This document shows, piece after piece, positions 1-37,761 of a stretch of DNA of 37,761 bases. Source of the DNA: a virus. The first letter of the stretch is position 1. The number at the start of each line of letters is the position of its first letter. The position numbers were made by a program, and so were the translations under genes. The stretch covers positions 1 through 37,761 of the IMG/VR virus record IMGVR_UViG_3300037193_000209; one strand, given 5' to 3'. Below the pieces are notes generated by a model. The model searched no databases, was not told where the DNA came from, and saw nothing but the letters and a program-made list of their open reading frames with translations.

Positions 1-4
1 GCGC

Positions 5-397
5 TTATTGAGGATCCTGTGTAAACTGCTTCGACTGTGTGTATCGAGCCAATTCCTGCTCTAGGTATTGGATACGATCATCCTTTTCCTTGATCCGACG
101 CTCTAGATCGGCAATACGCTCTTCGAGCTTTACACGTAGCGCAAAGTCTTCTCGGGAGTTCTTCTCTAGGCGGGAGATGTAGTCTCGAAGATCCTTTGTC
201 GTCTCTTCTAGTGCGATACGGTCGGCACGAGAGTCTGCGATACCTTCCTTGAAGAAGGTGAGCACTGCGGTAACCTCTGCGGTTCGGTCAGCCGGAGTCT
301 TCAACTTCTTGTTGAGAACTAGTTGAGTAATAACACTTACGGCTGTCACAATGGCAACACCGACTCCTCCACCAAGGAGCAAGCTAAGGAGGTCCAT
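5..397 (-). CDS. Membrane-anchored coiled-coil protein (130 aa)
   Basis: 130-aa protein with one N-terminal membrane segment (about 8-28), followed by a long charged coiled coil (about 60-120, with KLEERIADLERRIKEKDDR). This build resembles phage holin/antiholin or spanin-like inner membrane parts, but no motif decides. AAGGAG overlaps the end of the upstream gene, 9 bases before ATG 397, and the gap between the genes is 6 bases, so it is co-transcribed with the 149-aa membrane protein. The stop at 5-7 is inside the window, so the gene is complete. Confidence 0.7.
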   Translation of the reverse strand: MDLLSLLLGGGVGVAIVTAVSVITQLVLNKKLKTPADRTAEVTAVLTFFKEGIADSRADRIALEETTKDLRDYISRLEKNSREDFALRVKLEERIADLERRIKEKDDRIQYLEQELARYTQSKQFTQDPQ

Positions 398-403
398 ATG
401 CGT

Positions 404-853
404 TTACTCCTTATTGGGATCGTGCGCCTCGCGGAAGAATCGAGGAATCAGGATAGTGGCACGATATACATAGATCAGGCAGACAGCGATGGCCAGAATT
501 ACGGAAGAGGACATTCCCGGACTGTCTTGGGGATATAGGAACCAGATGACGATGTAGGACAGAACATATGCAAGGGGACCTATAGAAGCCAGGATTAGCC
601 CTGCAAGCTCTACGGACACCCCAATGACTCCTATGGAGCCCGGCTGTACTGACATCGAATAACCGATTATTTTGATGAGTGCGCCGATAATGGCTACTAT
701 CATGCAAAGATACAGAACGCTGAAGTCAACGTTCCCATCCAAGAATTCCGGAGTTTTAAGAATGATGAAACTAGGCCACCAGATGCCTATTGTGGCTAGA
801 ACTGAAGCCCAGACATAGTTTCTGAACTTCAGATTTCCAAAGAAGGTACGCAT
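404..853 (-). CDS. Small multi-pass membrane protein (149 aa)
   Basis: 149-aa protein with about five hydrophobic stretches (about 13-32, 46-67, 72-90, 91-107, 118-136), a basic start (RTFFGNLKFRN) and a charged C-terminus. It resembles no family that I can name; it may be part of the lysis cassette or a superinfection-related membrane protein. GGGAG lies about 8 bases before ATG 853. The element lies 50 bases upstream, after the terminator that ends the holin unit, so this gene and the next appear to form their own unit. Confidence 0.68.
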   Translation of the reverse strand: MRTFFGNLKFRNYVWASVLATIGIWWPSFIILKTPEFLDGNVDFSVLYLCMIVAIIGALIKIIGYSMSVQPGSIGVIGVSVELAGLILASIGPLAYVLSYIVIWFLYPQDSPGMSSSVILAIAVCLIYVYRATILIPRFFREAHDPNKE

Positions 854-903
854 CGATTGTCTCCCTAAACATCTTGGAGACTCTAGATTCCAAGTGTCTC
901 ACT

Positions 904-915
904 TACTACTATCGC
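904..915 (-). promoter_or_regulatory. Dispersed 12-base element, copy 11 (before membrane genes)
   Basis: Perfect copy, 50 bases before the 149-aa membrane protein and just downstream of the terminator at 941-979. Confidence 0.75.
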
Positions 916-940
916 CCAGATATATCCTCACGGCTTACGA

Positions 941-979
941 CAAAAGGCTGTCTCCCAGTCAGCGAGAGACAGCCTTTTG
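941..979 (-). terminator. Terminator after holin candidate
   Basis: Perfect 14-bp inverted repeat (941-954 with 966-979), 11-base loop. The stem ends in AAAAGG/CCTTTT, so it could work in both directions. It lies 12 bases after the holin stop and before the next element copy. Confidence 0.82.
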
Positions 980-991
980 GGGGCGAGGGGT

Positions 992-1384
992 TTAGCTAAT
1001 AGCTGGATCTTCCTTAGGAGTGACGATACCGATGATGGCAGATAGACCCGTCAGTGCAAAGGAGACATAGGTCAGTGCAGTAGTGGCGAAATCGTTATCG
1101 ATAATGCCTAGTGCCACGACAGCGGCGGCTACTGTTGTAGCTCCGCCATAGATGATTCCTCGACCTACAGTACCAAACCATCGAGCGGCTTCAGTAGGAC
1201 GCAGAGTGGTCAACTGAAGGATACCCATAAGGGTCTGAAGTACAGCCGCGACGATGATAAGGATCGGCTCAACCTGCTCAGAAGCAAGGAATCCCATGCT
1301 GACAAGAAGGGGTGCGAGAGCCGCGATACCAGCGTAGATTGCCTCACGCCTTGCGGGTGTGAACCAAGTTCTGAAAATGTTCAT
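992..1384 (-). CDS. Holin candidate, four membrane segments
   Basis: 130-aa membrane protein. Four hydrophobic stretches at about 15-34, 40-60, 76-95 and 102-121; basic N-terminus (TPARREA) and a charged C-terminus (TPKEDPAIS). Size, topology and position after the tail fibres fit a phage holin, which permeabilises the membrane at lysis; no diagnostic motif proves it. GGAGG lies 6 bases before ATG 1384, with an element copy 14 bases before the ATG. A strong hairpin terminator starts 12 bases after the stop, so it is probably transcribed alone. An endolysin is not in the window. Confidence 0.62.
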   Translation of the reverse strand: MNIFRTWFTPARREAIYAGIAALAPLLVSMGFLASEQVEPILIIVAAVLQTLMGILQLTTLRPTEAARWFGTVGRGIIYGGATTVAAAVVALGIIDNDFATTALTYVSFALTGLSAIIGIVTPKEDPAIS

Positions 1385-1398
1385 AGTAAGCCTCCAGG

Positions 1399-1410
1399 TA
1401 CTACTATCGT
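1399..1410 (-). promoter_or_regulatory. Dispersed 12-base element, copy 10 (before holin candidate)
   Basis: 11/12 copy (first base A instead of G), 14 bases before the ATG, directly upstream of the GGAGG ribosome site. Confidence 0.72.
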
Positions 1411-1412
1411 AT

Positions 1413-3455
1413 TTAGTAGGCGGGGAACGAAACTCCGGTGAGGAAGACAGAGGTCTTGGTGACTCCGGTATTGTGCTTCACGACCAAGGCTCCTGTAGGA
1501 CCGATCTTTGCATATCCCACGTCTCCGCCGTTGAATACGACAGGGAAGTGAGAAACCTCCGTAGGTCGTCCAAGGCTACTGATGGAAGTGCTAGTTACCG
1601 CAATTTCAGATCCGCTGGGGAAGCTTCCCACTACCCCTCCGCGCCAGTGGACTAGACCGGCAGATCTGCGATAACCGATAGGTCCCGCTGTAGTCTCGTC
1701 TGTCATTCCCGAAGCCTTAGCCTGTGTTGACCACTCCAGAGCTTGAAGGTTCCATGCGGACCAAGTAGTCCCATCGAAATATCTCTGGTAATGAATGTGG
1801 CGACTCAGTTCATCTCTACGCCAAACGGTTTGTACAGCGTAAACGTTGCTGTAACTAAGAACCATGCCGAAATAGAGAGTAGCGGTGGGAGCATTAAGGG
1901 CGGCAGTGGTATTGGAGTAATAGAACCCAGAGCGTAGTGCCAGGTTCCAGTCGCTGACCAGGGTTGCGGCTACACCGTCTCCGAACTGAGCGTAACCGTC
2001 TGCATTAATGTTACCTGCCTGATTGTTTCCGGCCTTGGCATAGATGTCTCCACCGACATCCAGGGTGCCGTTCTCCCAGAACTTTCCGACACCGACAGTA
2101 CCGTTACCCCAGTCCATGGTCACTGTGGACGTGGGAACCTGAAGCTGAGAAACAGTCGTAGCGAAGGCGTCCTGAATGCTGACCCTCACATCGAAGGCAG
2201 AAGACTGAGCATACGTTCCGGAGATGACAAAGACACCAGGGTTAGTAGAAGTGACGTTACCTGCAAGGGTGTTGCGTCGGTTCGTCCAGGTGGTGCCTGA
2301 CGGAGACTTGGTGTCTACGAGATACCGAATGCTGTTCTTCTGAGTAGAGTTCACAAGGCTGGAAACAGAGGCGGCAAGATTTACCGCGATGTAGATCCCG
2401 TTGGGATCTGCCGTGCCAGAGGAGTTAGATCGATAAACCGTGCGCTCTGTAAGTCTAGGGGGAGCCCACGCGGCGACTGTGATGGTCTTGGTAAAGGTCT
2501 TGGTGCGACCTCTGGAATCTGTGACAGTGGCTATAACGGATAGGGTTCCCGAAGAGGTCAGAGCCTCTGTTGTTCCGCTTATTGTGTTGTAGGTCTTTCC
2601 AGAGACGGTTAGCTTGTACCCAGTGATCGTAGAGCCATAGACACCTCCAACACCGAGCATGTTCCAGGCGATCTTGGACTGATTCTGGACGTAGTTACCT
2701 CCGGCTCCCATGACTGTGGAGACTGCGGACACAGCCTCAGAGAGTGAGATGTCAGTAAGAGTGGGGACAACGGTAGAGGGAGCGTTGAGTGTGTAGGAGA
2801 GAGTTTTTGTACCCAGGTTCGTGCTACCCGAGTAGGTAGTCACGATGATGGCACCCTTACCCGAGGTTGCATTGGGGATCTGACTCAACAGAGATAGGGG
2901 CGGAGTCCAGGTTACGGAGGCTCCTACTCCCGTAGCGATGGTAGCGACAACGTTACCGAAGGAGTACTTGACCGTGTGCGTGAAGGAAGCCGAAGCTCGG
3001 TTCGTGTTGATGGTGACTGTCGTAGATCCTGCTGTCAGGTTCGACGTAGACAGGGAGGGATTGGATACACGAGGAATCGTGCTCAGCGCGAGACTGTGAT
3101 ATCCGGAACCTGGAGTACGAGTAAAGCCCATGAGGTGGGCGTTGGACTCCGCGGCAATGTTGGTGATCGTTCTCGTACCATTGGAGGAATGCGTGACTAC
3201 CTTAGTGCCTGATCCTAGAGTCATGGAGTCAGAGTTACGGAAGTCGTAAGCGAAGTTTCCTGTCCACACCTTGCCGTCAATGGTGACAGCCCAAGTACTT
3301 CCGCCTGCCGACCAAGAAGGGGAGTAAGCGGTCTTGTGAATCTGAAGATTCCACGAGACCGTAGATGTGTTGTTGGCGATGCTCTGAGAACTTTGGTTGA
3401 CAGTCAGTACCAACTTAAACGGGCGATTAGGAAACGCCGATTCCCATGTAGCCAT
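1413..3455 (-). CDS. Tail fibre/receptor-binding protein (DUF859-like)
   Basis: 680-aa minor tail protein, Ser/Thr-rich and beta-stranded. Residues about 1-400 match the DUF859 style of siphovirus host-range proteins (Ig-like repeats, SRGRTKTFTKTITV). A central trimer-like beta part has DWGNGTVGVGKFWENGTLDVGGD. At about 490-575 comes a pyocin-knob-like domain (DWNLALRSGFYYSN, then YQRYFDGTTWSAWN). The last about 100 residues are a beta tip domain. It probably binds a cell-surface sugar. It starts two bases after the previous stop. This is the last gene of the tape measure block; the next gene has its own element copy. Confidence 0.85.
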   Translation of the reverse strand: MATWESAFPNRPFKLVLTVNQSSQSIANNTSTVSWNLQIHKTAYSPSWSAGGSTWAVTIDGKVWTGNFAYDFRNSDSMTLGSGTKVVTHSSNGTRTITNIAAESNAHLMGFTRTPGSGYHSLALSTIPRVSNPSLSTSNLTAGSTTVTINTNRASASFTHTVKYSFGNVVATIATGVGASVTWTPPLSLLSQIPNATSGKGAIIVTTYSGSTNLGTKTLSYTLNAPSTVVPTLTDISLSEAVSAVSTVMGAGGNYVQNQSKIAWNMLGVGGVYGSTITGYKLTVSGKTYNTISGTTEALTSSGTLSVIATVTDSRGRTKTFTKTITVAAWAPPRLTERTVYRSNSSGTADPNGIYIAVNLAASVSSLVNSTQKNSIRYLVDTKSPSGTTWTNRRNTLAGNVTSTNPGVFVISGTYAQSSAFDVRVSIQDAFATTVSQLQVPTSTVTMDWGNGTVGVGKFWENGTLDVGGDIYAKAGNNQAGNINADGYAQFGDGVAATLVSDWNLALRSGFYYSNTTAALNAPTATLYFGMVLSYSNVYAVQTVWRRDELSRHIHYQRYFDGTTWSAWNLQALEWSTQAKASGMTDETTAGPIGYRRSAGLVHWRGGVVGSFPSGSEIAVTSTSISSLGRPTEVSHFPVVFNGGDVGYAKIGPTGALVVKHNTGVTKTSVFLTGVSFPAY

Positions 3456-3457
3456 AG

Positions 3458-6400
3458 TTAATCAAATGCCAATCTTACAGTCGTCCTGCTGGTGCTGTAC
3501 TTCTCGATAAGGTGGTTACCTACCTGAATAGACTCAGTGGTTTTAAGGTTGGAAACATTCAACTGACCCGAGTTCCACCATGTTACCTTAGTGTTTGCGT
3601 CATAGATGGCAATCTCGTCATTATCAAGTCTAAGTTCCTGCTTTTCCGCTGGATTACCGATCACAAGACCGCTTCCGGTGGTGAATCGGTAATACCTGGC
3701 AGTGTTGTCAGCCGTATCCTGAGCCGCCTCTGCCGTTCCCTGTGCCGAATTGGCGGCAATAAGAGCTTCTTCGGCGGTAGACGCGGCTACCTCAGCGGAA
3801 TCCGAGATGATCTTGATACCGTCATTGTCTGACAGGTCGATGATGGATCCAAATTCGCTTTCCAACTTGTCAACGGTGATGCTACCAACCTCGATGTGGT
3901 TGGCGTTGATAACCTCTGCACCGATGTGCTCAGCGGTGATGGATTCGGCACCGATCTTTCTCGCCGTGATGGCCCCGTCAACAATGAGTTGGGAGTTGGC
4001 CATGCGCGTGAGTCGGACACTGGATACGTAGACAGTTCCCGTAGCTGGAGCCTTGAACAAGATTTCAGCGTAGAGGGATCGTGTGCCCTCAGGAACAACA
4101 TACGATCCTGACTGCACTGCGGTATCTCCCACAGCAAGATCTAGATATGAGGTAACTGCACCGGCTCCGTCCTGCTGACGAAGGGAGAACTTAGCATTTG
4201 CGTTGGCGTCTCCTCCAGCCGTGAAGTCGGGGCTAGTGGTGTAGGAGATAGACCATAGCCACTCCTCTCCCGGAGTGACCGACACAGGAAGGGAGGTTCG
4301 AACAGTGGCGTTGGGAGTGAGTGTAGCTACTCCGTCTGAGACCGTGAGAGGTCCGGTCCAGGCGTTTGCACCTTCCCAGAAGTCTCCGTTTGGAATCTCG
4401 TTTGTCGTGTTGGCCACGATGACGTGCTCGGATGTAAGAGACTTGGCGGCGATTCGTCCAGCGTCAATGTACCCGGAAGTGATCTTACCAGCGTCGATGG
4501 AACCTAGAGCCGCATTACCCAGAGGACGTGGAACCCAGTCATTTGCTGTGGTGTCCCAGGAGTAGATCCTGTATCCGTCATCGGTATCAAACCAGAGGTC
4601 TCCCGAAACATACGTTCCGCCTACTGGCTTCCCTGGCTGGTAGTAATTCTTGTTCTTGCCGTTCACCAGGGTGAGCGCCGCGTCAGCGTTCTCCTGAGCC
4701 TCGGTGATGGCATCTGCGATGTCTCCAGAGATATCGCCCGCCTCGACTCCTACTGCAACGATAGAAGCTGACGGAGAAGGATCAGACTCATTACCGTAGA
4801 AGTCCGTAGCAATGAGTCGGTACCAGTACTCAGTTCCCACCGTGACGCTGGTATCAGCTACAGAGCCGCCCATGATCGTGCCGACCTGAGTCCAGGGACC
4901 TAGTTCTGCCGTGGCGCGCTCTACTCTGAGGTTCCTGAGGAACATAGGAGCCTGCCCGCCATCTAGGAGCCCATCCCAGATGACCGTTACCGTACCTCGT
5001 GCAGATGTAAGCGTAGGAGCGGAGGGCGTAGGAAGCGGGATCATCGGAGGATCTGCCTCTAGAGCAACTTCCTCCGAGAACTCTCCCGTACCACCTTGTC
5101 GGGATACGGCACACACCTTGAAGACCCAGGTGTCCCCAGGAGTATAGCCGCTAAGGTACGCCATGGCGTCGTAGACGATGGTGAGCCTCTGAGACTCAAG
5201 CTGAGAGGACTTGCGTCCCCACACCTCATAGTGAGAGACCATGACCTCTCCGAATCCCTCACCGGAGATGACAGGATTCCATGTGAGGCCGTAATCGGAC
5301 GTGCTACTGCCGTCAGGTCCCCAGAAGCCTACGGTGCTTACTGTAAGTCCTGTAGGAGCGTCAGGGATGTTAGCCACAGGCATGCCCGGTGGCACCTTGA
5401 TCACACTGGAGGGAGTGCTAGTGGAGTTGGTGAATCCTCCACCTATGGCGCGAGAGTGGGAGGTACGCGAGACCCACTTCTCAAGTTCAGACTGCCGATC
5501 CTTGAAAATCTTGTCGAACTCGACTACGAAACGGGGCTCTCCTGTGTCAGTGTCTTCCACCATTGCGATGGACATGATCCTACGCTTGTCATACGAACCA
5601 GTAGACCCAGGAGTGGAGATGTAGTCTCCCACGTTGAAGTCTACGTATGGGAACGCGCCAGGGATTGGAACAAGTTCGTAGGTGGCGGAGAGTTCAGGTA
5701 GAGACTTCTGAGCGAAGAAGGTATTGATCAGCTTTCCAGCGGCGGCACCTGTCAAGTCTGTAGAAATCTGAGACTCAATGCGACCGTACTTCTCAACAGA
5801 TGCGCCCAGCGCTGTGTCTTGGAACCATCCGTCCGGGGTGTGGATCAGGAGATGGTTGACAATTTCTGCTTGACCCGTCTCACTGGCGGAAATAAGATTA
5901 CGTCCAGGGATGAGGACTACTGGAGCCTCAGACACTCCCATGGTGCGGTCAAAGCCTCGCACCTTCCAGACGTGTAGCTCCAGTGTGGCGGGATCTACGT
6001 AGATGTCGCATCCAAGCTCTTCTAGAGCCTCGAATACATCCTCGTAGGTAGCTCCAATGTCGAAGGACATCGGCACAGGTTCATCCCATGGCTCGCCCGC
6101 GGAGTCCTCCGAGACCGTGAAGGTAGGAACAAGATTTTGAGCGAAGCGTACACCACGGGCGTCAGCTTCAGCTAGGAGAGTGAGGAGGATGTCCCCAGGA
6201 GTCCAGCCTGGATCCGTCTCAGGGTATCCGTTTACCTTCCACTTGCCTGCCTGACCCGTGTAGCTGAGAAGCTTGGCAGAAGTAGGCTGAGCAGGGTCAC
6301 CGATCTGGAAGAGAGCGCCAATGAAGCCGCCCGGATTGTGGTTAAGTTCGGTCTCTTCAGCATCACGGTTGAAGCCCTTGATACCGATTACGTGACTACC

Positions 6401-7168
6401 AGGATCTAGCTCGAAGTCCAGACGGATAGTCTCTGACCAAGAGTGTAGGTTGGTGCTCATCAGAAGCTCGCCATCGACAAAGACATCAGCCTGATCGTCA
6501 ATAGCGAAGAAGAAGGAGTAGGAACCACGCACTGTGGTAGTGAACTCGTGACGGAAGAAGTTATAGCCTTCCGGGGAGTCTATACCGACGTTGCCGCCGT
6601 GATTGATCGGCTGTTCGCTCCAGATCCACCAGGCTCCTGGAACGTCAGGCCATTCGGCGGGGGCGTGTCGCCAGAACGGATATGGCCATGGGGTCTGATT
6701 CCACCGCATGACCCTTTCGGGCTCATTCCAGTCCTCTGCGTGATACCAAGGACCGCGCTCGGTGGCGAAGTTGAAGTATCTGGTTTCGGCAGATGTCTTC
6801 TTGAGTCCCTTGGAGGGCTGTACTGCGGCATCTCGGCTCCAGGATCGGAATCCTTCTCCCGAGACTTCCCATACCTCGTCGGACTCTTCTCCCTGTCCTA
6901 CAATTCCTGCCTTGACCGTCTGAATGATGAATCCGCCGATGTAGGCGTTGTTCATCTTCAGTCGGATGATGTTGCGATACTCCAGGAGGGAGGGATTAGC
7001 CAGGATCTTGGGATCCCTCTTAGAAATCTTGAATCCTCCGGCTCCGTGAGCCTTCAACTCAGAGAGATAGGTAGGATCCCATCGTGCGTTGAGAACGTCT
7101 ACAAGAGTGAACGGGGCACTGTCCCTGTAGACCTCTACAAGGAGATGGTTGAGTAGTGAATCTGCCAT
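3458..7168 (-). CDS. Tail-associated baseplate protein (Tal-like) with FN3 domains
   Basis: 1236-aa tip protein. The N-terminal about 400 residues are Tal/gp44-like. They are interrupted at about 133-275 by a Trp-rich segment ending in a jelly-roll-like part (FFFAIDDQADVFVDGELL, then LDPGSHVIGIKGFN), like a PA14 carbohydrate-binding domain. Two fibronectin type III-like domains follow (ANIPDAPTGLTV and PLPTPSAPTLTSARG, each about 90 aa). The C-terminal part has repeated AITARKIGAESITAEHIGAE units, a beta-helical style seen in phage fibres. I chose ATG 7168 because AGGTGG lies 5-6 bases upstream and it overlaps the Dit stop (TAATG); GTG 7177 would add three residues. It ends two bases before the tail fibre start. 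Confidence 0.85.
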   Translation of the reverse strand: MADSLLNHLLVEVYRDSAPFTLVDVLNARWDPTYLSELKAHGAGGFKISKRDPKILANPSLLEYRNIIRLKMNNAYIGGFIIQTVKAGIVGQGEESDEVWEVSGEGFRSWSRDAAVQPSKGLKKTSAETRYFNFATERGPWYHAEDWNEPERVMRWNQTPWPYPFWRHAPAEWPDVPGAWWIWSEQPINHGGNVGIDSPEGYNFFRHEFTTTVRGSYSFFFAIDDQADVFVDGELLMSTNLHSWSETIRLDFELDPGSHVIGIKGFNRDAEETELNHNPGGFIGALFQIGDPAQPTSAKLLSYTGQAGKWKVNGYPETDPGWTPGDILLTLLAEADARGVRFAQNLVPTFTVSEDSAGEPWDEPVPMSFDIGATYEDVFEALEELGCDIYVDPATLELHVWKVRGFDRTMGVSEAPVVLIPGRNLISASETGQAEIVNHLLIHTPDGWFQDTALGASVEKYGRIESQISTDLTGAAAGKLINTFFAQKSLPELSATYELVPIPGAFPYVDFNVGDYISTPGSTGSYDKRRIMSIAMVEDTDTGEPRFVVEFDKIFKDRQSELEKWVSRTSHSRAIGGGFTNSTSTPSSVIKVPPGMPVANIPDAPTGLTVSTVGFWGPDGSSTSDYGLTWNPVISGEGFGEVMVSHYEVWGRKSSQLESQRLTIVYDAMAYLSGYTPGDTWVFKVCAVSRQGGTGEFSEEVALEADPPMIPLPTPSAPTLTSARGTVTVIWDGLLDGGQAPMFLRNLRVERATAELGPWTQVGTIMGGSVADTSVTVGTEYWYRLIATDFYGNESDPSPSASIVAVGVEAGDISGDIADAITEAQENADAALTLVNGKNKNYYQPGKPVGGTYVSGDLWFDTDDGYRIYSWDTTANDWVPRPLGNAALGSIDAGKITSGYIDAGRIAAKSLTSEHVIVANTTNEIPNGDFWEGANAWTGPLTVSDGVATLTPNATVRTSLPVSVTPGEEWLWSISYTTSPDFTAGGDANANAKFSLRQQDGAGAVTSYLDLAVGDTAVQSGSYVVPEGTRSLYAEILFKAPATGTVYVSSVRLTRMANSQLIVDGAITARKIGAESITAEHIGAEVINANHIEVGSITVDKLESEFGSIIDLSDNDGIKIISDSAEVAASTAEEALIAANSAQGTAEAAQDTADNTARYYRFTTGSGLVIGNPAEKQELRLDNDEIAIYDANTKVTWWNSGQLNVSNLKTTESIQVGNHLIEKYSTSRTTVRLAFD

Positions 7169-8004
7169 TAGAGCCACCTAGGACGATATCTGATGATTCC
7201 GGATCCGGTTCCTGAGCTTGAGGTCAACCTGATTTGCTGTTCTCCGGGGCGTAGGACAAACCAGAAGGGGTGCCCGAAACTGGAGACGTAGGAGATGACA
7301 TTAGCCCCTCCCGCGCCCGACCTCACAGCGGTGAAAGCATCCACATCTATGGAGATGCTTCCCGTAGTGATTTCTCGATTCACGTTCACATAGACACCCT
7401 CACTGAGGTTTGTGAAACGGAAGTTGTTGCGGGAAGCATTAGCTACCAGAGTGATGTCTGTCGTCTCGTAATCTCCCAGGATGTCCACCGTGACAGTCGA
7501 AGAGGTTGCGGCAGGGATTTCGATGGTCTCTTCGGGTCCGTAGAAGAAGGGATCGGAGAGATAGAGAGTCACTGAGAAGGTAGCGCGGCTGCTCCCATTC
7601 ATCACAGGAGCGAAGCCGTTCTCATAGACAGCCATAGCGGTGGCTGTTTGAACAGTGTTGCTTCCGTAGTTCTTCCAGCGCTTCGTGAGAGTAACCTGCT
7701 TGCCTTGATTCCAGAACAAGTTACGGAGCATCTTGAAATTCTTCTCGAACTCCGCACGCATAGGTGCAGTCGTAGGAACACGACCGTCTTCTGTAGCTCC
7801 CAGGACCCACATATTGAAGGTGATGGATCGACCCTCAGGACGGCGCGAGGTGAACACGGTTCCCGGACGGTACGGGATAGTCAGATCACTACCGCGTAGT
7901 CCTGGAGGGGACTGCTGATCGCCACCCCAGGTAACAATGTTCCATCCTAGGGTTTGGAGCGATACACCGTTAATGCTCCAGAAAGTCGTACTTGAATTCA
8001 CCAT
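7168..8004 (-). CDS. Distal tail protein (Dit-like)
   Basis: 278-aa baseplate hub protein that links tail tube to the tip. The N-terminal Dit-like part has FWSINGVSLQTLGWN, RGSDLTIPYRPGTVF and RSITFNMWVLG. The middle has the helix around LRNLFWNQGKQVTLTKRW and a strand with SVTLYLSDPFFYGPEE. The C-terminal part is a beta domain. The start at ATG 8004 has AAGGG about 11 bases upstream; a GTG one codon later is possible. It follows the tape measure stop by 32 bases. The next start overlaps its stop as TAATG. Confidence 0.85.
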   Translation of the reverse strand: MVNSSTTFWSINGVSLQTLGWNIVTWGGDQQSPPGLRGSDLTIPYRPGTVFTSRRPEGRSITFNMWVLGATEDGRVPTTAPMRAEFEKNFKMLRNLFWNQGKQVTLTKRWKNYGSNTVQTATAMAVYENGFAPVMNGSSRATFSVTLYLSDPFFYGPEETIEIPAATSSTVTVDILGDYETTDITLVANASRNNFRFTNLSEGVYVNVNREITTGSISIDVDAFTAVRSGAGGANVISYVSSFGHPFWFVLRPGEQQIRLTSSSGTGSGIIRYRPRWL

Positions 8005-8036
8005 GGGTCCATGCCCTTCCTATTCTAGTCTAGCGG

Positions 8037-11000
8037 CTATTTCTCTGATCTGGCGTTGTTCATGTAACCGATCTGACGAATAGCCTTAGGCAGAGAAACA
8101 GAAGGCTTCTCAGGAACAGGGTTGATCATCTTCAACTCCTGTACATTCACGCTGTAGTCATAGATCGGCTGTACTCCGCTGGAAGACAGAACTGCGGCAC
8201 GGGATCCCAGGGATGGGAGAGAACCGCTGAGTCCAGATCCAGAGATGAGGGACTTCAGGGCACGAGACTCCTGAGGATCCAGTACGGCTTCTGGCTTTCC
8301 AGAAAGGTTGATAGCCGCTCCACCGTTAGGGATCCATCCACCGTTGTCATAGAGCTTGGGGATGACACCACCGTTCTTCATGGCCCAGTGAACGTGGTCC
8401 CAGTGGTCTGAGCGCACCGGCTCGCCCCAGTAGTAGTTTGCACCATTCATAAGCTGGCGCGGTCCTGCTGGGGAGTAGATAAGCTCACGAGAGTTCGGGA
8501 AGTTGCGGCGGATCCAGTTGAAGATTTCCATCGACGGAGTAACGTCAACGGCGCGTCCCTGAGCGTGGTAGGAACGCACACCTGTGGAAGTCATAGCACC
8601 CGGACGGAATGCAGAGAACAGGCTGGCACCAGGGAATGCGTTACGAAGAATATTCCACTGAGTACTCCATCCCAGGGCGTTTCCAGGTCCACCTCCACCC
8701 GGGAGAGCGTTCCATAGAGAATCGACCTTGGAGGCCAAGCTGTTGACAAGCTTGACCGGGAACTTGGAAACCATCTGTCCCCAGTTGCCCCCGCCAATGC
8801 CGTCCATCATAGGGGCAATGAGGTTCTTCAGACCATTAGAAACGTACTTAGCAGGATTCAGGAACAGATCCAGAGGGGAAGAGGAAGCGCGGTCAACCGT
8901 GTCCCCACCTAGGGAGATACGCTTGGAGCGAGTAGGTCTTCCTACACCCTTTGTGACGTTACCCTGAATGTCTCCATAGACTCCACCGAACGCAAATGCC
9001 TGACCTCTGCGCGCACGCTTGTTGAGTTCATCAATACCGGCCTTGCCTCCCATCATCTTTGTGAACTCGGGGCGCATGATAGCCTCGCCACCGGAAAGGC
9101 TGAGGCGTCCTGCTGTGGGGCTGTAGAACTCGTGTACGTCACGACCTGGGGTGTAGCCCGGCATGACTCCACCCTTGGCGAATCTGACCCTCGGAAGGGA
9201 CATATTGAGTCCCAGGGAGTCATTTACAGTGTTCCAGAAGGTGCGGATACCGTTGTTGTAGACAGTCTCAACAACTACCTTGACAGGTCGGCGGAACTTA
9301 TCGGTGATGGTCTCCCATCCCTTAGTGATTCCTCTCAGGATGGTGTCGAAGCCGGAACGCATTCCTCCCCAGAAGCTGTCCCAGTCTCCGCGTAGAGGGG
9401 CAGAAAGAATTCTCCAGGCACCGCGAATACCGTTCCAGGTCTTGCTCCAGTTGATTCCAAAGTTGCCTAGAACTCTGGAGAGGATGGTGGAGAGACCAGT
9501 CCAGAAGGTGTCCCAGTCGCCACGGAGTGGCGCTGTAAGAGTTCTGAAAGCGATCTGGATTCCTAGCCAGGTCTTGTTCCAGTCGATTCCGAACAGTCCC
9601 AGGACGCGGCTGAACGTATTATGCACTCCGCCCCAGAAGGTGTCCCAGTCGCCACGGAATGGGGCGGTGAAGGTAGTCCAGGCTGTGTTAAGTGCGCCCA
9701 GAGCCAGATCCCAGTCGATGCCCAGCTTGTCCAGGATGAAAGAGGCTAGGTTCTGAACGCCTGACCAGAAGGTGTCCCAGTCTCCTCGGAATGGAGCAGA
9801 CCAGGTATTCCAGATCTTCTCAACTCCCGCCCAGAAGGCGTCCCAATTACGGATAAGATCCGCGCCGAAATCGTACCAGTAGGTCGCCAGTTCGTCAAGG
9901 TATCGGCTGAATTCATTACCCCAGGGGGTCATGTCTCTTACAAGATCCTCTAGCCAGCCTAGCGGGGTAGAGGTCTCTCTGTCCCCGAAGCCCATTCGGG
10001 TGAGAAGCGTAGAAGGATCGTTCTTCAGCTTATCGTCAACCTGAGCCGCACCTTCCCCAGGTCCGGCTTCGAACATGGAGGAGAGGGCAGGAACAACATC
10101 ACTCAGGATGGTGAGAAGTGAAATCACTCCTCCGATCCATCCCAGCCTTCCGCCCAGCTTTCCTAGCCCAGCGAAGAAACCTGAGATTCCTCCCCACTTG
10201 AAAGTCTTGAATCCGGCGAGAAGACCTAGCAGAGAGGTAAGTCCCGTGAACTTACCGACAAAGGCGACACCAGCGGCGACACCTAGGAATCCTAGGAGCC
10301 CCTGTAGGATGCTCTTGTCGATCTTTGAGATAGCTCCGGCTACAACCTCGAAGAATCCTGAGACAACTCCGAAGAAAGCCTCAAAAGCCGCGCTTCCACC
10401 ATTTTCTAGAATTGTGTCGATGGACTCGACAATGCTGGTAAGTGCGGAGATGAACTTCTCATCGATGTCAGTCTCAGCCAGAGTATCCAGAAGTCGTCCG
10501 ATGGCCGGTCCCAGATCCTCACGGAGGAGCTTTACAAGATCCTGAGCATCCTGGATGTTCTCAGGATCCATCATCTCGTCGGCCAGCCAGGAGAAGAAGT
10601 CACCGAAGAGGCCCTTGACCTCGGTTAGAAGAGGCTTGACATCTTCTAGGTACTGCTGGAAAGGAGAGCCCTCTTCTCTAGCGGCTTCGGATGCTTCCTT
10701 CCATGACTCGGTAAGGTCAAGCAGACCCTCACTGATCCAGTCACCGAACTCAGACGAGGCGGCGCTGTAGTTGAAGAGGGTAGCTCCCACATTCTTGATG
10801 ATCTGCCACCAGCGCTCTAGACGCTTCTGCACATCCTCAAGCCAGCGGGCTAGGGATCCGGTTTCACGAGCATCCGCGATGAAGTCAGAGAAGTTCTGAG
10901 CCCCCTCAGCGAATCCGGTCGTCATCCAGTCTGTGAACGGTCCAGCCGCGATAGTGATGTCCTTGAGGGCATCTGCGATGGAGAGGAATCCTTCTCCAAG

Positions 11001-12896
11001 GTCTTCGATGACCTCGCCGTTCTGATCACCGATGGTCTTAAGATCGCGTGACCATTCTGGGGATGCCAGAAGCGTGATCAGGTTGCCAGTGAAGCGTCCC
11101 ATCTCACGAGCGGCGGGGCGAAGGAAGTTGCCCAGATTGTCAACGATCTTAGGAAGCTTGTCCAGGTCGTCCACGAACTGCGAGAAGAATGTCTCCTGCA
11201 TGTCACGACGGAAAGCCTTCCACTGATCCTGCATGGCGATGATAGCCAGCACGAATGTACGCGCGGAGGGGGATAGCTCAGCAAGGGCTCTGTTGAACTC
11301 ATCCTGAGCCTGAGCCTGTGCGGACATGCCTGTGTCGCTAGGAGTGGCAATGACAGGATCATTAGCTCCGGAACGCTCACGACGTAGAGCACGCTCAGCA
11401 TCACTCTGAGCCTCAATGGCATCTACTAGAGCCTCGCGGGCATCTACAACGTTCTCAGCGTTTTCGATGCCCTTCTTCTCGGCTACCGCAAGATCATTCT
11501 GATTCTTGATATTGGTCTTGCGAACATCCTCAAGATCAGCTTCAGCCTCCTTGATAGAGGCGGCGGCGTCCAGCTTGTCTCCCAGCGTGGAGCCGGGGTC
11601 AGCCATGACGTTCCAGTACTCTTCTTGAGCCCTACGGAGGTTGGCAATGGCGCGCTCTTCATTGAGCGACGCACGAGAGACTTCCTCACGAAGATCGATG
11701 AGGTCACGCAAAGCCTCTTGACGAGCATCATTCAGGTTCTCTTGAGCCTTTGTGACACTGCGCTGTGCCTTTTCTAGGGAGCGCTCAGCGTCGGACAGAG
11801 CTTCAGTGCGCTCCTCCTGGGACCTACCTGTGGGTCCAGAGCTTGTAGAGGTTCCTCCAGCGGCAGAGTTTGTAGCCTTCTGCATGGCGGAGTAGGTCTT
11901 GAAGACATTACCTACACCTCCCATGGAGGCGATGACGCTACCGATACCTGCGGCCACACCGGACAAGATTCCAGGTAGGGCTAGGAAGGCTCCAGAGAGG
12001 GAGCCGATCTGGCTAGCGAATCCCAGAATGACGGGTCCGGCAGATCCGATCAAAGCCAGAAGTGGGTTGATAGCCGCGATGGCGGCTCCGATGATCGGAA
12101 TAAGAGCGACAAACGGAGGTGTCAGCCTAGGACGCCAGTTGCCGAACTTCTGGAGACTGCGATATAGACGGTCTCCACCGTTTCGCACGGTGTTGAGGAT
12201 AGGAGGAAGTCCGCTGAAGTTATCCTTGAAGTTCCTCAGATCACCATTGAAGTGAGCAATTCTTGATCCGAGTCTCCTCCAGGAAGAAACCTGAGCATGA
12301 ACACTCTGAGTTACTTCGCCTGTAGCCTCATTGACCTCACCAACGCCGTCTACGAAGCGAACGTTAGCCTTACGGGCGCTCTCGACAGCGGCGGCTTCTT
12401 CTTTGATTTCATCCGTATGGCGGGATCGCTCGGCAGAAGCTTCCTTCAGGGCGGCTACTTCGGACTGTAGAGCCTTCACAGAGGCCGTGGACGGCCCTGT
12501 AGTGCCCGTAATACTCTTCTGTGCCCGTGAGTACGCCCTAGCGGCTTCTGAGGCCGCTAGGAGGCGCTGAGCGTTTGTCAGAAGTGCGCGGTTCTGAGAC
12601 TGAATAGCTCGCGTGCTGTCTCGGGTGTTGACCGTACTGGCACGAGTAGTGGAAGCGTACTTAGCGGCTTGAGCGATGGAAGTCTTGATGGAAGAGACTT
12701 CAGATGCCAATGCCTTGGACCGAGCCACAGACGCCTTGGTAGCGGCGGCTCGGTCCTTAGCAGAAGCGGCGTTGAACTTGGATTCGGCATCCTTCAAACG
12801 GTTGAGCGCACGCTCAGCCGCGAGGGTTTCCTTCTTGATGGCGTTGAAGTCAACTATTGCCCGATAAAATGCTCGGGTCTCATTCGCTTCAGCCAT
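8037..12896 (-). CDS. Tape measure protein with M15-type peptidase
   Basis: 1619-aa protein that sets tail length (about 0.15 nm per residue, so roughly 240 nm by that rule). In order: N-terminal coiled coils rich in Ala/Arg/Lys (about 1-200), a hydrophobic Gly/Ala block (about 265-340), a second long coiled coil (about 360-500), helical stretches and another hydrophobic Gly/Leu-rich block (about 870-960). Tandem 44-aa Trp-rich repeats with GDWDTFW lie at about 1020-1175. A peptidoglycan-peptidase domain has YHAQGRAVD (about 1441-1449) and DHVHW (about 1500-1504), the zinc motifs of M15/VanY-like enzymes, probably used to breach the wall at entry. The ATG at 12896 has GGAGGAGG upstream and an element copy 22 bases before it. 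Confidence 0.94.
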   Translation of the reverse strand: MAEANETRAFYRAIVDFNAIKKETLAAERALNRLKDAESKFNAASAKDRAAATKASVARSKALASEVSSIKTSIAQAAKYASTTRASTVNTRDSTRAIQSQNRALLTNAQRLLAASEAARAYSRAQKSITGTTGPSTASVKALQSEVAALKEASAERSRHTDEIKEEAAAVESARKANVRFVDGVGEVNEATGEVTQSVHAQVSSWRRLGSRIAHFNGDLRNFKDNFSGLPPILNTVRNGGDRLYRSLQKFGNWRPRLTPPFVALIPIIGAAIAAINPLLALIGSAGPVILGFASQIGSLSGAFLALPGILSGVAAGIGSVIASMGGVGNVFKTYSAMQKATNSAAGGTSTSSGPTGRSQEERTEALSDAERSLEKAQRSVTKAQENLNDARQEALRDLIDLREEVSRASLNEERAIANLRRAQEEYWNVMADPGSTLGDKLDAAASIKEAEADLEDVRKTNIKNQNDLAVAEKKGIENAENVVDAREALVDAIEAQSDAERALRRERSGANDPVIATPSDTGMSAQAQAQDEFNRALAELSPSARTFVLAIIAMQDQWKAFRRDMQETFFSQFVDDLDKLPKIVDNLGNFLRPAAREMGRFTGNLITLLASPEWSRDLKTIGDQNGEVIEDLGEGFLSIADALKDITIAAGPFTDWMTTGFAEGAQNFSDFIADARETGSLARWLEDVQKRLERWWQIIKNVGATLFNYSAASSEFGDWISEGLLDLTESWKEASEAAREEGSPFQQYLEDVKPLLTEVKGLFGDFFSWLADEMMDPENIQDAQDLVKLLREDLGPAIGRLLDTLAETDIDEKFISALTSIVESIDTILENGGSAAFEAFFGVVSGFFEVVAGAISKIDKSILQGLLGFLGVAAGVAFVGKFTGLTSLLGLLAGFKTFKWGGISGFFAGLGKLGGRLGWIGGVISLLTILSDVVPALSSMFEAGPGEGAAQVDDKLKNDPSTLLTRMGFGDRETSTPLGWLEDLVRDMTPWGNEFSRYLDELATYWYDFGADLIRNWDAFWAGVEKIWNTWSAPFRGDWDTFWSGVQNLASFILDKLGIDWDLALGALNTAWTTFTAPFRGDWDTFWGGVHNTFSRVLGLFGIDWNKTWLGIQIAFRTLTAPLRGDWDTFWTGLSTILSRVLGNFGINWSKTWNGIRGAWRILSAPLRGDWDSFWGGMRSGFDTILRGITKGWETITDKFRRPVKVVVETVYNNGIRTFWNTVNDSLGLNMSLPRVRFAKGGVMPGYTPGRDVHEFYSPTAGRLSLSGGEAIMRPEFTKMMGGKAGIDELNKRARRGQAFAFGGVYGDIQGNVTKGVGRPTRSKRISLGGDTVDRASSSPLDLFLNPAKYVSNGLKNLIAPMMDGIGGGNWGQMVSKFPVKLVNSLASKVDSLWNALPGGGGPGNALGWSTQWNILRNAFPGASLFSAFRPGAMTSTGVRSYHAQGRAVDVTPSMEIFNWIRRNFPNSRELIYSPAGPRQLMNGANYYWGEPVRSDHWDHVHWAMKNGGVIPKLYDNGGWIPNGGAAINLSGKPEAVLDPQESRALKSLISGSGLSGSLPSLGSRAAVLSSSGVQPIYDYSVNVQELKMINPVPEKPSVSLPKAIRQIGYMNNARSEK
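9369..9860 (-). repeat. Tandem 132-bp (44-aa) repeats in tape measure gene
   Basis: The word ccagaag followed by a conserved gtcccagtc-type stretch recurs at 9369, 9501, 9633 and 9765, exactly 132 bases apart, and again at 9831, 66 bases further. Each unit encodes APxRGDWDTFWxG plus a LGIDW-type half. The last step being exactly half a unit shows that the 44-aa repeat is built from two 22-aa halves. The copies have diverged by point changes but have no length change. Confidence 0.85.
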
Positions 12897-12918
12897 CTCG
12901 CCTCCTCCGGCTCCTCTG

Positions 12919-12930
12919 TACTACTATCGC
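12919..12930 (-). promoter_or_regulatory. Dispersed 12-base element, copy 9 (before tape measure)
   Basis: Perfect copy overlapping the GT stop codon (its TAG TAG supplies tandem stops), 22 bases before the tape measure ATG. Confidence 0.75.
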
Positions 12931-13930
12931 GCACCAGCCCATCTGGTTGGGTCGCCCATGGAGCCCATGAAGGCTTCGAAGGATCCCGCCTTCACCTTTG
13001 ACAGATCAGGCACAATCTCGACAATGACATCTTCATCGTTCTCGTTCTTACCCCATACAAGGGATCCTCCACGGGTGTCCCTTTCAAGGGCTTCCTCGAT
13101 CTGCGCTCTCTCGATGTCATCGTAAGCAAGAGTCTGTGCAGAATCGAGTGCGGGATTGCCCTTACCGTCAGTCATGTACCCAGCCGCGATATAGGTAGCA
13201 AGCTGACGGGTTTGCCAGGACAGGAGCGCAATTTCTTCTCTGCGCTTCATGTAATGGCGTCTGCGAATTGCGGCGACGATCTGACGAAATCGCCTCACCG
13301 TTAGATCAAGAATTTGGTCATCGGACCAGCCATACTCACGAGATACAAGATCAAAGGAGATGCTGTATCCACCAAGCAGACCGTCAGGATCAATGTCCTG
13401 AATGTCCTCAAGAATTAGTTCTTGGCTACGGCTGAGGGTACTACCGTCTTGAAGATCGCCATGAGGCGTTTTCCCAGTGCCTGAATGTCACCGGCTTCGT
13501 TGCGAACAATCTTCTCGATGATGGAGATAGTGTCATCAATCTCCGGGTCGCTCAGTTCCTCTCCGAGACGAGTGAACAGTTCTCTGTTCTTCTCTTCCTC
13601 GGGGGACTTAGAGCGGGCATTCTCATCGACTCCGACTGGAGTAGTCATGAAGCGGATGAACTCCAGCGCCTCATCCTCAGCCTCAGGGATAGCCATGACG
13701 ATCACACCGAGAAGCTGACCTACGAACACCTCTGTGTCATTGAAGTTCAATGGCATCTGCATAAGGATCGGTCCACCGCCTCGGGTGACGATCTTCAGAA
13801 GCTTGAACATGCCTCGGGTCTTAAGAGGCTCGATACGAACCTCAAAGCCTGACGATAGGGTGATAACGTCAGGCTCTGGGGAAAGAGCGTCCACGTCTTC
13901 AGAGACGATGGCGGTCTTCTTGGTTGTCAT
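12924..13930 (-). CDS. Tail assembly chaperone GT, made by -1 frameshift
   Basis: Fusion product from joining 13930-13469 to 13469-12924 on the minus strand, about 335 aa. After CTG GGA AAA the ribosome slips back one base and reads ACG CCT CAT; the -1 frame then stays open through SQELILEDIQDIDPDG, REYGWSDDQILDL and RRFRQIVAAIRRR to the stop at 12924. The T part has the EYGW and Arg-rich helix pattern of phage T chaperone domains. A separate ATG-started frame from 13298 (124 aa) is only its C-terminal piece and has no clear ribosome site. The TAG stop at 12924 lies inside a 12-base element copy, giving two tandem in-frame stops. Confidence 0.85.
13415..13930 (-). CDS. Tail assembly chaperone G
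   Basis: 171-aa chaperone that coats the tape measure during tail assembly; it is absent from finished tails in the lambda model. It is mostly helical, with an acidic stretch NARSKSPEEEKNRELFTRLGEE. GGAGG lies well placed before ATG 13930. The frame carries G GGA AAA (13469-13475) near its end, a classical slippery heptamer, so a fraction of ribosomes shift -1 to make the GT fusion. Its size and place between major tail and tape measure genes are standard. Confidence 0.88.
   Translation of the reverse strand: MTTKKTAIVSEDVDALSPEPDVITLSSGFEVRIEPLKTRGMFKLLKIVTRGGGPILMQMPLNFNDTEVFVGQLLGVIVMAIPEAEDEALEFIRFMTTPVGVDENARSKSPEEEKNRELFTRLGEELSDPEIDDTISIIEKIVRNEAGDIQALGKRLMAIFKTVVPSAVAKN
13469..13475 (-). 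other. Programmed -1 frameshift site GGGAAAA
   Basis: Slippery heptamer G GGA AAA in the correct phase of the G frame (codons 152-154). It matches the X-XXY-YYZ rule and is nearly identical to the lambda G/T site GGGAAAG. The -1 frame is open from here to the T-domain stop. The placement 55 bases before the G stop is typical. Confidence 0.88.
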
Positions 13931-13983
13931 TTGTCCTCCAGGGATCAGAGACTATTTGGTTGTTTAAGGGTATCAGATCAAAC

Positions 13984-14562
13984 TTAGACGGGGCGGTTAA
14001 CCAGGCGTCCGATAGCCTTTGTAGGCTGACCGGTCTGAGAGTCAAGTACAGGAGCGCCGGTCTCGTCTGTGTCAGAGAGAAGAGCGGTACCGGTGTAGTT
14101 GAGCAGAAGTCCGTCCTTGTAGGTAGGACCGTCGAAGCTGATTGGCTGGAACTGAACCTTGAAGAGAACGAAGTCCATTACGCGAGGAACACCGTCCTTG
14201 TCCTTGGAAGGTACGCGAAGCAGAACGGGGCGAGACTGCGTGTTCTGCTGACGCTCTTCCCAAAGAGGAAGGGTGTGAGTGTCGTTGTTGCCGGAACCGG
14301 AAGACGTTGCCTTAGAACCGCTCAGTAGGGCGATGGTCTTGAAGGGTACGTAACCCGACTGGATGGTAAGCGTAGCCTTGTTGAACCAGTACCAAGTGCT
14401 GAGCGTGGTGTCATCACCGGTGTTGTCATACGAGTCTGTGTCCAGTTCTAGGGAACCGGAACGGACACCGTAGATGTCACCGTCAGTAGCGTCAGCACCC
14501 GTAGTACCGTCAAGGATTGCGGCGTGGGTAATCGAGAATCCCTCAAAGATTGGGGTAGCCAC
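13984..14562 (-). CDS. Major tail protein (tail tube)
   Basis: 192-aa tail-tube subunit that polymerises around the tape measure. The N-terminus (TPIFEGFSITHAAI) is followed by beta strands, with a Gly/Ser/Asn-rich loop around residue 85 and a beta C-terminal half including VLFKVQFQPISFDG. Its place directly before the G/GT chaperone pair is diagnostic. It starts with GTG at 14562, with AGGAGG 5 bases upstream. An element copy lies 58 bases upstream in an 85-base gap, giving this abundant protein its own putative start of transcription. Confidence 0.85.
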   Translation of the reverse strand: MATPIFEGFSITHAAILDGTTGADATDGDIYGVRSGSLELDTDSYDNTGDDTTLSTWYWFNKATLTIQSGYVPFKTIALLSGSKATSSGSGNNDTHTLPLWEERQQNTQSRPVLLRVPSKDKDGVPRVMDFVLFKVQFQPISFDGPTYKDGLLLNYTGTALLSDTDETGAPVLDSQTGQPTKAIGRLVNRPV

Positions 14563-14620
14563 GGGGGCCTCCTAGGTGGTGTGTAAAACTAAGGGCGCAT
14601 AGGGGATCTATAGCGCTACT

Positions 14621-14632
14621 TACTACTATCGC
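14621..14632 (-). promoter_or_regulatory. Dispersed 12-base element, copy 8 (before major tail gene)
   Basis: Perfect copy in the 85-base gap, 58 bases before the major tail GTG. Confidence 0.75.
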
Positions 14633-14647
14633 ACGCTGATCCATTTG

Positions 14648-14878
14648 CTAATACTCTAGGTAAGTTTGATAGAAACGCCCGAGGAAGTCATATTGGTGCA
14701 GGACTCTCTCCACTTCAAATCCTTCTCGTTTGAGAGACCTCTTGCAATCAGAGCAAGCGAACTCCATCAGATTATCCGAAGTGATAGTAGGGGATTCTCC
14801 GGCAAGCTTCAATTTCATGAAAAGCCGCTTGGGTCCTTGTGGGCACCTAATTTCAACACTGCGTACTTCAGTCATCAT
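14648..14878 (-). CDS. Small Cys-containing protein (76 aa), unknown
   Basis: 76-aa basic protein. It has an RCP near residue 12 and CSDC at about residues 42-45, which hints at a small zinc-binding fold, though only three cysteines are present, so a full C4 finger is not. The C-terminal part is VLHQYDFLGRFYQTYLEY. Similar small proteins occur in actinobacterial phages as hypotheticals. The start overlaps the glycosyltransferase stop by 11 bases with AGGA upstream; ATG 14875 is an equal alternative. It ends the block before the major tail gene. A nucleic-acid-binding regulatory role is possible but not shown. Confidence 0.65.
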   Translation of the reverse strand: MMTEVRSVEIRCPQGPKRLFMKLKLAGESPTITSDNLMEFACSDCKRSLKREGFEVERVLHQYDFLGRFYQTYLEY

Positions 14879-15989
14879 CTCTATCCTGCCTGCACATCAG
14901 TGCCTTATCCCAAAGTTTGTCTCCGCCATCGACTGATCCCTTGAGCCTCAGGAAAAGTCGCTCTACAACTGCATCCCAAGAGCAGGACTGAGGAATGAGA
15001 CGAGAAGCGAGTTCGCCCTTTCTCTTGACCTCTGCACGATTCTGATAGCAATGAAGCATCAATTCCTTCATGTGCTCCACAGAAGCTCTGGCGTTAAAGG
15101 TGTTTGGATGCTCCACATCCACTGGAGCCATTTGATAGTCCAGCGCATAGTTGTAAGCGGGGTTCAGCCACTGCTGATGTCCTCCCCAGTTCGTGGCGAT
15201 GACAGTACCCCCTGTAGACTGCATCTCCAGGGCTGGCATGTTCTTTCCCTCACCACGGGAGGGTGCTAGAAGGACATGCTGAGTTTCGTAGAACTTGTAA
15301 AGAACCTCATCGGGCCATACCGCGTAGTGAACTCTAAGCTTGGGGATGACTTCCTCCATGGCGGGGTGCAGTGTCCGCACAGAGGTCTTCAGGTGCAACT
15401 CCGCACCCTCAAACTCGATATCAGGATCATTCTTGAGTTCCTGGAATGCCTGAATGGCTACAAAAGGATCCTTGCGCTCGGTGAGGACTCCCACCATGGC
15501 GAATCCGAATCTGTCGCTGTCCCAGTCGCGTTTCTCTGCTACGGGCCAGTCCTCGGGATCGTAACCTCCCTGCACTGTGAGTAGTGCCTGATGCTTGTAG
15601 GCATAGTCACGTAGGCAGTTCGTGGAGTTCTCGTCATACCCAATGAGCGCATCGAAGTAGCGAAGATTCTTCTTCAGGCTAGAGCGTCCTACTAGGTTGC
15701 CGAAGTTGGACGCCTCCCACATTGTCCAGCCCACTGTCACATCTACGTTCTTCTTCCTGCCGGGAGGGCAGTAAAGATAGGAGGGAGACAGGTGGCAGAT
15801 GTACAGATCGAAGTGTCCTTCAGGACTCTTGGTGAGAAGCTGTGCGACATCCTCTGGCAGAGGTGTATGCACGGTCTCTGGCTCTAGGTACACATCAGCA
15901 CCCCAGCGCATTAGGGCTCTGGCTAGCCCGATGCCGTCTCGTCCATACCCGGTGTACGGCGAGAGAGGTATTGCGAGAAGGATCTTCAT
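14868..15989 (-). CDS. Glycosyltransferase, GT4/GT-B type
   Basis: 373-aa retaining GT-B glycosyltransferase. The N-terminal Rossmann half starts KILLAIPLSPYTGYGRDGIG. The C-terminal half has the nucleotide-sugar site with the E-x7-E pair (E247, E255) in SRGEGKNMPALEMQSTGG, followed by TVIATNWGG. I chose ATG 15989 because AGGAGG lies 5 bases upstream; the longer start at 16007 adds six residues and lacks such a site. There is no signal or membrane segment, so it is cytoplasmic in the infected cell. It could sugar-coat a virion protein or modify DNA or host glycan; the location before the major tail gene favours tail or virion modification, which is inference. The acceptor cannot be read from sequence. 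Confidence 0.88.
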   Translation of the reverse strand: MKILLAIPLSPYTGYGRDGIGLARALMRWGADVYLEPETVHTPLPEDVAQLLTKSPEGHFDLYICHLSPSYLYCPPGRKKNVDVTVGWTMWEASNFGNLVGRSSLKKNLRYFDALIGYDENSTNCLRDYAYKHQALLTVQGGYDPEDWPVAEKRDWDSDRFGFAMVGVLTERKDPFVAIQAFQELKNDPDIEFEGAELHLKTSVRTLHPAMEEVIPKLRVHYAVWPDEVLYKFYETQHVLLAPSRGEGKNMPALEMQSTGGTVIATNWGGHQQWLNPAYNYALDYQMAPVDVEHPNTFNARASVEHMKELMLHCYQNRAEVKRKGELASRLIPQSCSWDAVVERLFLRLKGSVDGGDKLWDKALMCRQDRDDD

Positions 15990-16016
15990 TTGCCCTCCTA
16001 GGGTCATTCGGAAGAT

Positions 16017-16514
16017 TTAGATGGAAACGTTGTATCTGACACTACCCATTATGGCACCTTCATCATTGAAAGCGGGTCTCATAGTGGGCTCATCTTGACG
16101 TTCTGAGGCAATGATTCTTACCCCTGTACGATTGGTGACCTGATCTGGAGTACCCCAGATGACAGAATCACCATTGACAGATCTGTGTGTCAGATGGAGG
16201 AACTTATCAATAGCCTCAAAAACACGTTCTACCTTTAGGTCCGCGTCCTTACGCATCACAGCATGGCTGGCGGGATCACGAGTAGGGTCTGCCCAGATAT
16301 CGACAATGAGGACAGGGAAGCGGGCGGTGTTATGACCGTTAGCTCCCCATCCGGAGGTTGAGGAGATGACCACGAGTACATCACCGGTGTTCTCTACAGT
16401 GGCCTCAGGCTGGTTCACGAAGATCCAGGGTCCGAGGTCGTCTGAACCCAATAGAGAAGTCACAGATTCCTGCTGAGCCAGGAAGTTGCGCGCGGCATAG
16501 GCTAGCTTTGTCAT
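16017..16514 (-). CDS. Tail terminator protein
   Basis: 165-aa protein in the place of tail terminator (lambda gpU/SPP1 gp17 class), which caps the tail tube when it reaches full length and joins it to the head. Visible pattern: N-terminal helix, strand DVLVVISSTSG, strand FPVLIVDIWAD followed by a helix with KVERVFEAIDKFLH, and C-terminal strands with VRIIASER. GGAGAAGTAAG precedes the ATG; the gene starts one base after the upstream stop. The following gene is a glycosyltransferase 27 bases on. Confidence 0.75.
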   Translation of the reverse strand: MTKLAYAARNFLAQQESVTSLLGSDDLGPWIFVNQPEATVENTGDVLVVISSTSGWGANGHNTARFPVLIVDIWADPTRDPASHAVMRKDADLKVERVFEAIDKFLHLTHRSVNGDSVIWGTPDQVTNRTGVRIIASERQDEPTMRPAFNDEGAIMGSVRYNVSI

Positions 16515-16515
16515 C

Positions 16516-16893
16516 TTACTTCTCCAATAGCTTCAGTAGTGCCTTGATGTACAGAGAATCAAGAGCCTTGAGTGGAGCAAAGAAGTCGTGATGCTCATCA
16601 CGAGCCTTTTCATAGATGGCATAGGTGACAGGGTTGTTGATTCCCAGGGAGATACCACCGTAGGAAATCTCTCCGTGCCATTCGTCTCCGATGACCTCAG
16701 AAGAACTCTTACCAGAGGACTTAAGGGATCCTGTGATGACGTGAACTGCTCCCTGTGTGGCCTTGAACCCAGTGGCGAGAATGGAGTCAAGAGCCGCCTT
16801 AGCCTTAGGTCCGGGCAGGGCCTTCAGTCTGGCGAATTCCCTATCCACCGCCTTCCAGTTGCTGGAAATACGGATGCCTATCATGATGGCCAC
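16516..16893 (-). CDS. HK97 gp10-like neck/tail completion protein
   Basis: 125-aa protein with the gp10-like pattern: helical N-terminus with Lys/Ala-rich segment (KAKAALDSILATGFKATQ), then TGSLKSSGKSS, a beta part ISYGGISLGINNPVTYAIYEKAR with the conserved Tyr-Ala, and an HHDFF segment before the last helix. Such proteins join head to tail. The start is uncertain: GTG 16893 has a weak ribosome site; ATG 16884 (three residues shorter) is equally possible. It overlaps the upstream gene by 13 bases, and the next ATG follows its stop by one base. Confidence 0.78.
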   Translation of the reverse strand: MAIMIGIRISSNWKAVDREFARLKALPGPKAKAALDSILATGFKATQGAVHVITGSLKSSGKSSSEVIGDEWHGEISYGGISLGINNPVTYAIYEKARDEHHDFFAPLKALDSLYIKALLKLLEK

Positions 16894-17273
16894 TTACTGG
16901 AGACCGAAGTGTTGTTCACGGTCTCAACAATCTGCACCTCGATGTGGTGCCCTGCTGAATATCCTACGGCCACATCGGGGAGGGTCTTGATATCGAAGAT
17001 CCCCTCCACAGGGCCGGAGACGGCGACTATCCTATCTCCGGCCCTGAGAGGCAGACCTGAGCGGCAGAACATTACCCCGATTCTGTCGGGGATGGCTCCT
17101 GCCTCCTGTGCCGCTGGAACATCCTTTCCGGGTCTCAGAAAGTTCAGATCCAGGCGGCACCGAATAGCGTTGAGAGGAGCATCCTGATCTACCCAGGACA
17201 TCTCAGTGATGCCATCGACACGGGTGCGCGTTAGGCGCTGTACCTTGACAACACTGGAAAACAGGTGATCCAT
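16881..17273 (-). CDS. Head-tail joining protein (head completion/stopper type)
   Basis: 130-aa beta-rich protein in the place of the stopper/head completion protein (SPP1 gp16 class). Features are a central DUF-like beta fold with PLRAGDRIVAVSGPVEGIFDI, common in such joining proteins, which seal the connector after packaging. It starts at ATG 17273 with GAGGAG 6 bases upstream, and an element copy ends 13 bases before the start, so it leads a transcription block. Its 3' end overlaps the next gene by 13 bases. The call is from position and fold pattern. Confidence 0.65.
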   Translation of the reverse strand: MDHLFSSVVKVQRLTRTRVDGITEMSWVDQDAPLNAIRCRLDLNFLRPGKDVPAAQEAGAIPDRIGVMFCRSGLPLRAGDRIVAVSGPVEGIFDIKTLPDVAVGYSAGHHIEVQIVETVNNTSVSSKWPS

Positions 17274-17286
17274 GATTACTCCTCTC

Positions 17287-17298
17287 TACTACTATCGC
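17287..17298 (-). promoter_or_regulatory. Dispersed 12-base element, copy 7 (before joining genes)
   Basis: Perfect copy between the glutaredoxin stop and the 130-aa head-tail joining gene, 13 bases before its ATG and just ahead of its GAGGAG ribosome site. Confidence 0.75.
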
Positions 17299-17299
17299 G

Positions 17300-17542
17300 T
17301 CAGGCGGCTACTTGCTCGATGAAAGCGGGATCAAAGCCCGGGACGTGCTCTCCGTTGTAGTAGAGAACAGGGGCCTTCTGGTATCCCCAGGAAGACACTA
17401 GCTCTAGTGCCTCCGGTGTGGTTGTTACGTCAATCTTCTGGTAGGGGATCTTCTTTGCTATTGCGTGACGCTCTGCCGCATTGCACTGAACACATCCTGG
17501 CTTGGAGAAGATGGTGAGGGTGGGAATATCGATTTCGGGCAT
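17300..17542 (-). CDS. nrdH: Glutaredoxin/NrdH-like redoxin
   Basis: 80-aa thioredoxin-fold protein. The active site CVQC (C17, C20) is preceded by FSKPG, and cis-Pro lies in QKAPV near residue 58; the CVQC form is typical of NrdH, which reduces class Ib ribonucleotide reductase. The length is normal. AGGAG lies well spaced before ATG 17542. It is out of place in a structural module: the neighbours are a glycanase and head-tail joining genes, so it is probably an accessory (moron) gene. It could support dNTP synthesis or disulfide state during infection. An element copy follows within 2 bases of its stop. Confidence 0.9.
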   Translation of the reverse strand: MPEIDIPTLTIFSKPGCVQCNAAERHAIAKKIPYQKIDVTTTPEALELVSSWGYQKAPVLYYNGEHVPGFDPAFIEQVAA

Positions 17543-17616
17543 AAGCCATCTCCTGTTGTTGCGTGTTGAATAAGCTCAAGGCTTCAGTTTGGGTTCCTCC
17601 CGACAAGGGAGAGGTA

Positions 17617-18501
17617 TTAAAGGTTACCTCTGTGAAGAGGTACAGATACTCCATTGGAGCGAGTGAATAGTGAAGTCTCGACAGCCTGGCCATTCTGTCT
17701 GAGTTTCATAAAATCTTGATCTTCTTGGTTGGTTCCGTCCAAGGACCAGGATCGGATGTAATCCACCTTGGCGGAGAAGGGTGCAATATCCCTCAGAGCT
17801 TCAGTTGAATTCTTCTCACCGGCGAGATTGCAGATGATGTAGAAGGGGTTATCAGGAACAAGATCGCTTTGATAATCTTGAGCCAGGTTCCCGTCCACGT
17901 AGAACCTCAGTCTGCCTGGCTCCCACAAACATCCGTATACGTGCCAGTTCAGGTTGACATTCTCATTCAGATTGTATGGTGTGGATGAGTTGGCTCCTCC
18001 AGGAGCGATGAATCCATTGGATACGTACACTCCCCACTCTGCCTGTCCCCAGTTCTCCATGATGTCAATCTCTGGAGGCCATATCATGTCCTGAGGCATG
18101 AGCCAGAAAGCTGGCCAAGAGTTGGGGGCGTTAGGTAGAAGCATCTTGGCTTCAAAGTACCCGTATGTGGCGTTGTATGAGGGATACGAACAGACCATAC
18201 CACTGGTAAATTCCAGTTCTGGTACCGCGTGGTTGGACTCATGCAACGTGAACACAATGGACCCATCCTCAAAGGAAAGTCCTGTCTCATCGTAGCCCTG
18301 AGGCTCATTCGAGTTGGTCTTGTGTCCACCCGGAACTGTCGTATTCCAGAAGGGGGTATCTGGATACCAGGGAAGCCACTTAGATGAGTTCAGTGAGGTT
18401 CCGTTGAACTCATCTGAGAAGACGGGATCCCCCAAGCCTGTATGACCTACAGGCTGAACATTTAGGGGAGTAGAGGAGTCAGTGAGAGAAGATCGAGCCA
18501 T
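17617..18501 (-). CDS. Glycoside hydrolase family 16 protein (beta-glucanase-like)
   Basis: 294-aa enzyme of the GH16 beta-jelly-roll family, which cleaves beta-1,3/1,4-glucans or related polysaccharides. The catalytic motif EIDIME is at residues 144-149, with the two Glu residues as nucleophile and acid/base. Supporting segments are FSDEFNG near residue 28, YGYFEAKM, SWPAFWLMP before the motif, and LNWHVYGCLWEPGRLRFYVDG after it. It lacks a signal peptide, so it is probably a virion-bound depolymerase. The C-terminal 30 residues carry two short R-x-N-G units that may anchor it to the particle. I chose ATG 18501 over 18528: the latter has no ribosome site and overlaps the fibre. GGAGG lies 12 bases before 18501, a long spacing. 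Confidence 0.88.
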   Translation of the reverse strand: MARSSLTDSSTPLNVQPVGHTGLGDPVFSDEFNGTSLNSSKWLPWYPDTPFWNTTVPGGHKTNSNEPQGYDETGLSFEDGSIVFTLHESNHAVPELEFTSGMVCSYPSYNATYGYFEAKMLLPNAPNSWPAFWLMPQDMIWPPEIDIMENWGQAEWGVYVSNGFIAPGGANSSTPYNLNENVNLNWHVYGCLWEPGRLRFYVDGNLAQDYQSDLVPDNPFYIICNLAGEKNSTEALRDIAPFSAKVDYIRSWSLDGTNQEDQDFMKLRQNGQAVETSLFTRSNGVSVPLHRGNL

Positions 18502-18505
18502 GGAA

Positions 18506-19693
18506 TTACAGAGCCTCCATGATGACATCTGTGCCGTACCAGACGTTTACATAGGGTTCTACGTAGTTCTCGGTAGTAGCTCCCGAACCGATGCGGTAAT
18601 AGTGACGAGATTCACTCGGAGGGGATGAATTGATGACTGACTCTGCCAGGTAGAGGTCTTCTCCATCGGACTGCTGTACAGCTTGTGCGGTCAGTGCGTT
18701 TGACGCATTCAGATACATTCCGTTGTCAGTCGTGTAGCCGATCCAGATAGGGTTTTCGACAAGGAATGGGGTATCAAAGATTACATCATTCCAACCGTCA
18801 TTCAGACCGGTGAGAACTTTAGATCGAGTAGGGGTGGTGGCAAGATCTGGCGAAGCGCTAGAAGCTGGAGCGTACATCACTGCGGTCCAGGTACCTGAGA
18901 CCGTGATTCCGACAGGCTTGTAGATTCTCATACCCAGGATGTTTCTAGGGGTTCCGCCGCTGATGTAGAAGCCGGTCGCAACCGTGATAGAAGGAGTTCC
19001 GTCCGTAGCCAGGGTGGGCTCTGCGGGAGGTGCGCTAAATACAGACGTTCCGGTTGTTGGCCCCACTACCACGTCAGCAGGAGCTACATCCCCGGAGAAG
19101 ATCTGAGAGTCAGATCCATCGGCATTGGTGGCAGAAACCGTCAAGCTGTAAGGTCCCTCAGAAGTTGGGGTACCGGAAAGAACTCCAGAGCTAGACAGAG
19201 TAAGTCCTGGAATGGATCCCGAGGTAATCGTCCAGGATGTGGGAGAGTTGCTGGCGACTAGAGTCTGGGAGAAGGAAGTTCCTACCTTGAGAGCGCTCAA
19301 GGAGGTAGTGCTGATGACTGGAGGAGTTGAAGGAACTGGAGCGGCGGCAGAGAACCATAGATCGCCGTCTATCCAATTGGTAGGCTCGGTCTCTCCTCCC
19401 AGCCAGATCACTAGTGGGGCATCTGGGCGTGCTTCATCCCCGGTGACAACCTGCACGCGAGCAATTCCAGGTACTCCGGGCTCTCCTTGGATACCCTGAG
19501 GTCCGGGCTCTCCTTGGATACCCTGAGGTCCGGGCTCTCCGGAGGAGGTGCTACTGCCGATGGCGGGGAGAGCACTCCATTGGGTCTCTCCATCACCGAT
19601 CTTCAAAATGTTGTTTTCAGAATCCCAACCGGGCTCTCCATCTGCGAGAACGTAAGCAGGGGTAGGGGTTCCGCGACGAAACACTAGTGGCAT
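18506..19693 (-). CDS. Collagen-like tail/head fibre with Ig-like domain
   Basis: 395-aa fibre. Residues 1-45 form the small domain common at phage fibre N-termini (FRRGTPTPAYVLADGEPGWD, then KIGDGETQWSALP). Next comes a short collagen-like Gly-x-y run with two exact 9-residue repeats (GPQGIQGEP), then a putative Ig-like (He_PIG) domain around residues 125-205 (ISGTP-type motif as GVLSGTPTSEGPYSLTVSATNADG). A C-terminal beta domain follows (about 215-395, DUF4082-like). It probably trimerises and binds a surface glycan. It starts at TAATG shared with the connector stop, with GGAGG upstream. It sits between connector genes rather than with the other tail fibres, and the next gene is a glycanase; together they look like a host-interaction cassette. 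Confidence 0.78.
   Translation of the reverse strand: MPLVFRRGTPTPAYVLADGEPGWDSENNILKIGDGETQWSALPAIGSSTSSGEPGPQGIQGEPGPQGIQGEPGVPGIARVQVVTGDEARPDAPLVIWLGGETEPTNWIDGDLWFSAAAPVPSTPPVISTTSLSALKVGTSFSQTLVASNSPTSWTITSGSIPGLTLSSSGVLSGTPTSEGPYSLTVSATNADGSDSQIFSGDVAPADVVVGPTTGTSVFSAPPAEPTLATDGTPSITVATGFYISGGTPRNILGMRIYKPVGITVSGTWTAVMYAPASSASPDLATTPTRSKVLTGLNDGWNDVIFDTPFLVENPIWIGYTTDNGMYLNASNALTAQAVQQSDGEDLYLAESVINSSPPSESRHYYRIGSGATTENYVEPYVNVWYGTDVIMEAL
19477..19540 (-). repeat. 27-bp tandem repeat encoding collagen-like units
   Basis: Two exact 27-base copies (19477-19503 and 19504-19530) and the first 10 bases of a third. Each codes for the 9 residues GPQGIQGEP. Exact DNA identity points to recent slippage duplication, which would change fibre shaft length. 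Confidence 0.88.
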
Positions 19694-20289
19694 TAGAACT
19701 TACCTCCATCGAAGTTGGGACCGGAGACATCGTATGTGCCCCCATCAAGGATCTTGGGACCTGAGCGGTATCCCGGAGCAGGGTCGAATCCCCAAGTGCG
19801 GGCGCTGTTGATGTCCTGAGGGGAGAGGAACCTGATGTTCAATCCTGATCCTGCACCAAAGGTTCCATCGTGCTCGAACATCTCAATACCCCCGCCCATG
19901 GGGATGTTGTCATTGAGGTCACAGACACTCAACTGAGACAGGGCGAGGTCAAACCATCCAATACCCGTAGGAAGCCCTCCCATGACCGCTCCAGCGACCT
20001 TTGAGTAGGAGTAGCTACCGATGGTCTCAGACGAGAAAGGGTTGCTCAGAACGGCCTGGAAGGGCTGTACGAGGTAGATAGCGTCAGCCATGGCCAGGAT
20101 GGCGTTCTTAGCCAGCATGGCCTTTGTAGGGTCATCAGGCCAGTTGTCGCCTAGGCAGGTACCCAGCTTGAAGAGAAGGGTGGCCTGAGCGATAGCCGTG
20201 GATACGTATCCCGCCCGCGTGTACTCCGAAGAGTCCCTTCCCGAGAACTCGGCAAGATCATTTAGAGCGTAGGCGGGATACGTAGCCAT
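19693..20289 (-). CDS. Head-tail connector protein (adaptor)
   Basis: 198-aa protein in the usual place of the adaptor that binds the portal underside (HK97 gp6/SPP1 gp15 class). The N-terminal half is helical (AYALNDLAEFSG, YVSTAIAQATLLFKLG, AMLAKNAILAMADAIYLVQP), as in adaptors. The C-terminal half is Gly- and Pro-rich. AAGGAAG lies about 8 bases before the ATG. Its stop overlaps the next start (TAATG), coupling it to the collagen-like fibre gene. The call rests on position and helix pattern more than on a diagnostic motif. Confidence 0.7.
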   Translation of the reverse strand: MATYPAYALNDLAEFSGRDSSEYTRAGYVSTAIAQATLLFKLGTCLGDNWPDDPTKAMLAKNAILAMADAIYLVQPFQAVLSNPFSSETIGSYSYSKVAGAVMGGLPTGIGWFDLALSQLSVCDLNDNIPMGGGIEMFEHDGTFGAGSGLNIRFLSPQDINSARTWGFDPAPGYRSGPKILDGGTYDVSGPNFDGGKF

Positions 20290-20308
20290 CGACTGACTTC
20301 CTTCTGAC

Positions 20309-20935
20309 TTAGAGGTTTACTACTGGAGCCTGAACGTGGTTGGTCTTGCTCTCAAGACCTGGCTCCTCATAGGTCTTCTTGCCGGGCCATGGTCCCTTAC
20401 GGAACTTGACAACGCCCCAGCGCTGAACCTGATCATCCTCAGAAAGCTCAAGCCACGACTGACCCTGACGGTTTCTCGTCTGATCGTAAGCCTTGGGACC
20501 GAAAACTGCTTCCTGACCGCGATACCAGATGCGTCCCTGTGCCGATACACCATCTACGAGGAAGTGAATGAGGATTCCACCTTCAACGTTCTCCTCATAC
20601 TCCACAGGAACTTCATCGGACTTTCCACGGGTGCGGGCAAGCTCATCCTGAAGCTGGCGAATCTGCCTCTGCTCCGGAGTCAGTTCAGACTCTGGGACAG
20701 GACGTGCAGTCTCCTTAGACTGAGCTACCTCTTCACGCGCCTTGGCGAGTTCTGCACGGAGGGCTTCAATGGTCTTCTGCTCTTCAGTCTGCTCGGGTGC
20801 AGTGTCTTCCTTGACTCCCTCATCAGGAGTCTGAGAGTCGGACTCAGCGGGGGTAACATCGTCAAAACTCAGTAGATCTTCAGCCTTGACATCCTGGGCA
20901 GGAACAGTGGCGTTAGTGGTTTTTCTAGCAGGCAT
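20309..20935 (-). CDS. Virion-type protein with coiled coil, unknown role (208 aa)
   Basis: A long acidic disordered N-terminus (about 1-50) is followed by a coiled-coil stretch (about 50-105, Glu/Lys/Arg rich) and a compact C-terminal domain (about 108-190) with strands such as GGILIHFLVDGVSAQGRIWYRG and RWGVVKFRKGPWPGKKTY. Proteins of this kind occur just after the capsid gene in actinobacterial phages; the function is not established. The ribosome site before the ATG is weak (no clear AGGAGG), unlike its neighbours. It is the first gene after the capsid terminator and has an element copy 28 bases upstream. Could be a minor head or head-tail assembly protein. Confidence 0.72.
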   Translation of the reverse strand: MPARKTTNATVPAQDVKAEDLLSFDDVTPAESDSQTPDEGVKEDTAPEQTEEQKTIEALRAELAKAREEVAQSKETARPVPESELTPEQRQIRQLQDELARTRGKSDEVPVEYEENVEGGILIHFLVDGVSAQGRIWYRGQEAVFGPKAYDQTRNRQGQSWLELSEDDQVQRWGVVKFRKGPWPGKKTYEEPGLESKTNHVQAPVVNL

Positions 20936-20963
20936 TTTGGGTTCAACCCTTCGTTTGGTCTAC

Positions 20964-20975
20964 TACTACTATCGA
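20964..20975 (-). promoter_or_regulatory. Dispersed 12-base element, copy 6 (after capsid terminator)
   Basis: 11/12 copy (first base T instead of G). It lies 28 bases before the 208-aa gene and about 70 bases after the capsid terminator, where transcription must restart. Confidence 0.72.
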
Positions 20976-21044
20976 GCTTCGCCTACCGACGAAACCCTTT
21001 GGAACTACAATCTTAGCGTAGATATGGGCTTATTGGCTCAAAGG

Positions 21045-21067
21045 AAAAACCCCCTCCGAAGAGGGGG
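21045..21067 (-). terminator. Intrinsic terminator of major capsid gene
   Basis: On the minus strand CCCCCTC, loop TTCG, GAGGGGG, then TTTTT: a 7-bp GC-rich stem with a stable UUCG tetraloop and a T run. It starts 15 bases after the capsid stop. The opposite strand also has a T-rich tail, so it may be bidirectional. Confidence 0.92.
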
Positions 21068-21082
21068 CCTTTCTTTTAGAGC

Positions 21083-22120
21083 TTACGCGCCGACGTTGAA
21101 GTAGGCGAACTGCTCTGGGCGGTTTAGAACTGGGAGCATGTTCCATTCAAGAAGATACTGGCGACCAGAAGGATCCTTGTCCTGCCAGGTCTTGGCGAAC
21201 TTACCCGTGAAGCCCTGAGGAGCCTCAAGGTCAGCGGTTGGTCCCTCGACAAGCTCGAAAGGACGACCCGCGGTGAAGTTACCGATGATGATGTGGTCAT
21301 CCTCAAGGAACTTCTGCTCAGCACCTGGATCGGTAGGAGCGTCCGTGTATGCGGCACCAGCGGCGTCGAATACGGAATCCTGGATCTTCCAGTCCAGACC
21401 GAGGAATCCAGGTAGTACGCCCTCACGGTAGTACTGATCCTTCATGCGGTCGGAGAGGAGGACGGCAGGAGCGGTACCGGCGTGAGCGAACGAATCGAAG
21501 ATGTAGGAAATCGTCTCTTCGTTAGCGTAAGCCTCGGTAGCGGCAACCTGTCCGTCACGGAGGATGAGGCGCTTCAGAGTACGAACATCAGCGATGATCT
21601 GCTCTGGGGTAGCCTCAGCCCAACCACCGGTTACGGAGGTGGATCCCTTGTGGGAGGCTGGCATCTTGTAGTCAACGCTAATAGCAGGAGCGTCACCGTT
21701 CTCAGGGATGTCAAGAGCACCGGTGAACATCTGCCAAATGAGATATTCGGCAAAGTTGTCGAAGCGGGTGTTGAGGTCCGTAATCTCCTGGAGAACGGCA
21801 CGCTCAGCGTTTACCTTGGCGAACTCACCTGGGGTGCGTAGCCAGTAAAGGGTCGTAGGTTCGAATACCTTCTTCTCACGGAGGTAGACGAAGCTAGCGG
21901 CCTCGGTCGAACGTCCGAGGCGAGGCACGATGTGGGCCTCAGAGTTAGGAACGTTAGGACGGGCGATGGTGCGGCTACCACGGATTACGTCCCACTGAGC
22001 CGTTGGGAACGGATGTGGCTTCCTGCTGATGCGGTTAAGCATCGTCAGGGTCTCCGGTGCGGTGAACTTCTCAACCACACCCAACAGCACCGTAGGCTGG
22101 AAGAGTGAAATGTCAGGCAC
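21083..22120 (-). CDS. Major capsid protein
   Basis: 345-aa coat protein of the lambda gpE-like HK97-fold family, forming the icosahedral shell. The N-terminus (FTAPETLTMLNRI), the P-domain region and the segment FDNFAEYLIWQMFTGALDIP are family-like, and the length is close to lambda gpE. It starts with GTG at 22120, with TAGGAG 6 bases upstream. It appears to have its own transcription unit: an element copy lies 121 bases upstream, and a strong intrinsic terminator (UUCG-capped 7-bp stem plus T run) starts 15 bases after the stop. A monocistronic unit fits a protein needed in hundreds of copies. No sign of truncation. Confidence 0.92.
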   Translation of the reverse strand: MPDISLFQPTVLLGVVEKFTAPETLTMLNRISRKPHPFPTAQWDVIRGSRTIARPNVPNSEAHIVPRLGRSTEAASFVYLREKKVFEPTTLYWLRTPGEFAKVNAERAVLQEITDLNTRFDNFAEYLIWQMFTGALDIPENGDAPAISVDYKMPASHKGSTSVTGGWAEATPEQIIADVRTLKRLILRDGQVAATEAYANEETISYIFDSFAHAGTAPAVLLSDRMKDQYYREGVLPGFLGLDWKIQDSVFDAAGAAYTDAPTDPGAEQKFLEDDHIIIGNFTAGRPFELVEGPTADLEAPQGFTGKFAKTWQDKDPSGRQYLLEWNMLPVLNRPEQFAYFNVGA

Positions 22121-22241
22121 TGGATTCTCCTAAGGTAGAAATGCCTATCTACAGGGTCTCAGCGACATTTACAATGTCCGGTCTGCACCACTCCCGAGGG
22201 AGTCACTAGGTTGACCTAAGTTTGAGTTTTGGACTTACGTA

Positions 22242-22253
22242 GTCTACTATCGC
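22242..22253 (-). promoter_or_regulatory. Dispersed 12-base element, copy 5 (before major capsid gene)
   Basis: Core GCGATAGTAG perfect. It lies 121 bases before the capsid GTG and just downstream, in transcript direction, of a 9-bp hairpin at 22284-22307. Confidence 0.72.
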
Positions 22254-22283
22254 ACACTACTTCAGTCGGGCTACTCAGGGATG

Positions 22284-22307
22284 GACTTAGAAGAAGATTT
22301 CTAAGTC
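22284..22307 (-). other. RNA hairpin between decoration and capsid genes
   Basis: Perfect 9-bp inverted repeat GACTTAGAA/TTCTAAGTC around a 6-base loop, extended after a 3x3 internal loop by 4 more pairs (22277-22280 with 22311-22314). It starts 28 bases after the decoration stop. There is no T run, so it is a possible weak terminator, processing site or 3'-end stabiliser. The rest of the 215-base gap holds a small palindrome at about 22190 (CTCCC/GGGAG) and the element copy at 22242. Confidence 0.65.
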
Positions 22308-22335
22308 ACACCCTCAGCGTCCCGAGCTATAGACC

Positions 22336-22737
22336 TTAGATCTTGAAGGTACCGAGAACAGCGTTCTCGACACGACCAAGGACGTTCGGAGCGCCACCGT
22401 TTGCCGAAGATACGGCGGCGAGCTTGAGGATACCAGCGATGACGATGTTGCCCATGTACTTCTGACCGTTAGAGTCAGAGCCTGTGTCAACAGTCTTGCG
22501 GAGGATACCTACAGCGGTACCGGCACCGTCAGCGCCACCACTGGAGTACTTGACGTACAGCTTGTCGGAAGTACGGCGAGCGAGTACCGTACCTGCCTGA
22601 AGGACACCCTGACCTGCGGCTAGGGTGACACCCTTCTGAGTGAATCCGGCAGTCGAGTAAAGAATCTCGGTGTCGGGGACGTGAGGACCGCGAGTAATTC
22701 CAGCGGCTGGAATCGCGTTACCTGCGTAATCTACCAT
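22336..22737 (-). CDS. Head decoration protein
   Basis: 133-aa beta-rich protein resembling the lambda gpD-type decoration family, which binds the outside of the expanded capsid and stabilises it. Visible family-like features are the G-rich N-terminus, the segment GVLQAGTVLARRTSDKLYVKY followed by a Gly-rich turn, and AVGILRKTVD. The ATG has TAGGAG with good spacing (GAACAAA before it). It lies directly after the scaffold gene and before the major capsid gene, the usual place. It is followed by a 215-base gap with a 9-bp perfect hairpin and an element copy before the capsid gene. Confidence 0.82.
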   Translation of the reverse strand: MVDYAGNAIPAAGITRGPHVPDTEILYSTAGFTQKGVTLAAGQGVLQAGTVLARRTSDKLYVKYSSGGADGAGTAVGILRKTVDTGSDSNGQKYMGNIVIAGILKLAAVSSANGGAPNVLGRVENAVLGTFKI

Positions 22738-22773
22738 TTTGTTCTCCTAAAGGTCTTGGTAGGGACGTTGAAA

Positions 22774-23295
22774 TTAAGCCTTGACCGTGAGGCCAGCGGC
22801 TTCACCAAGAGCGGATAGACGGGCAACCTCACCGACTACAACTTCATCGTGGGTCTCTTCCTTGAACTCCTGGCCCTTCTCGGCAGAGAGTTCTACGATT
22901 GGCTTCTCAGGAAGAAGCTCATCGAAGAGTTCCGCGTTGGAAAGCAGAAGCTTGAGGCTGGAGTCACGCTTGGCTGGGGTGATGAAACCGGAGGCAACCA
23001 GTTCATCAACTCGCTTCTCAGCCTTGGCGGTAGCGGCATCCTGAACCAGGGTGTCAACCTTGGCGGATAGTTCAACATTGGTGTCTACAATGCTGGCTAC
23101 GGCGGCTACAATGTCCTCGGTTCCCGAAGCATCGTCAGCACTGAGCTTGAGTACGCCAGAGTTAGAGAGCTTGTCCTGAAGCTCTGCGGAGAGCTTAGCA
23201 AAGTCGCCAGCGCGTGCCGCCGCCTGCTGTAGCTCAGGAATGTCGATGCCGTGCTCGTCGCGTGCGACAGCAATCAGCTCGTCAAGATCCATCAT
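22774..23295 (-). CDS. Nested scaffold protein (internal start in protease gene)
   Basis: In-frame internal gene giving 173 aa that begins MMDLDELIAVARDEHG, identical to residues 190-362 of the protease fusion. The start is supported by AAGGAG with 6 bases to the first of two adjacent ATG codons, the best ribosome site in the reading frame. A perfect copy of the dispersed 12-base element lies 47 bases upstream, inside the protease linker, where it is read as Asp-Ser-Ser. The arrangement parallels lambda C/Nu3, in which scaffold is made from an internal start of the protease gene. The product would be an internal scaffold needed in many copies per procapsid. It is probably read through to the decoration gene, which has no element of its own. 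Confidence 0.8.
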   Translation of the reverse strand: MMDLDELIAVARDEHGIDIPELQQAAARAGDFAKLSAELQDKLSNSGVLKLSADDASGTEDIVAAVASIVDTNVELSAKVDTLVQDAATAKAEKRVDELVASGFITPAKRDSSLKLLLSNAELFDELLPEKPIVELSAEKGQEFKEETHDEVVVGEVARLSALGEAAGLTVKA

Positions 23296-23862
23296 AGGAT
23301 TCTCCTTAGTTGTTTTGGCGGCGGTCAATACGACTGCCTTACTACTACTATCGCTCGCAGATGCGGCGATTACTTCCTGGAAATCATCCAGGTCTGTCAG
23401 GTGCGGTCTGTTGGTGATCGCAACGTGCAGAAGAGTTGGTCCCGCCTTGGTGTTTGTGCGGGTATCGGTGTAATCCAGGGAGAGCATTGCAGAAGCTCCA
23501 AGAAGCGTCTTGCCTAGCTTCTGAGCGGCAACTTCATCTCTTGCATCGATGACGGCATAAGCCTTTCCGTCCTCGACCTCTAGTCCCACGACTTCACCTA
23601 TATTGCGGAAGGGGTCCTCAGAGTGGGCGTTGTTGTCACCTACGACCGGGGTCTGAACGATGGGGGTGACCTTCTTCTCGAAGTTCTCCGAAAGCTTCGC
23701 TAGGAACTCGTCGGTGATTTCGACCTTGCCACCCTTGATTCCAGGATAGAAGAGGGTTCCCTTGGACAGGATGTGCTTGCGGAACAACTTTCCCGACTTG
23801 GTGCGCGAAAGTGCGACAAAGGAGTCATCCTCGCCGGGTACGTAGACTAGATCATCGCTCAT
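22774..23862 (-). CDS. Capsid maturation protease with C-terminal scaffold
   Basis: A 362-aa fusion: about residues 1-165 are a prohead protease and about 190-362 a helical, acidic scaffold. The protease part has NNAHSEDP (H80), GASAMLSLDY (S124 or S127) and LLHVAITNRPHL, the last much like the end of Mu gpI-type protease domains. The scaffold part is coiled-coil-like and rich in Ala, Glu and Asp. The ATG at 23862 has no Shine-Dalgarno sequence: the 12-base element ends 3 bases before it, and an in-frame TGA lies further upstream with no other good start between. It may be translated from a leaderless message. An internal ATG at 23295 with a strong ribosome site would give free scaffold. The protease cleaves scaffold during head maturation in this family. 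Confidence 0.88.
   Translation of the reverse strand: MSDDLVYVPGEDDSFVALSRTKSGKLFRKHILSKGTLFYPGIKGGKVEITDEFLAKLSENFEKKVTPIVQTPVVGDNNAHSEDPFRNIGEVVGLEVEDGKAYAVIDARDEVAAQKLGKTLLGASAMLSLDYTDTRTNTKAGPTLLHVAITNRPHLTDLDDFQEVIAASASDSSSKAVVLTAAKTTKENPMMDLDELIAVARDEHGIDIPELQQAAARAGDFAKLSAELQDKLSNSGVLKLSADDASGTEDIVAAVASIVDTNVELSAKVDTLVQDAATAKAEKRVDELVASGFITPAKRDSSLKLLLSNAELFDELLPEKPIVELSAEKGQEFKEETHDEVVVGEVARLSALGEAAGLTVKA
23343..23354 (-). promoter_or_regulatory. Dispersed 12-base element, copy 4 (inside protease, before nested scaffold)
   Basis: Perfect 12-base copy within the protease reading frame, 47 bases before the internal scaffold ATG. Here it is translated as part of a Ser-rich linker, so coding need alone does not explain it. 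Confidence 0.75.
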
Positions 23863-23865
23863 GTT

Positions 23866-23877
23866 TACTACTATCGC
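23866..23877 (-). promoter_or_regulatory. Dispersed 12-base element, copy 3 (before protease)
   Basis: Perfect 12-base copy only 3 bases before the protease ATG, with no ribosome site between. If GATAGT in it acts as a -10 box, transcription would begin at about the ATG, giving a leaderless message. Confidence 0.75.
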
Positions 23878-23882
23878 CCATA

Positions 23883-24155
23883 TTAGTCTAGATACTCATT
23901 TGCCAACTCTGCATAGACGGCCTCTAGCTTTGTCTCTTCCGTCTCATATGCAGTCCAGCGTGCGCGTCCATTTGGCTGACGCCCGTCCCATGTGTCTAGG
24001 ATGTCTTCCCACTTGGAGAAATCGGCTCCCTGTAGTACAGCCTTACCATATTCTTCGTGACGACCCTGATCGGGGGCATAGAAGTTCTTCTTATCTGAAT
24101 TCCATACCCCCACAGGGGTGCCATTCGTGAGGTGATGAACAAGGTACTTAGACAT
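23883..24155 (-). CDS. Unknown small protein (90 aa)
   Basis: I do not recognise this protein. It is a 90-aa, Trp- and Tyr-rich acidic product beginning MSKYLVHHL. I chose the ATG at 24155 because GAGGG lies 5 bases upstream; an in-frame GTG at 24167 has no properly spaced ribosome site. It overlaps the 105-aa gene by 8 bases. It has no signal peptide, membrane segment or cysteine. It closes the block that starts with the giant gene; only 20 bases separate its stop from the protease start, and they hold a perfect copy of the dispersed 12-base element. A role with the giant protein or in capsid assembly is possible but not shown. Confidence 0.72.
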   Translation of the reverse strand: MSKYLVHHLTNGTPVGVWNSDKKNFYAPDQGRHEEYGKAVLQGADFSKWEDILDTWDGRQPNGRARWTAYETEETKLEAVYAELANEYLD

Positions 24156-24465
24156 GGTAACCCTCACCCTTCAAGAACTTGATGTAGGCATCACGACGGT
24201 CTTCTGGTAGCTGTCTAAGAGCCCAGCGTCCCTTATTTGAGGTGGAGACAATCCACTCATCTTCCTTCTCTTCAATTCCTGTTACGAAGAGGGTGAGATT
24301 CATGGAAGGGTCTGGGATCAGTAGTAGTACAGCTAGTTCGTCATTCTCTGGTTCGAAGAACCTGAGAAGAACGGATCCGCTGAAATCTCCTACCTCGCTG
24401 ACAGCCAGGGCTACATTCTTGAAAAACTGCTTCGACTTCTTCTTTAGGTCATCTGCCTGATTCAT
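24148..24465 (-). CDS. Unknown small protein coupled to giant gene (105 aa)
   Basis: I do not recognise this protein. It has 105 aa with a basic amphipathic N-terminal helix (KKKSKQFFKNVALAV), then a beta-rich core (SVLLRFFE, LAVLLLIPD, LTLFVTGIEE, EWIVST) and a C-terminal helix; there are no transmembrane segments. The ATG overlaps the stop of the 2853-aa gene by 4 bases (ATGA) and has GAAGG 6 bases upstream, so translation is coupled to the giant protein. That coupling suggests a partner, chaperone or immunity role for the giant protein, but this is inference from position only. Its stop region overlaps the next gene. Confidence 0.75.
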   Translation of the reverse strand: MNQADDLKKKSKQFFKNVALAVSEVGDFSGSVLLRFFEPENDELAVLLLIPDPSMNLTLFVTGIEEKEDEWIVSTSNKGRWALRQLPEDRRDAYIKFLKGEGYHV

Positions 24466-27400
24466 AGCAAGCCTTCCTTCTTAACCTTCTCGATCATCTT
24501 CTTCAAGTCCTTACGGAAGATCAAACGCTCTTCCACTGGTAGACCTCTGATCGTTTCTAGACCCTGAGCCTTCAGTTTCTGAATCTGTTCTTCTCGGGCA
24601 CTTGCTTCGTAATCATTGAAGATAACGAATTCGATTCCGTCCAAAACAGTGGCTGAATGAGGGGTCTGGGTCTCTCCACCGCCATCCTTGTGGTTGTTGA
24701 CTAGATCCTTCAGATCCGACTGAGTATCGCTCTTTCTAGAATCCAGCTTTCCGTACTGGTCTCCGGTAAGAGAATAGGTACGAGTACGCAGTAGAAGACG
24801 GGGACTAAGCACATAGTTGTTGCTGTTCTTCAGGGTGCCGCCGCTCACCATGCGGGTATAGATCTGATGAGAAGATCCGTTATTCTGGTCGCTCAAAGCT
24901 GAGCTTTGTCCGTATCCTCCACCGGTGAAGATCTTTCCTAGCTGGCGAATTCTCTCCTCACCACCTAGAAGGGCTCCACTTTCGAGTTCTCCTAGACTTC
25001 CGCTGACATTACCGGTGCTATGTGTCAACCACACATCCATATCGAAAATTTCTTGTGCGGAAATGTCAAAGCGCTCCCAGTAGGGCTTACCAGTAGTCAG
25101 TTCTGGGTCATGAAGATTCTGATGATCGAACTTGGGCAGATACCCTTCGGTCTGAATAAGTTCATCAACCTTGTCTCCGAATTCGGCGGACCATAGGTCT
25201 CTCCAGTACTGCACTTCCTCGTCCGGAGTCATGGAAGCAGAAAGATTCTCTAGGAAGTGCTTAGGATCCCCTCCCAGTTCTTCGACCTTCTTCTTCATGG
25301 ATGCATAAGTCTTCTTGAACTTTCCACTGTTTGGGCCATTGTGGTTTCTGTTCTCAAGGACTCCATACATCTCACGCCAGTAGGTGAGTTCGGCATCGGT
25401 GTGATCGGCGGCACGGTTCTCAATACCCATCTCATCCAAGAACTCCTGAATGCGAGCCATAGAAGCGGACAGTTGGCTCGGATCTGCGGCGTTGGGAACC
25501 TTGAAGCTCAGCTTTCCGTGCTGTCCTCTAGCGGTATTGGTGTGGTCAGCATTTCTCCAGTAGATGACCTCACCTGTAGGTAGGGTGGCCTGATATTCGC
25601 TTCCCTTAGTACCACTATCTACTTCTTGTCCTGTGACCGTCTTGACGTTGGTCTTGGCATCAAAGGTACCGGTGCGCTCAAAGGTGGTCATGTTCACCTT
25701 GAAGCTCGCTCCCATCGGAGTAGCAAGCTTCTTGGTACCAGCTTCGATGTTGGACTTCCATCCGGAGGACTTCAAATTCTTGATTTCGTCCTTTTCCAGC
25801 ACTACCACAGATACTCCTGAAGGCTCACTCTTGAGCCACTGACCATTGAACATGGCCGTGTATGAGGCATCTCCTTCAGGGGAAGTAAGCACCTCAAGAT
25901 CAGGAGAAAGATCGATAGGATCGTAGGAGGAAACTATCGGAGAGTTCACCTTGTCAAGGTAAGCCTGATGAACCTCAGAGTACTTTGAGTCGTAGTAATC
26001 CAGCATCAGCTTGTACTGAGCCAGGTGCTCCTTAGGCACTATGGCTCCAGTGCTGAACTTGTACGCCTCCAGGCCGTTTGCAGTGGCATTGGATGGCAGA
26101 TCAGACTTCCACTCGGCAAGTTCCTTGGACAGCTTCTCCTTGGCCTGTTCAAAGGTCTCAATGGTAGAGGTGTTGTATGCCCCATCTACAGAGTGGGTAC
26201 TGATGGTCTTAGCCGCCTGCACCATAGAAGTTCCATAGGTGTCATATGGACCGAACTTGGTGGAGGGGGTTTCAGTTGCCACGTTACCCGCGTGCTTAGT
26301 CCAGAAAGCCAGAGCGTCAGTCTGAGCCTTGGGAGCCAGGAACATCTCTCCCATAACGTGCTCTACTCCGGTGGTCTCTTGCTCTGTCCAAAGAAGGGCA
26401 GTTCCACCGATAATCTGTGAACCACCAATCATGGCGGTCTTTCCGGAAGCCTTAGCCTGGAATACCTGTTCGTGAAGTTCGGGGCTATCCAGTCCGGAGA
26501 TGATTCCTTCCCCAAGGGCGGGGATAACAATCTCCGGAAGTTCTCCGTGACCGGCCTGCTTGTAGAGCTTTGCCCACTCGGCCTCGATCTTCTCTACAAG
26601 CTTGCTCTTCTGATCAGCGAATGCCGCCTTGAGACCTTCCAGATCCTGAGAAACCTTCTTACCGTCGATGGTGTAACTGATGGTCCAGGATTCGCGGTTC
26701 TTGGAGCCTTCCTCGATGAGGTCGAAGAACTTGTTGTCACTCATCTTCTGCATACGTTGAGCATTCTTGCGAATCTTCATGTATGCCGCATCCAGGGTCT
26801 CCTTGGAGACCTGACCGTTCTTGATGGCAGTGTAGAGGCGCGTGTAGACAGTAAGGTTGCCGTCAGGGGCGTTGTGGTCCCAATTCACGGCTCCGAAGTC
26901 CTTGAAGGAGCGAGCCTTATCAATACCTACAGCACGACCGTCAGCCGTCAGAATGATGTTGTCAGCCTTGGTGTCATCATTCTGAAGCATCCAGTCAAGA
27001 AGGTGCTCACCCTCAACGTCAGCAATGAGGTCTGGCGTGATAGTGGAGTAGTCGAACCCGGTCATATCACCGATTCCGTCTACAACATCCTGCATCTGAC
27101 CATAGTGACCGTCCACGTTGACAAGCTTGCTGTCAGCCGTCTTGAATCCGAAAGCACGACCGATCTTGTTACCGGCATGCTCGATTTCCAGGCGGTAGTT
27201 GGACAGCTTGTCTTCGTTATTCCACCACTTGTAGTAATACTTCTTACCGAACTGATCGGTGTAGAAAGCTCCCGGGTGGGATCCCTTAGTCTGACTTCCT
27301 GTCTTGGTGTAGACAGGCTTTAGAAGTTCTGCCTGGTACTCAGCTTCCTTCTGCTCGAAGTAAGCCTGCACAGCCTTAGCGGCCATGGATGTCTCGTAGT

Positions 27401-30400
27401 TTTCCAGTACGCCATCCGTAGGCTCATACCCGTAAGTGGTCTCAAATTGTGCCTTGAGGTCAGCCTTCGTGATCTTGTCAGGATTGTCCTTGTACCAGTC
27501 GAAAGCCTTTTGAGTGTTACCGTAGGCCGTCCAGTTCTGAGGGTAGTCTGTGTCCTCAAACATGCTGTCATAGGACTTTGCCGGAACGATGTTATCCGTC
27601 CAGGAAATGGGGTCGGACAGAGGCGCATCACCATTCTGCTTACGCTGAAGAGCCTTTGCAGAAAGAAGATCTACCTGCCCCTGGTTCTCATTGTTCTTGT
27701 GGTAATGAATCCACAGACGCTTTTCACTGTTAGTGAGGTACGTAGGATTCTGCATCTGTGCAGAGATGAGGTAATTGTTTACCTCATCGAGGGACCAATC
27801 GGTAGGCGTAAGGTTGGACCAATCTCCCTCAACCGTTCCTACAGGCTTCTCTCCGGGTACAGCGGGTGCCCACTTGATCTGATGAGTTTCCTCATTATCA
27901 GGGTATCCGGGGTGTGCATACCCCTTAGGAAGGGACTTTCCTGCCGCAACAGCCGAATTGAATTCAAGGTCATAAGCCTTCTTGAAGTTTCCGTCCTTGA
28001 TTGCCTTCATCCAGTCCAGCTTTGTCTGCTTGGACTTCATGGTTGTAGGAAGCTGACCGATTTCAGTGCCGTCACCGAACATGGCAGAAATCTGCTTAGT
28101 CATGGTGGTCATTTCACCGACAGAAGCGCTGTAATAACCGGGAATTTCAAAAGCAGAAAGGGCTACTGGCTTCTTCGCGGCCCCCATGTCATCGAATTCA
28201 AAGATGGCTGAGGCATTTGACTCCGGAGGAGTAGTGTCTACCGTAGCAAGAAGTGCAGAAAGGTGATCCTGAAGGTACTTCTTATTGTCCTCAATGGTGG
28301 GCGTATCTCCGTATACTTCCTTGATCTTCTCCTTGGCAAGGTTCTGATCCATCTTGTTCAGGCCGTGGGCGGCAAGATTCAGCGTAGATGCATCGGAGGT
28401 GTCCATCGCATTCTTAAACCCTACAAGGTTGGGAATGGTGGTCTCTATACCGAAGTAGGTAACATTACCGGAGTACCCCTTGGGCACAACAGACGTAGCC
28501 GTGGAGTCAAGCAACTTACCCGTGAGGAACTTTGTCTTCAGGGCAGACTTCTTGATTTCTACTGGCTCGGCCTTACCCAAGGCTTCGATCTTGAACTTGC
28601 CCAGATACCAACCATTTAGGTAATGACTGTCAGAATTGACCTCGGATCCGTATTCATTGATCCACTTGCCGTCCTTACGGGTAAGGGTATTTCCCAGGTA
28701 GTTGGACGAAATCACCGCTCCGTCAGGCGCGGACGCGATGAAATCACTATCTGGCTTGGTGCCCACCTTCCACTGTTCCCAAGCCGTGAGCGGCTTGGTG
28801 TGAAGAACCTTGTCTCCGGTTACCTCGTAGATCTGAGCCTTCGTAGACTTAGGACTTCCCAGGTAGTACTTGCCGTCAGGAAGATCGTTGATGTCTCCCA
28901 CCTTCTTGGCGGTGGAGGGGGACTTCTTCAGAGACTCGACAGTGGAGACCTGAGGCGGCTCATTCCAGCCCTGAATCTTGTTCCAGCCCTCGTCCCACTT
29001 CTCCTTGACCTCTTCCACAGTCAGAGCGGTTACCTTGCCCGCAAGACCCTGATAGATACCGGAACCGTCAGAGTTCACATAGATGTGAGTCTTTCCGGTC
29101 TTGGTGAACTTTCCTGTAGGAATGTTGTGAGGGTTCTGAGGAACCTCAGGGGTAAGGATGAACGCGCCGCCCGGAGTAGCCACGGCGGTTGCTACAACAT
29201 CGTCCGAATGAACGCCGTTGAACCCTGCAATGGTCCAACCGTCATCGTGCTTCTGGTAGACGTGACCGTTGCTTCCCTTAGCAATTTGGTACAGAGGGAA
29301 GTTCTTCAGGTCATCTAGAGTCTTCAAAGGCTCCGGGTTAGTGTCTACTCCTGCCTGATTCTTGTCGGCGGTGGAGGTAGAACCGTTGAAGGTGATTTTC
29401 GCCCCATTGATATCAAGGAGACTCTTCATCTCTTCATCAGTGAAGGCATATCCAGTACTTCTGGTCCAGATAGTCTCTCCGCTATCAAGCGTGGACTTGA
29501 CATAATCACGCTCTGTATATGTAATGGAGTTGCTGTAATGAACGGATTCCCCGTCCTTTACAGAGTCAAGATGCTCAGGATTTGAAAGGATGTCTCCCTT
29601 GATAAGCAAAGTTCCTTCAAGAAGCTCCTTCTCCCAGTCGGCAAGCTGTCCATCCTCTGAATCCTCGGAGGTGCTAGGAGCATCTGCGTGCTCATAGCTA
29701 TTACCGAATAGAGACAGTTCCTTCGCAAAGACCTCTGCTGACAATCCATTACCCCAGGAATTTTGGGCCTTCCAGTTTCCCCCTTCAGTCTTCTCGAAGA
29801 TCTGAGTTCCAATCGAGAACTTCTTTCCGACAGGGAACTTATCCAGATCCTCTTCAGTGAGTTCCTTGATCGGCTTGGAGTAGATGTCCTCAGATTCAGA
29901 AGAGTCGTCGGGGGCGTCTACATACTTCAAGTAGTTGCTCTGAGCGGAGGGAATCAAGGCGTCCGTCGAGACAACAGAGCCGTCGCTTTCCCAATTATCC
30001 TCGGACATCTTGGTCCAAGTGTTCTTGGAAGGGAGGTGGTAGACCTTCTGACCAATGCCCATGGCCTTCAGAGCTTCCTCGGATACCTTGTTCTCCGTAG
30101 AAGTCTTTTCAGCCTTCAGGTTTTCGGCCTCCTCGGAAGAGATAGCTCCCATCTCAGCCATCTTGTCCAGAACGTCTGTGGACGAATTATCTCCTCTGTC
30201 AGCTTCTGAAGGAGACTTTCCATCTCCCTCCTTCAGAAGCTGGAACCAGATGCCCTCAAAGAAGCCCTCGTTGATGGTTTCACCATCAGACTCATCTTGC
30301 CAAAGGCCCTCTTCGATCTTGACCCATTCTGGACCGTCATCAAAATATGGGCTGTACTCCTTGAGCACAGTTCCAATTTGCATCTGAGGAGCCTCGTCAC

Positions 30401-33023
30401 CTAGGACAGTGTAGTCCGGATGAGGAGGTTCTGAAGTCTCGCCGCTGTCATCTGAAATAGCCTGAGCGTCAGCATCATTCTCACTAGAAGAAGACTCGTA
30501 ATCCTCAAGCTTCTTCTTCAGAAGGTCAAGGAACTTCTGCTTAGTGATCGTCTTGTCCTTGTTGAACCCAACAATGTCATTGGGAGACAGTTGACCTAGG
30601 GGGTTGCCCTGCTTGTTCAGTTCGGACTTGAAGATCTTGCCCTGGTAGTTCTCCAGGATGTTGATGGCATTCTGAACGTCGGTCTTGGTAAAGTTACCAC
30701 CCGTCACACCGGTTTGCGTGGTCTTAGGCGTACCAGATCCGATACGGATGTCTGCGGGCTCATCAGTCTTCTCAACTACAGCCTCGTCCTCAATACCGAT
30801 TCCGGACTTGAGGTGCGCGATGAGAGCCTTCTTGGGAGACAGGTCAGGGTAGGCTTCCTTAGCCTCAATCTGCACTGTTTCAAGATATTCCGGGTTAGCC
30901 TTCAGAGGGTGCTCATCTGGCAGAGACTTCAGTCCGTACTTGACCTGGAATCCGGTGTGACCCTCTAGGGCAGAGATAGCGGACTCCACGTCCTTCTTCG
31001 TCATGCCCGTATTGCTCTCGTCCAGGCTCTCAAACTGAGGCTTATCGTCTACCTCAGGGGTTTCTTCCTTTGACTTCTTACTAGATGGAAGATGCTTAGC
31101 CTGGATAGAGTCTACAATTGCCTTGGCTTCAGCAATGCCTGCACCGGTTGTTACCTTGGCGATATCAGCATTGAGGTCTTTGAGAACTTCGGTAGTTGCG
31201 TTTATCTTCTTAGTGATGACACCCTTAGAATTCAGGTGCTCAAGTACCTTGTCAATAGTGCTCTGAGGAACCTTGAATCCAGCGTGCTCCTCTGAAGCGG
31301 GCTCATCGTCTACGATCTTGCCGTCAGGGACATAGCCATCGTAGGGATCGGAAGGCTTCTCAGCCTTAGCCTTCTTCTTAGTAGCAATGTAGTAAGTCGC
31401 AGAATCATCACCTAGAAAGTCTTCAGGCTGCCACATGAAGTTAGTTGTTCCCGAAGAATAGGTGCTGTCCTCGTTCTTGATAAAGAAAAGAGGGTCTACG
31501 GAATCATTGAAGACTAGTGCGTCTCCGGGCTCTAGGGCGTCCAACTGCTCTATAGAGCTAAGCATGCCCTGGGTCTCGAATCCCTCGAACTCAGGGAGTT
31601 CTTCCGTATCGGGAGCCTTGTCAGAAGATGTTGTCTCATCTTCTTCGGAGTCGTCAGGCTCTGGAGAAACCTTCGGCTCAGGTGCTGGAGCTTCCTCAGC
31701 CTTAGGAGGCCCCTGGCGGATGACCCGCTGACGGTCTTCTTCCTTCTCTACAGGCTGACTCTTCTTGGACTCCTGCTCCGCATCCTCGGGCGTCCAAGGC
31801 TCCTTGGAAATGAAGCCTTGGCGGGCAGAATGAGCTACATCAGTGGTGGAGTAGGAAGTACCGTCCTTGGAATACCACTGATCACGCTCCTTCTCCAGGG
31901 GGCCTAGCTTGTCGTGATAGAGAACAGCAAAGTTATCAGCCTGGAAGACATCCTTTTCAGAATCGGCAAGATTGGCCTTAGCAATCTCTTTCTGAGATTG
32001 CTCCTTGGTCTTACCCACAGAAGGGTTACGAAGAGGGTCTGACTTTTCGGAGGACTCAGCCTCTTCCTCATTGACATCTTCGGAAAGAAGGGATCCGACA
32101 AGCTTCAGATTTCCAACAGCTACGGGAGTCCCCGTGGCACTGCTAACCCAGGAGTCGTCTTCCTGCTTTGTGAGAATTACGTCATGAAGTTTGAGCTTCT
32201 TGCCTGCTGGGAAGTTGTTCAGCGTCTCTTCTAGCTCCTCTGGGGTCATCGAAGAGAAGTCAGTCTGCTCCGGGGAAGCTCCAGAGGTGAGGTCGAACCC
32301 ACCGTTGTCAAACAGGGGCTGAAGATCGTCGTCCGTGAGGGTGACTCCTAGATCCTCATTGATCCAGGTGTTTTCGGAGTTCTTCGTGAAGACGGACTGA
32401 CCATCCTTGCTTAGGACAGAACCCTGCTTTTCGTCAGAGAGCTTCTTCGACTCCTTGACATCGAACTCCTCGACCGTGTAAAGGTCATCTGAGCCCTCCA
32501 GCGAAGAGAACTTGTTCTTGAGGACAGGCTGGAGATATTCAGGAACTTCTACCTCGCCCTCCTCATTGAAAGCGTGGACAGTACCATCCGGGTCCAGAAC
32601 ATACGCCATGTTGGCGTTGTTCTTGGGACGGATCAGCTTGGAGTTGAGGGGTGCAGAGAATGAAGATGCACCGACCTTGAAGGAGTTGGGTCCAGATAGG
32701 GAGGGAGTCTTGACAGCAACCTGACCGGGAGTGCTGTTGTAGTTACTGGAATCACTAGCCTTCTGTCCGGGATTGATCTTTCCCGTCTGAGGATTCTGCG
32801 AGGCTACATTCTTGGGAGCGGAAGCAGACTTGGGAGTAGCTGACTTAAGCGCGCCCTTAGGAAGCTTGCCGCCGTTCTTTGCCTTGGCGGCATCTTCCAT
32901 GTCCTTGGTGATGATCGTGCCAATGGGCTGACCAAAGACCTGAGCACCCTCAGGGGTGGCGACACGACGAATACGGTTGGCCGCGAGTTCAATGAACTCT
33001 TCCTCAGACAGGAACTGGGTCAC
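24462..33023 (-). CDS. Giant multidomain virion/effector protein (2853 aa)
   Basis: No known single family spans this protein. It starts at GTG 33023 with TAGGAG 5 bases upstream. Residues about 18-37 hold TPEGAQVFGQPIG, shared with the portal tail. Residues about 110-1490 are acidic, low-complexity linkers alternating with many degenerate units of roughly 50 residues, each with a G-h-h strand and a conserved Trp (for example EGGNWKAQN, DDGWTIAGF, EDNWESDGS), plus helical modules. Residues about 1900-2110 look kinase-like: GKKYYYKWW with K1932, then LDWMLQNDDTKADN (D2016, D2021, N2022) and GIDK (D2035), as in HipA/PI3K-like kinases. The last 190 residues have LTHST (H2668), SSHQIYTR (Y2722) and GIEFVIF (E2798), possibly an ADP-ribosyltransferase H-Y-E triad. 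Placed among head genes, it is probably packaged and injected. The domain calls are inference from motifs; that the gene is real is certain. Confidence 0.9.
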   Translation of the reverse strand: MTQFLSEEEFIELAANRIRRVATPEGAQVFGQPIGTIITKDMEDAAKAKNGGKLPKGALKSATPKSASAPKNVASQNPQTGKINPGQKASDSSNYNSTPGQVAVKTPSLSGPNSFKVGASSFSAPLNSKLIRPKNNANMAYVLDPDGTVHAFNEEGEVEVPEYLQPVLKNKFSSLEGSDDLYTVEEFDVKESKKLSDEKQGSVLSKDGQSVFTKNSENTWINEDLGVTLTDDDLQPLFDNGGFDLTSGASPEQTDFSSMTPEELEETLNNFPAGKKLKLHDVILTKQEDDSWVSSATGTPVAVGNLKLVGSLLSEDVNEEEAESSEKSDPLRNPSVGKTKEQSQKEIAKANLADSEKDVFQADNFAVLYHDKLGPLEKERDQWYSKDGTSYSTTDVAHSARQGFISKEPWTPEDAEQESKKSQPVEKEEDRQRVIRQGPPKAEEAPAPEPKVSPEPDDSEEDETTSSDKAPDTEELPEFEGFETQGMLSSIEQLDALEPGDALVFNDSVDPLFFIKNEDSTYSSGTTNFMWQPEDFLGDDSATYYIATKKKAKAEKPSDPYDGYVPDGKIVDDEPASEEHAGFKVPQSTIDKVLEHLNSKGVITKKINATTEVLKDLNADIAKVTTGAGIAEAKAIVDSIQAKHLPSSKKSKEETPEVDDKPQFESLDESNTGMTKKDVESAISALEGHTGFQVKYGLKSLPDEHPLKANPEYLETVQIEAKEAYPDLSPKKALIAHLKSGIGIEDEAVVEKTDEPADIRIGSGTPKTTQTGVTGGNFTKTDVQNAINILENYQGKIFKSELNKQGNPLGQLSPNDIVGFNKDKTITKQKFLDLLKKKLEDYESSSSENDADAQAISDDSGETSEPPHPDYTVLGDEAPQMQIGTVLKEYSPYFDDGPEWVKIEEGLWQDESDGETINEGFFEGIWFQLLKEGDGKSPSEADRGDNSSTDVLDKMAEMGAISSEEAENLKAEKTSTENKVSEEALKAMGIGQKVYHLPSKNTWTKMSEDNWESDGSVVSTDALIPSAQSNYLKYVDAPDDSSESEDIYSKPIKELTEEDLDKFPVGKKFSIGTQIFEKTEGGNWKAQNSWGNGLSAEVFAKELSLFGNSYEHADAPSTSEDSEDGQLADWEKELLEGTLLIKGDILSNPEHLDSVKDGESVHYSNSITYTERDYVKSTLDSGETIWTRSTGYAFTDEEMKSLLDINGAKITFNGSTSTADKNQAGVDTNPEPLKTLDDLKNFPLYQIAKGSNGHVYQKHDDGWTIAGFNGVHSDDVVATAVATPGGAFILTPEVPQNPHNIPTGKFTKTGKTHIYVNSDGSGIYQGLAGKVTALTVEEVKEKWDEGWNKIQGWNEPPQVSTVESLKKSPSTAKKVGDINDLPDGKYYLGSPKSTKAQIYEVTGDKVLHTKPLTAWEQWKVGTKPDSDFIASAPDGAVISSNYLGNTLTRKDGKWINEYGSEVNSDSHYLNGWYLGKFKIEALGKAEPVEIKKSALKTKFLTGKLLDSTATSVVPKGYSGNVTYFGIETTIPNLVGFKNAMDTSDASTLNLAAHGLNKMDQNLAKEKIKEVYGDTPTIEDNKKYLQDHLSALLATVDTTPPESNASAIFEFDDMGAAKKPVALSAFEIPGYYSASVGEMTTMTKQISAMFGDGTEIGQLPTTMKSKQTKLDWMKAIKDGNFKKAYDLEFNSAVAAGKSLPKGYAHPGYPDNEETHQIKWAPAVPGEKPVGTVEGDWSNLTPTDWSLDEVNNYLISAQMQNPTYLTNSEKRLWIHYHKNNENQGQVDLLSAKALQRKQNGDAPLSDPISWTDNIVPAKSYDSMFEDTDYPQNWTAYGNTQKAFDWYKDNPDKITKADLKAQFETTYGYEPTDGVLENYETSMAAKAVQAYFEQKEAEYQAELLKPVYTKTGSQTKGSHPGAFYTDQFGKKYYYKWWNNEDKLSNYRLEIEHAGNKIGRAFGFKTADSKLVNVDGHYGQMQDVVDGIGDMTGFDYSTITPDLIADVEGEHLLDWMLQNDDTKADNIILTADGRAVGIDKARSFKDFGAVNWDHNAPDGNLTVYTRLYTAIKNGQVSKETLDAAYMKIRKNAQRMQKMSDNKFFDLIEEGSKNRESWTISYTIDGKKVSQDLEGLKAAFADQKSKLVEKIEAEWAKLYKQAGHGELPEIVIPALGEGIISGLDSPELHEQVFQAKASGKTAMIGGSQIIGGTALLWTEQETTGVEHVMGEMFLAPKAQTDALAFWTKHAGNVATETPSTKFGPYDTYGTSMVQAAKTISTHSVDGAYNTSTIETFEQAKEKLSKELAEWKSDLPSNATANGLEAYKFSTGAIVPKEHLAQYKLMLDYYDSKYSEVHQAYLDKVNSPIVSSYDPIDLSPDLEVLTSPEGDASYTAMFNGQWLKSEPSGVSVVVLEKDEIKNLKSSGWKSNIEAGTKKLATPMGASFKVNMTTFERTGTFDAKTNVKTVTGQEVDSGTKGSEYQATLPTGEVIYWRNADHTNTARGQHGKLSFKVPNAADPSQLSASMARIQEFLDEMGIENRAADHTDAELTYWREMYGVLENRNHNGPNSGKFKKTYASMKKKVEELGGDPKHFLENLSASMTPDEEVQYWRDLWSAEFGDKVDELIQTEGYLPKFDHQNLHDPELTTGKPYWERFDISAQEIFDMDVWLTHSTGNVSGSLGELESGALLGGEERIRQLGKIFTGGGYGQSSALSDQNNGSSHQIYTRMVSGGTLKNSNNYVLSPRLLLRTRTYSLTGDQYGKLDSRKSDTQSDLKDLVNNHKDGGGETQTPHSATVLDGIEFVIFNDYEASAREEQIQKLKAQGLETIRGLPVEERLIFRKDLKKMIEKVKKEGLL

Positions 33024-33110
33024 AAAGACTCCTAAGGTCTACAACAGGACTTCTCTAGTCTACCGCAAAAACCAAGAAGAATTTGCCTAACGAAAAGAAG
33101 ATTTTATCAA

Positions 33111-33122
33111 ACCTACTATCGC
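33111..33122 (-). promoter_or_regulatory. Dispersed 12-base element, copy 2 (before giant gene)
   Basis: Core GCGATAGTAG perfect, last two bases differ. It lies 87 bases before the GTG of the 2853-aa gene, in a 105-base AT-richer gap right after the 72-aa gene. Confidence 0.7.
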
Positions 33123-33128
33123 ACCCTA

Positions 33129-33347
33129 CTAGTCATCGTAACGAATAGTGCCATCTAGAGTTTGGAGCTTGTCCGCTATCTCTTCTATCTCACCAATAAG
33201 GGAGAGACCTGATGCCATGACCTGATCCACCGACAGGGAGCCGAAGGAGTAATCCTTATCGGTACTTCTGGCATCCTCTAGGACAGTTAGAAGAGCTTCA
33301 GCGGCGGCAGATGGCTCAGTGAAGATGAACCTGGATGAGGTGTACAT
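33129..33347 (-). CDS. Small unknown protein (72 aa)
   Basis: I do not recognise this protein. It is a 72-aa acidic product with predicted amphipathic helices (AAAEALLTVLEDARS, then GLSLIGEIEEIADKLQTL) and no membrane segment or cysteine. A GGAGG ribosome site lies 5 bases before the ATG, and the start overlaps the MuF stop as TGATG, so it is probably co-translated with the head genes. It lies between the MuF-like gene and the giant gene and ends the portal block. A copy of the dispersed 12-base element starts within 10 bases after its stop codon. Possible roles are a minor head component or an assembly partner of the MuF or giant protein; neither is shown by the sequence. Confidence 0.75.
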   Translation of the reverse strand: MYTSSRFIFTEPSAAAEALLTVLEDARSTDKDYSFGSLSVDQVMASGLSLIGEIEEIADKLQTLDGTIRYDD

Positions 33348-34132
33348 CAGTTCCTCCGGAACAACTTCAGTGTCACATAGAGTGCGGCTCTAGCCGCTGA
33401 GAATATGGTGTCGGACATCTTCTTCACCTCAGAGGTATTCAGCATCTGAGGGGCAGTTTGAGGGGACTCGAAGTCGGGGGAGTGGAAAGCATTCTCCAGG
33501 GAGACCGAGAAGATGTAGATCTTGCACTGACATCTAGGGTGCCTTGGTGGACCCTGAAGGTCTCGATACACGCCAGGCTCTCCGCTTTCAGTCCTGAATG
33601 GCTGATTGAGCTTTACGTAGGTGCCATGCAGTCTGAGGCAGGCGGGGCAAGGAGTGTTGTCCTTGAGGTTAGCTACCCAATACTTACGGAACTTCATGCC
33701 GAAGTCCTCTAGCTCGGAGTAGGCGGCAATGAGTTGATCTGTGTATCCGCGCTGTGAAGCTACTCCGGCGCTGTGCTCCATACGAGAGATGGCCTGATCA
33801 CGAGACAGGGAGCCGTCCTTGTACTCTCTGAGGCTCTTTCTCACATCACCGAGGAGAGACAGAAGGTACTCGGTATTGAAGACCTCTTCAGTAGGCTCCC
33901 AGCCAGGAATGCCGGACGCTTGAATGGCTACTCCTCGGGCTACACCCGCGCTGGATCTGTACGCCGAACGGATCACAGCCTCTAGACGGTATCGGACGGA
34001 TCCTGCCGTCAGATCCCCATTATCCCACTCCGAGAACAGACGCGCGATGGCGCGACGGGATGACGACTCTATTGCGGAAATCGCATACCTAGAGGCGTCA
34101 TGAACCTTCATCTGCTTTCGGAAGGAAGCCAT
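33347..34132 (-). CDS. MuF-like head morphogenesis protein
   Basis: Minor head protein of the SPP1 gp7/Mu gpF family, which binds the portal and is often injected with DNA. The C-terminal half has the family signature: DNTPCPACLRLHG (a C-x2-C pair), then about 35 residues later GPPRHPRCQCKIYIF (H-P-x-C-x-C), a likely metal- or disulfide-stabilised fold. The N-terminal half is helical and Arg-rich. The length (261 aa) is typical of a stand-alone MuF without a fused toxin domain; here the effector-like domains sit on a separate giant gene two positions downstream. The start at 34132 follows the portal stop by 3 bases with a GGAAAGAAG purine stretch before it. The stop shares one base with the next ATG (TGATG), so translation is probably coupled. 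Confidence 0.85.
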   Translation of the reverse strand: MASFRKQMKVHDASRYAISAIESSSRRAIARLFSEWDNGDLTAGSVRYRLEAVIRSAYRSSAGVARGVAIQASGIPGWEPTEEVFNTEYLLSLLGDVRKSLREYKDGSLSRDQAISRMEHSAGVASQRGYTDQLIAAYSELEDFGMKFRKYWVANLKDNTPCPACLRLHGTYVKLNQPFRTESGEPGVYRDLQGPPRHPRCQCKIYIFSVSLENAFHSPDFESPQTAPQMLNTSEVKKMSDTIFSAARAALYVTLKLFRRN

Positions 34133-34135
34133 TCA

Positions 34136-36016
34136 TCACTTCTTTCCGGGCTTGTTGAGGTTCTTCATCACTCGAAGGAAGTCACTAGGCTTCCAGGAAC
34201 CTGAGTAGTGGTAGACAGCCTCTCGAAGAGCCTTCATAGCCTTCTGAGCCTCAGCCTTGTTACCGGCGCGCAAGAATCCCTCATACTGCTCCTTGAGAGA
34301 CATCAGGCGCTCCACGGTGACCTTGCGCTTTCCGCCCTCTTCTCCCTTTCCGTGACCCTTAGGAATTTGGGATCCGATGGGAACACCGAAGCGCTCAGCA
34401 CCTTCCTGTGTACGTACCGTGCGGTAGTCACCGGATACAGGACGGGCTAGCTCTAGAAGTTCAGATGCCATATCGAGAAGGGAGTTCTCTGCGGAGAGCT
34501 TGGCGGTCTCTTCTGGAGGAGTAGTTGGTGCAACTGGAGGCTGTCCCGTTACTTGACTCTCGAAGTCGGCAATCTGCTGTTCAGGAGATGGAGCCTGTCC
34601 TGGGAGGATAGGGTTACCCATGGCGTCCTTAGGAAGAGGCTTTCCATCGGCATCCAGACCCTGAACAAGGTTGGCGGCTTCCTTCTCCACTGCCTCACGC
34701 TCCTCGACTGCATCCCAGTCGATTTCGAGGCCCATCTCCTTGGCCATCTTCTTCTCGATTTCACGAATGAACTCGGGAGTGACGGTGGCGCTCTGTCCAG
34801 CCGTGGACAGGGAGTCGAAGGTGTTGTGGATCGTAGCCTTCTGCTCATCCGTCAGTTCAGCCCACTGGAATCTTGGGTACTTTCCGCCCTTGAAGTTCCA
34901 GTCGATGAGACGAGGGATGATGTAGTGATTGATGCTGTTGGCGATGTCATCCATGATGGCGCGAAGCATCAGAATGAACATGGAGTCACCGGGAGCCCCG
35001 AAGCTTACAAGCTTTGCGTCTCCACTGCCGCCACCTGTGTCCTTGTCGAAGAAGTTAGCGAGAACGCTCTTCGACATCTGGTTGTTGTGGTGGTTGATGT
35101 AGTCCAGGAACGCAAAGGATCCACCCTCCTTCAGCATCTCCACCTTGAAGTTCTCAGGAATCATCATCCACTGAGCGATAGCAAGGTTGGAAAGGTTTTG
35201 AGCGAAGACACGCTTCTGCTCAGTCGTGGCGTTGGCGGGAAGAGTGCCTACACGAGTGCCCACAGCGGCGCGCTGAGCCGCAAGGTGAGCAATGTAGTAC
35301 ATCTTGACCTTCTTATCGTAGTGATAGAAGGCGCTCTGGAAGAACGATACACCGTAGTACTTGCGTTCTTCCTCCTGTGCCGCGAAGTAGAATGCGCGAT
35401 CACGAGGAATGTGGATGTCAATGGTCTTACCATCACGGTAGGCGCGCTGACGGAATCCCTCGAAGTGTCCATCCTCATCCTCGACAACGGTGATTGTGTT
35501 GGGCTGACGATATGCCAGCTTGCGGAGGACGTACTTGCCCTTCAGAGGTCCGTAGGTGGCGTAGTCGTATACCTGCTCAAACGGAGCGAAGCCGTCAAAG
35601 AGTCCCTGAAGCAACTGACTCATGAATCTGTGGAAGGTTACGGACATTCCACCCGAAGCGGGAGGAAGAGTGAACTGCTGAGTGATGAACTCAGCTTCAG
35701 CCTCTCCGCCCTCTGCGGGCACGAAAGAGGAGTTACTAAGTGCCGCCTTGAGAGGCAGTGTCAAGAGACGGTAGAGAGCGCGGGCTTGTCCGTCCAAACG
35801 TCGCATGGCGACAAGCTGTGCGACGGTAGGGCCAACCTCTTCGCCCTCTTCGCGCAGAAGCTCTCGTAGAGCCTTGTCCTCACGGGCAGACTTGGACAGT
35901 CCCTCGGAAAAGGGCACAGCAAAAGGAAGATTGCTCTCGACACCTAGCTCGATGCCCCAGTCTTCCTGGGCAGGCTTAGGACTGATATCGAGATTCTTCT
36001 TGTCTTCACCAGCCAT
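34136..36016 (-). CDS. Portal protein
   Basis: Dodecameric ring at the capsid vertex through which DNA enters and leaves and to which the connector binds. The 626-aa length and the position directly after terminase fit. The core around FGAPGDSMFILMLRAIMDD and the following NHYIIPRLIDWNF segment resembles Mu gp29/DUF935-type portals. After about residue 450 comes a Pro/Gln-rich linker and then a basic tail. At about residues 531-550 the tail carries the motif RTQEGAERFGVPIG, echoed in the N-terminus of the 2853-aa protein. The ATG at 36016 overlaps the terminase stop and has a GAGG ribosome site 7 bases upstream. It is followed after 3 bases by the MuF-like gene. Portal identity is confident; the role of the C-terminal tail is unknown. 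Confidence 0.9.
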   Translation of the reverse strand: MAGEDKKNLDISPKPAQEDWGIELGVESNLPFAVPFSEGLSKSAREDKALRELLREEGEEVGPTVAQLVAMRRLDGQARALYRLLTLPLKAALSNSSFVPAEGGEAEAEFITQQFTLPPASGGMSVTFHRFMSQLLQGLFDGFAPFEQVYDYATYGPLKGKYVLRKLAYRQPNTITVVEDEDGHFEGFRQRAYRDGKTIDIHIPRDRAFYFAAQEEERKYYGVSFFQSAFYHYDKKVKMYYIAHLAAQRAAVGTRVGTLPANATTEQKRVFAQNLSNLAIAQWMMIPENFKVEMLKEGGSFAFLDYINHHNNQMSKSVLANFFDKDTGGGSGDAKLVSFGAPGDSMFILMLRAIMDDIANSINHYIIPRLIDWNFKGGKYPRFQWAELTDEQKATIHNTFDSLSTAGQSATVTPEFIREIEKKMAKEMGLEIDWDAVEEREAVEKEAANLVQGLDADGKPLPKDAMGNPILPGQAPSPEQQIADFESQVTGQPPVAPTTPPEETAKLSAENSLLDMASELLELARPVSGDYRTVRTQEGAERFGVPIGSQIPKGHGKGEEGGKRKVTVERLMSLKEQYEGFLRAGNKAEAQKAMKALREAVYHYSGSWKPSDFLRVMKNLNKPGKK

Positions 36017-37761
36017 TTATGCCTCTATCTGAAAATCCTATGGGAAGACCCCTAGGATCCCCGACTACCTCGTATAGTTCGTTTTCTCCGAACAATGGGC
36101 TGAATGCCTCACCGGTAGCAAAGTATGGCCCACCTACTTCTACTATCGCGCCATTTGGGTCTTCCTCGCCACCGACAGTGATTGCGCCCACCACAGAGCA
36201 CACGAAAGCGTCCGCCAGATCCTTGGATCCGTTCGGTGGATGATCGATCTTTCCGTTGTCGATTCGGCTCAGAGCTTCTAGCTCATTGAAGAGAAGTTGG
36301 TCGAACGGAGTCTTGAGCCTATTGTCAGATGCGATGTCCTTTAGGGCGGACCAAAGGGAAGGATCACGATCCGTGCTGACCTTATCTGTCTCGATTCCGT
36401 GACGCTCAAGAATCTGCATGCTGTCAGTACTCTGGAATCCGTCATAGGTGATTTGGCCAATGACAAAACCCCGATTGATCAACTCGAAGATCAGAACGCG
36501 AACCCAGCGGATCTGAATCTCACGCGCTAGGTGGTTGCCGTCTTCATCCTTGGCGGCGGAATCAGCCTCGAACGCTACCGTGAAGTCATTCCTGATGATG
36601 GGTCTGATTTCAGTCTGGATGTACTTAGTACCCTCTTCATCGAAAAGCACAGCATCGTACTCTTGCCACTTCTCAACGTGCGACATCGAGATACCTGCAC
36701 GGTCAGCCTTGATAGCAAGGTCTGCATGGAGGGCATATCGAGCGCCCTGTACAGGCTGGAAGTCATCAGAGAAGTGGAAGACTGGCTCCCAGTTCTTCGT
36801 CTTCTTGCCCGTGCGAGGAGAGACGAACTCCACAGTATGATAATCCACGGTAAGAGGCTGTTCGTCCTTATCCACGGCCTCTCGGAAGATGCTCATGTTC
36901 TTGAAGAACGGGTTGGTAGCACGCTTAGGCTTGCACTCATACTTGGCGGCAGACCCGTCAGGATCCTTCTCGTAATCCTCGAAGAAGTCTTCCTTGCCCT
37001 TGATTCGAGGATTGACTTCCCACGTTGCATAGGGTCCAGAGACGTAGTGAATGGACTTGGATCCGTACTTCTTGTTGGATTCCTTGCCCTCCTCAGTCAA
37101 CCGCTGGATCGTGGATCCCTGGTAGCGGGGGTAGGAGATAGCTACGCGCTTATAGGTCTTAGGGAAACGGGTGCTGGCGGAGGTCTTGATCATCTCAAGA
37201 ATGGACTCAGCGGAGGTAGAAGCCTCACGTAGCTTCTTACCGGTACCCACCATTTCATCTTTTGCCTTGAAGGCGTCAATCTCGTCCGCAACACCAAGCA
37301 TGATGTTAAGACCTTCCTGACCTTCAGCGTCAGAGTGTCCAGACACGGCTTCGATGTTCTTGGCGTACTCGATAACACCCTGCTTGACCGCCGCCTTGTC
37401 TCGGAACCATCCGCTCTTCACAGCCACGGTCATGGGCTTGAAGAATGCTCGGTTAGCCTGGGGGGCGTTGGCGGCGATGTTGAGAAGGTGGATGGAGTCA
37501 GACTCCGGCATCTCAAAGTAGATCTGTGGAGACTTCAGGCATAGGAGCATATATGCAACTCGAAGGGAAGCCCATCGGGCTACAGCGTCCTTACCGGAGC
37601 CCTTTCCCCACTGGAGGGTGATGAGGTTAGCGCTGGGGACATCTGCGGACCAATACTCGGATCCGAATTCCTCAGCCATTCGAGGGTACAGGTCAGGATA
37701 GTAAATACGCTCGATGACACGAATAGCCATCTCCTGTTCATGGGAGAGGTTGATATTCGAC
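36006..37761 (-). CDS. terL: Terminase large subunit (partial at 5' end)
   Basis: ATP-driven DNA-packaging motor and nuclease that loads phage DNA through the portal. Counting from the first in-window ATG (37730), a Walker A-like WGKGSGKD lies at residues 41-48 and a Walker B-like LGVADEID at about 145-152. A C-terminal RNase H-like nuclease is marked by HADLAIKADRAGI and by GSKDLADAF near the end. The frame stays open from 37730 to the window edge, and the AGGAG before that ATG abuts it with no spacing. The true start is therefore probably upstream, outside the window, and the gene is given here as 5'-partial. Its 3' end overlaps the portal start by 11 bases. An 11/12 copy of the dispersed 12-base element lies inside its last 150 bases. 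The family call is secure; the start is not. Confidence 0.93.
   Translation of the reverse strand, partial: SNINLSHEQEMAIRVIERIYYPDLYPRMAEEFGSEYWSADVPSANLITLQWGKGSGKDAVARWASLRVAYMLLCLKSPQIYFEMPESDSIHLLNIAANAPQANRAFFKPMTVAVKSGWFRDKAAVKQGVIEYAKNIEAVSGHSDAEGQEGLNIMLGVADEIDAFKAKDEMVGTGKKLREASTSAESILEMIKTSASTRFPKTYKRVAISYPRYQGSTIQRLTEEGKESNKKYGSKSIHYVSGPYATWEVNPRIKGKEDFFEDYEKDPDGSAAKYECKPKRATNPFFKNMSIFREAVDKDEQPLTVDYHTVEFVSPRTGKKTKNWEPVFHFSDDFQPVQGARYALHADLAIKADRAGISMSHVEKWQEYDAVLFDEEGTKYIQTEIRPIIRNDFTVAFEADSAAKDEDGNHLAREIQIRWVRVLIFELINRGFVIGQITYDGFQSTDSMQILERHGIETDKVSTDRDPSLWSALKDIASDNRLKTPFDQLLFNELEALSRIDNGKIDHPPNGSKDLADAFVCSVVGAITVGGEEDPNGAIVEVGGPYFATGEAFSPLFGENELYEVVGDPRGLPIGFSDRGINGW
36138..36149 (-). 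promoter_or_regulatory. Dispersed 12-base element, copy 1 (before portal)
   Basis: Reads GCGATAGTAGAA on the minus strand, 11/12 match, with the core GCGATAGTAG intact. It lies inside the terminase frame, 121 bases before the portal start. The weakest case, because it could be chance within coding sequence, but its orientation and distance match the other copies. Confidence 0.45.

Follow-up and report, generated by a model that had tools for sequence, protein, structure and literature searches.

Repeated one-strand elements in an actinobacterial phage: probable late-promoter −10 boxes for a flagellar-type sigma factor of the phage's own

INTRODUCTION

Phage sigma factors associated with a short repeated late promoter element are known in T4 (gp55) and SPO1 (gp28 and gp34); in T4, that element consists of a −10 box only. 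The promoters of flagellar-type sigma factors (FliA/sigma28 and WhiG) have the form TAAA(GTTT)-n-GCCGATAA, with GCCGATAA as the −10 element (PMC2859248, PMC8325347). In the Microbacterium phage clusters EC and EI, repeated intergenic motifs occur together with a sigma gene, and their function is left open in that work (PMC7302621).

The window, the whole stretch of DNA analyzed here, is a 37.8-kb fragment (37,761 nt) and is DNA of an actinobacterial phage. Its relatives include the Microbacterium phage Magritte (133 kb), which is in culture and has Microbacterium foliorum as its host. Among the papers listed in a literature search that left subscription journals largely outside, none on the elements described below or on the transcription of Magritte was recognized.

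RESULTS

A repeat in a single orientation before gene starts

Over the whole window, the minus strand has 11 occurrences of CGATAGTAG and the plus strand none (chance expectation of 0.028 occurrences under a second-order model). Nine exact copies of GCGATAGTAG are present, every one on the minus strand, and the variants ACGATAGTAG (at 1401) and TCGATAGTAG (at 20966) bring the total to 11. With at most one mismatch, there are 13 matches (expected 1.41 ± 1.19), a number reached in none of 100 shuffles; the two plus-strand near-matches (2935 and 14781) are no more than chance would give. All 11 copies precede a known or inferred gene start (Table 1). Ten copies precede the next start by 3, 13, 14, 22, 28, 50, 58, 87, 121, and 121 bases, and the copy within the protease gene lies 47 bases before the scaffold, given the inferred internal ATG at 23295. 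The base 14 nt after the C is a purine at 11 of 11 window sites. Neither a conserved −35 box (the flagellar TAAA about 15 bp upstream) nor any second conserved box is found around 54 protease sites or in eight per-genome site sets.

These counts bear out a preliminary description of the window, which had reported nine exact 10-base cores in one orientation, ahead of gene starts (3–121 bases as measured, with the one scaffold start inferred) and without a −35 box (no upstream position is conserved). Its label of a "late region" is too narrow, since two copies of Magritte's version of the word stand at 68581 and 70406, in the tRNA-bearing region of that phage.

In the window, sigma-70-like promoter sites and terminator-like sites are no commoner than in shuffles. 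Folding was restricted to three stretches, and predicted intrinsic terminators stand upstream of two of the 11 elements.

Table 1. Elements and associated features of the window
Feature	Coordinates	Strand	Remarks
Element GCGATAGTAGAA before portal, within end of terminase gene	36138..36149	−	121 bases to start 36016
Element GCGATAGTAGGT before 2853-aa giant gene	33111..33122	−	87 bases to start 33023
Element GCGATAGTAGTA ahead of capsid protease (mRNA predicted to be leaderless)	23866..23877	−	3 bases to ATG 23862; core-to-start spacing kept in relatives
Capsid maturation protease with nested scaffold	22774..23862	−	PHROG match; Magritte gp19, at the same place, annotated scaffolding protein
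Element in protease reading frame, predicted promoter of nested scaffold	23343..23354	−	Scaffold start 23295 (inferred); Asp-codon constraint in relatives
Element GCGATAGTAGAC before major capsid leader	22242..22253	−	121 bases to start 22120
Conserved structured RNA, major capsid leader	22155..22231	−	Covariation; no Rfam family matched
Major capsid protein	21083..22120	−	PHROG match; Magritte gp21 62% identical
Predicted intrinsic terminator after major capsid	21044..21073	−	68 bases upstream of 20964 element; in scan list; fold z −3.05 for the stretch
Element TCGATAGTAGTA before 208-aa gene	20964..20975	−	28 bases to start 20935
Element GCGATAGTAGTA before 130-aa protein, head-tail joining region	17287..17298	−	13 bases to start 17273
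Element GCGATAGTAGTA before major tail protein	14621..14632	−	58 bases to start 14562; gene name taken from Magritte homolog
Element GCGATAGTAGTA before tape measure	12919..12930	−	Motif match; contains stop codon of preceding gene
Element ACGATAGTAGTA before holin candidate	1399..1410	−	Motif match
Predicted intrinsic terminator	941..979	−	25 bases upstream of 904 element; fold z −4.21 for the stretch; missed by simple scan
Element GCGATAGTAGTA before 149-aa protein (404–853)	904..915	−	Motif match

Spacing at the protease start and codon choice at the scaffold site

At the capsid protease, the core lies 12–14 nt ahead of the start codon in 50 of 54 core-bearing regions. Of 55 regions, 44 have the pattern CGAT-N7..11-RTG where the protease begins and 11 do not; the pattern is found in 23 of 403 regions taken from 15 other genes (nine of these 23 before g198) and in 149 of 3250 random stretches. 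A transcript starting at the protease start codon fits this narrow distance, and the spacing suggests, from sequence alone, a leaderless protease mRNA.

The scaffold site is constrained at the nucleotide level. Its Asp codon in the protease frame is GAT in 48 cases and GAC in none, with a C preceding in 47 of the 48, whereas Asp codons overall in these genes are 380 GAT versus 1394 GAC (79% GAC). The site lacks GAT in 11 of 59 aligned sequences. The site looks like a promoter within a coding sequence, set by codon choice. The tails at the start and scaffold sites of the same phage agree in 18 of 49 cases (permutation mean 6.7, maximum 16), without separation of concerted change from shared ancestry.

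Lineage-specific words in relatives

In relatives, the same sites are occupied by a repeat confined to one strand, whose core is (C)CGAT-like and whose tail is peculiar to the lineage; the tails are different between related phages and repeated within one genome. The counts on one strand and the other are 17/1 for GCGATAGTA, 10/0 for CGATATCCCTG (the word of Magritte), 8/0 for GCCGATCTTC, and 7/0 for CCAATGGTAG. CCGATAA or CCGATTA is read in several lineages, and the window word GCGATAGTAG fits the flagellar-type −10 in its core only. The closest whole relative (G001) has 17 elements, with a purine at base 14 after the C in 14 of them and an ATG at +13 or +14 in five; the record G006 has eight elements. 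In Magritte, the purine is less clean (six of 10 sites), and an ATG is at +13 in three of 10.

The preliminary description had stated that loss of the element in relatives with a kept gene order would speak against its reading. Literally, this does occur (GCGATAGTA is not present in 15 of 18 relative records), but several of them have a lineage word with the same core at the same sites. A wider reading, to which we give a little less than even weight, concerns a whole family of actinobacterial phages: their flagellar-type sigma, with promoters that have lost the −35 box, would have split together with its −10 words into at least five orthogonal codes (GCGATAGTA, CGATATCCCTG, GCCGATCTTC, CCAATGGTAG, and CCGATWA), each phage would be deaf to the codes of the others, and the major capsid transcript would carry a novel structured RNA in its leader. 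Several lineages (e.g., G005, G008, G012, and G015) have no repeated exact word longer than the core, so the separate codes would be limited to some lineages.

A loose word search by locus gave the element in the window and in L007–L010, more weakly in L017, and elsewhere mostly repeats and coding bias; it was superseded by exact-word counts and by anchoring on the protease start. The words GGTGGAAT of L027 and AAGGTCGAG and GTGGTGTCGG of L020 were dropped because they repeat at places other than the anchored gene starts.

A phage sigma factor in relatives

A protein of the sigma-70 family scores above the curated cut-off of TIGR02937 (sigma-70 superfamily, 42.9 bits) in 16 of the 18 relative records. 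All nine gp47-type proteins scanned pass the TIGR02937 cut-off; gp60 is below it. For these nine, FliA_WhiG is the best (seven) or second-best (two) NCBIfam family, at 53–105 bits (best 105.2), under the curated cut-off of that family (TIGR02479, 189.6 bits). Among PDB structures, those nearest to the profile are WhiG and FliA, and PDB and fold matches support sigma-70 membership. A second sigma-like protein is present in eight of 18 records (gp60-type in six, neither type in G012 and G015), and G001 and G006 have a single sigma-70 match each, of gp47 type.

No sigma match occurs in the window fragment, and the pairing of sigma and element consequently rests on the relatives, where the phage-encoded sigma-like protein that the preliminary description had proposed to look for is indeed found; for this phage, we infer a sigma gene a few kb beyond the left end of the window. 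The search for a T7-like RNA polymerase (PF00940) was negative in 18 of 18 records and equally silent in control genomes, so absence of such a polymerase is not established.

Region 2.4 was compared with the words by eye in 15 sequences. The sole lineage with CAAT, G007, stands out by its unusual region 2.4 (IIHFAIQMWQRDEDYLQR). Only two proteins lack the arginine that corresponds to FliA R91 (residue number counted by hand), and both are in the GCGATAGTA group. That region 2.4 residues track the words is only suggestive, the sequences being too few.

DISCUSSION

In the absence of transcript data, we judge the repeats to be most likely late-promoter −10 boxes recognized by a flagellar-type sigma factor that the phage itself encodes. 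A sigma of the FliA/WhiG kind, inferred to be made earlier in infection, would bring the host RNA polymerase to CGATAGTAG, each copy of which would be a late-promoter −10 element; the DNA would melt there, and the first transcribed base would be a purine some 14 nt downstream of the C. A −35 contact would be unnecessary, or substituted by something without sequence conservation. The protease mRNA would be leaderless, beginning at or beside the start codon, and the transcripts of other genes would begin ahead of the ribosome-binding site. Two copies would re-initiate transcription past a predicted terminator, the copy in the protease frame would give a separate scaffold mRNA, and sigma and promoters may have diverged together in several lineages.

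The preliminary description had left the choice between a phage-specific sigma or activator and an RNA-level site. The sigma is favored by its occurrence in 16 of 18 records, its proximity to FliA/WhiG, the −10-like core, and the narrow protease spacing. A phage activator that recruits the host RNA polymerase with the housekeeping sigma, the word being an operator near the −10, is unlikely. A one-strand motif with lineage tails and no −35 box would fit it equally, other DNA-binding proteins are listed in Magritte, and GATAGT fits the A−11/T−7 pattern of a weak −10. However, the protease spacing of about 13–14 nt places the word in the segment melted by sigma region 2, a position at which activators do not usually bind; moreover, the core agrees with the −10 known for the kind of sigma encoded by these phages, and no second conserved box is found at the protease sites or in the per-genome sets.

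Still less probable is that the promoters belong to a FliA/WhiG-type sigma of the host, or to the second, gp60-type phage protein. The core is a known flagellar-type −10, and the second sigma-like protein, where present (eight of 18 records), could share the job; WhiG-type sigmas are present in actinobacteria (PMC8325347). But the tails vary between phages and repeat within a genome, and a constant host factor is disfavored because it would not drive such differences; the gp60 type is found in six of 18 records, and the 17 elements of G001 and eight of G006 are accompanied by the gp47-type match alone. A site acting in the late mRNA, as an enhancer of translation or as a signal for antitermination or processing, is very unlikely. 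The constant coding strand, the proximity to gene starts, and the stop codon supplied at 12919 are in its favor; against it, the distance to the start ranges from 3 to 121 bases, the word would fall outside the mRNA at predicted leaderless genes such as the protease, and two copies lie 25 and 68 bases past a predicted terminator.

If true, recognition of the elements by a phage-encoded flagellar-type sigma would explain, from sequence alone, how structural genes are switched on in a large group of little-studied actinophages, and it can be tested in the cultured relative Magritte. The lineage words would then be a natural experiment on the joint change of sigma region 2.4 and the −10, and they might yield orthogonal expression tools for actinobacteria.

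Compared with the late sigmas of T4 and SPO1, the sigma here is of flagellar type, in a different actinophage family, and with several lineage-specific words. The phages of clusters EC and EI similarly encode a sigma and have one-orientation repeats near gene starts; the EC motif differs in being 18 bp long (TAGaCTATaGGTgTaAgC), without a CGAT core, and mostly away from structural genes (PMC7302621). The start-associated sequences (SAS/ESAS) of cluster K mycobacteriophages and cluster EF are likewise repeats linked to gene starts. The preliminary description had drawn that parallel, which is weak because the SAS occupies the ribosome-binding site (PMC7302621), whereas the window element is upstream of it, at a distance from the gene start that reaches 121 bases. 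There is a likeness to the flagellar-type system in the CGAT core of the −10, the phage sigmas closest to FliA/WhiG, and CCGATAA in some lineages; the differences are that here the sigma is phage-encoded, that no −35 box is conserved, that the tail has diverged by lineage (GCGATAGTAG in the window), and that the elements stand before capsid and tail genes.

The repeated word and its positions

The preliminary description reported nine exact copies of a 10-base core, all in one orientation and 3 to 121 bases before the next gene start, and each of these statements stands. The 10-mer GCGATAGTAG occurs nine times in the window and CGATAGTAG occurs 11 times, always on the minus strand, which is the gene strand; neither has a plus-strand copy. 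With one mismatch allowed, there are 13 matches (1.41 expected), a number reached in none of 100 shuffles. Among the 8- to 11-mers on the coding strand, the 14 listed with the highest scores are all pieces of the element word.

PHROG matches in the window, an IMG/VR virus record, comprise terminase, portal, head morphogenesis, protease, decoration, major capsid, tail chaperone, tape measure, tail, and holin proteins, and the capsid protein shares 62% identity with its counterpart in Microbacterium phage Magritte (133 kb). Relatives are encoded on 141 viral contig stretches, the best 80 loci of which form the analysis set; gene content and order are mostly common to those of sufficient length. 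They are mainly metagenomic records, some of them fragments, and counts across related sequences are not independent. Other features are collected in the table.

At the corresponding sites, near relatives (L007–L010) have either the window word itself or one close to it. More distant relatives carry a different word at those sites: CGATATCCCTG in Magritte, GGCCGATCTTC in L021–L023, and GCCAATGGTAG in L040. Across 18 relative records (G001 and so on; counts as gene strand/other strand), GCGATAGTA is found 17/1 in G001, the closest whole relative, 10/0 in G003, 4/0 in G002, and never in the remaining 15. GCCGATCTTC is found 8/0 in both G006 and G017 (0 to 5 in each other record, both strands summed), CCAATGGTAG 7/0 in G007, and CGATATCCCTG 10/0 in Magritte, the last two each with one match elsewhere. 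In G005, G008, G012, and G015, recurrence is limited to the core with a looser tail (e.g., AA or TA). Thus, the word is specific to the lineage, while its position is common to the family.

Features of the window and of Magritte (locus L088)
Feature	Sequence	Coordinates	Strand	Remarks
Tape measure gene repeats	window	9355-9813		four repeats, 132-base spacing; encode a tryptophan-rich segment
Glutaredoxin-like protein, 80 aa	window	17300-17542	minus	among structural genes
Glycosyl hydrolase family 16 domain protein	window	17617-18528	minus	within head-tail joining region; Pfam E 8e-17
Capsid leader RNA	window	22155-22231	minus	between predicted promoter and capsid start
Internal in-frame ATG	window	23295		ribosome-binding-like sequence upstream
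Element copy within protease gene	window	23343	minus	47 bases upstream of internal ATG
Giant protein, 2853 aa	window	24462-33023	minus	between MuF-like gene and head genes; no match in PHROG or Pfam
Protein in same place as giant protein, 1991 aa	Magritte
gp60	Magritte	3644-4345		second sigma-like protein
tRNA region	Magritte	18365-26104		26 tRNA genes annotated, Ro-like RNA-binding protein just after; two copies of Magritte's own element inside

A common core before the protease gene

Upstream of the protease gene, CGAT-N7..11-ATG/GTG occurs in 44 of 55 distinct regions, vs. 23/403 regions before 15 other genes (our own sum over gene rows, with g198 alone contributing 9/43) and 149/3250 random stretches. 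In the 54 distinct protease regions with the core, 43 have the C at a distance of 13 or 14 from the start codon and 50 at 12 to 14; the search pattern permitted 11 to 17 and preselected the core letters and the start codon. This set excludes duplicates, regions truncated at a contig end, and 10 loci in which the pattern found no core. A further C precedes the core in 43/54. No position upstream of the core is conserved across the lineages in these 54 regions, nor does a −35 box appear within eight per-genome site sets (4 to 11 sites each), so that the lack of a conserved −35 box, first remarked in the window, holds at both levels.

The inferred scaffold site within the protease frame

The scaffold element lies inside the protease reading frame, before an internal ATG where, by inference, a nested scaffold probably begins. 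At this site, the codon in 59 readable aligned proteases is GAT in 48, GAA in six, AAT in three, another in two, and never GAC; the same proteases use GAC 1394 times and GAT 380 times for Asp overall. The base 5′ of the Asp codon is C in 47/48. The alignment, of distinct but related proteins, is loose around the site, but a constraint on the protein would not pick GAT every time. The residues themselves vary (SDSSS in the window, VDIPE in Magritte, ADLDR in L021) and follow each genome's own DNA word. The tails, i.e., the lineage-specific letters after the core, match between start site and scaffold site in at least three of four letters in 18/49 (permutation mean 6.7, maximum 16 in 2000 draws), with several start-site picks wrong by the rule of the test (L007 and some loci cut by contig ends).

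Predicted start site and terminators

Fourteen bases after the C, 26 of the 37 sites pooled from five related genomes have A and 8 have G; a purine stands there in 11/11 sites of the window, 14/17 of G001, and 6/10 of Magritte. An ATG at +13 or +14 is found at 1/11, 5/17, and 3/10 sites, respectively. The base pattern is consistent with a transcription start about six bases after CGATAGTA; there are no transcript data. Such a start would make the mRNAs of the protease and some other genes leaderless, and would place the AGGAG before the gene at 17273 just inside the predicted mRNA. Intrinsic terminators are predicted in two of three folded stretches, 25 bases upstream of the 904 copy and 68 upstream of the 20964 copy. 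Simple terminator scans list only the latter, and terminator-like sites in them are no commoner than in shuffles.

A leader RNA before the major capsid gene

A conserved structured RNA separates the predicted promoter from the capsid start. Leaders were chosen by a GCAG-type word (54, with 13 loci lacking it), and L051 and L057 were dropped as chance, leaving 52. For these, the RNAalifold prediction has 16 pairs, of which 14 show changes on both sides. In the structure, which was named by eye, paired cells make up 91.6% (74.0 in shuffles), 158 cells have double changes (47.7 in shuffles), and the covariation is strong, at 0.509 (0.192 in shuffles, at most 0.150 in slid versions); pairing reaches 100% in helices 1 and 2 and 79% in helix 3. 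The resulting model finds exactly one copy in 17/18 records (none in G014), directly before the capsid gene where coordinates were compared (Magritte, G001, window). It recovers L030 and L031 among the 15 missed or dropped loci, the other 13 giving no match below E 0.2. A search against Rfam gave nothing above threshold, the sole match being at chance level (E 0.27). The RNA is a candidate for a new family, and a role in capsid translation control or 5′-end protection is only a guess. In 34/52 leaders, a CGAT core precedes the RNA by 13 to 39 nt; the 12–20-nt band holds one in 11/52, vs. 366/10400 random positions.

A phage-encoded sigma factor as candidate reader

In the leading reading, the element is the −10 of a late promoter read by a phage-encoded FliA/WhiG-type sigma. 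A phage sigma-like gene, one of several possibilities raised in the preliminary description, does occur in the relatives: the sigma-70 model TIGR02937 matches in 17 of 18 records at E ≤ 10, with 16 over the cut-off. The two Magritte proteins matched, gp47 and gp60, are annotated only as DNA binding proteins. Homologs of gp47 (phmmer around the TIGR02937 matches) are present in 16/18 records (weakest in G014, E 5e-9) and gp60-type second proteins in six, Magritte and five others; in G012 and G015, the second sigma-like protein belongs to neither type. G001 has a single match alongside its 17 elements.

In nine gp47-type proteins scanned, the FliA_WhiG model ranks first in seven and second in two, none exceeding that model's own cut-off. 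Pfam finds sigma region 4 over cut-off in all nine, region 2 in eight (three over cut-off), and region 3 in five (below cut-off). The best PDB relatives of the gp47-type profile are WhiG (6pfv, E 3e-31) and FliA (6pmi, E 6e-31). Modelled with AlphaFold2 (mean pLDDT 84, pTM 0.48), the G001 protein has structural matches among sigma factors, sigma28 included. Global TM-scores relative to the query are low (0.27 to 0.38), presumably because domain placement differs.

By our coordinate arithmetic, 13/16 records have the sigma gene roughly 22 to 30 kb downstream of the capsid gene (four of these only with contig ends joined); in G005, G015, and G016, it falls outside that range. No sigma gene is found in the window (37,761 nt), G002, or G010; all three sequences stop 15 to 22 kb beyond the capsid gene on its downstream side, and the absence of the sigma gene is therefore expected.

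Comparison with known systems

As far as the accessible parts of the sources go, Microbacterium phage clusters EC and EI carry repeated motifs and a sigma gene, the motif function being left open by the authors (PMC7302621), and phage sigma factors and dormancy are the topic of another paper (PMC9429907). Within the same limits, the sigma28 promoter consensus is TAAAGTTT-n11-GCCGATAA (PMC2859248), and WhiG has the flagellar specificity, with −35 TAAA and −10 GCCGATAA (PMC8325347). The −35 of sigma28/WhiG promoters has no conserved counterpart at the phage sites. The phage core CCGAT (CCGATAA or CCGATTA in some lineages) resembles their −10, which the window word matches in the core alone.

Follow-up and report, generated by a model that had tools for sequence, protein, structure and literature searches.

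We analysed a 37.8-kb virus record (hereafter, the window), in which the long genes lie on the minus strand and 97% of the sequence is coding. The minus-strand ORF at 22774-23862 encodes a protein of 362 aa that combines an assemblin-fold protease, a disordered linker and a helical scaffold. This protein passed the Pfam cut-off for PF10123 (Mu-like_Pro, Mu-like prophage I protein) with 29.2 bits against a gathering threshold of 25.2, and 31 of 33 relatives matched the same family at E <= 0.1. In the AlphaFold2 model, residues 23-168 (23359-23796, minus strand) form a beta domain predicted with confidence (pLDDT about 90), residues 167-188 form a disordered linker, and helices follow from residue 193. 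In the fold comparison of the beta domain, the best PDB matches were herpesvirus assemblins, with VZV protease at Z 10.5 (rmsd 2.8 over 115) and PRV pUL26N at Z 10, followed by T4 gp21 at Z 8.3 and unrelated rows at about Z 6. Foldseek on the whole model gave low TM-scores of 0.2-0.4, and the sequence profile of the protein had no significant solved relative, so that fold comparison alone gives one. Residues H80, S124 and H146 are invariant across 33 proteins and follow the order of the assemblin Ser-His-His triad. On the predicted model, the protease domain has the herpesvirus assemblin (S21-like) fold.

In the same frame, a nested ORF at 22774-23295 (minus strand) encodes the putative scaffold of 173 aa, beginning with MMDLDEL. 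The nested start is an ATG pair, ATGATG, read from 23295, and the ribosome-binding site AAGGAG (23302-23307, minus strand) lies ahead of it with a spacer of 6 nt. The nested Met is residue 190, and in the AlphaFold2 model this start coincides with the onset of the helical scaffold after the disordered linker. Sequence and predicted model together show what is expected of a nested pair, namely an in-frame internal start with a ribosome site followed by a helical scaffold. In the Microbacterium phage Magritte, the putative nested scaffold start is the Met of MATKEELIEALK.

Upstream of the nested start, an exact copy of the 12-mer GCGATAGTAGTA lies in frame within the protease ORF at 23343-23354 (minus strand), with 47 nt between the element and ATGATG. 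The codons at this copy are GCG AGC GAT AGT AGT AGT AAG (ASDSSSK), the box spans linker residues 170-174, and the Asp171 codon GAT occupies 23350-23352 (minus strand). The preliminary description had placed the copy in the protease frame, 47 bases before the ATG pair and its well-spaced AAGGAG, and all of these positions proved correct. In codon-preserving shuffles of the window genes, 0.023 occurrences of the 10-mer core GCGATAGTAG were expected per window in coding DNA, and the probability of GAT AGT AGT AGT given DSSS was 2e-4. A chance match as the origin of the embedded copy is ruled out by these shuffles, by the codon probability and by the conservation described below.

The element is not confined to this site. 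GCGATAGTAGTA has six exact copies in the window, all on the minus (coding) strand, and 11 sites were found at up to two mismatches, compared with a mean of 1.3 in shuffles. The shorter form CGATAGTA has 11 copies, nine of which fall in the 3% of noncoding DNA, each 6-124 nt upstream of a gene start. Minus-strand copies lie at 904-915 before ORF 404-853, at 1399-1410 (ACGATAGTAGTA) before ORF 992-1384, at 12919-12930 before ORF 8037-12896, at 14621-14632 before ORF 13984-14562, at 17287-17298 before ORF 16881-17273 (then GAGGAG and ATG), at 20964-20975 (TCGATAGTAGTA) before ORF 20309-20935, and at 33111-33122 (GCGATAGTAGGT) before the 2853-aa ORF 24462-33023. The major capsid gene starts with a GTG at 22120, and a leader of about 120 nt separates this GTG from the element copy at 22242-22253 (minus strand); the copy at 23866-23877 (minus strand) is directly before the protease ATG, where it may serve as a leaderless promoter. 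The remaining two are inside reading frames, namely the linker copy and a minus-strand copy at 36138-36149 (GCGATAGTAGAA) near the 3' end of ORF 36006-37730. The latter, which uses the rare Ile codon ATA, is kept in the relative G001 at 76363 and probably serves as promoter for the gene that follows, 34136-36016. The earlier claim that element, ribosome site and start are arranged as they are between genes holds at the nested start, but not every intergenic copy precedes a ribosome site, since the protease copy adjoins its ATG as CGAT-N10-ATG without one.

Two further features of the window were observed. Parts of the capsid-gene leader (22120-22253, minus strand) are common to the relatives L002 and G001 (AAACTCAAACTTAG..., GTGGTGCAGACCGG), which suggests that this 5' leader is structured and conserved. 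The 2853-aa ORF, which lies immediately upstream of a set of small genes preceding the protease, had no match in PHROG, and the hypothetical gene 17 of Magritte (1991 aa) occupies the same place.

A capsid-protein scan yielded 80 loci, most of them also with a protease-scaffold ORF, and conservation was assessed on 54 nonredundant divergent homologues (<85% nucleotide identity), including the cultured Magritte. CGATAGTA is present at the same linker position in all close relatives, and the embedded box is conserved far beyond them. All 44 homologues that keep the linker Asp encode it with GAT, compared with 386 of 1704 Asp codons overall (23%). Given the codon usage of each genome, the joint probability is about 1e-31, which overstates the certainty because the homologue lineages are phylogenetically related and not independent. 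The preceding codon ends in C in 43 of 44, though it encodes Ala, Ser, Val, Thr, Asp, Gly or His, and of 363 columns it deviates most strongly at the synonymous level (z 11.4), with z 5.6 for the Asp codon. Synonymous conservation at 23343-23354 had been named beforehand as a refutation test for the regulatory reading, and these values represent a clear excess. In a few relatives (such as L008), no recognisable box was found at the protease start or the linker site.

Across the homologues, the box consists of CCGATA and a lineage-specific tail, with the core (G)CCGATA in most relatives and GCGATA in the window clade. CGAT followed by 9-11 nt and the protease start was found in 38 of 54 homologues, compared with a background of 1.9% of ATGs, and 37 of these 38 starts have no ribosome site. 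This spacing corresponds to the geometry of a -10 box and would place the transcript start at or within 1-2 bases of the start codon. Genome-wide counts of CCGAT-N(x)-ATG were uninformative, since in-frame codon patterns interfere. None of 5000 permutations reached the agreement seen within genomes between the box tails at the protease start and in the linker, and the within-genome match exceeds the match with the nearest relative (p 0.005). Where the core has switched, the same form is common to both sites, as in L037 (CCAATGGTA), L050 (CCGAATAC), L009 (CGATACTA) and L062 (CGATACTCC).

The longer relatives showed the same strand preference. In G001 (136.5 kb), 18 copies of [GC]CGATAGTA share one strand, and the single minus-strand copy precedes a minus-strand start; the Magritte box CGATATCC occurs 10 times on one strand and 0 on the other. 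In G001, CGATAGTA boxes also lie 18 and about 33 nt ahead of the tRNA-Thr and tRNA-Trp genes. Because the box stands 9-11 nt before a ribosome-site-free protease start and before tRNA genes, we consider that it acts on transcription. For a strand-specific element found ahead of both tRNAs and leaderless starts, a promoter box is the best interpretation, and this interpretation is sharpened by the leaderless spacing, the tRNA-gene copies and the FliA/WhiG-like sigma genes of the relatives. Together with the synonymous conservation, these features bear out the regulatory role that had been suggested for the element. No -35 TAAA box was detectable across 38-49 aligned sites or within G001, Magritte and the window, and upstream of offset -3 the alignments held no comparable information, whether across genomes or in these three. 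The G001 contig (L122, L128) carries 44 tRNA genes in 136.5 kb, two of them directly preceded by element copies. At L122:19046-19120, a hairpin resembling a terminator, with a T run, lies no more than about 35 nt after an element copy, possibly marking a small RNA.

Regarding the protein that reads the box, a sigma factor containing regions 2 and 4 is encoded in Magritte (gp47) and in the majority of the long relatives. In the NCBIfam scan of such proteins, FliA or WhiG was the best model in 6 of 7 (E 4e-14 to 8e-52), and for the seventh (L114) a general sigma-70/ECF model was best with FliA_WhiG next. The solved FliA and WhiG structures were the top PDB matches for all three phage sigmas tested. 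Since the phage sigmas score 53-176 bits, under the NCBIfam TIGR02479 (FliA_WhiG) cut-off of 189.6 bits, their specificity is inferred. The FliA/WhiG consensus consists of a -35 TAAA and a -10 GCCGATAA (PMC8325347, PMC2859248), and the box core agrees with this -10. No sigma gene was identified in the 37.8-kb window fragment, and the inference rests on the relatives. Both Magritte gp47 and gp60 are annotated only as 'DNA binding protein'. Several of these phages (among relatives G001-G014) appear to have a second, ECF-like sigma, including Magritte gp60, and because of this second sigma the reader can be assigned only as the most likely one, namely host RNA polymerase with a phage-encoded FliA/WhiG-like sigma. 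A variant that leaves the promoter itself intact would have the box read by a host WhiG/FliA-type sigma or by the ECF-like phage sigma. The resemblance of the core to the host flagellar/WhiG box and the presence of the ECF-like gene would suit this variant, but the tails shift together at both sites by lineage, as expected of a co-evolving phage protein rather than a conserved host sigma, and we regard it as rather unlikely.

The nested start is itself widely conserved. When 25 codons downstream of the box were searched for an in-frame ATG or GTG preceded by a ribosome site with a length of at least 5 nt, 50 of the 54 homologues had one, compared with 8% of control windows. The box is typically 36-114 nt upstream of this start. 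It is conceivable that all scaffold arises from translation starting internally on the full-length mRNA, the element being incidental or otherwise employed. The retention of ribosome site and start is what such a mechanism would require, the ORF is a PF10123 member, and phages frequently have scaffolds nested in frame, KS10 being a described protease/scaffold example (PMC2628397). However, internal initiation leaves unexplained both the nucleotide-level conservation 36-114 nt upstream of the start and the tracking of the linker box with the protease-start box of the same genome, and we consider it improbable as the sole source of scaffold.

The promoter reading can also be set against a role of the element in RNA processing or translation, or as a repressor or activator site. 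The strand specificity of the element and its almost constant position ahead of genes would suit such a role, and start-associated repeats are known in other actinophages. On the other hand, the box keeps a fixed 9-11 nt from starts that have no ribosome site, so that there is hardly any RNA 5' of the gene; copies stand ahead of tRNA genes, and the core matches the -10 box of a sigma-28 type carried by the phages themselves, which makes an RNA signal or regulator site quite improbable. A constraint on the peptide, for example a protease self-cleavage site in a linker of a kind that can be cleaved in such fusions, would fit the good conservation of Asp171 and the preceding Ala-Ala-Ser, but it is rejected as the sole cause because the bias is synonymous (GAT and never GAC; NCC/NTC before it alike for Ala, Ser, Thr or Val), and with the linker predicted to be disordered and the same string also intergenic and ahead of tRNAs, it has very little probability.

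Accounting for these alternatives, we consider it likely that a single-box late promoter in the protease/scaffold linker makes a separate scaffold mRNA. The element would be the box by which a phage late promoter is recognised, without a detectable -35 partner, and its CCGATA/GCGATA core resembles the -10 element of promoters of the FliA/WhiG (sigma-28) type. The mRNA started by the copy before the protease gene would have little or no leader and would encode the complete protease-scaffold protein. From the copy in the disordered-linker codons, a shorter, 3'-coterminal mRNA would start about 10 nt downstream, at a predicted position of about 23339-23341. Because this shorter mRNA would carry AAGGAG and the nested ATG, the scaffold may be made separately and probably in excess of the protease fusion. 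In Magritte, where the linker box CGATATCC is at record position 18889, the corresponding transcript starts are predicted at about 18901-18903 for the scaffold and at the ATG 18374 for the protease. In a large family of soil bacteriophages, an embedded signal apparently lets the second half of the protease gene be transcribed alone as a scaffold; elsewhere, such an organisation is best known from herpesviruses. More broadly, it is fairly probable, judging from the genomes compared, that a large actinobacteriophage lineage uses single-box FliA/WhiG-type late promoters whose tails co-diversify in each genome, and that one of these inside the linker of an assemblin-fold protease gives nested 3'-coterminal transcripts, a phage counterpart of UL26/UL26.5.

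If this is true, the phages would provide an example, across very divergent genomes, of the herpesvirus way to make more scaffold than protease. A large group of phages, most of them uncultured, would in addition obtain a defined class of late promoter together with the sigma that probably reads it, and the co-varying sigma/promoter pairs would form a natural series for studies of -10 box specificity. For annotation, these genomes would gain a missing scaffold gene and a map of late transcription. Magritte was the only close cultured relative found, and since the group has this cultured member, the embedded promoter is directly testable. Streptomyces phages such as Araceli match the protease half only, have a separate annotated scaffold gene and showed no box. 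In a search of mainly open-access literature, no conserved promoter embedded in phage protease/scaffold genes was found, nor anything relevant on Magritte.

Among known systems, T4 late promoters are read by the gp55 sigma from a single TATAAATA box. They share with the present element a single -10-like box without a -35, structural genes as targets and a phage sigma, which here is presumed from the relatives, and they differ in the box and in the sigma family. The promoters of the sigma-28 family share the -10 core GCCGATA(A), and the phage sigmas mostly match FliA/WhiG models best. Unlike those promoters, the element has no detected -35 TAAA, its tails are lineage-specific and its spacing is leaderless, and the phage sigmas fall below the subfamily cut-off.

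As for the nested gene, Mu-like phages (I, protease; Z, scaffold) and lambda (C/Nu3) are already known to embed a scaffold in frame within the 3' part of the protease gene. Those scaffolds are usually described as products of translation that starts internally on one shared message, and the conserved promoter-like box ahead of the nested start would distinguish the present arrangement from them; it is this embedded box for which no phage report was found in the literature searched. We consider herpesvirus UL26/UL26.5 a better comparison than lambda C/Nu3. The UL26.5 scaffold gene is nested in frame in UL26 with 3'-coterminal transcripts, and its promoter is inside the UL26 coding region (PMC2949831, PMC4498786). 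Both systems have an assemblin-fold protease fused to a scaffold, the invariant order His...Ser...His, and a nested in-frame 3'-coterminal scaffold with its promoter, here a predicted box, within the protease-scaffold coding region. Unlike UL26/UL26.5, the present system belongs to a phage, would use a bacterial single-box sigma-type promoter, and would translate its scaffold from a ribosome-binding site; no sequence similarity is demonstrated, and shared ancestry of the nested promoter is not claimed. If the box is a promoter, the phage arrangement would work like that of UL26/UL26.5.
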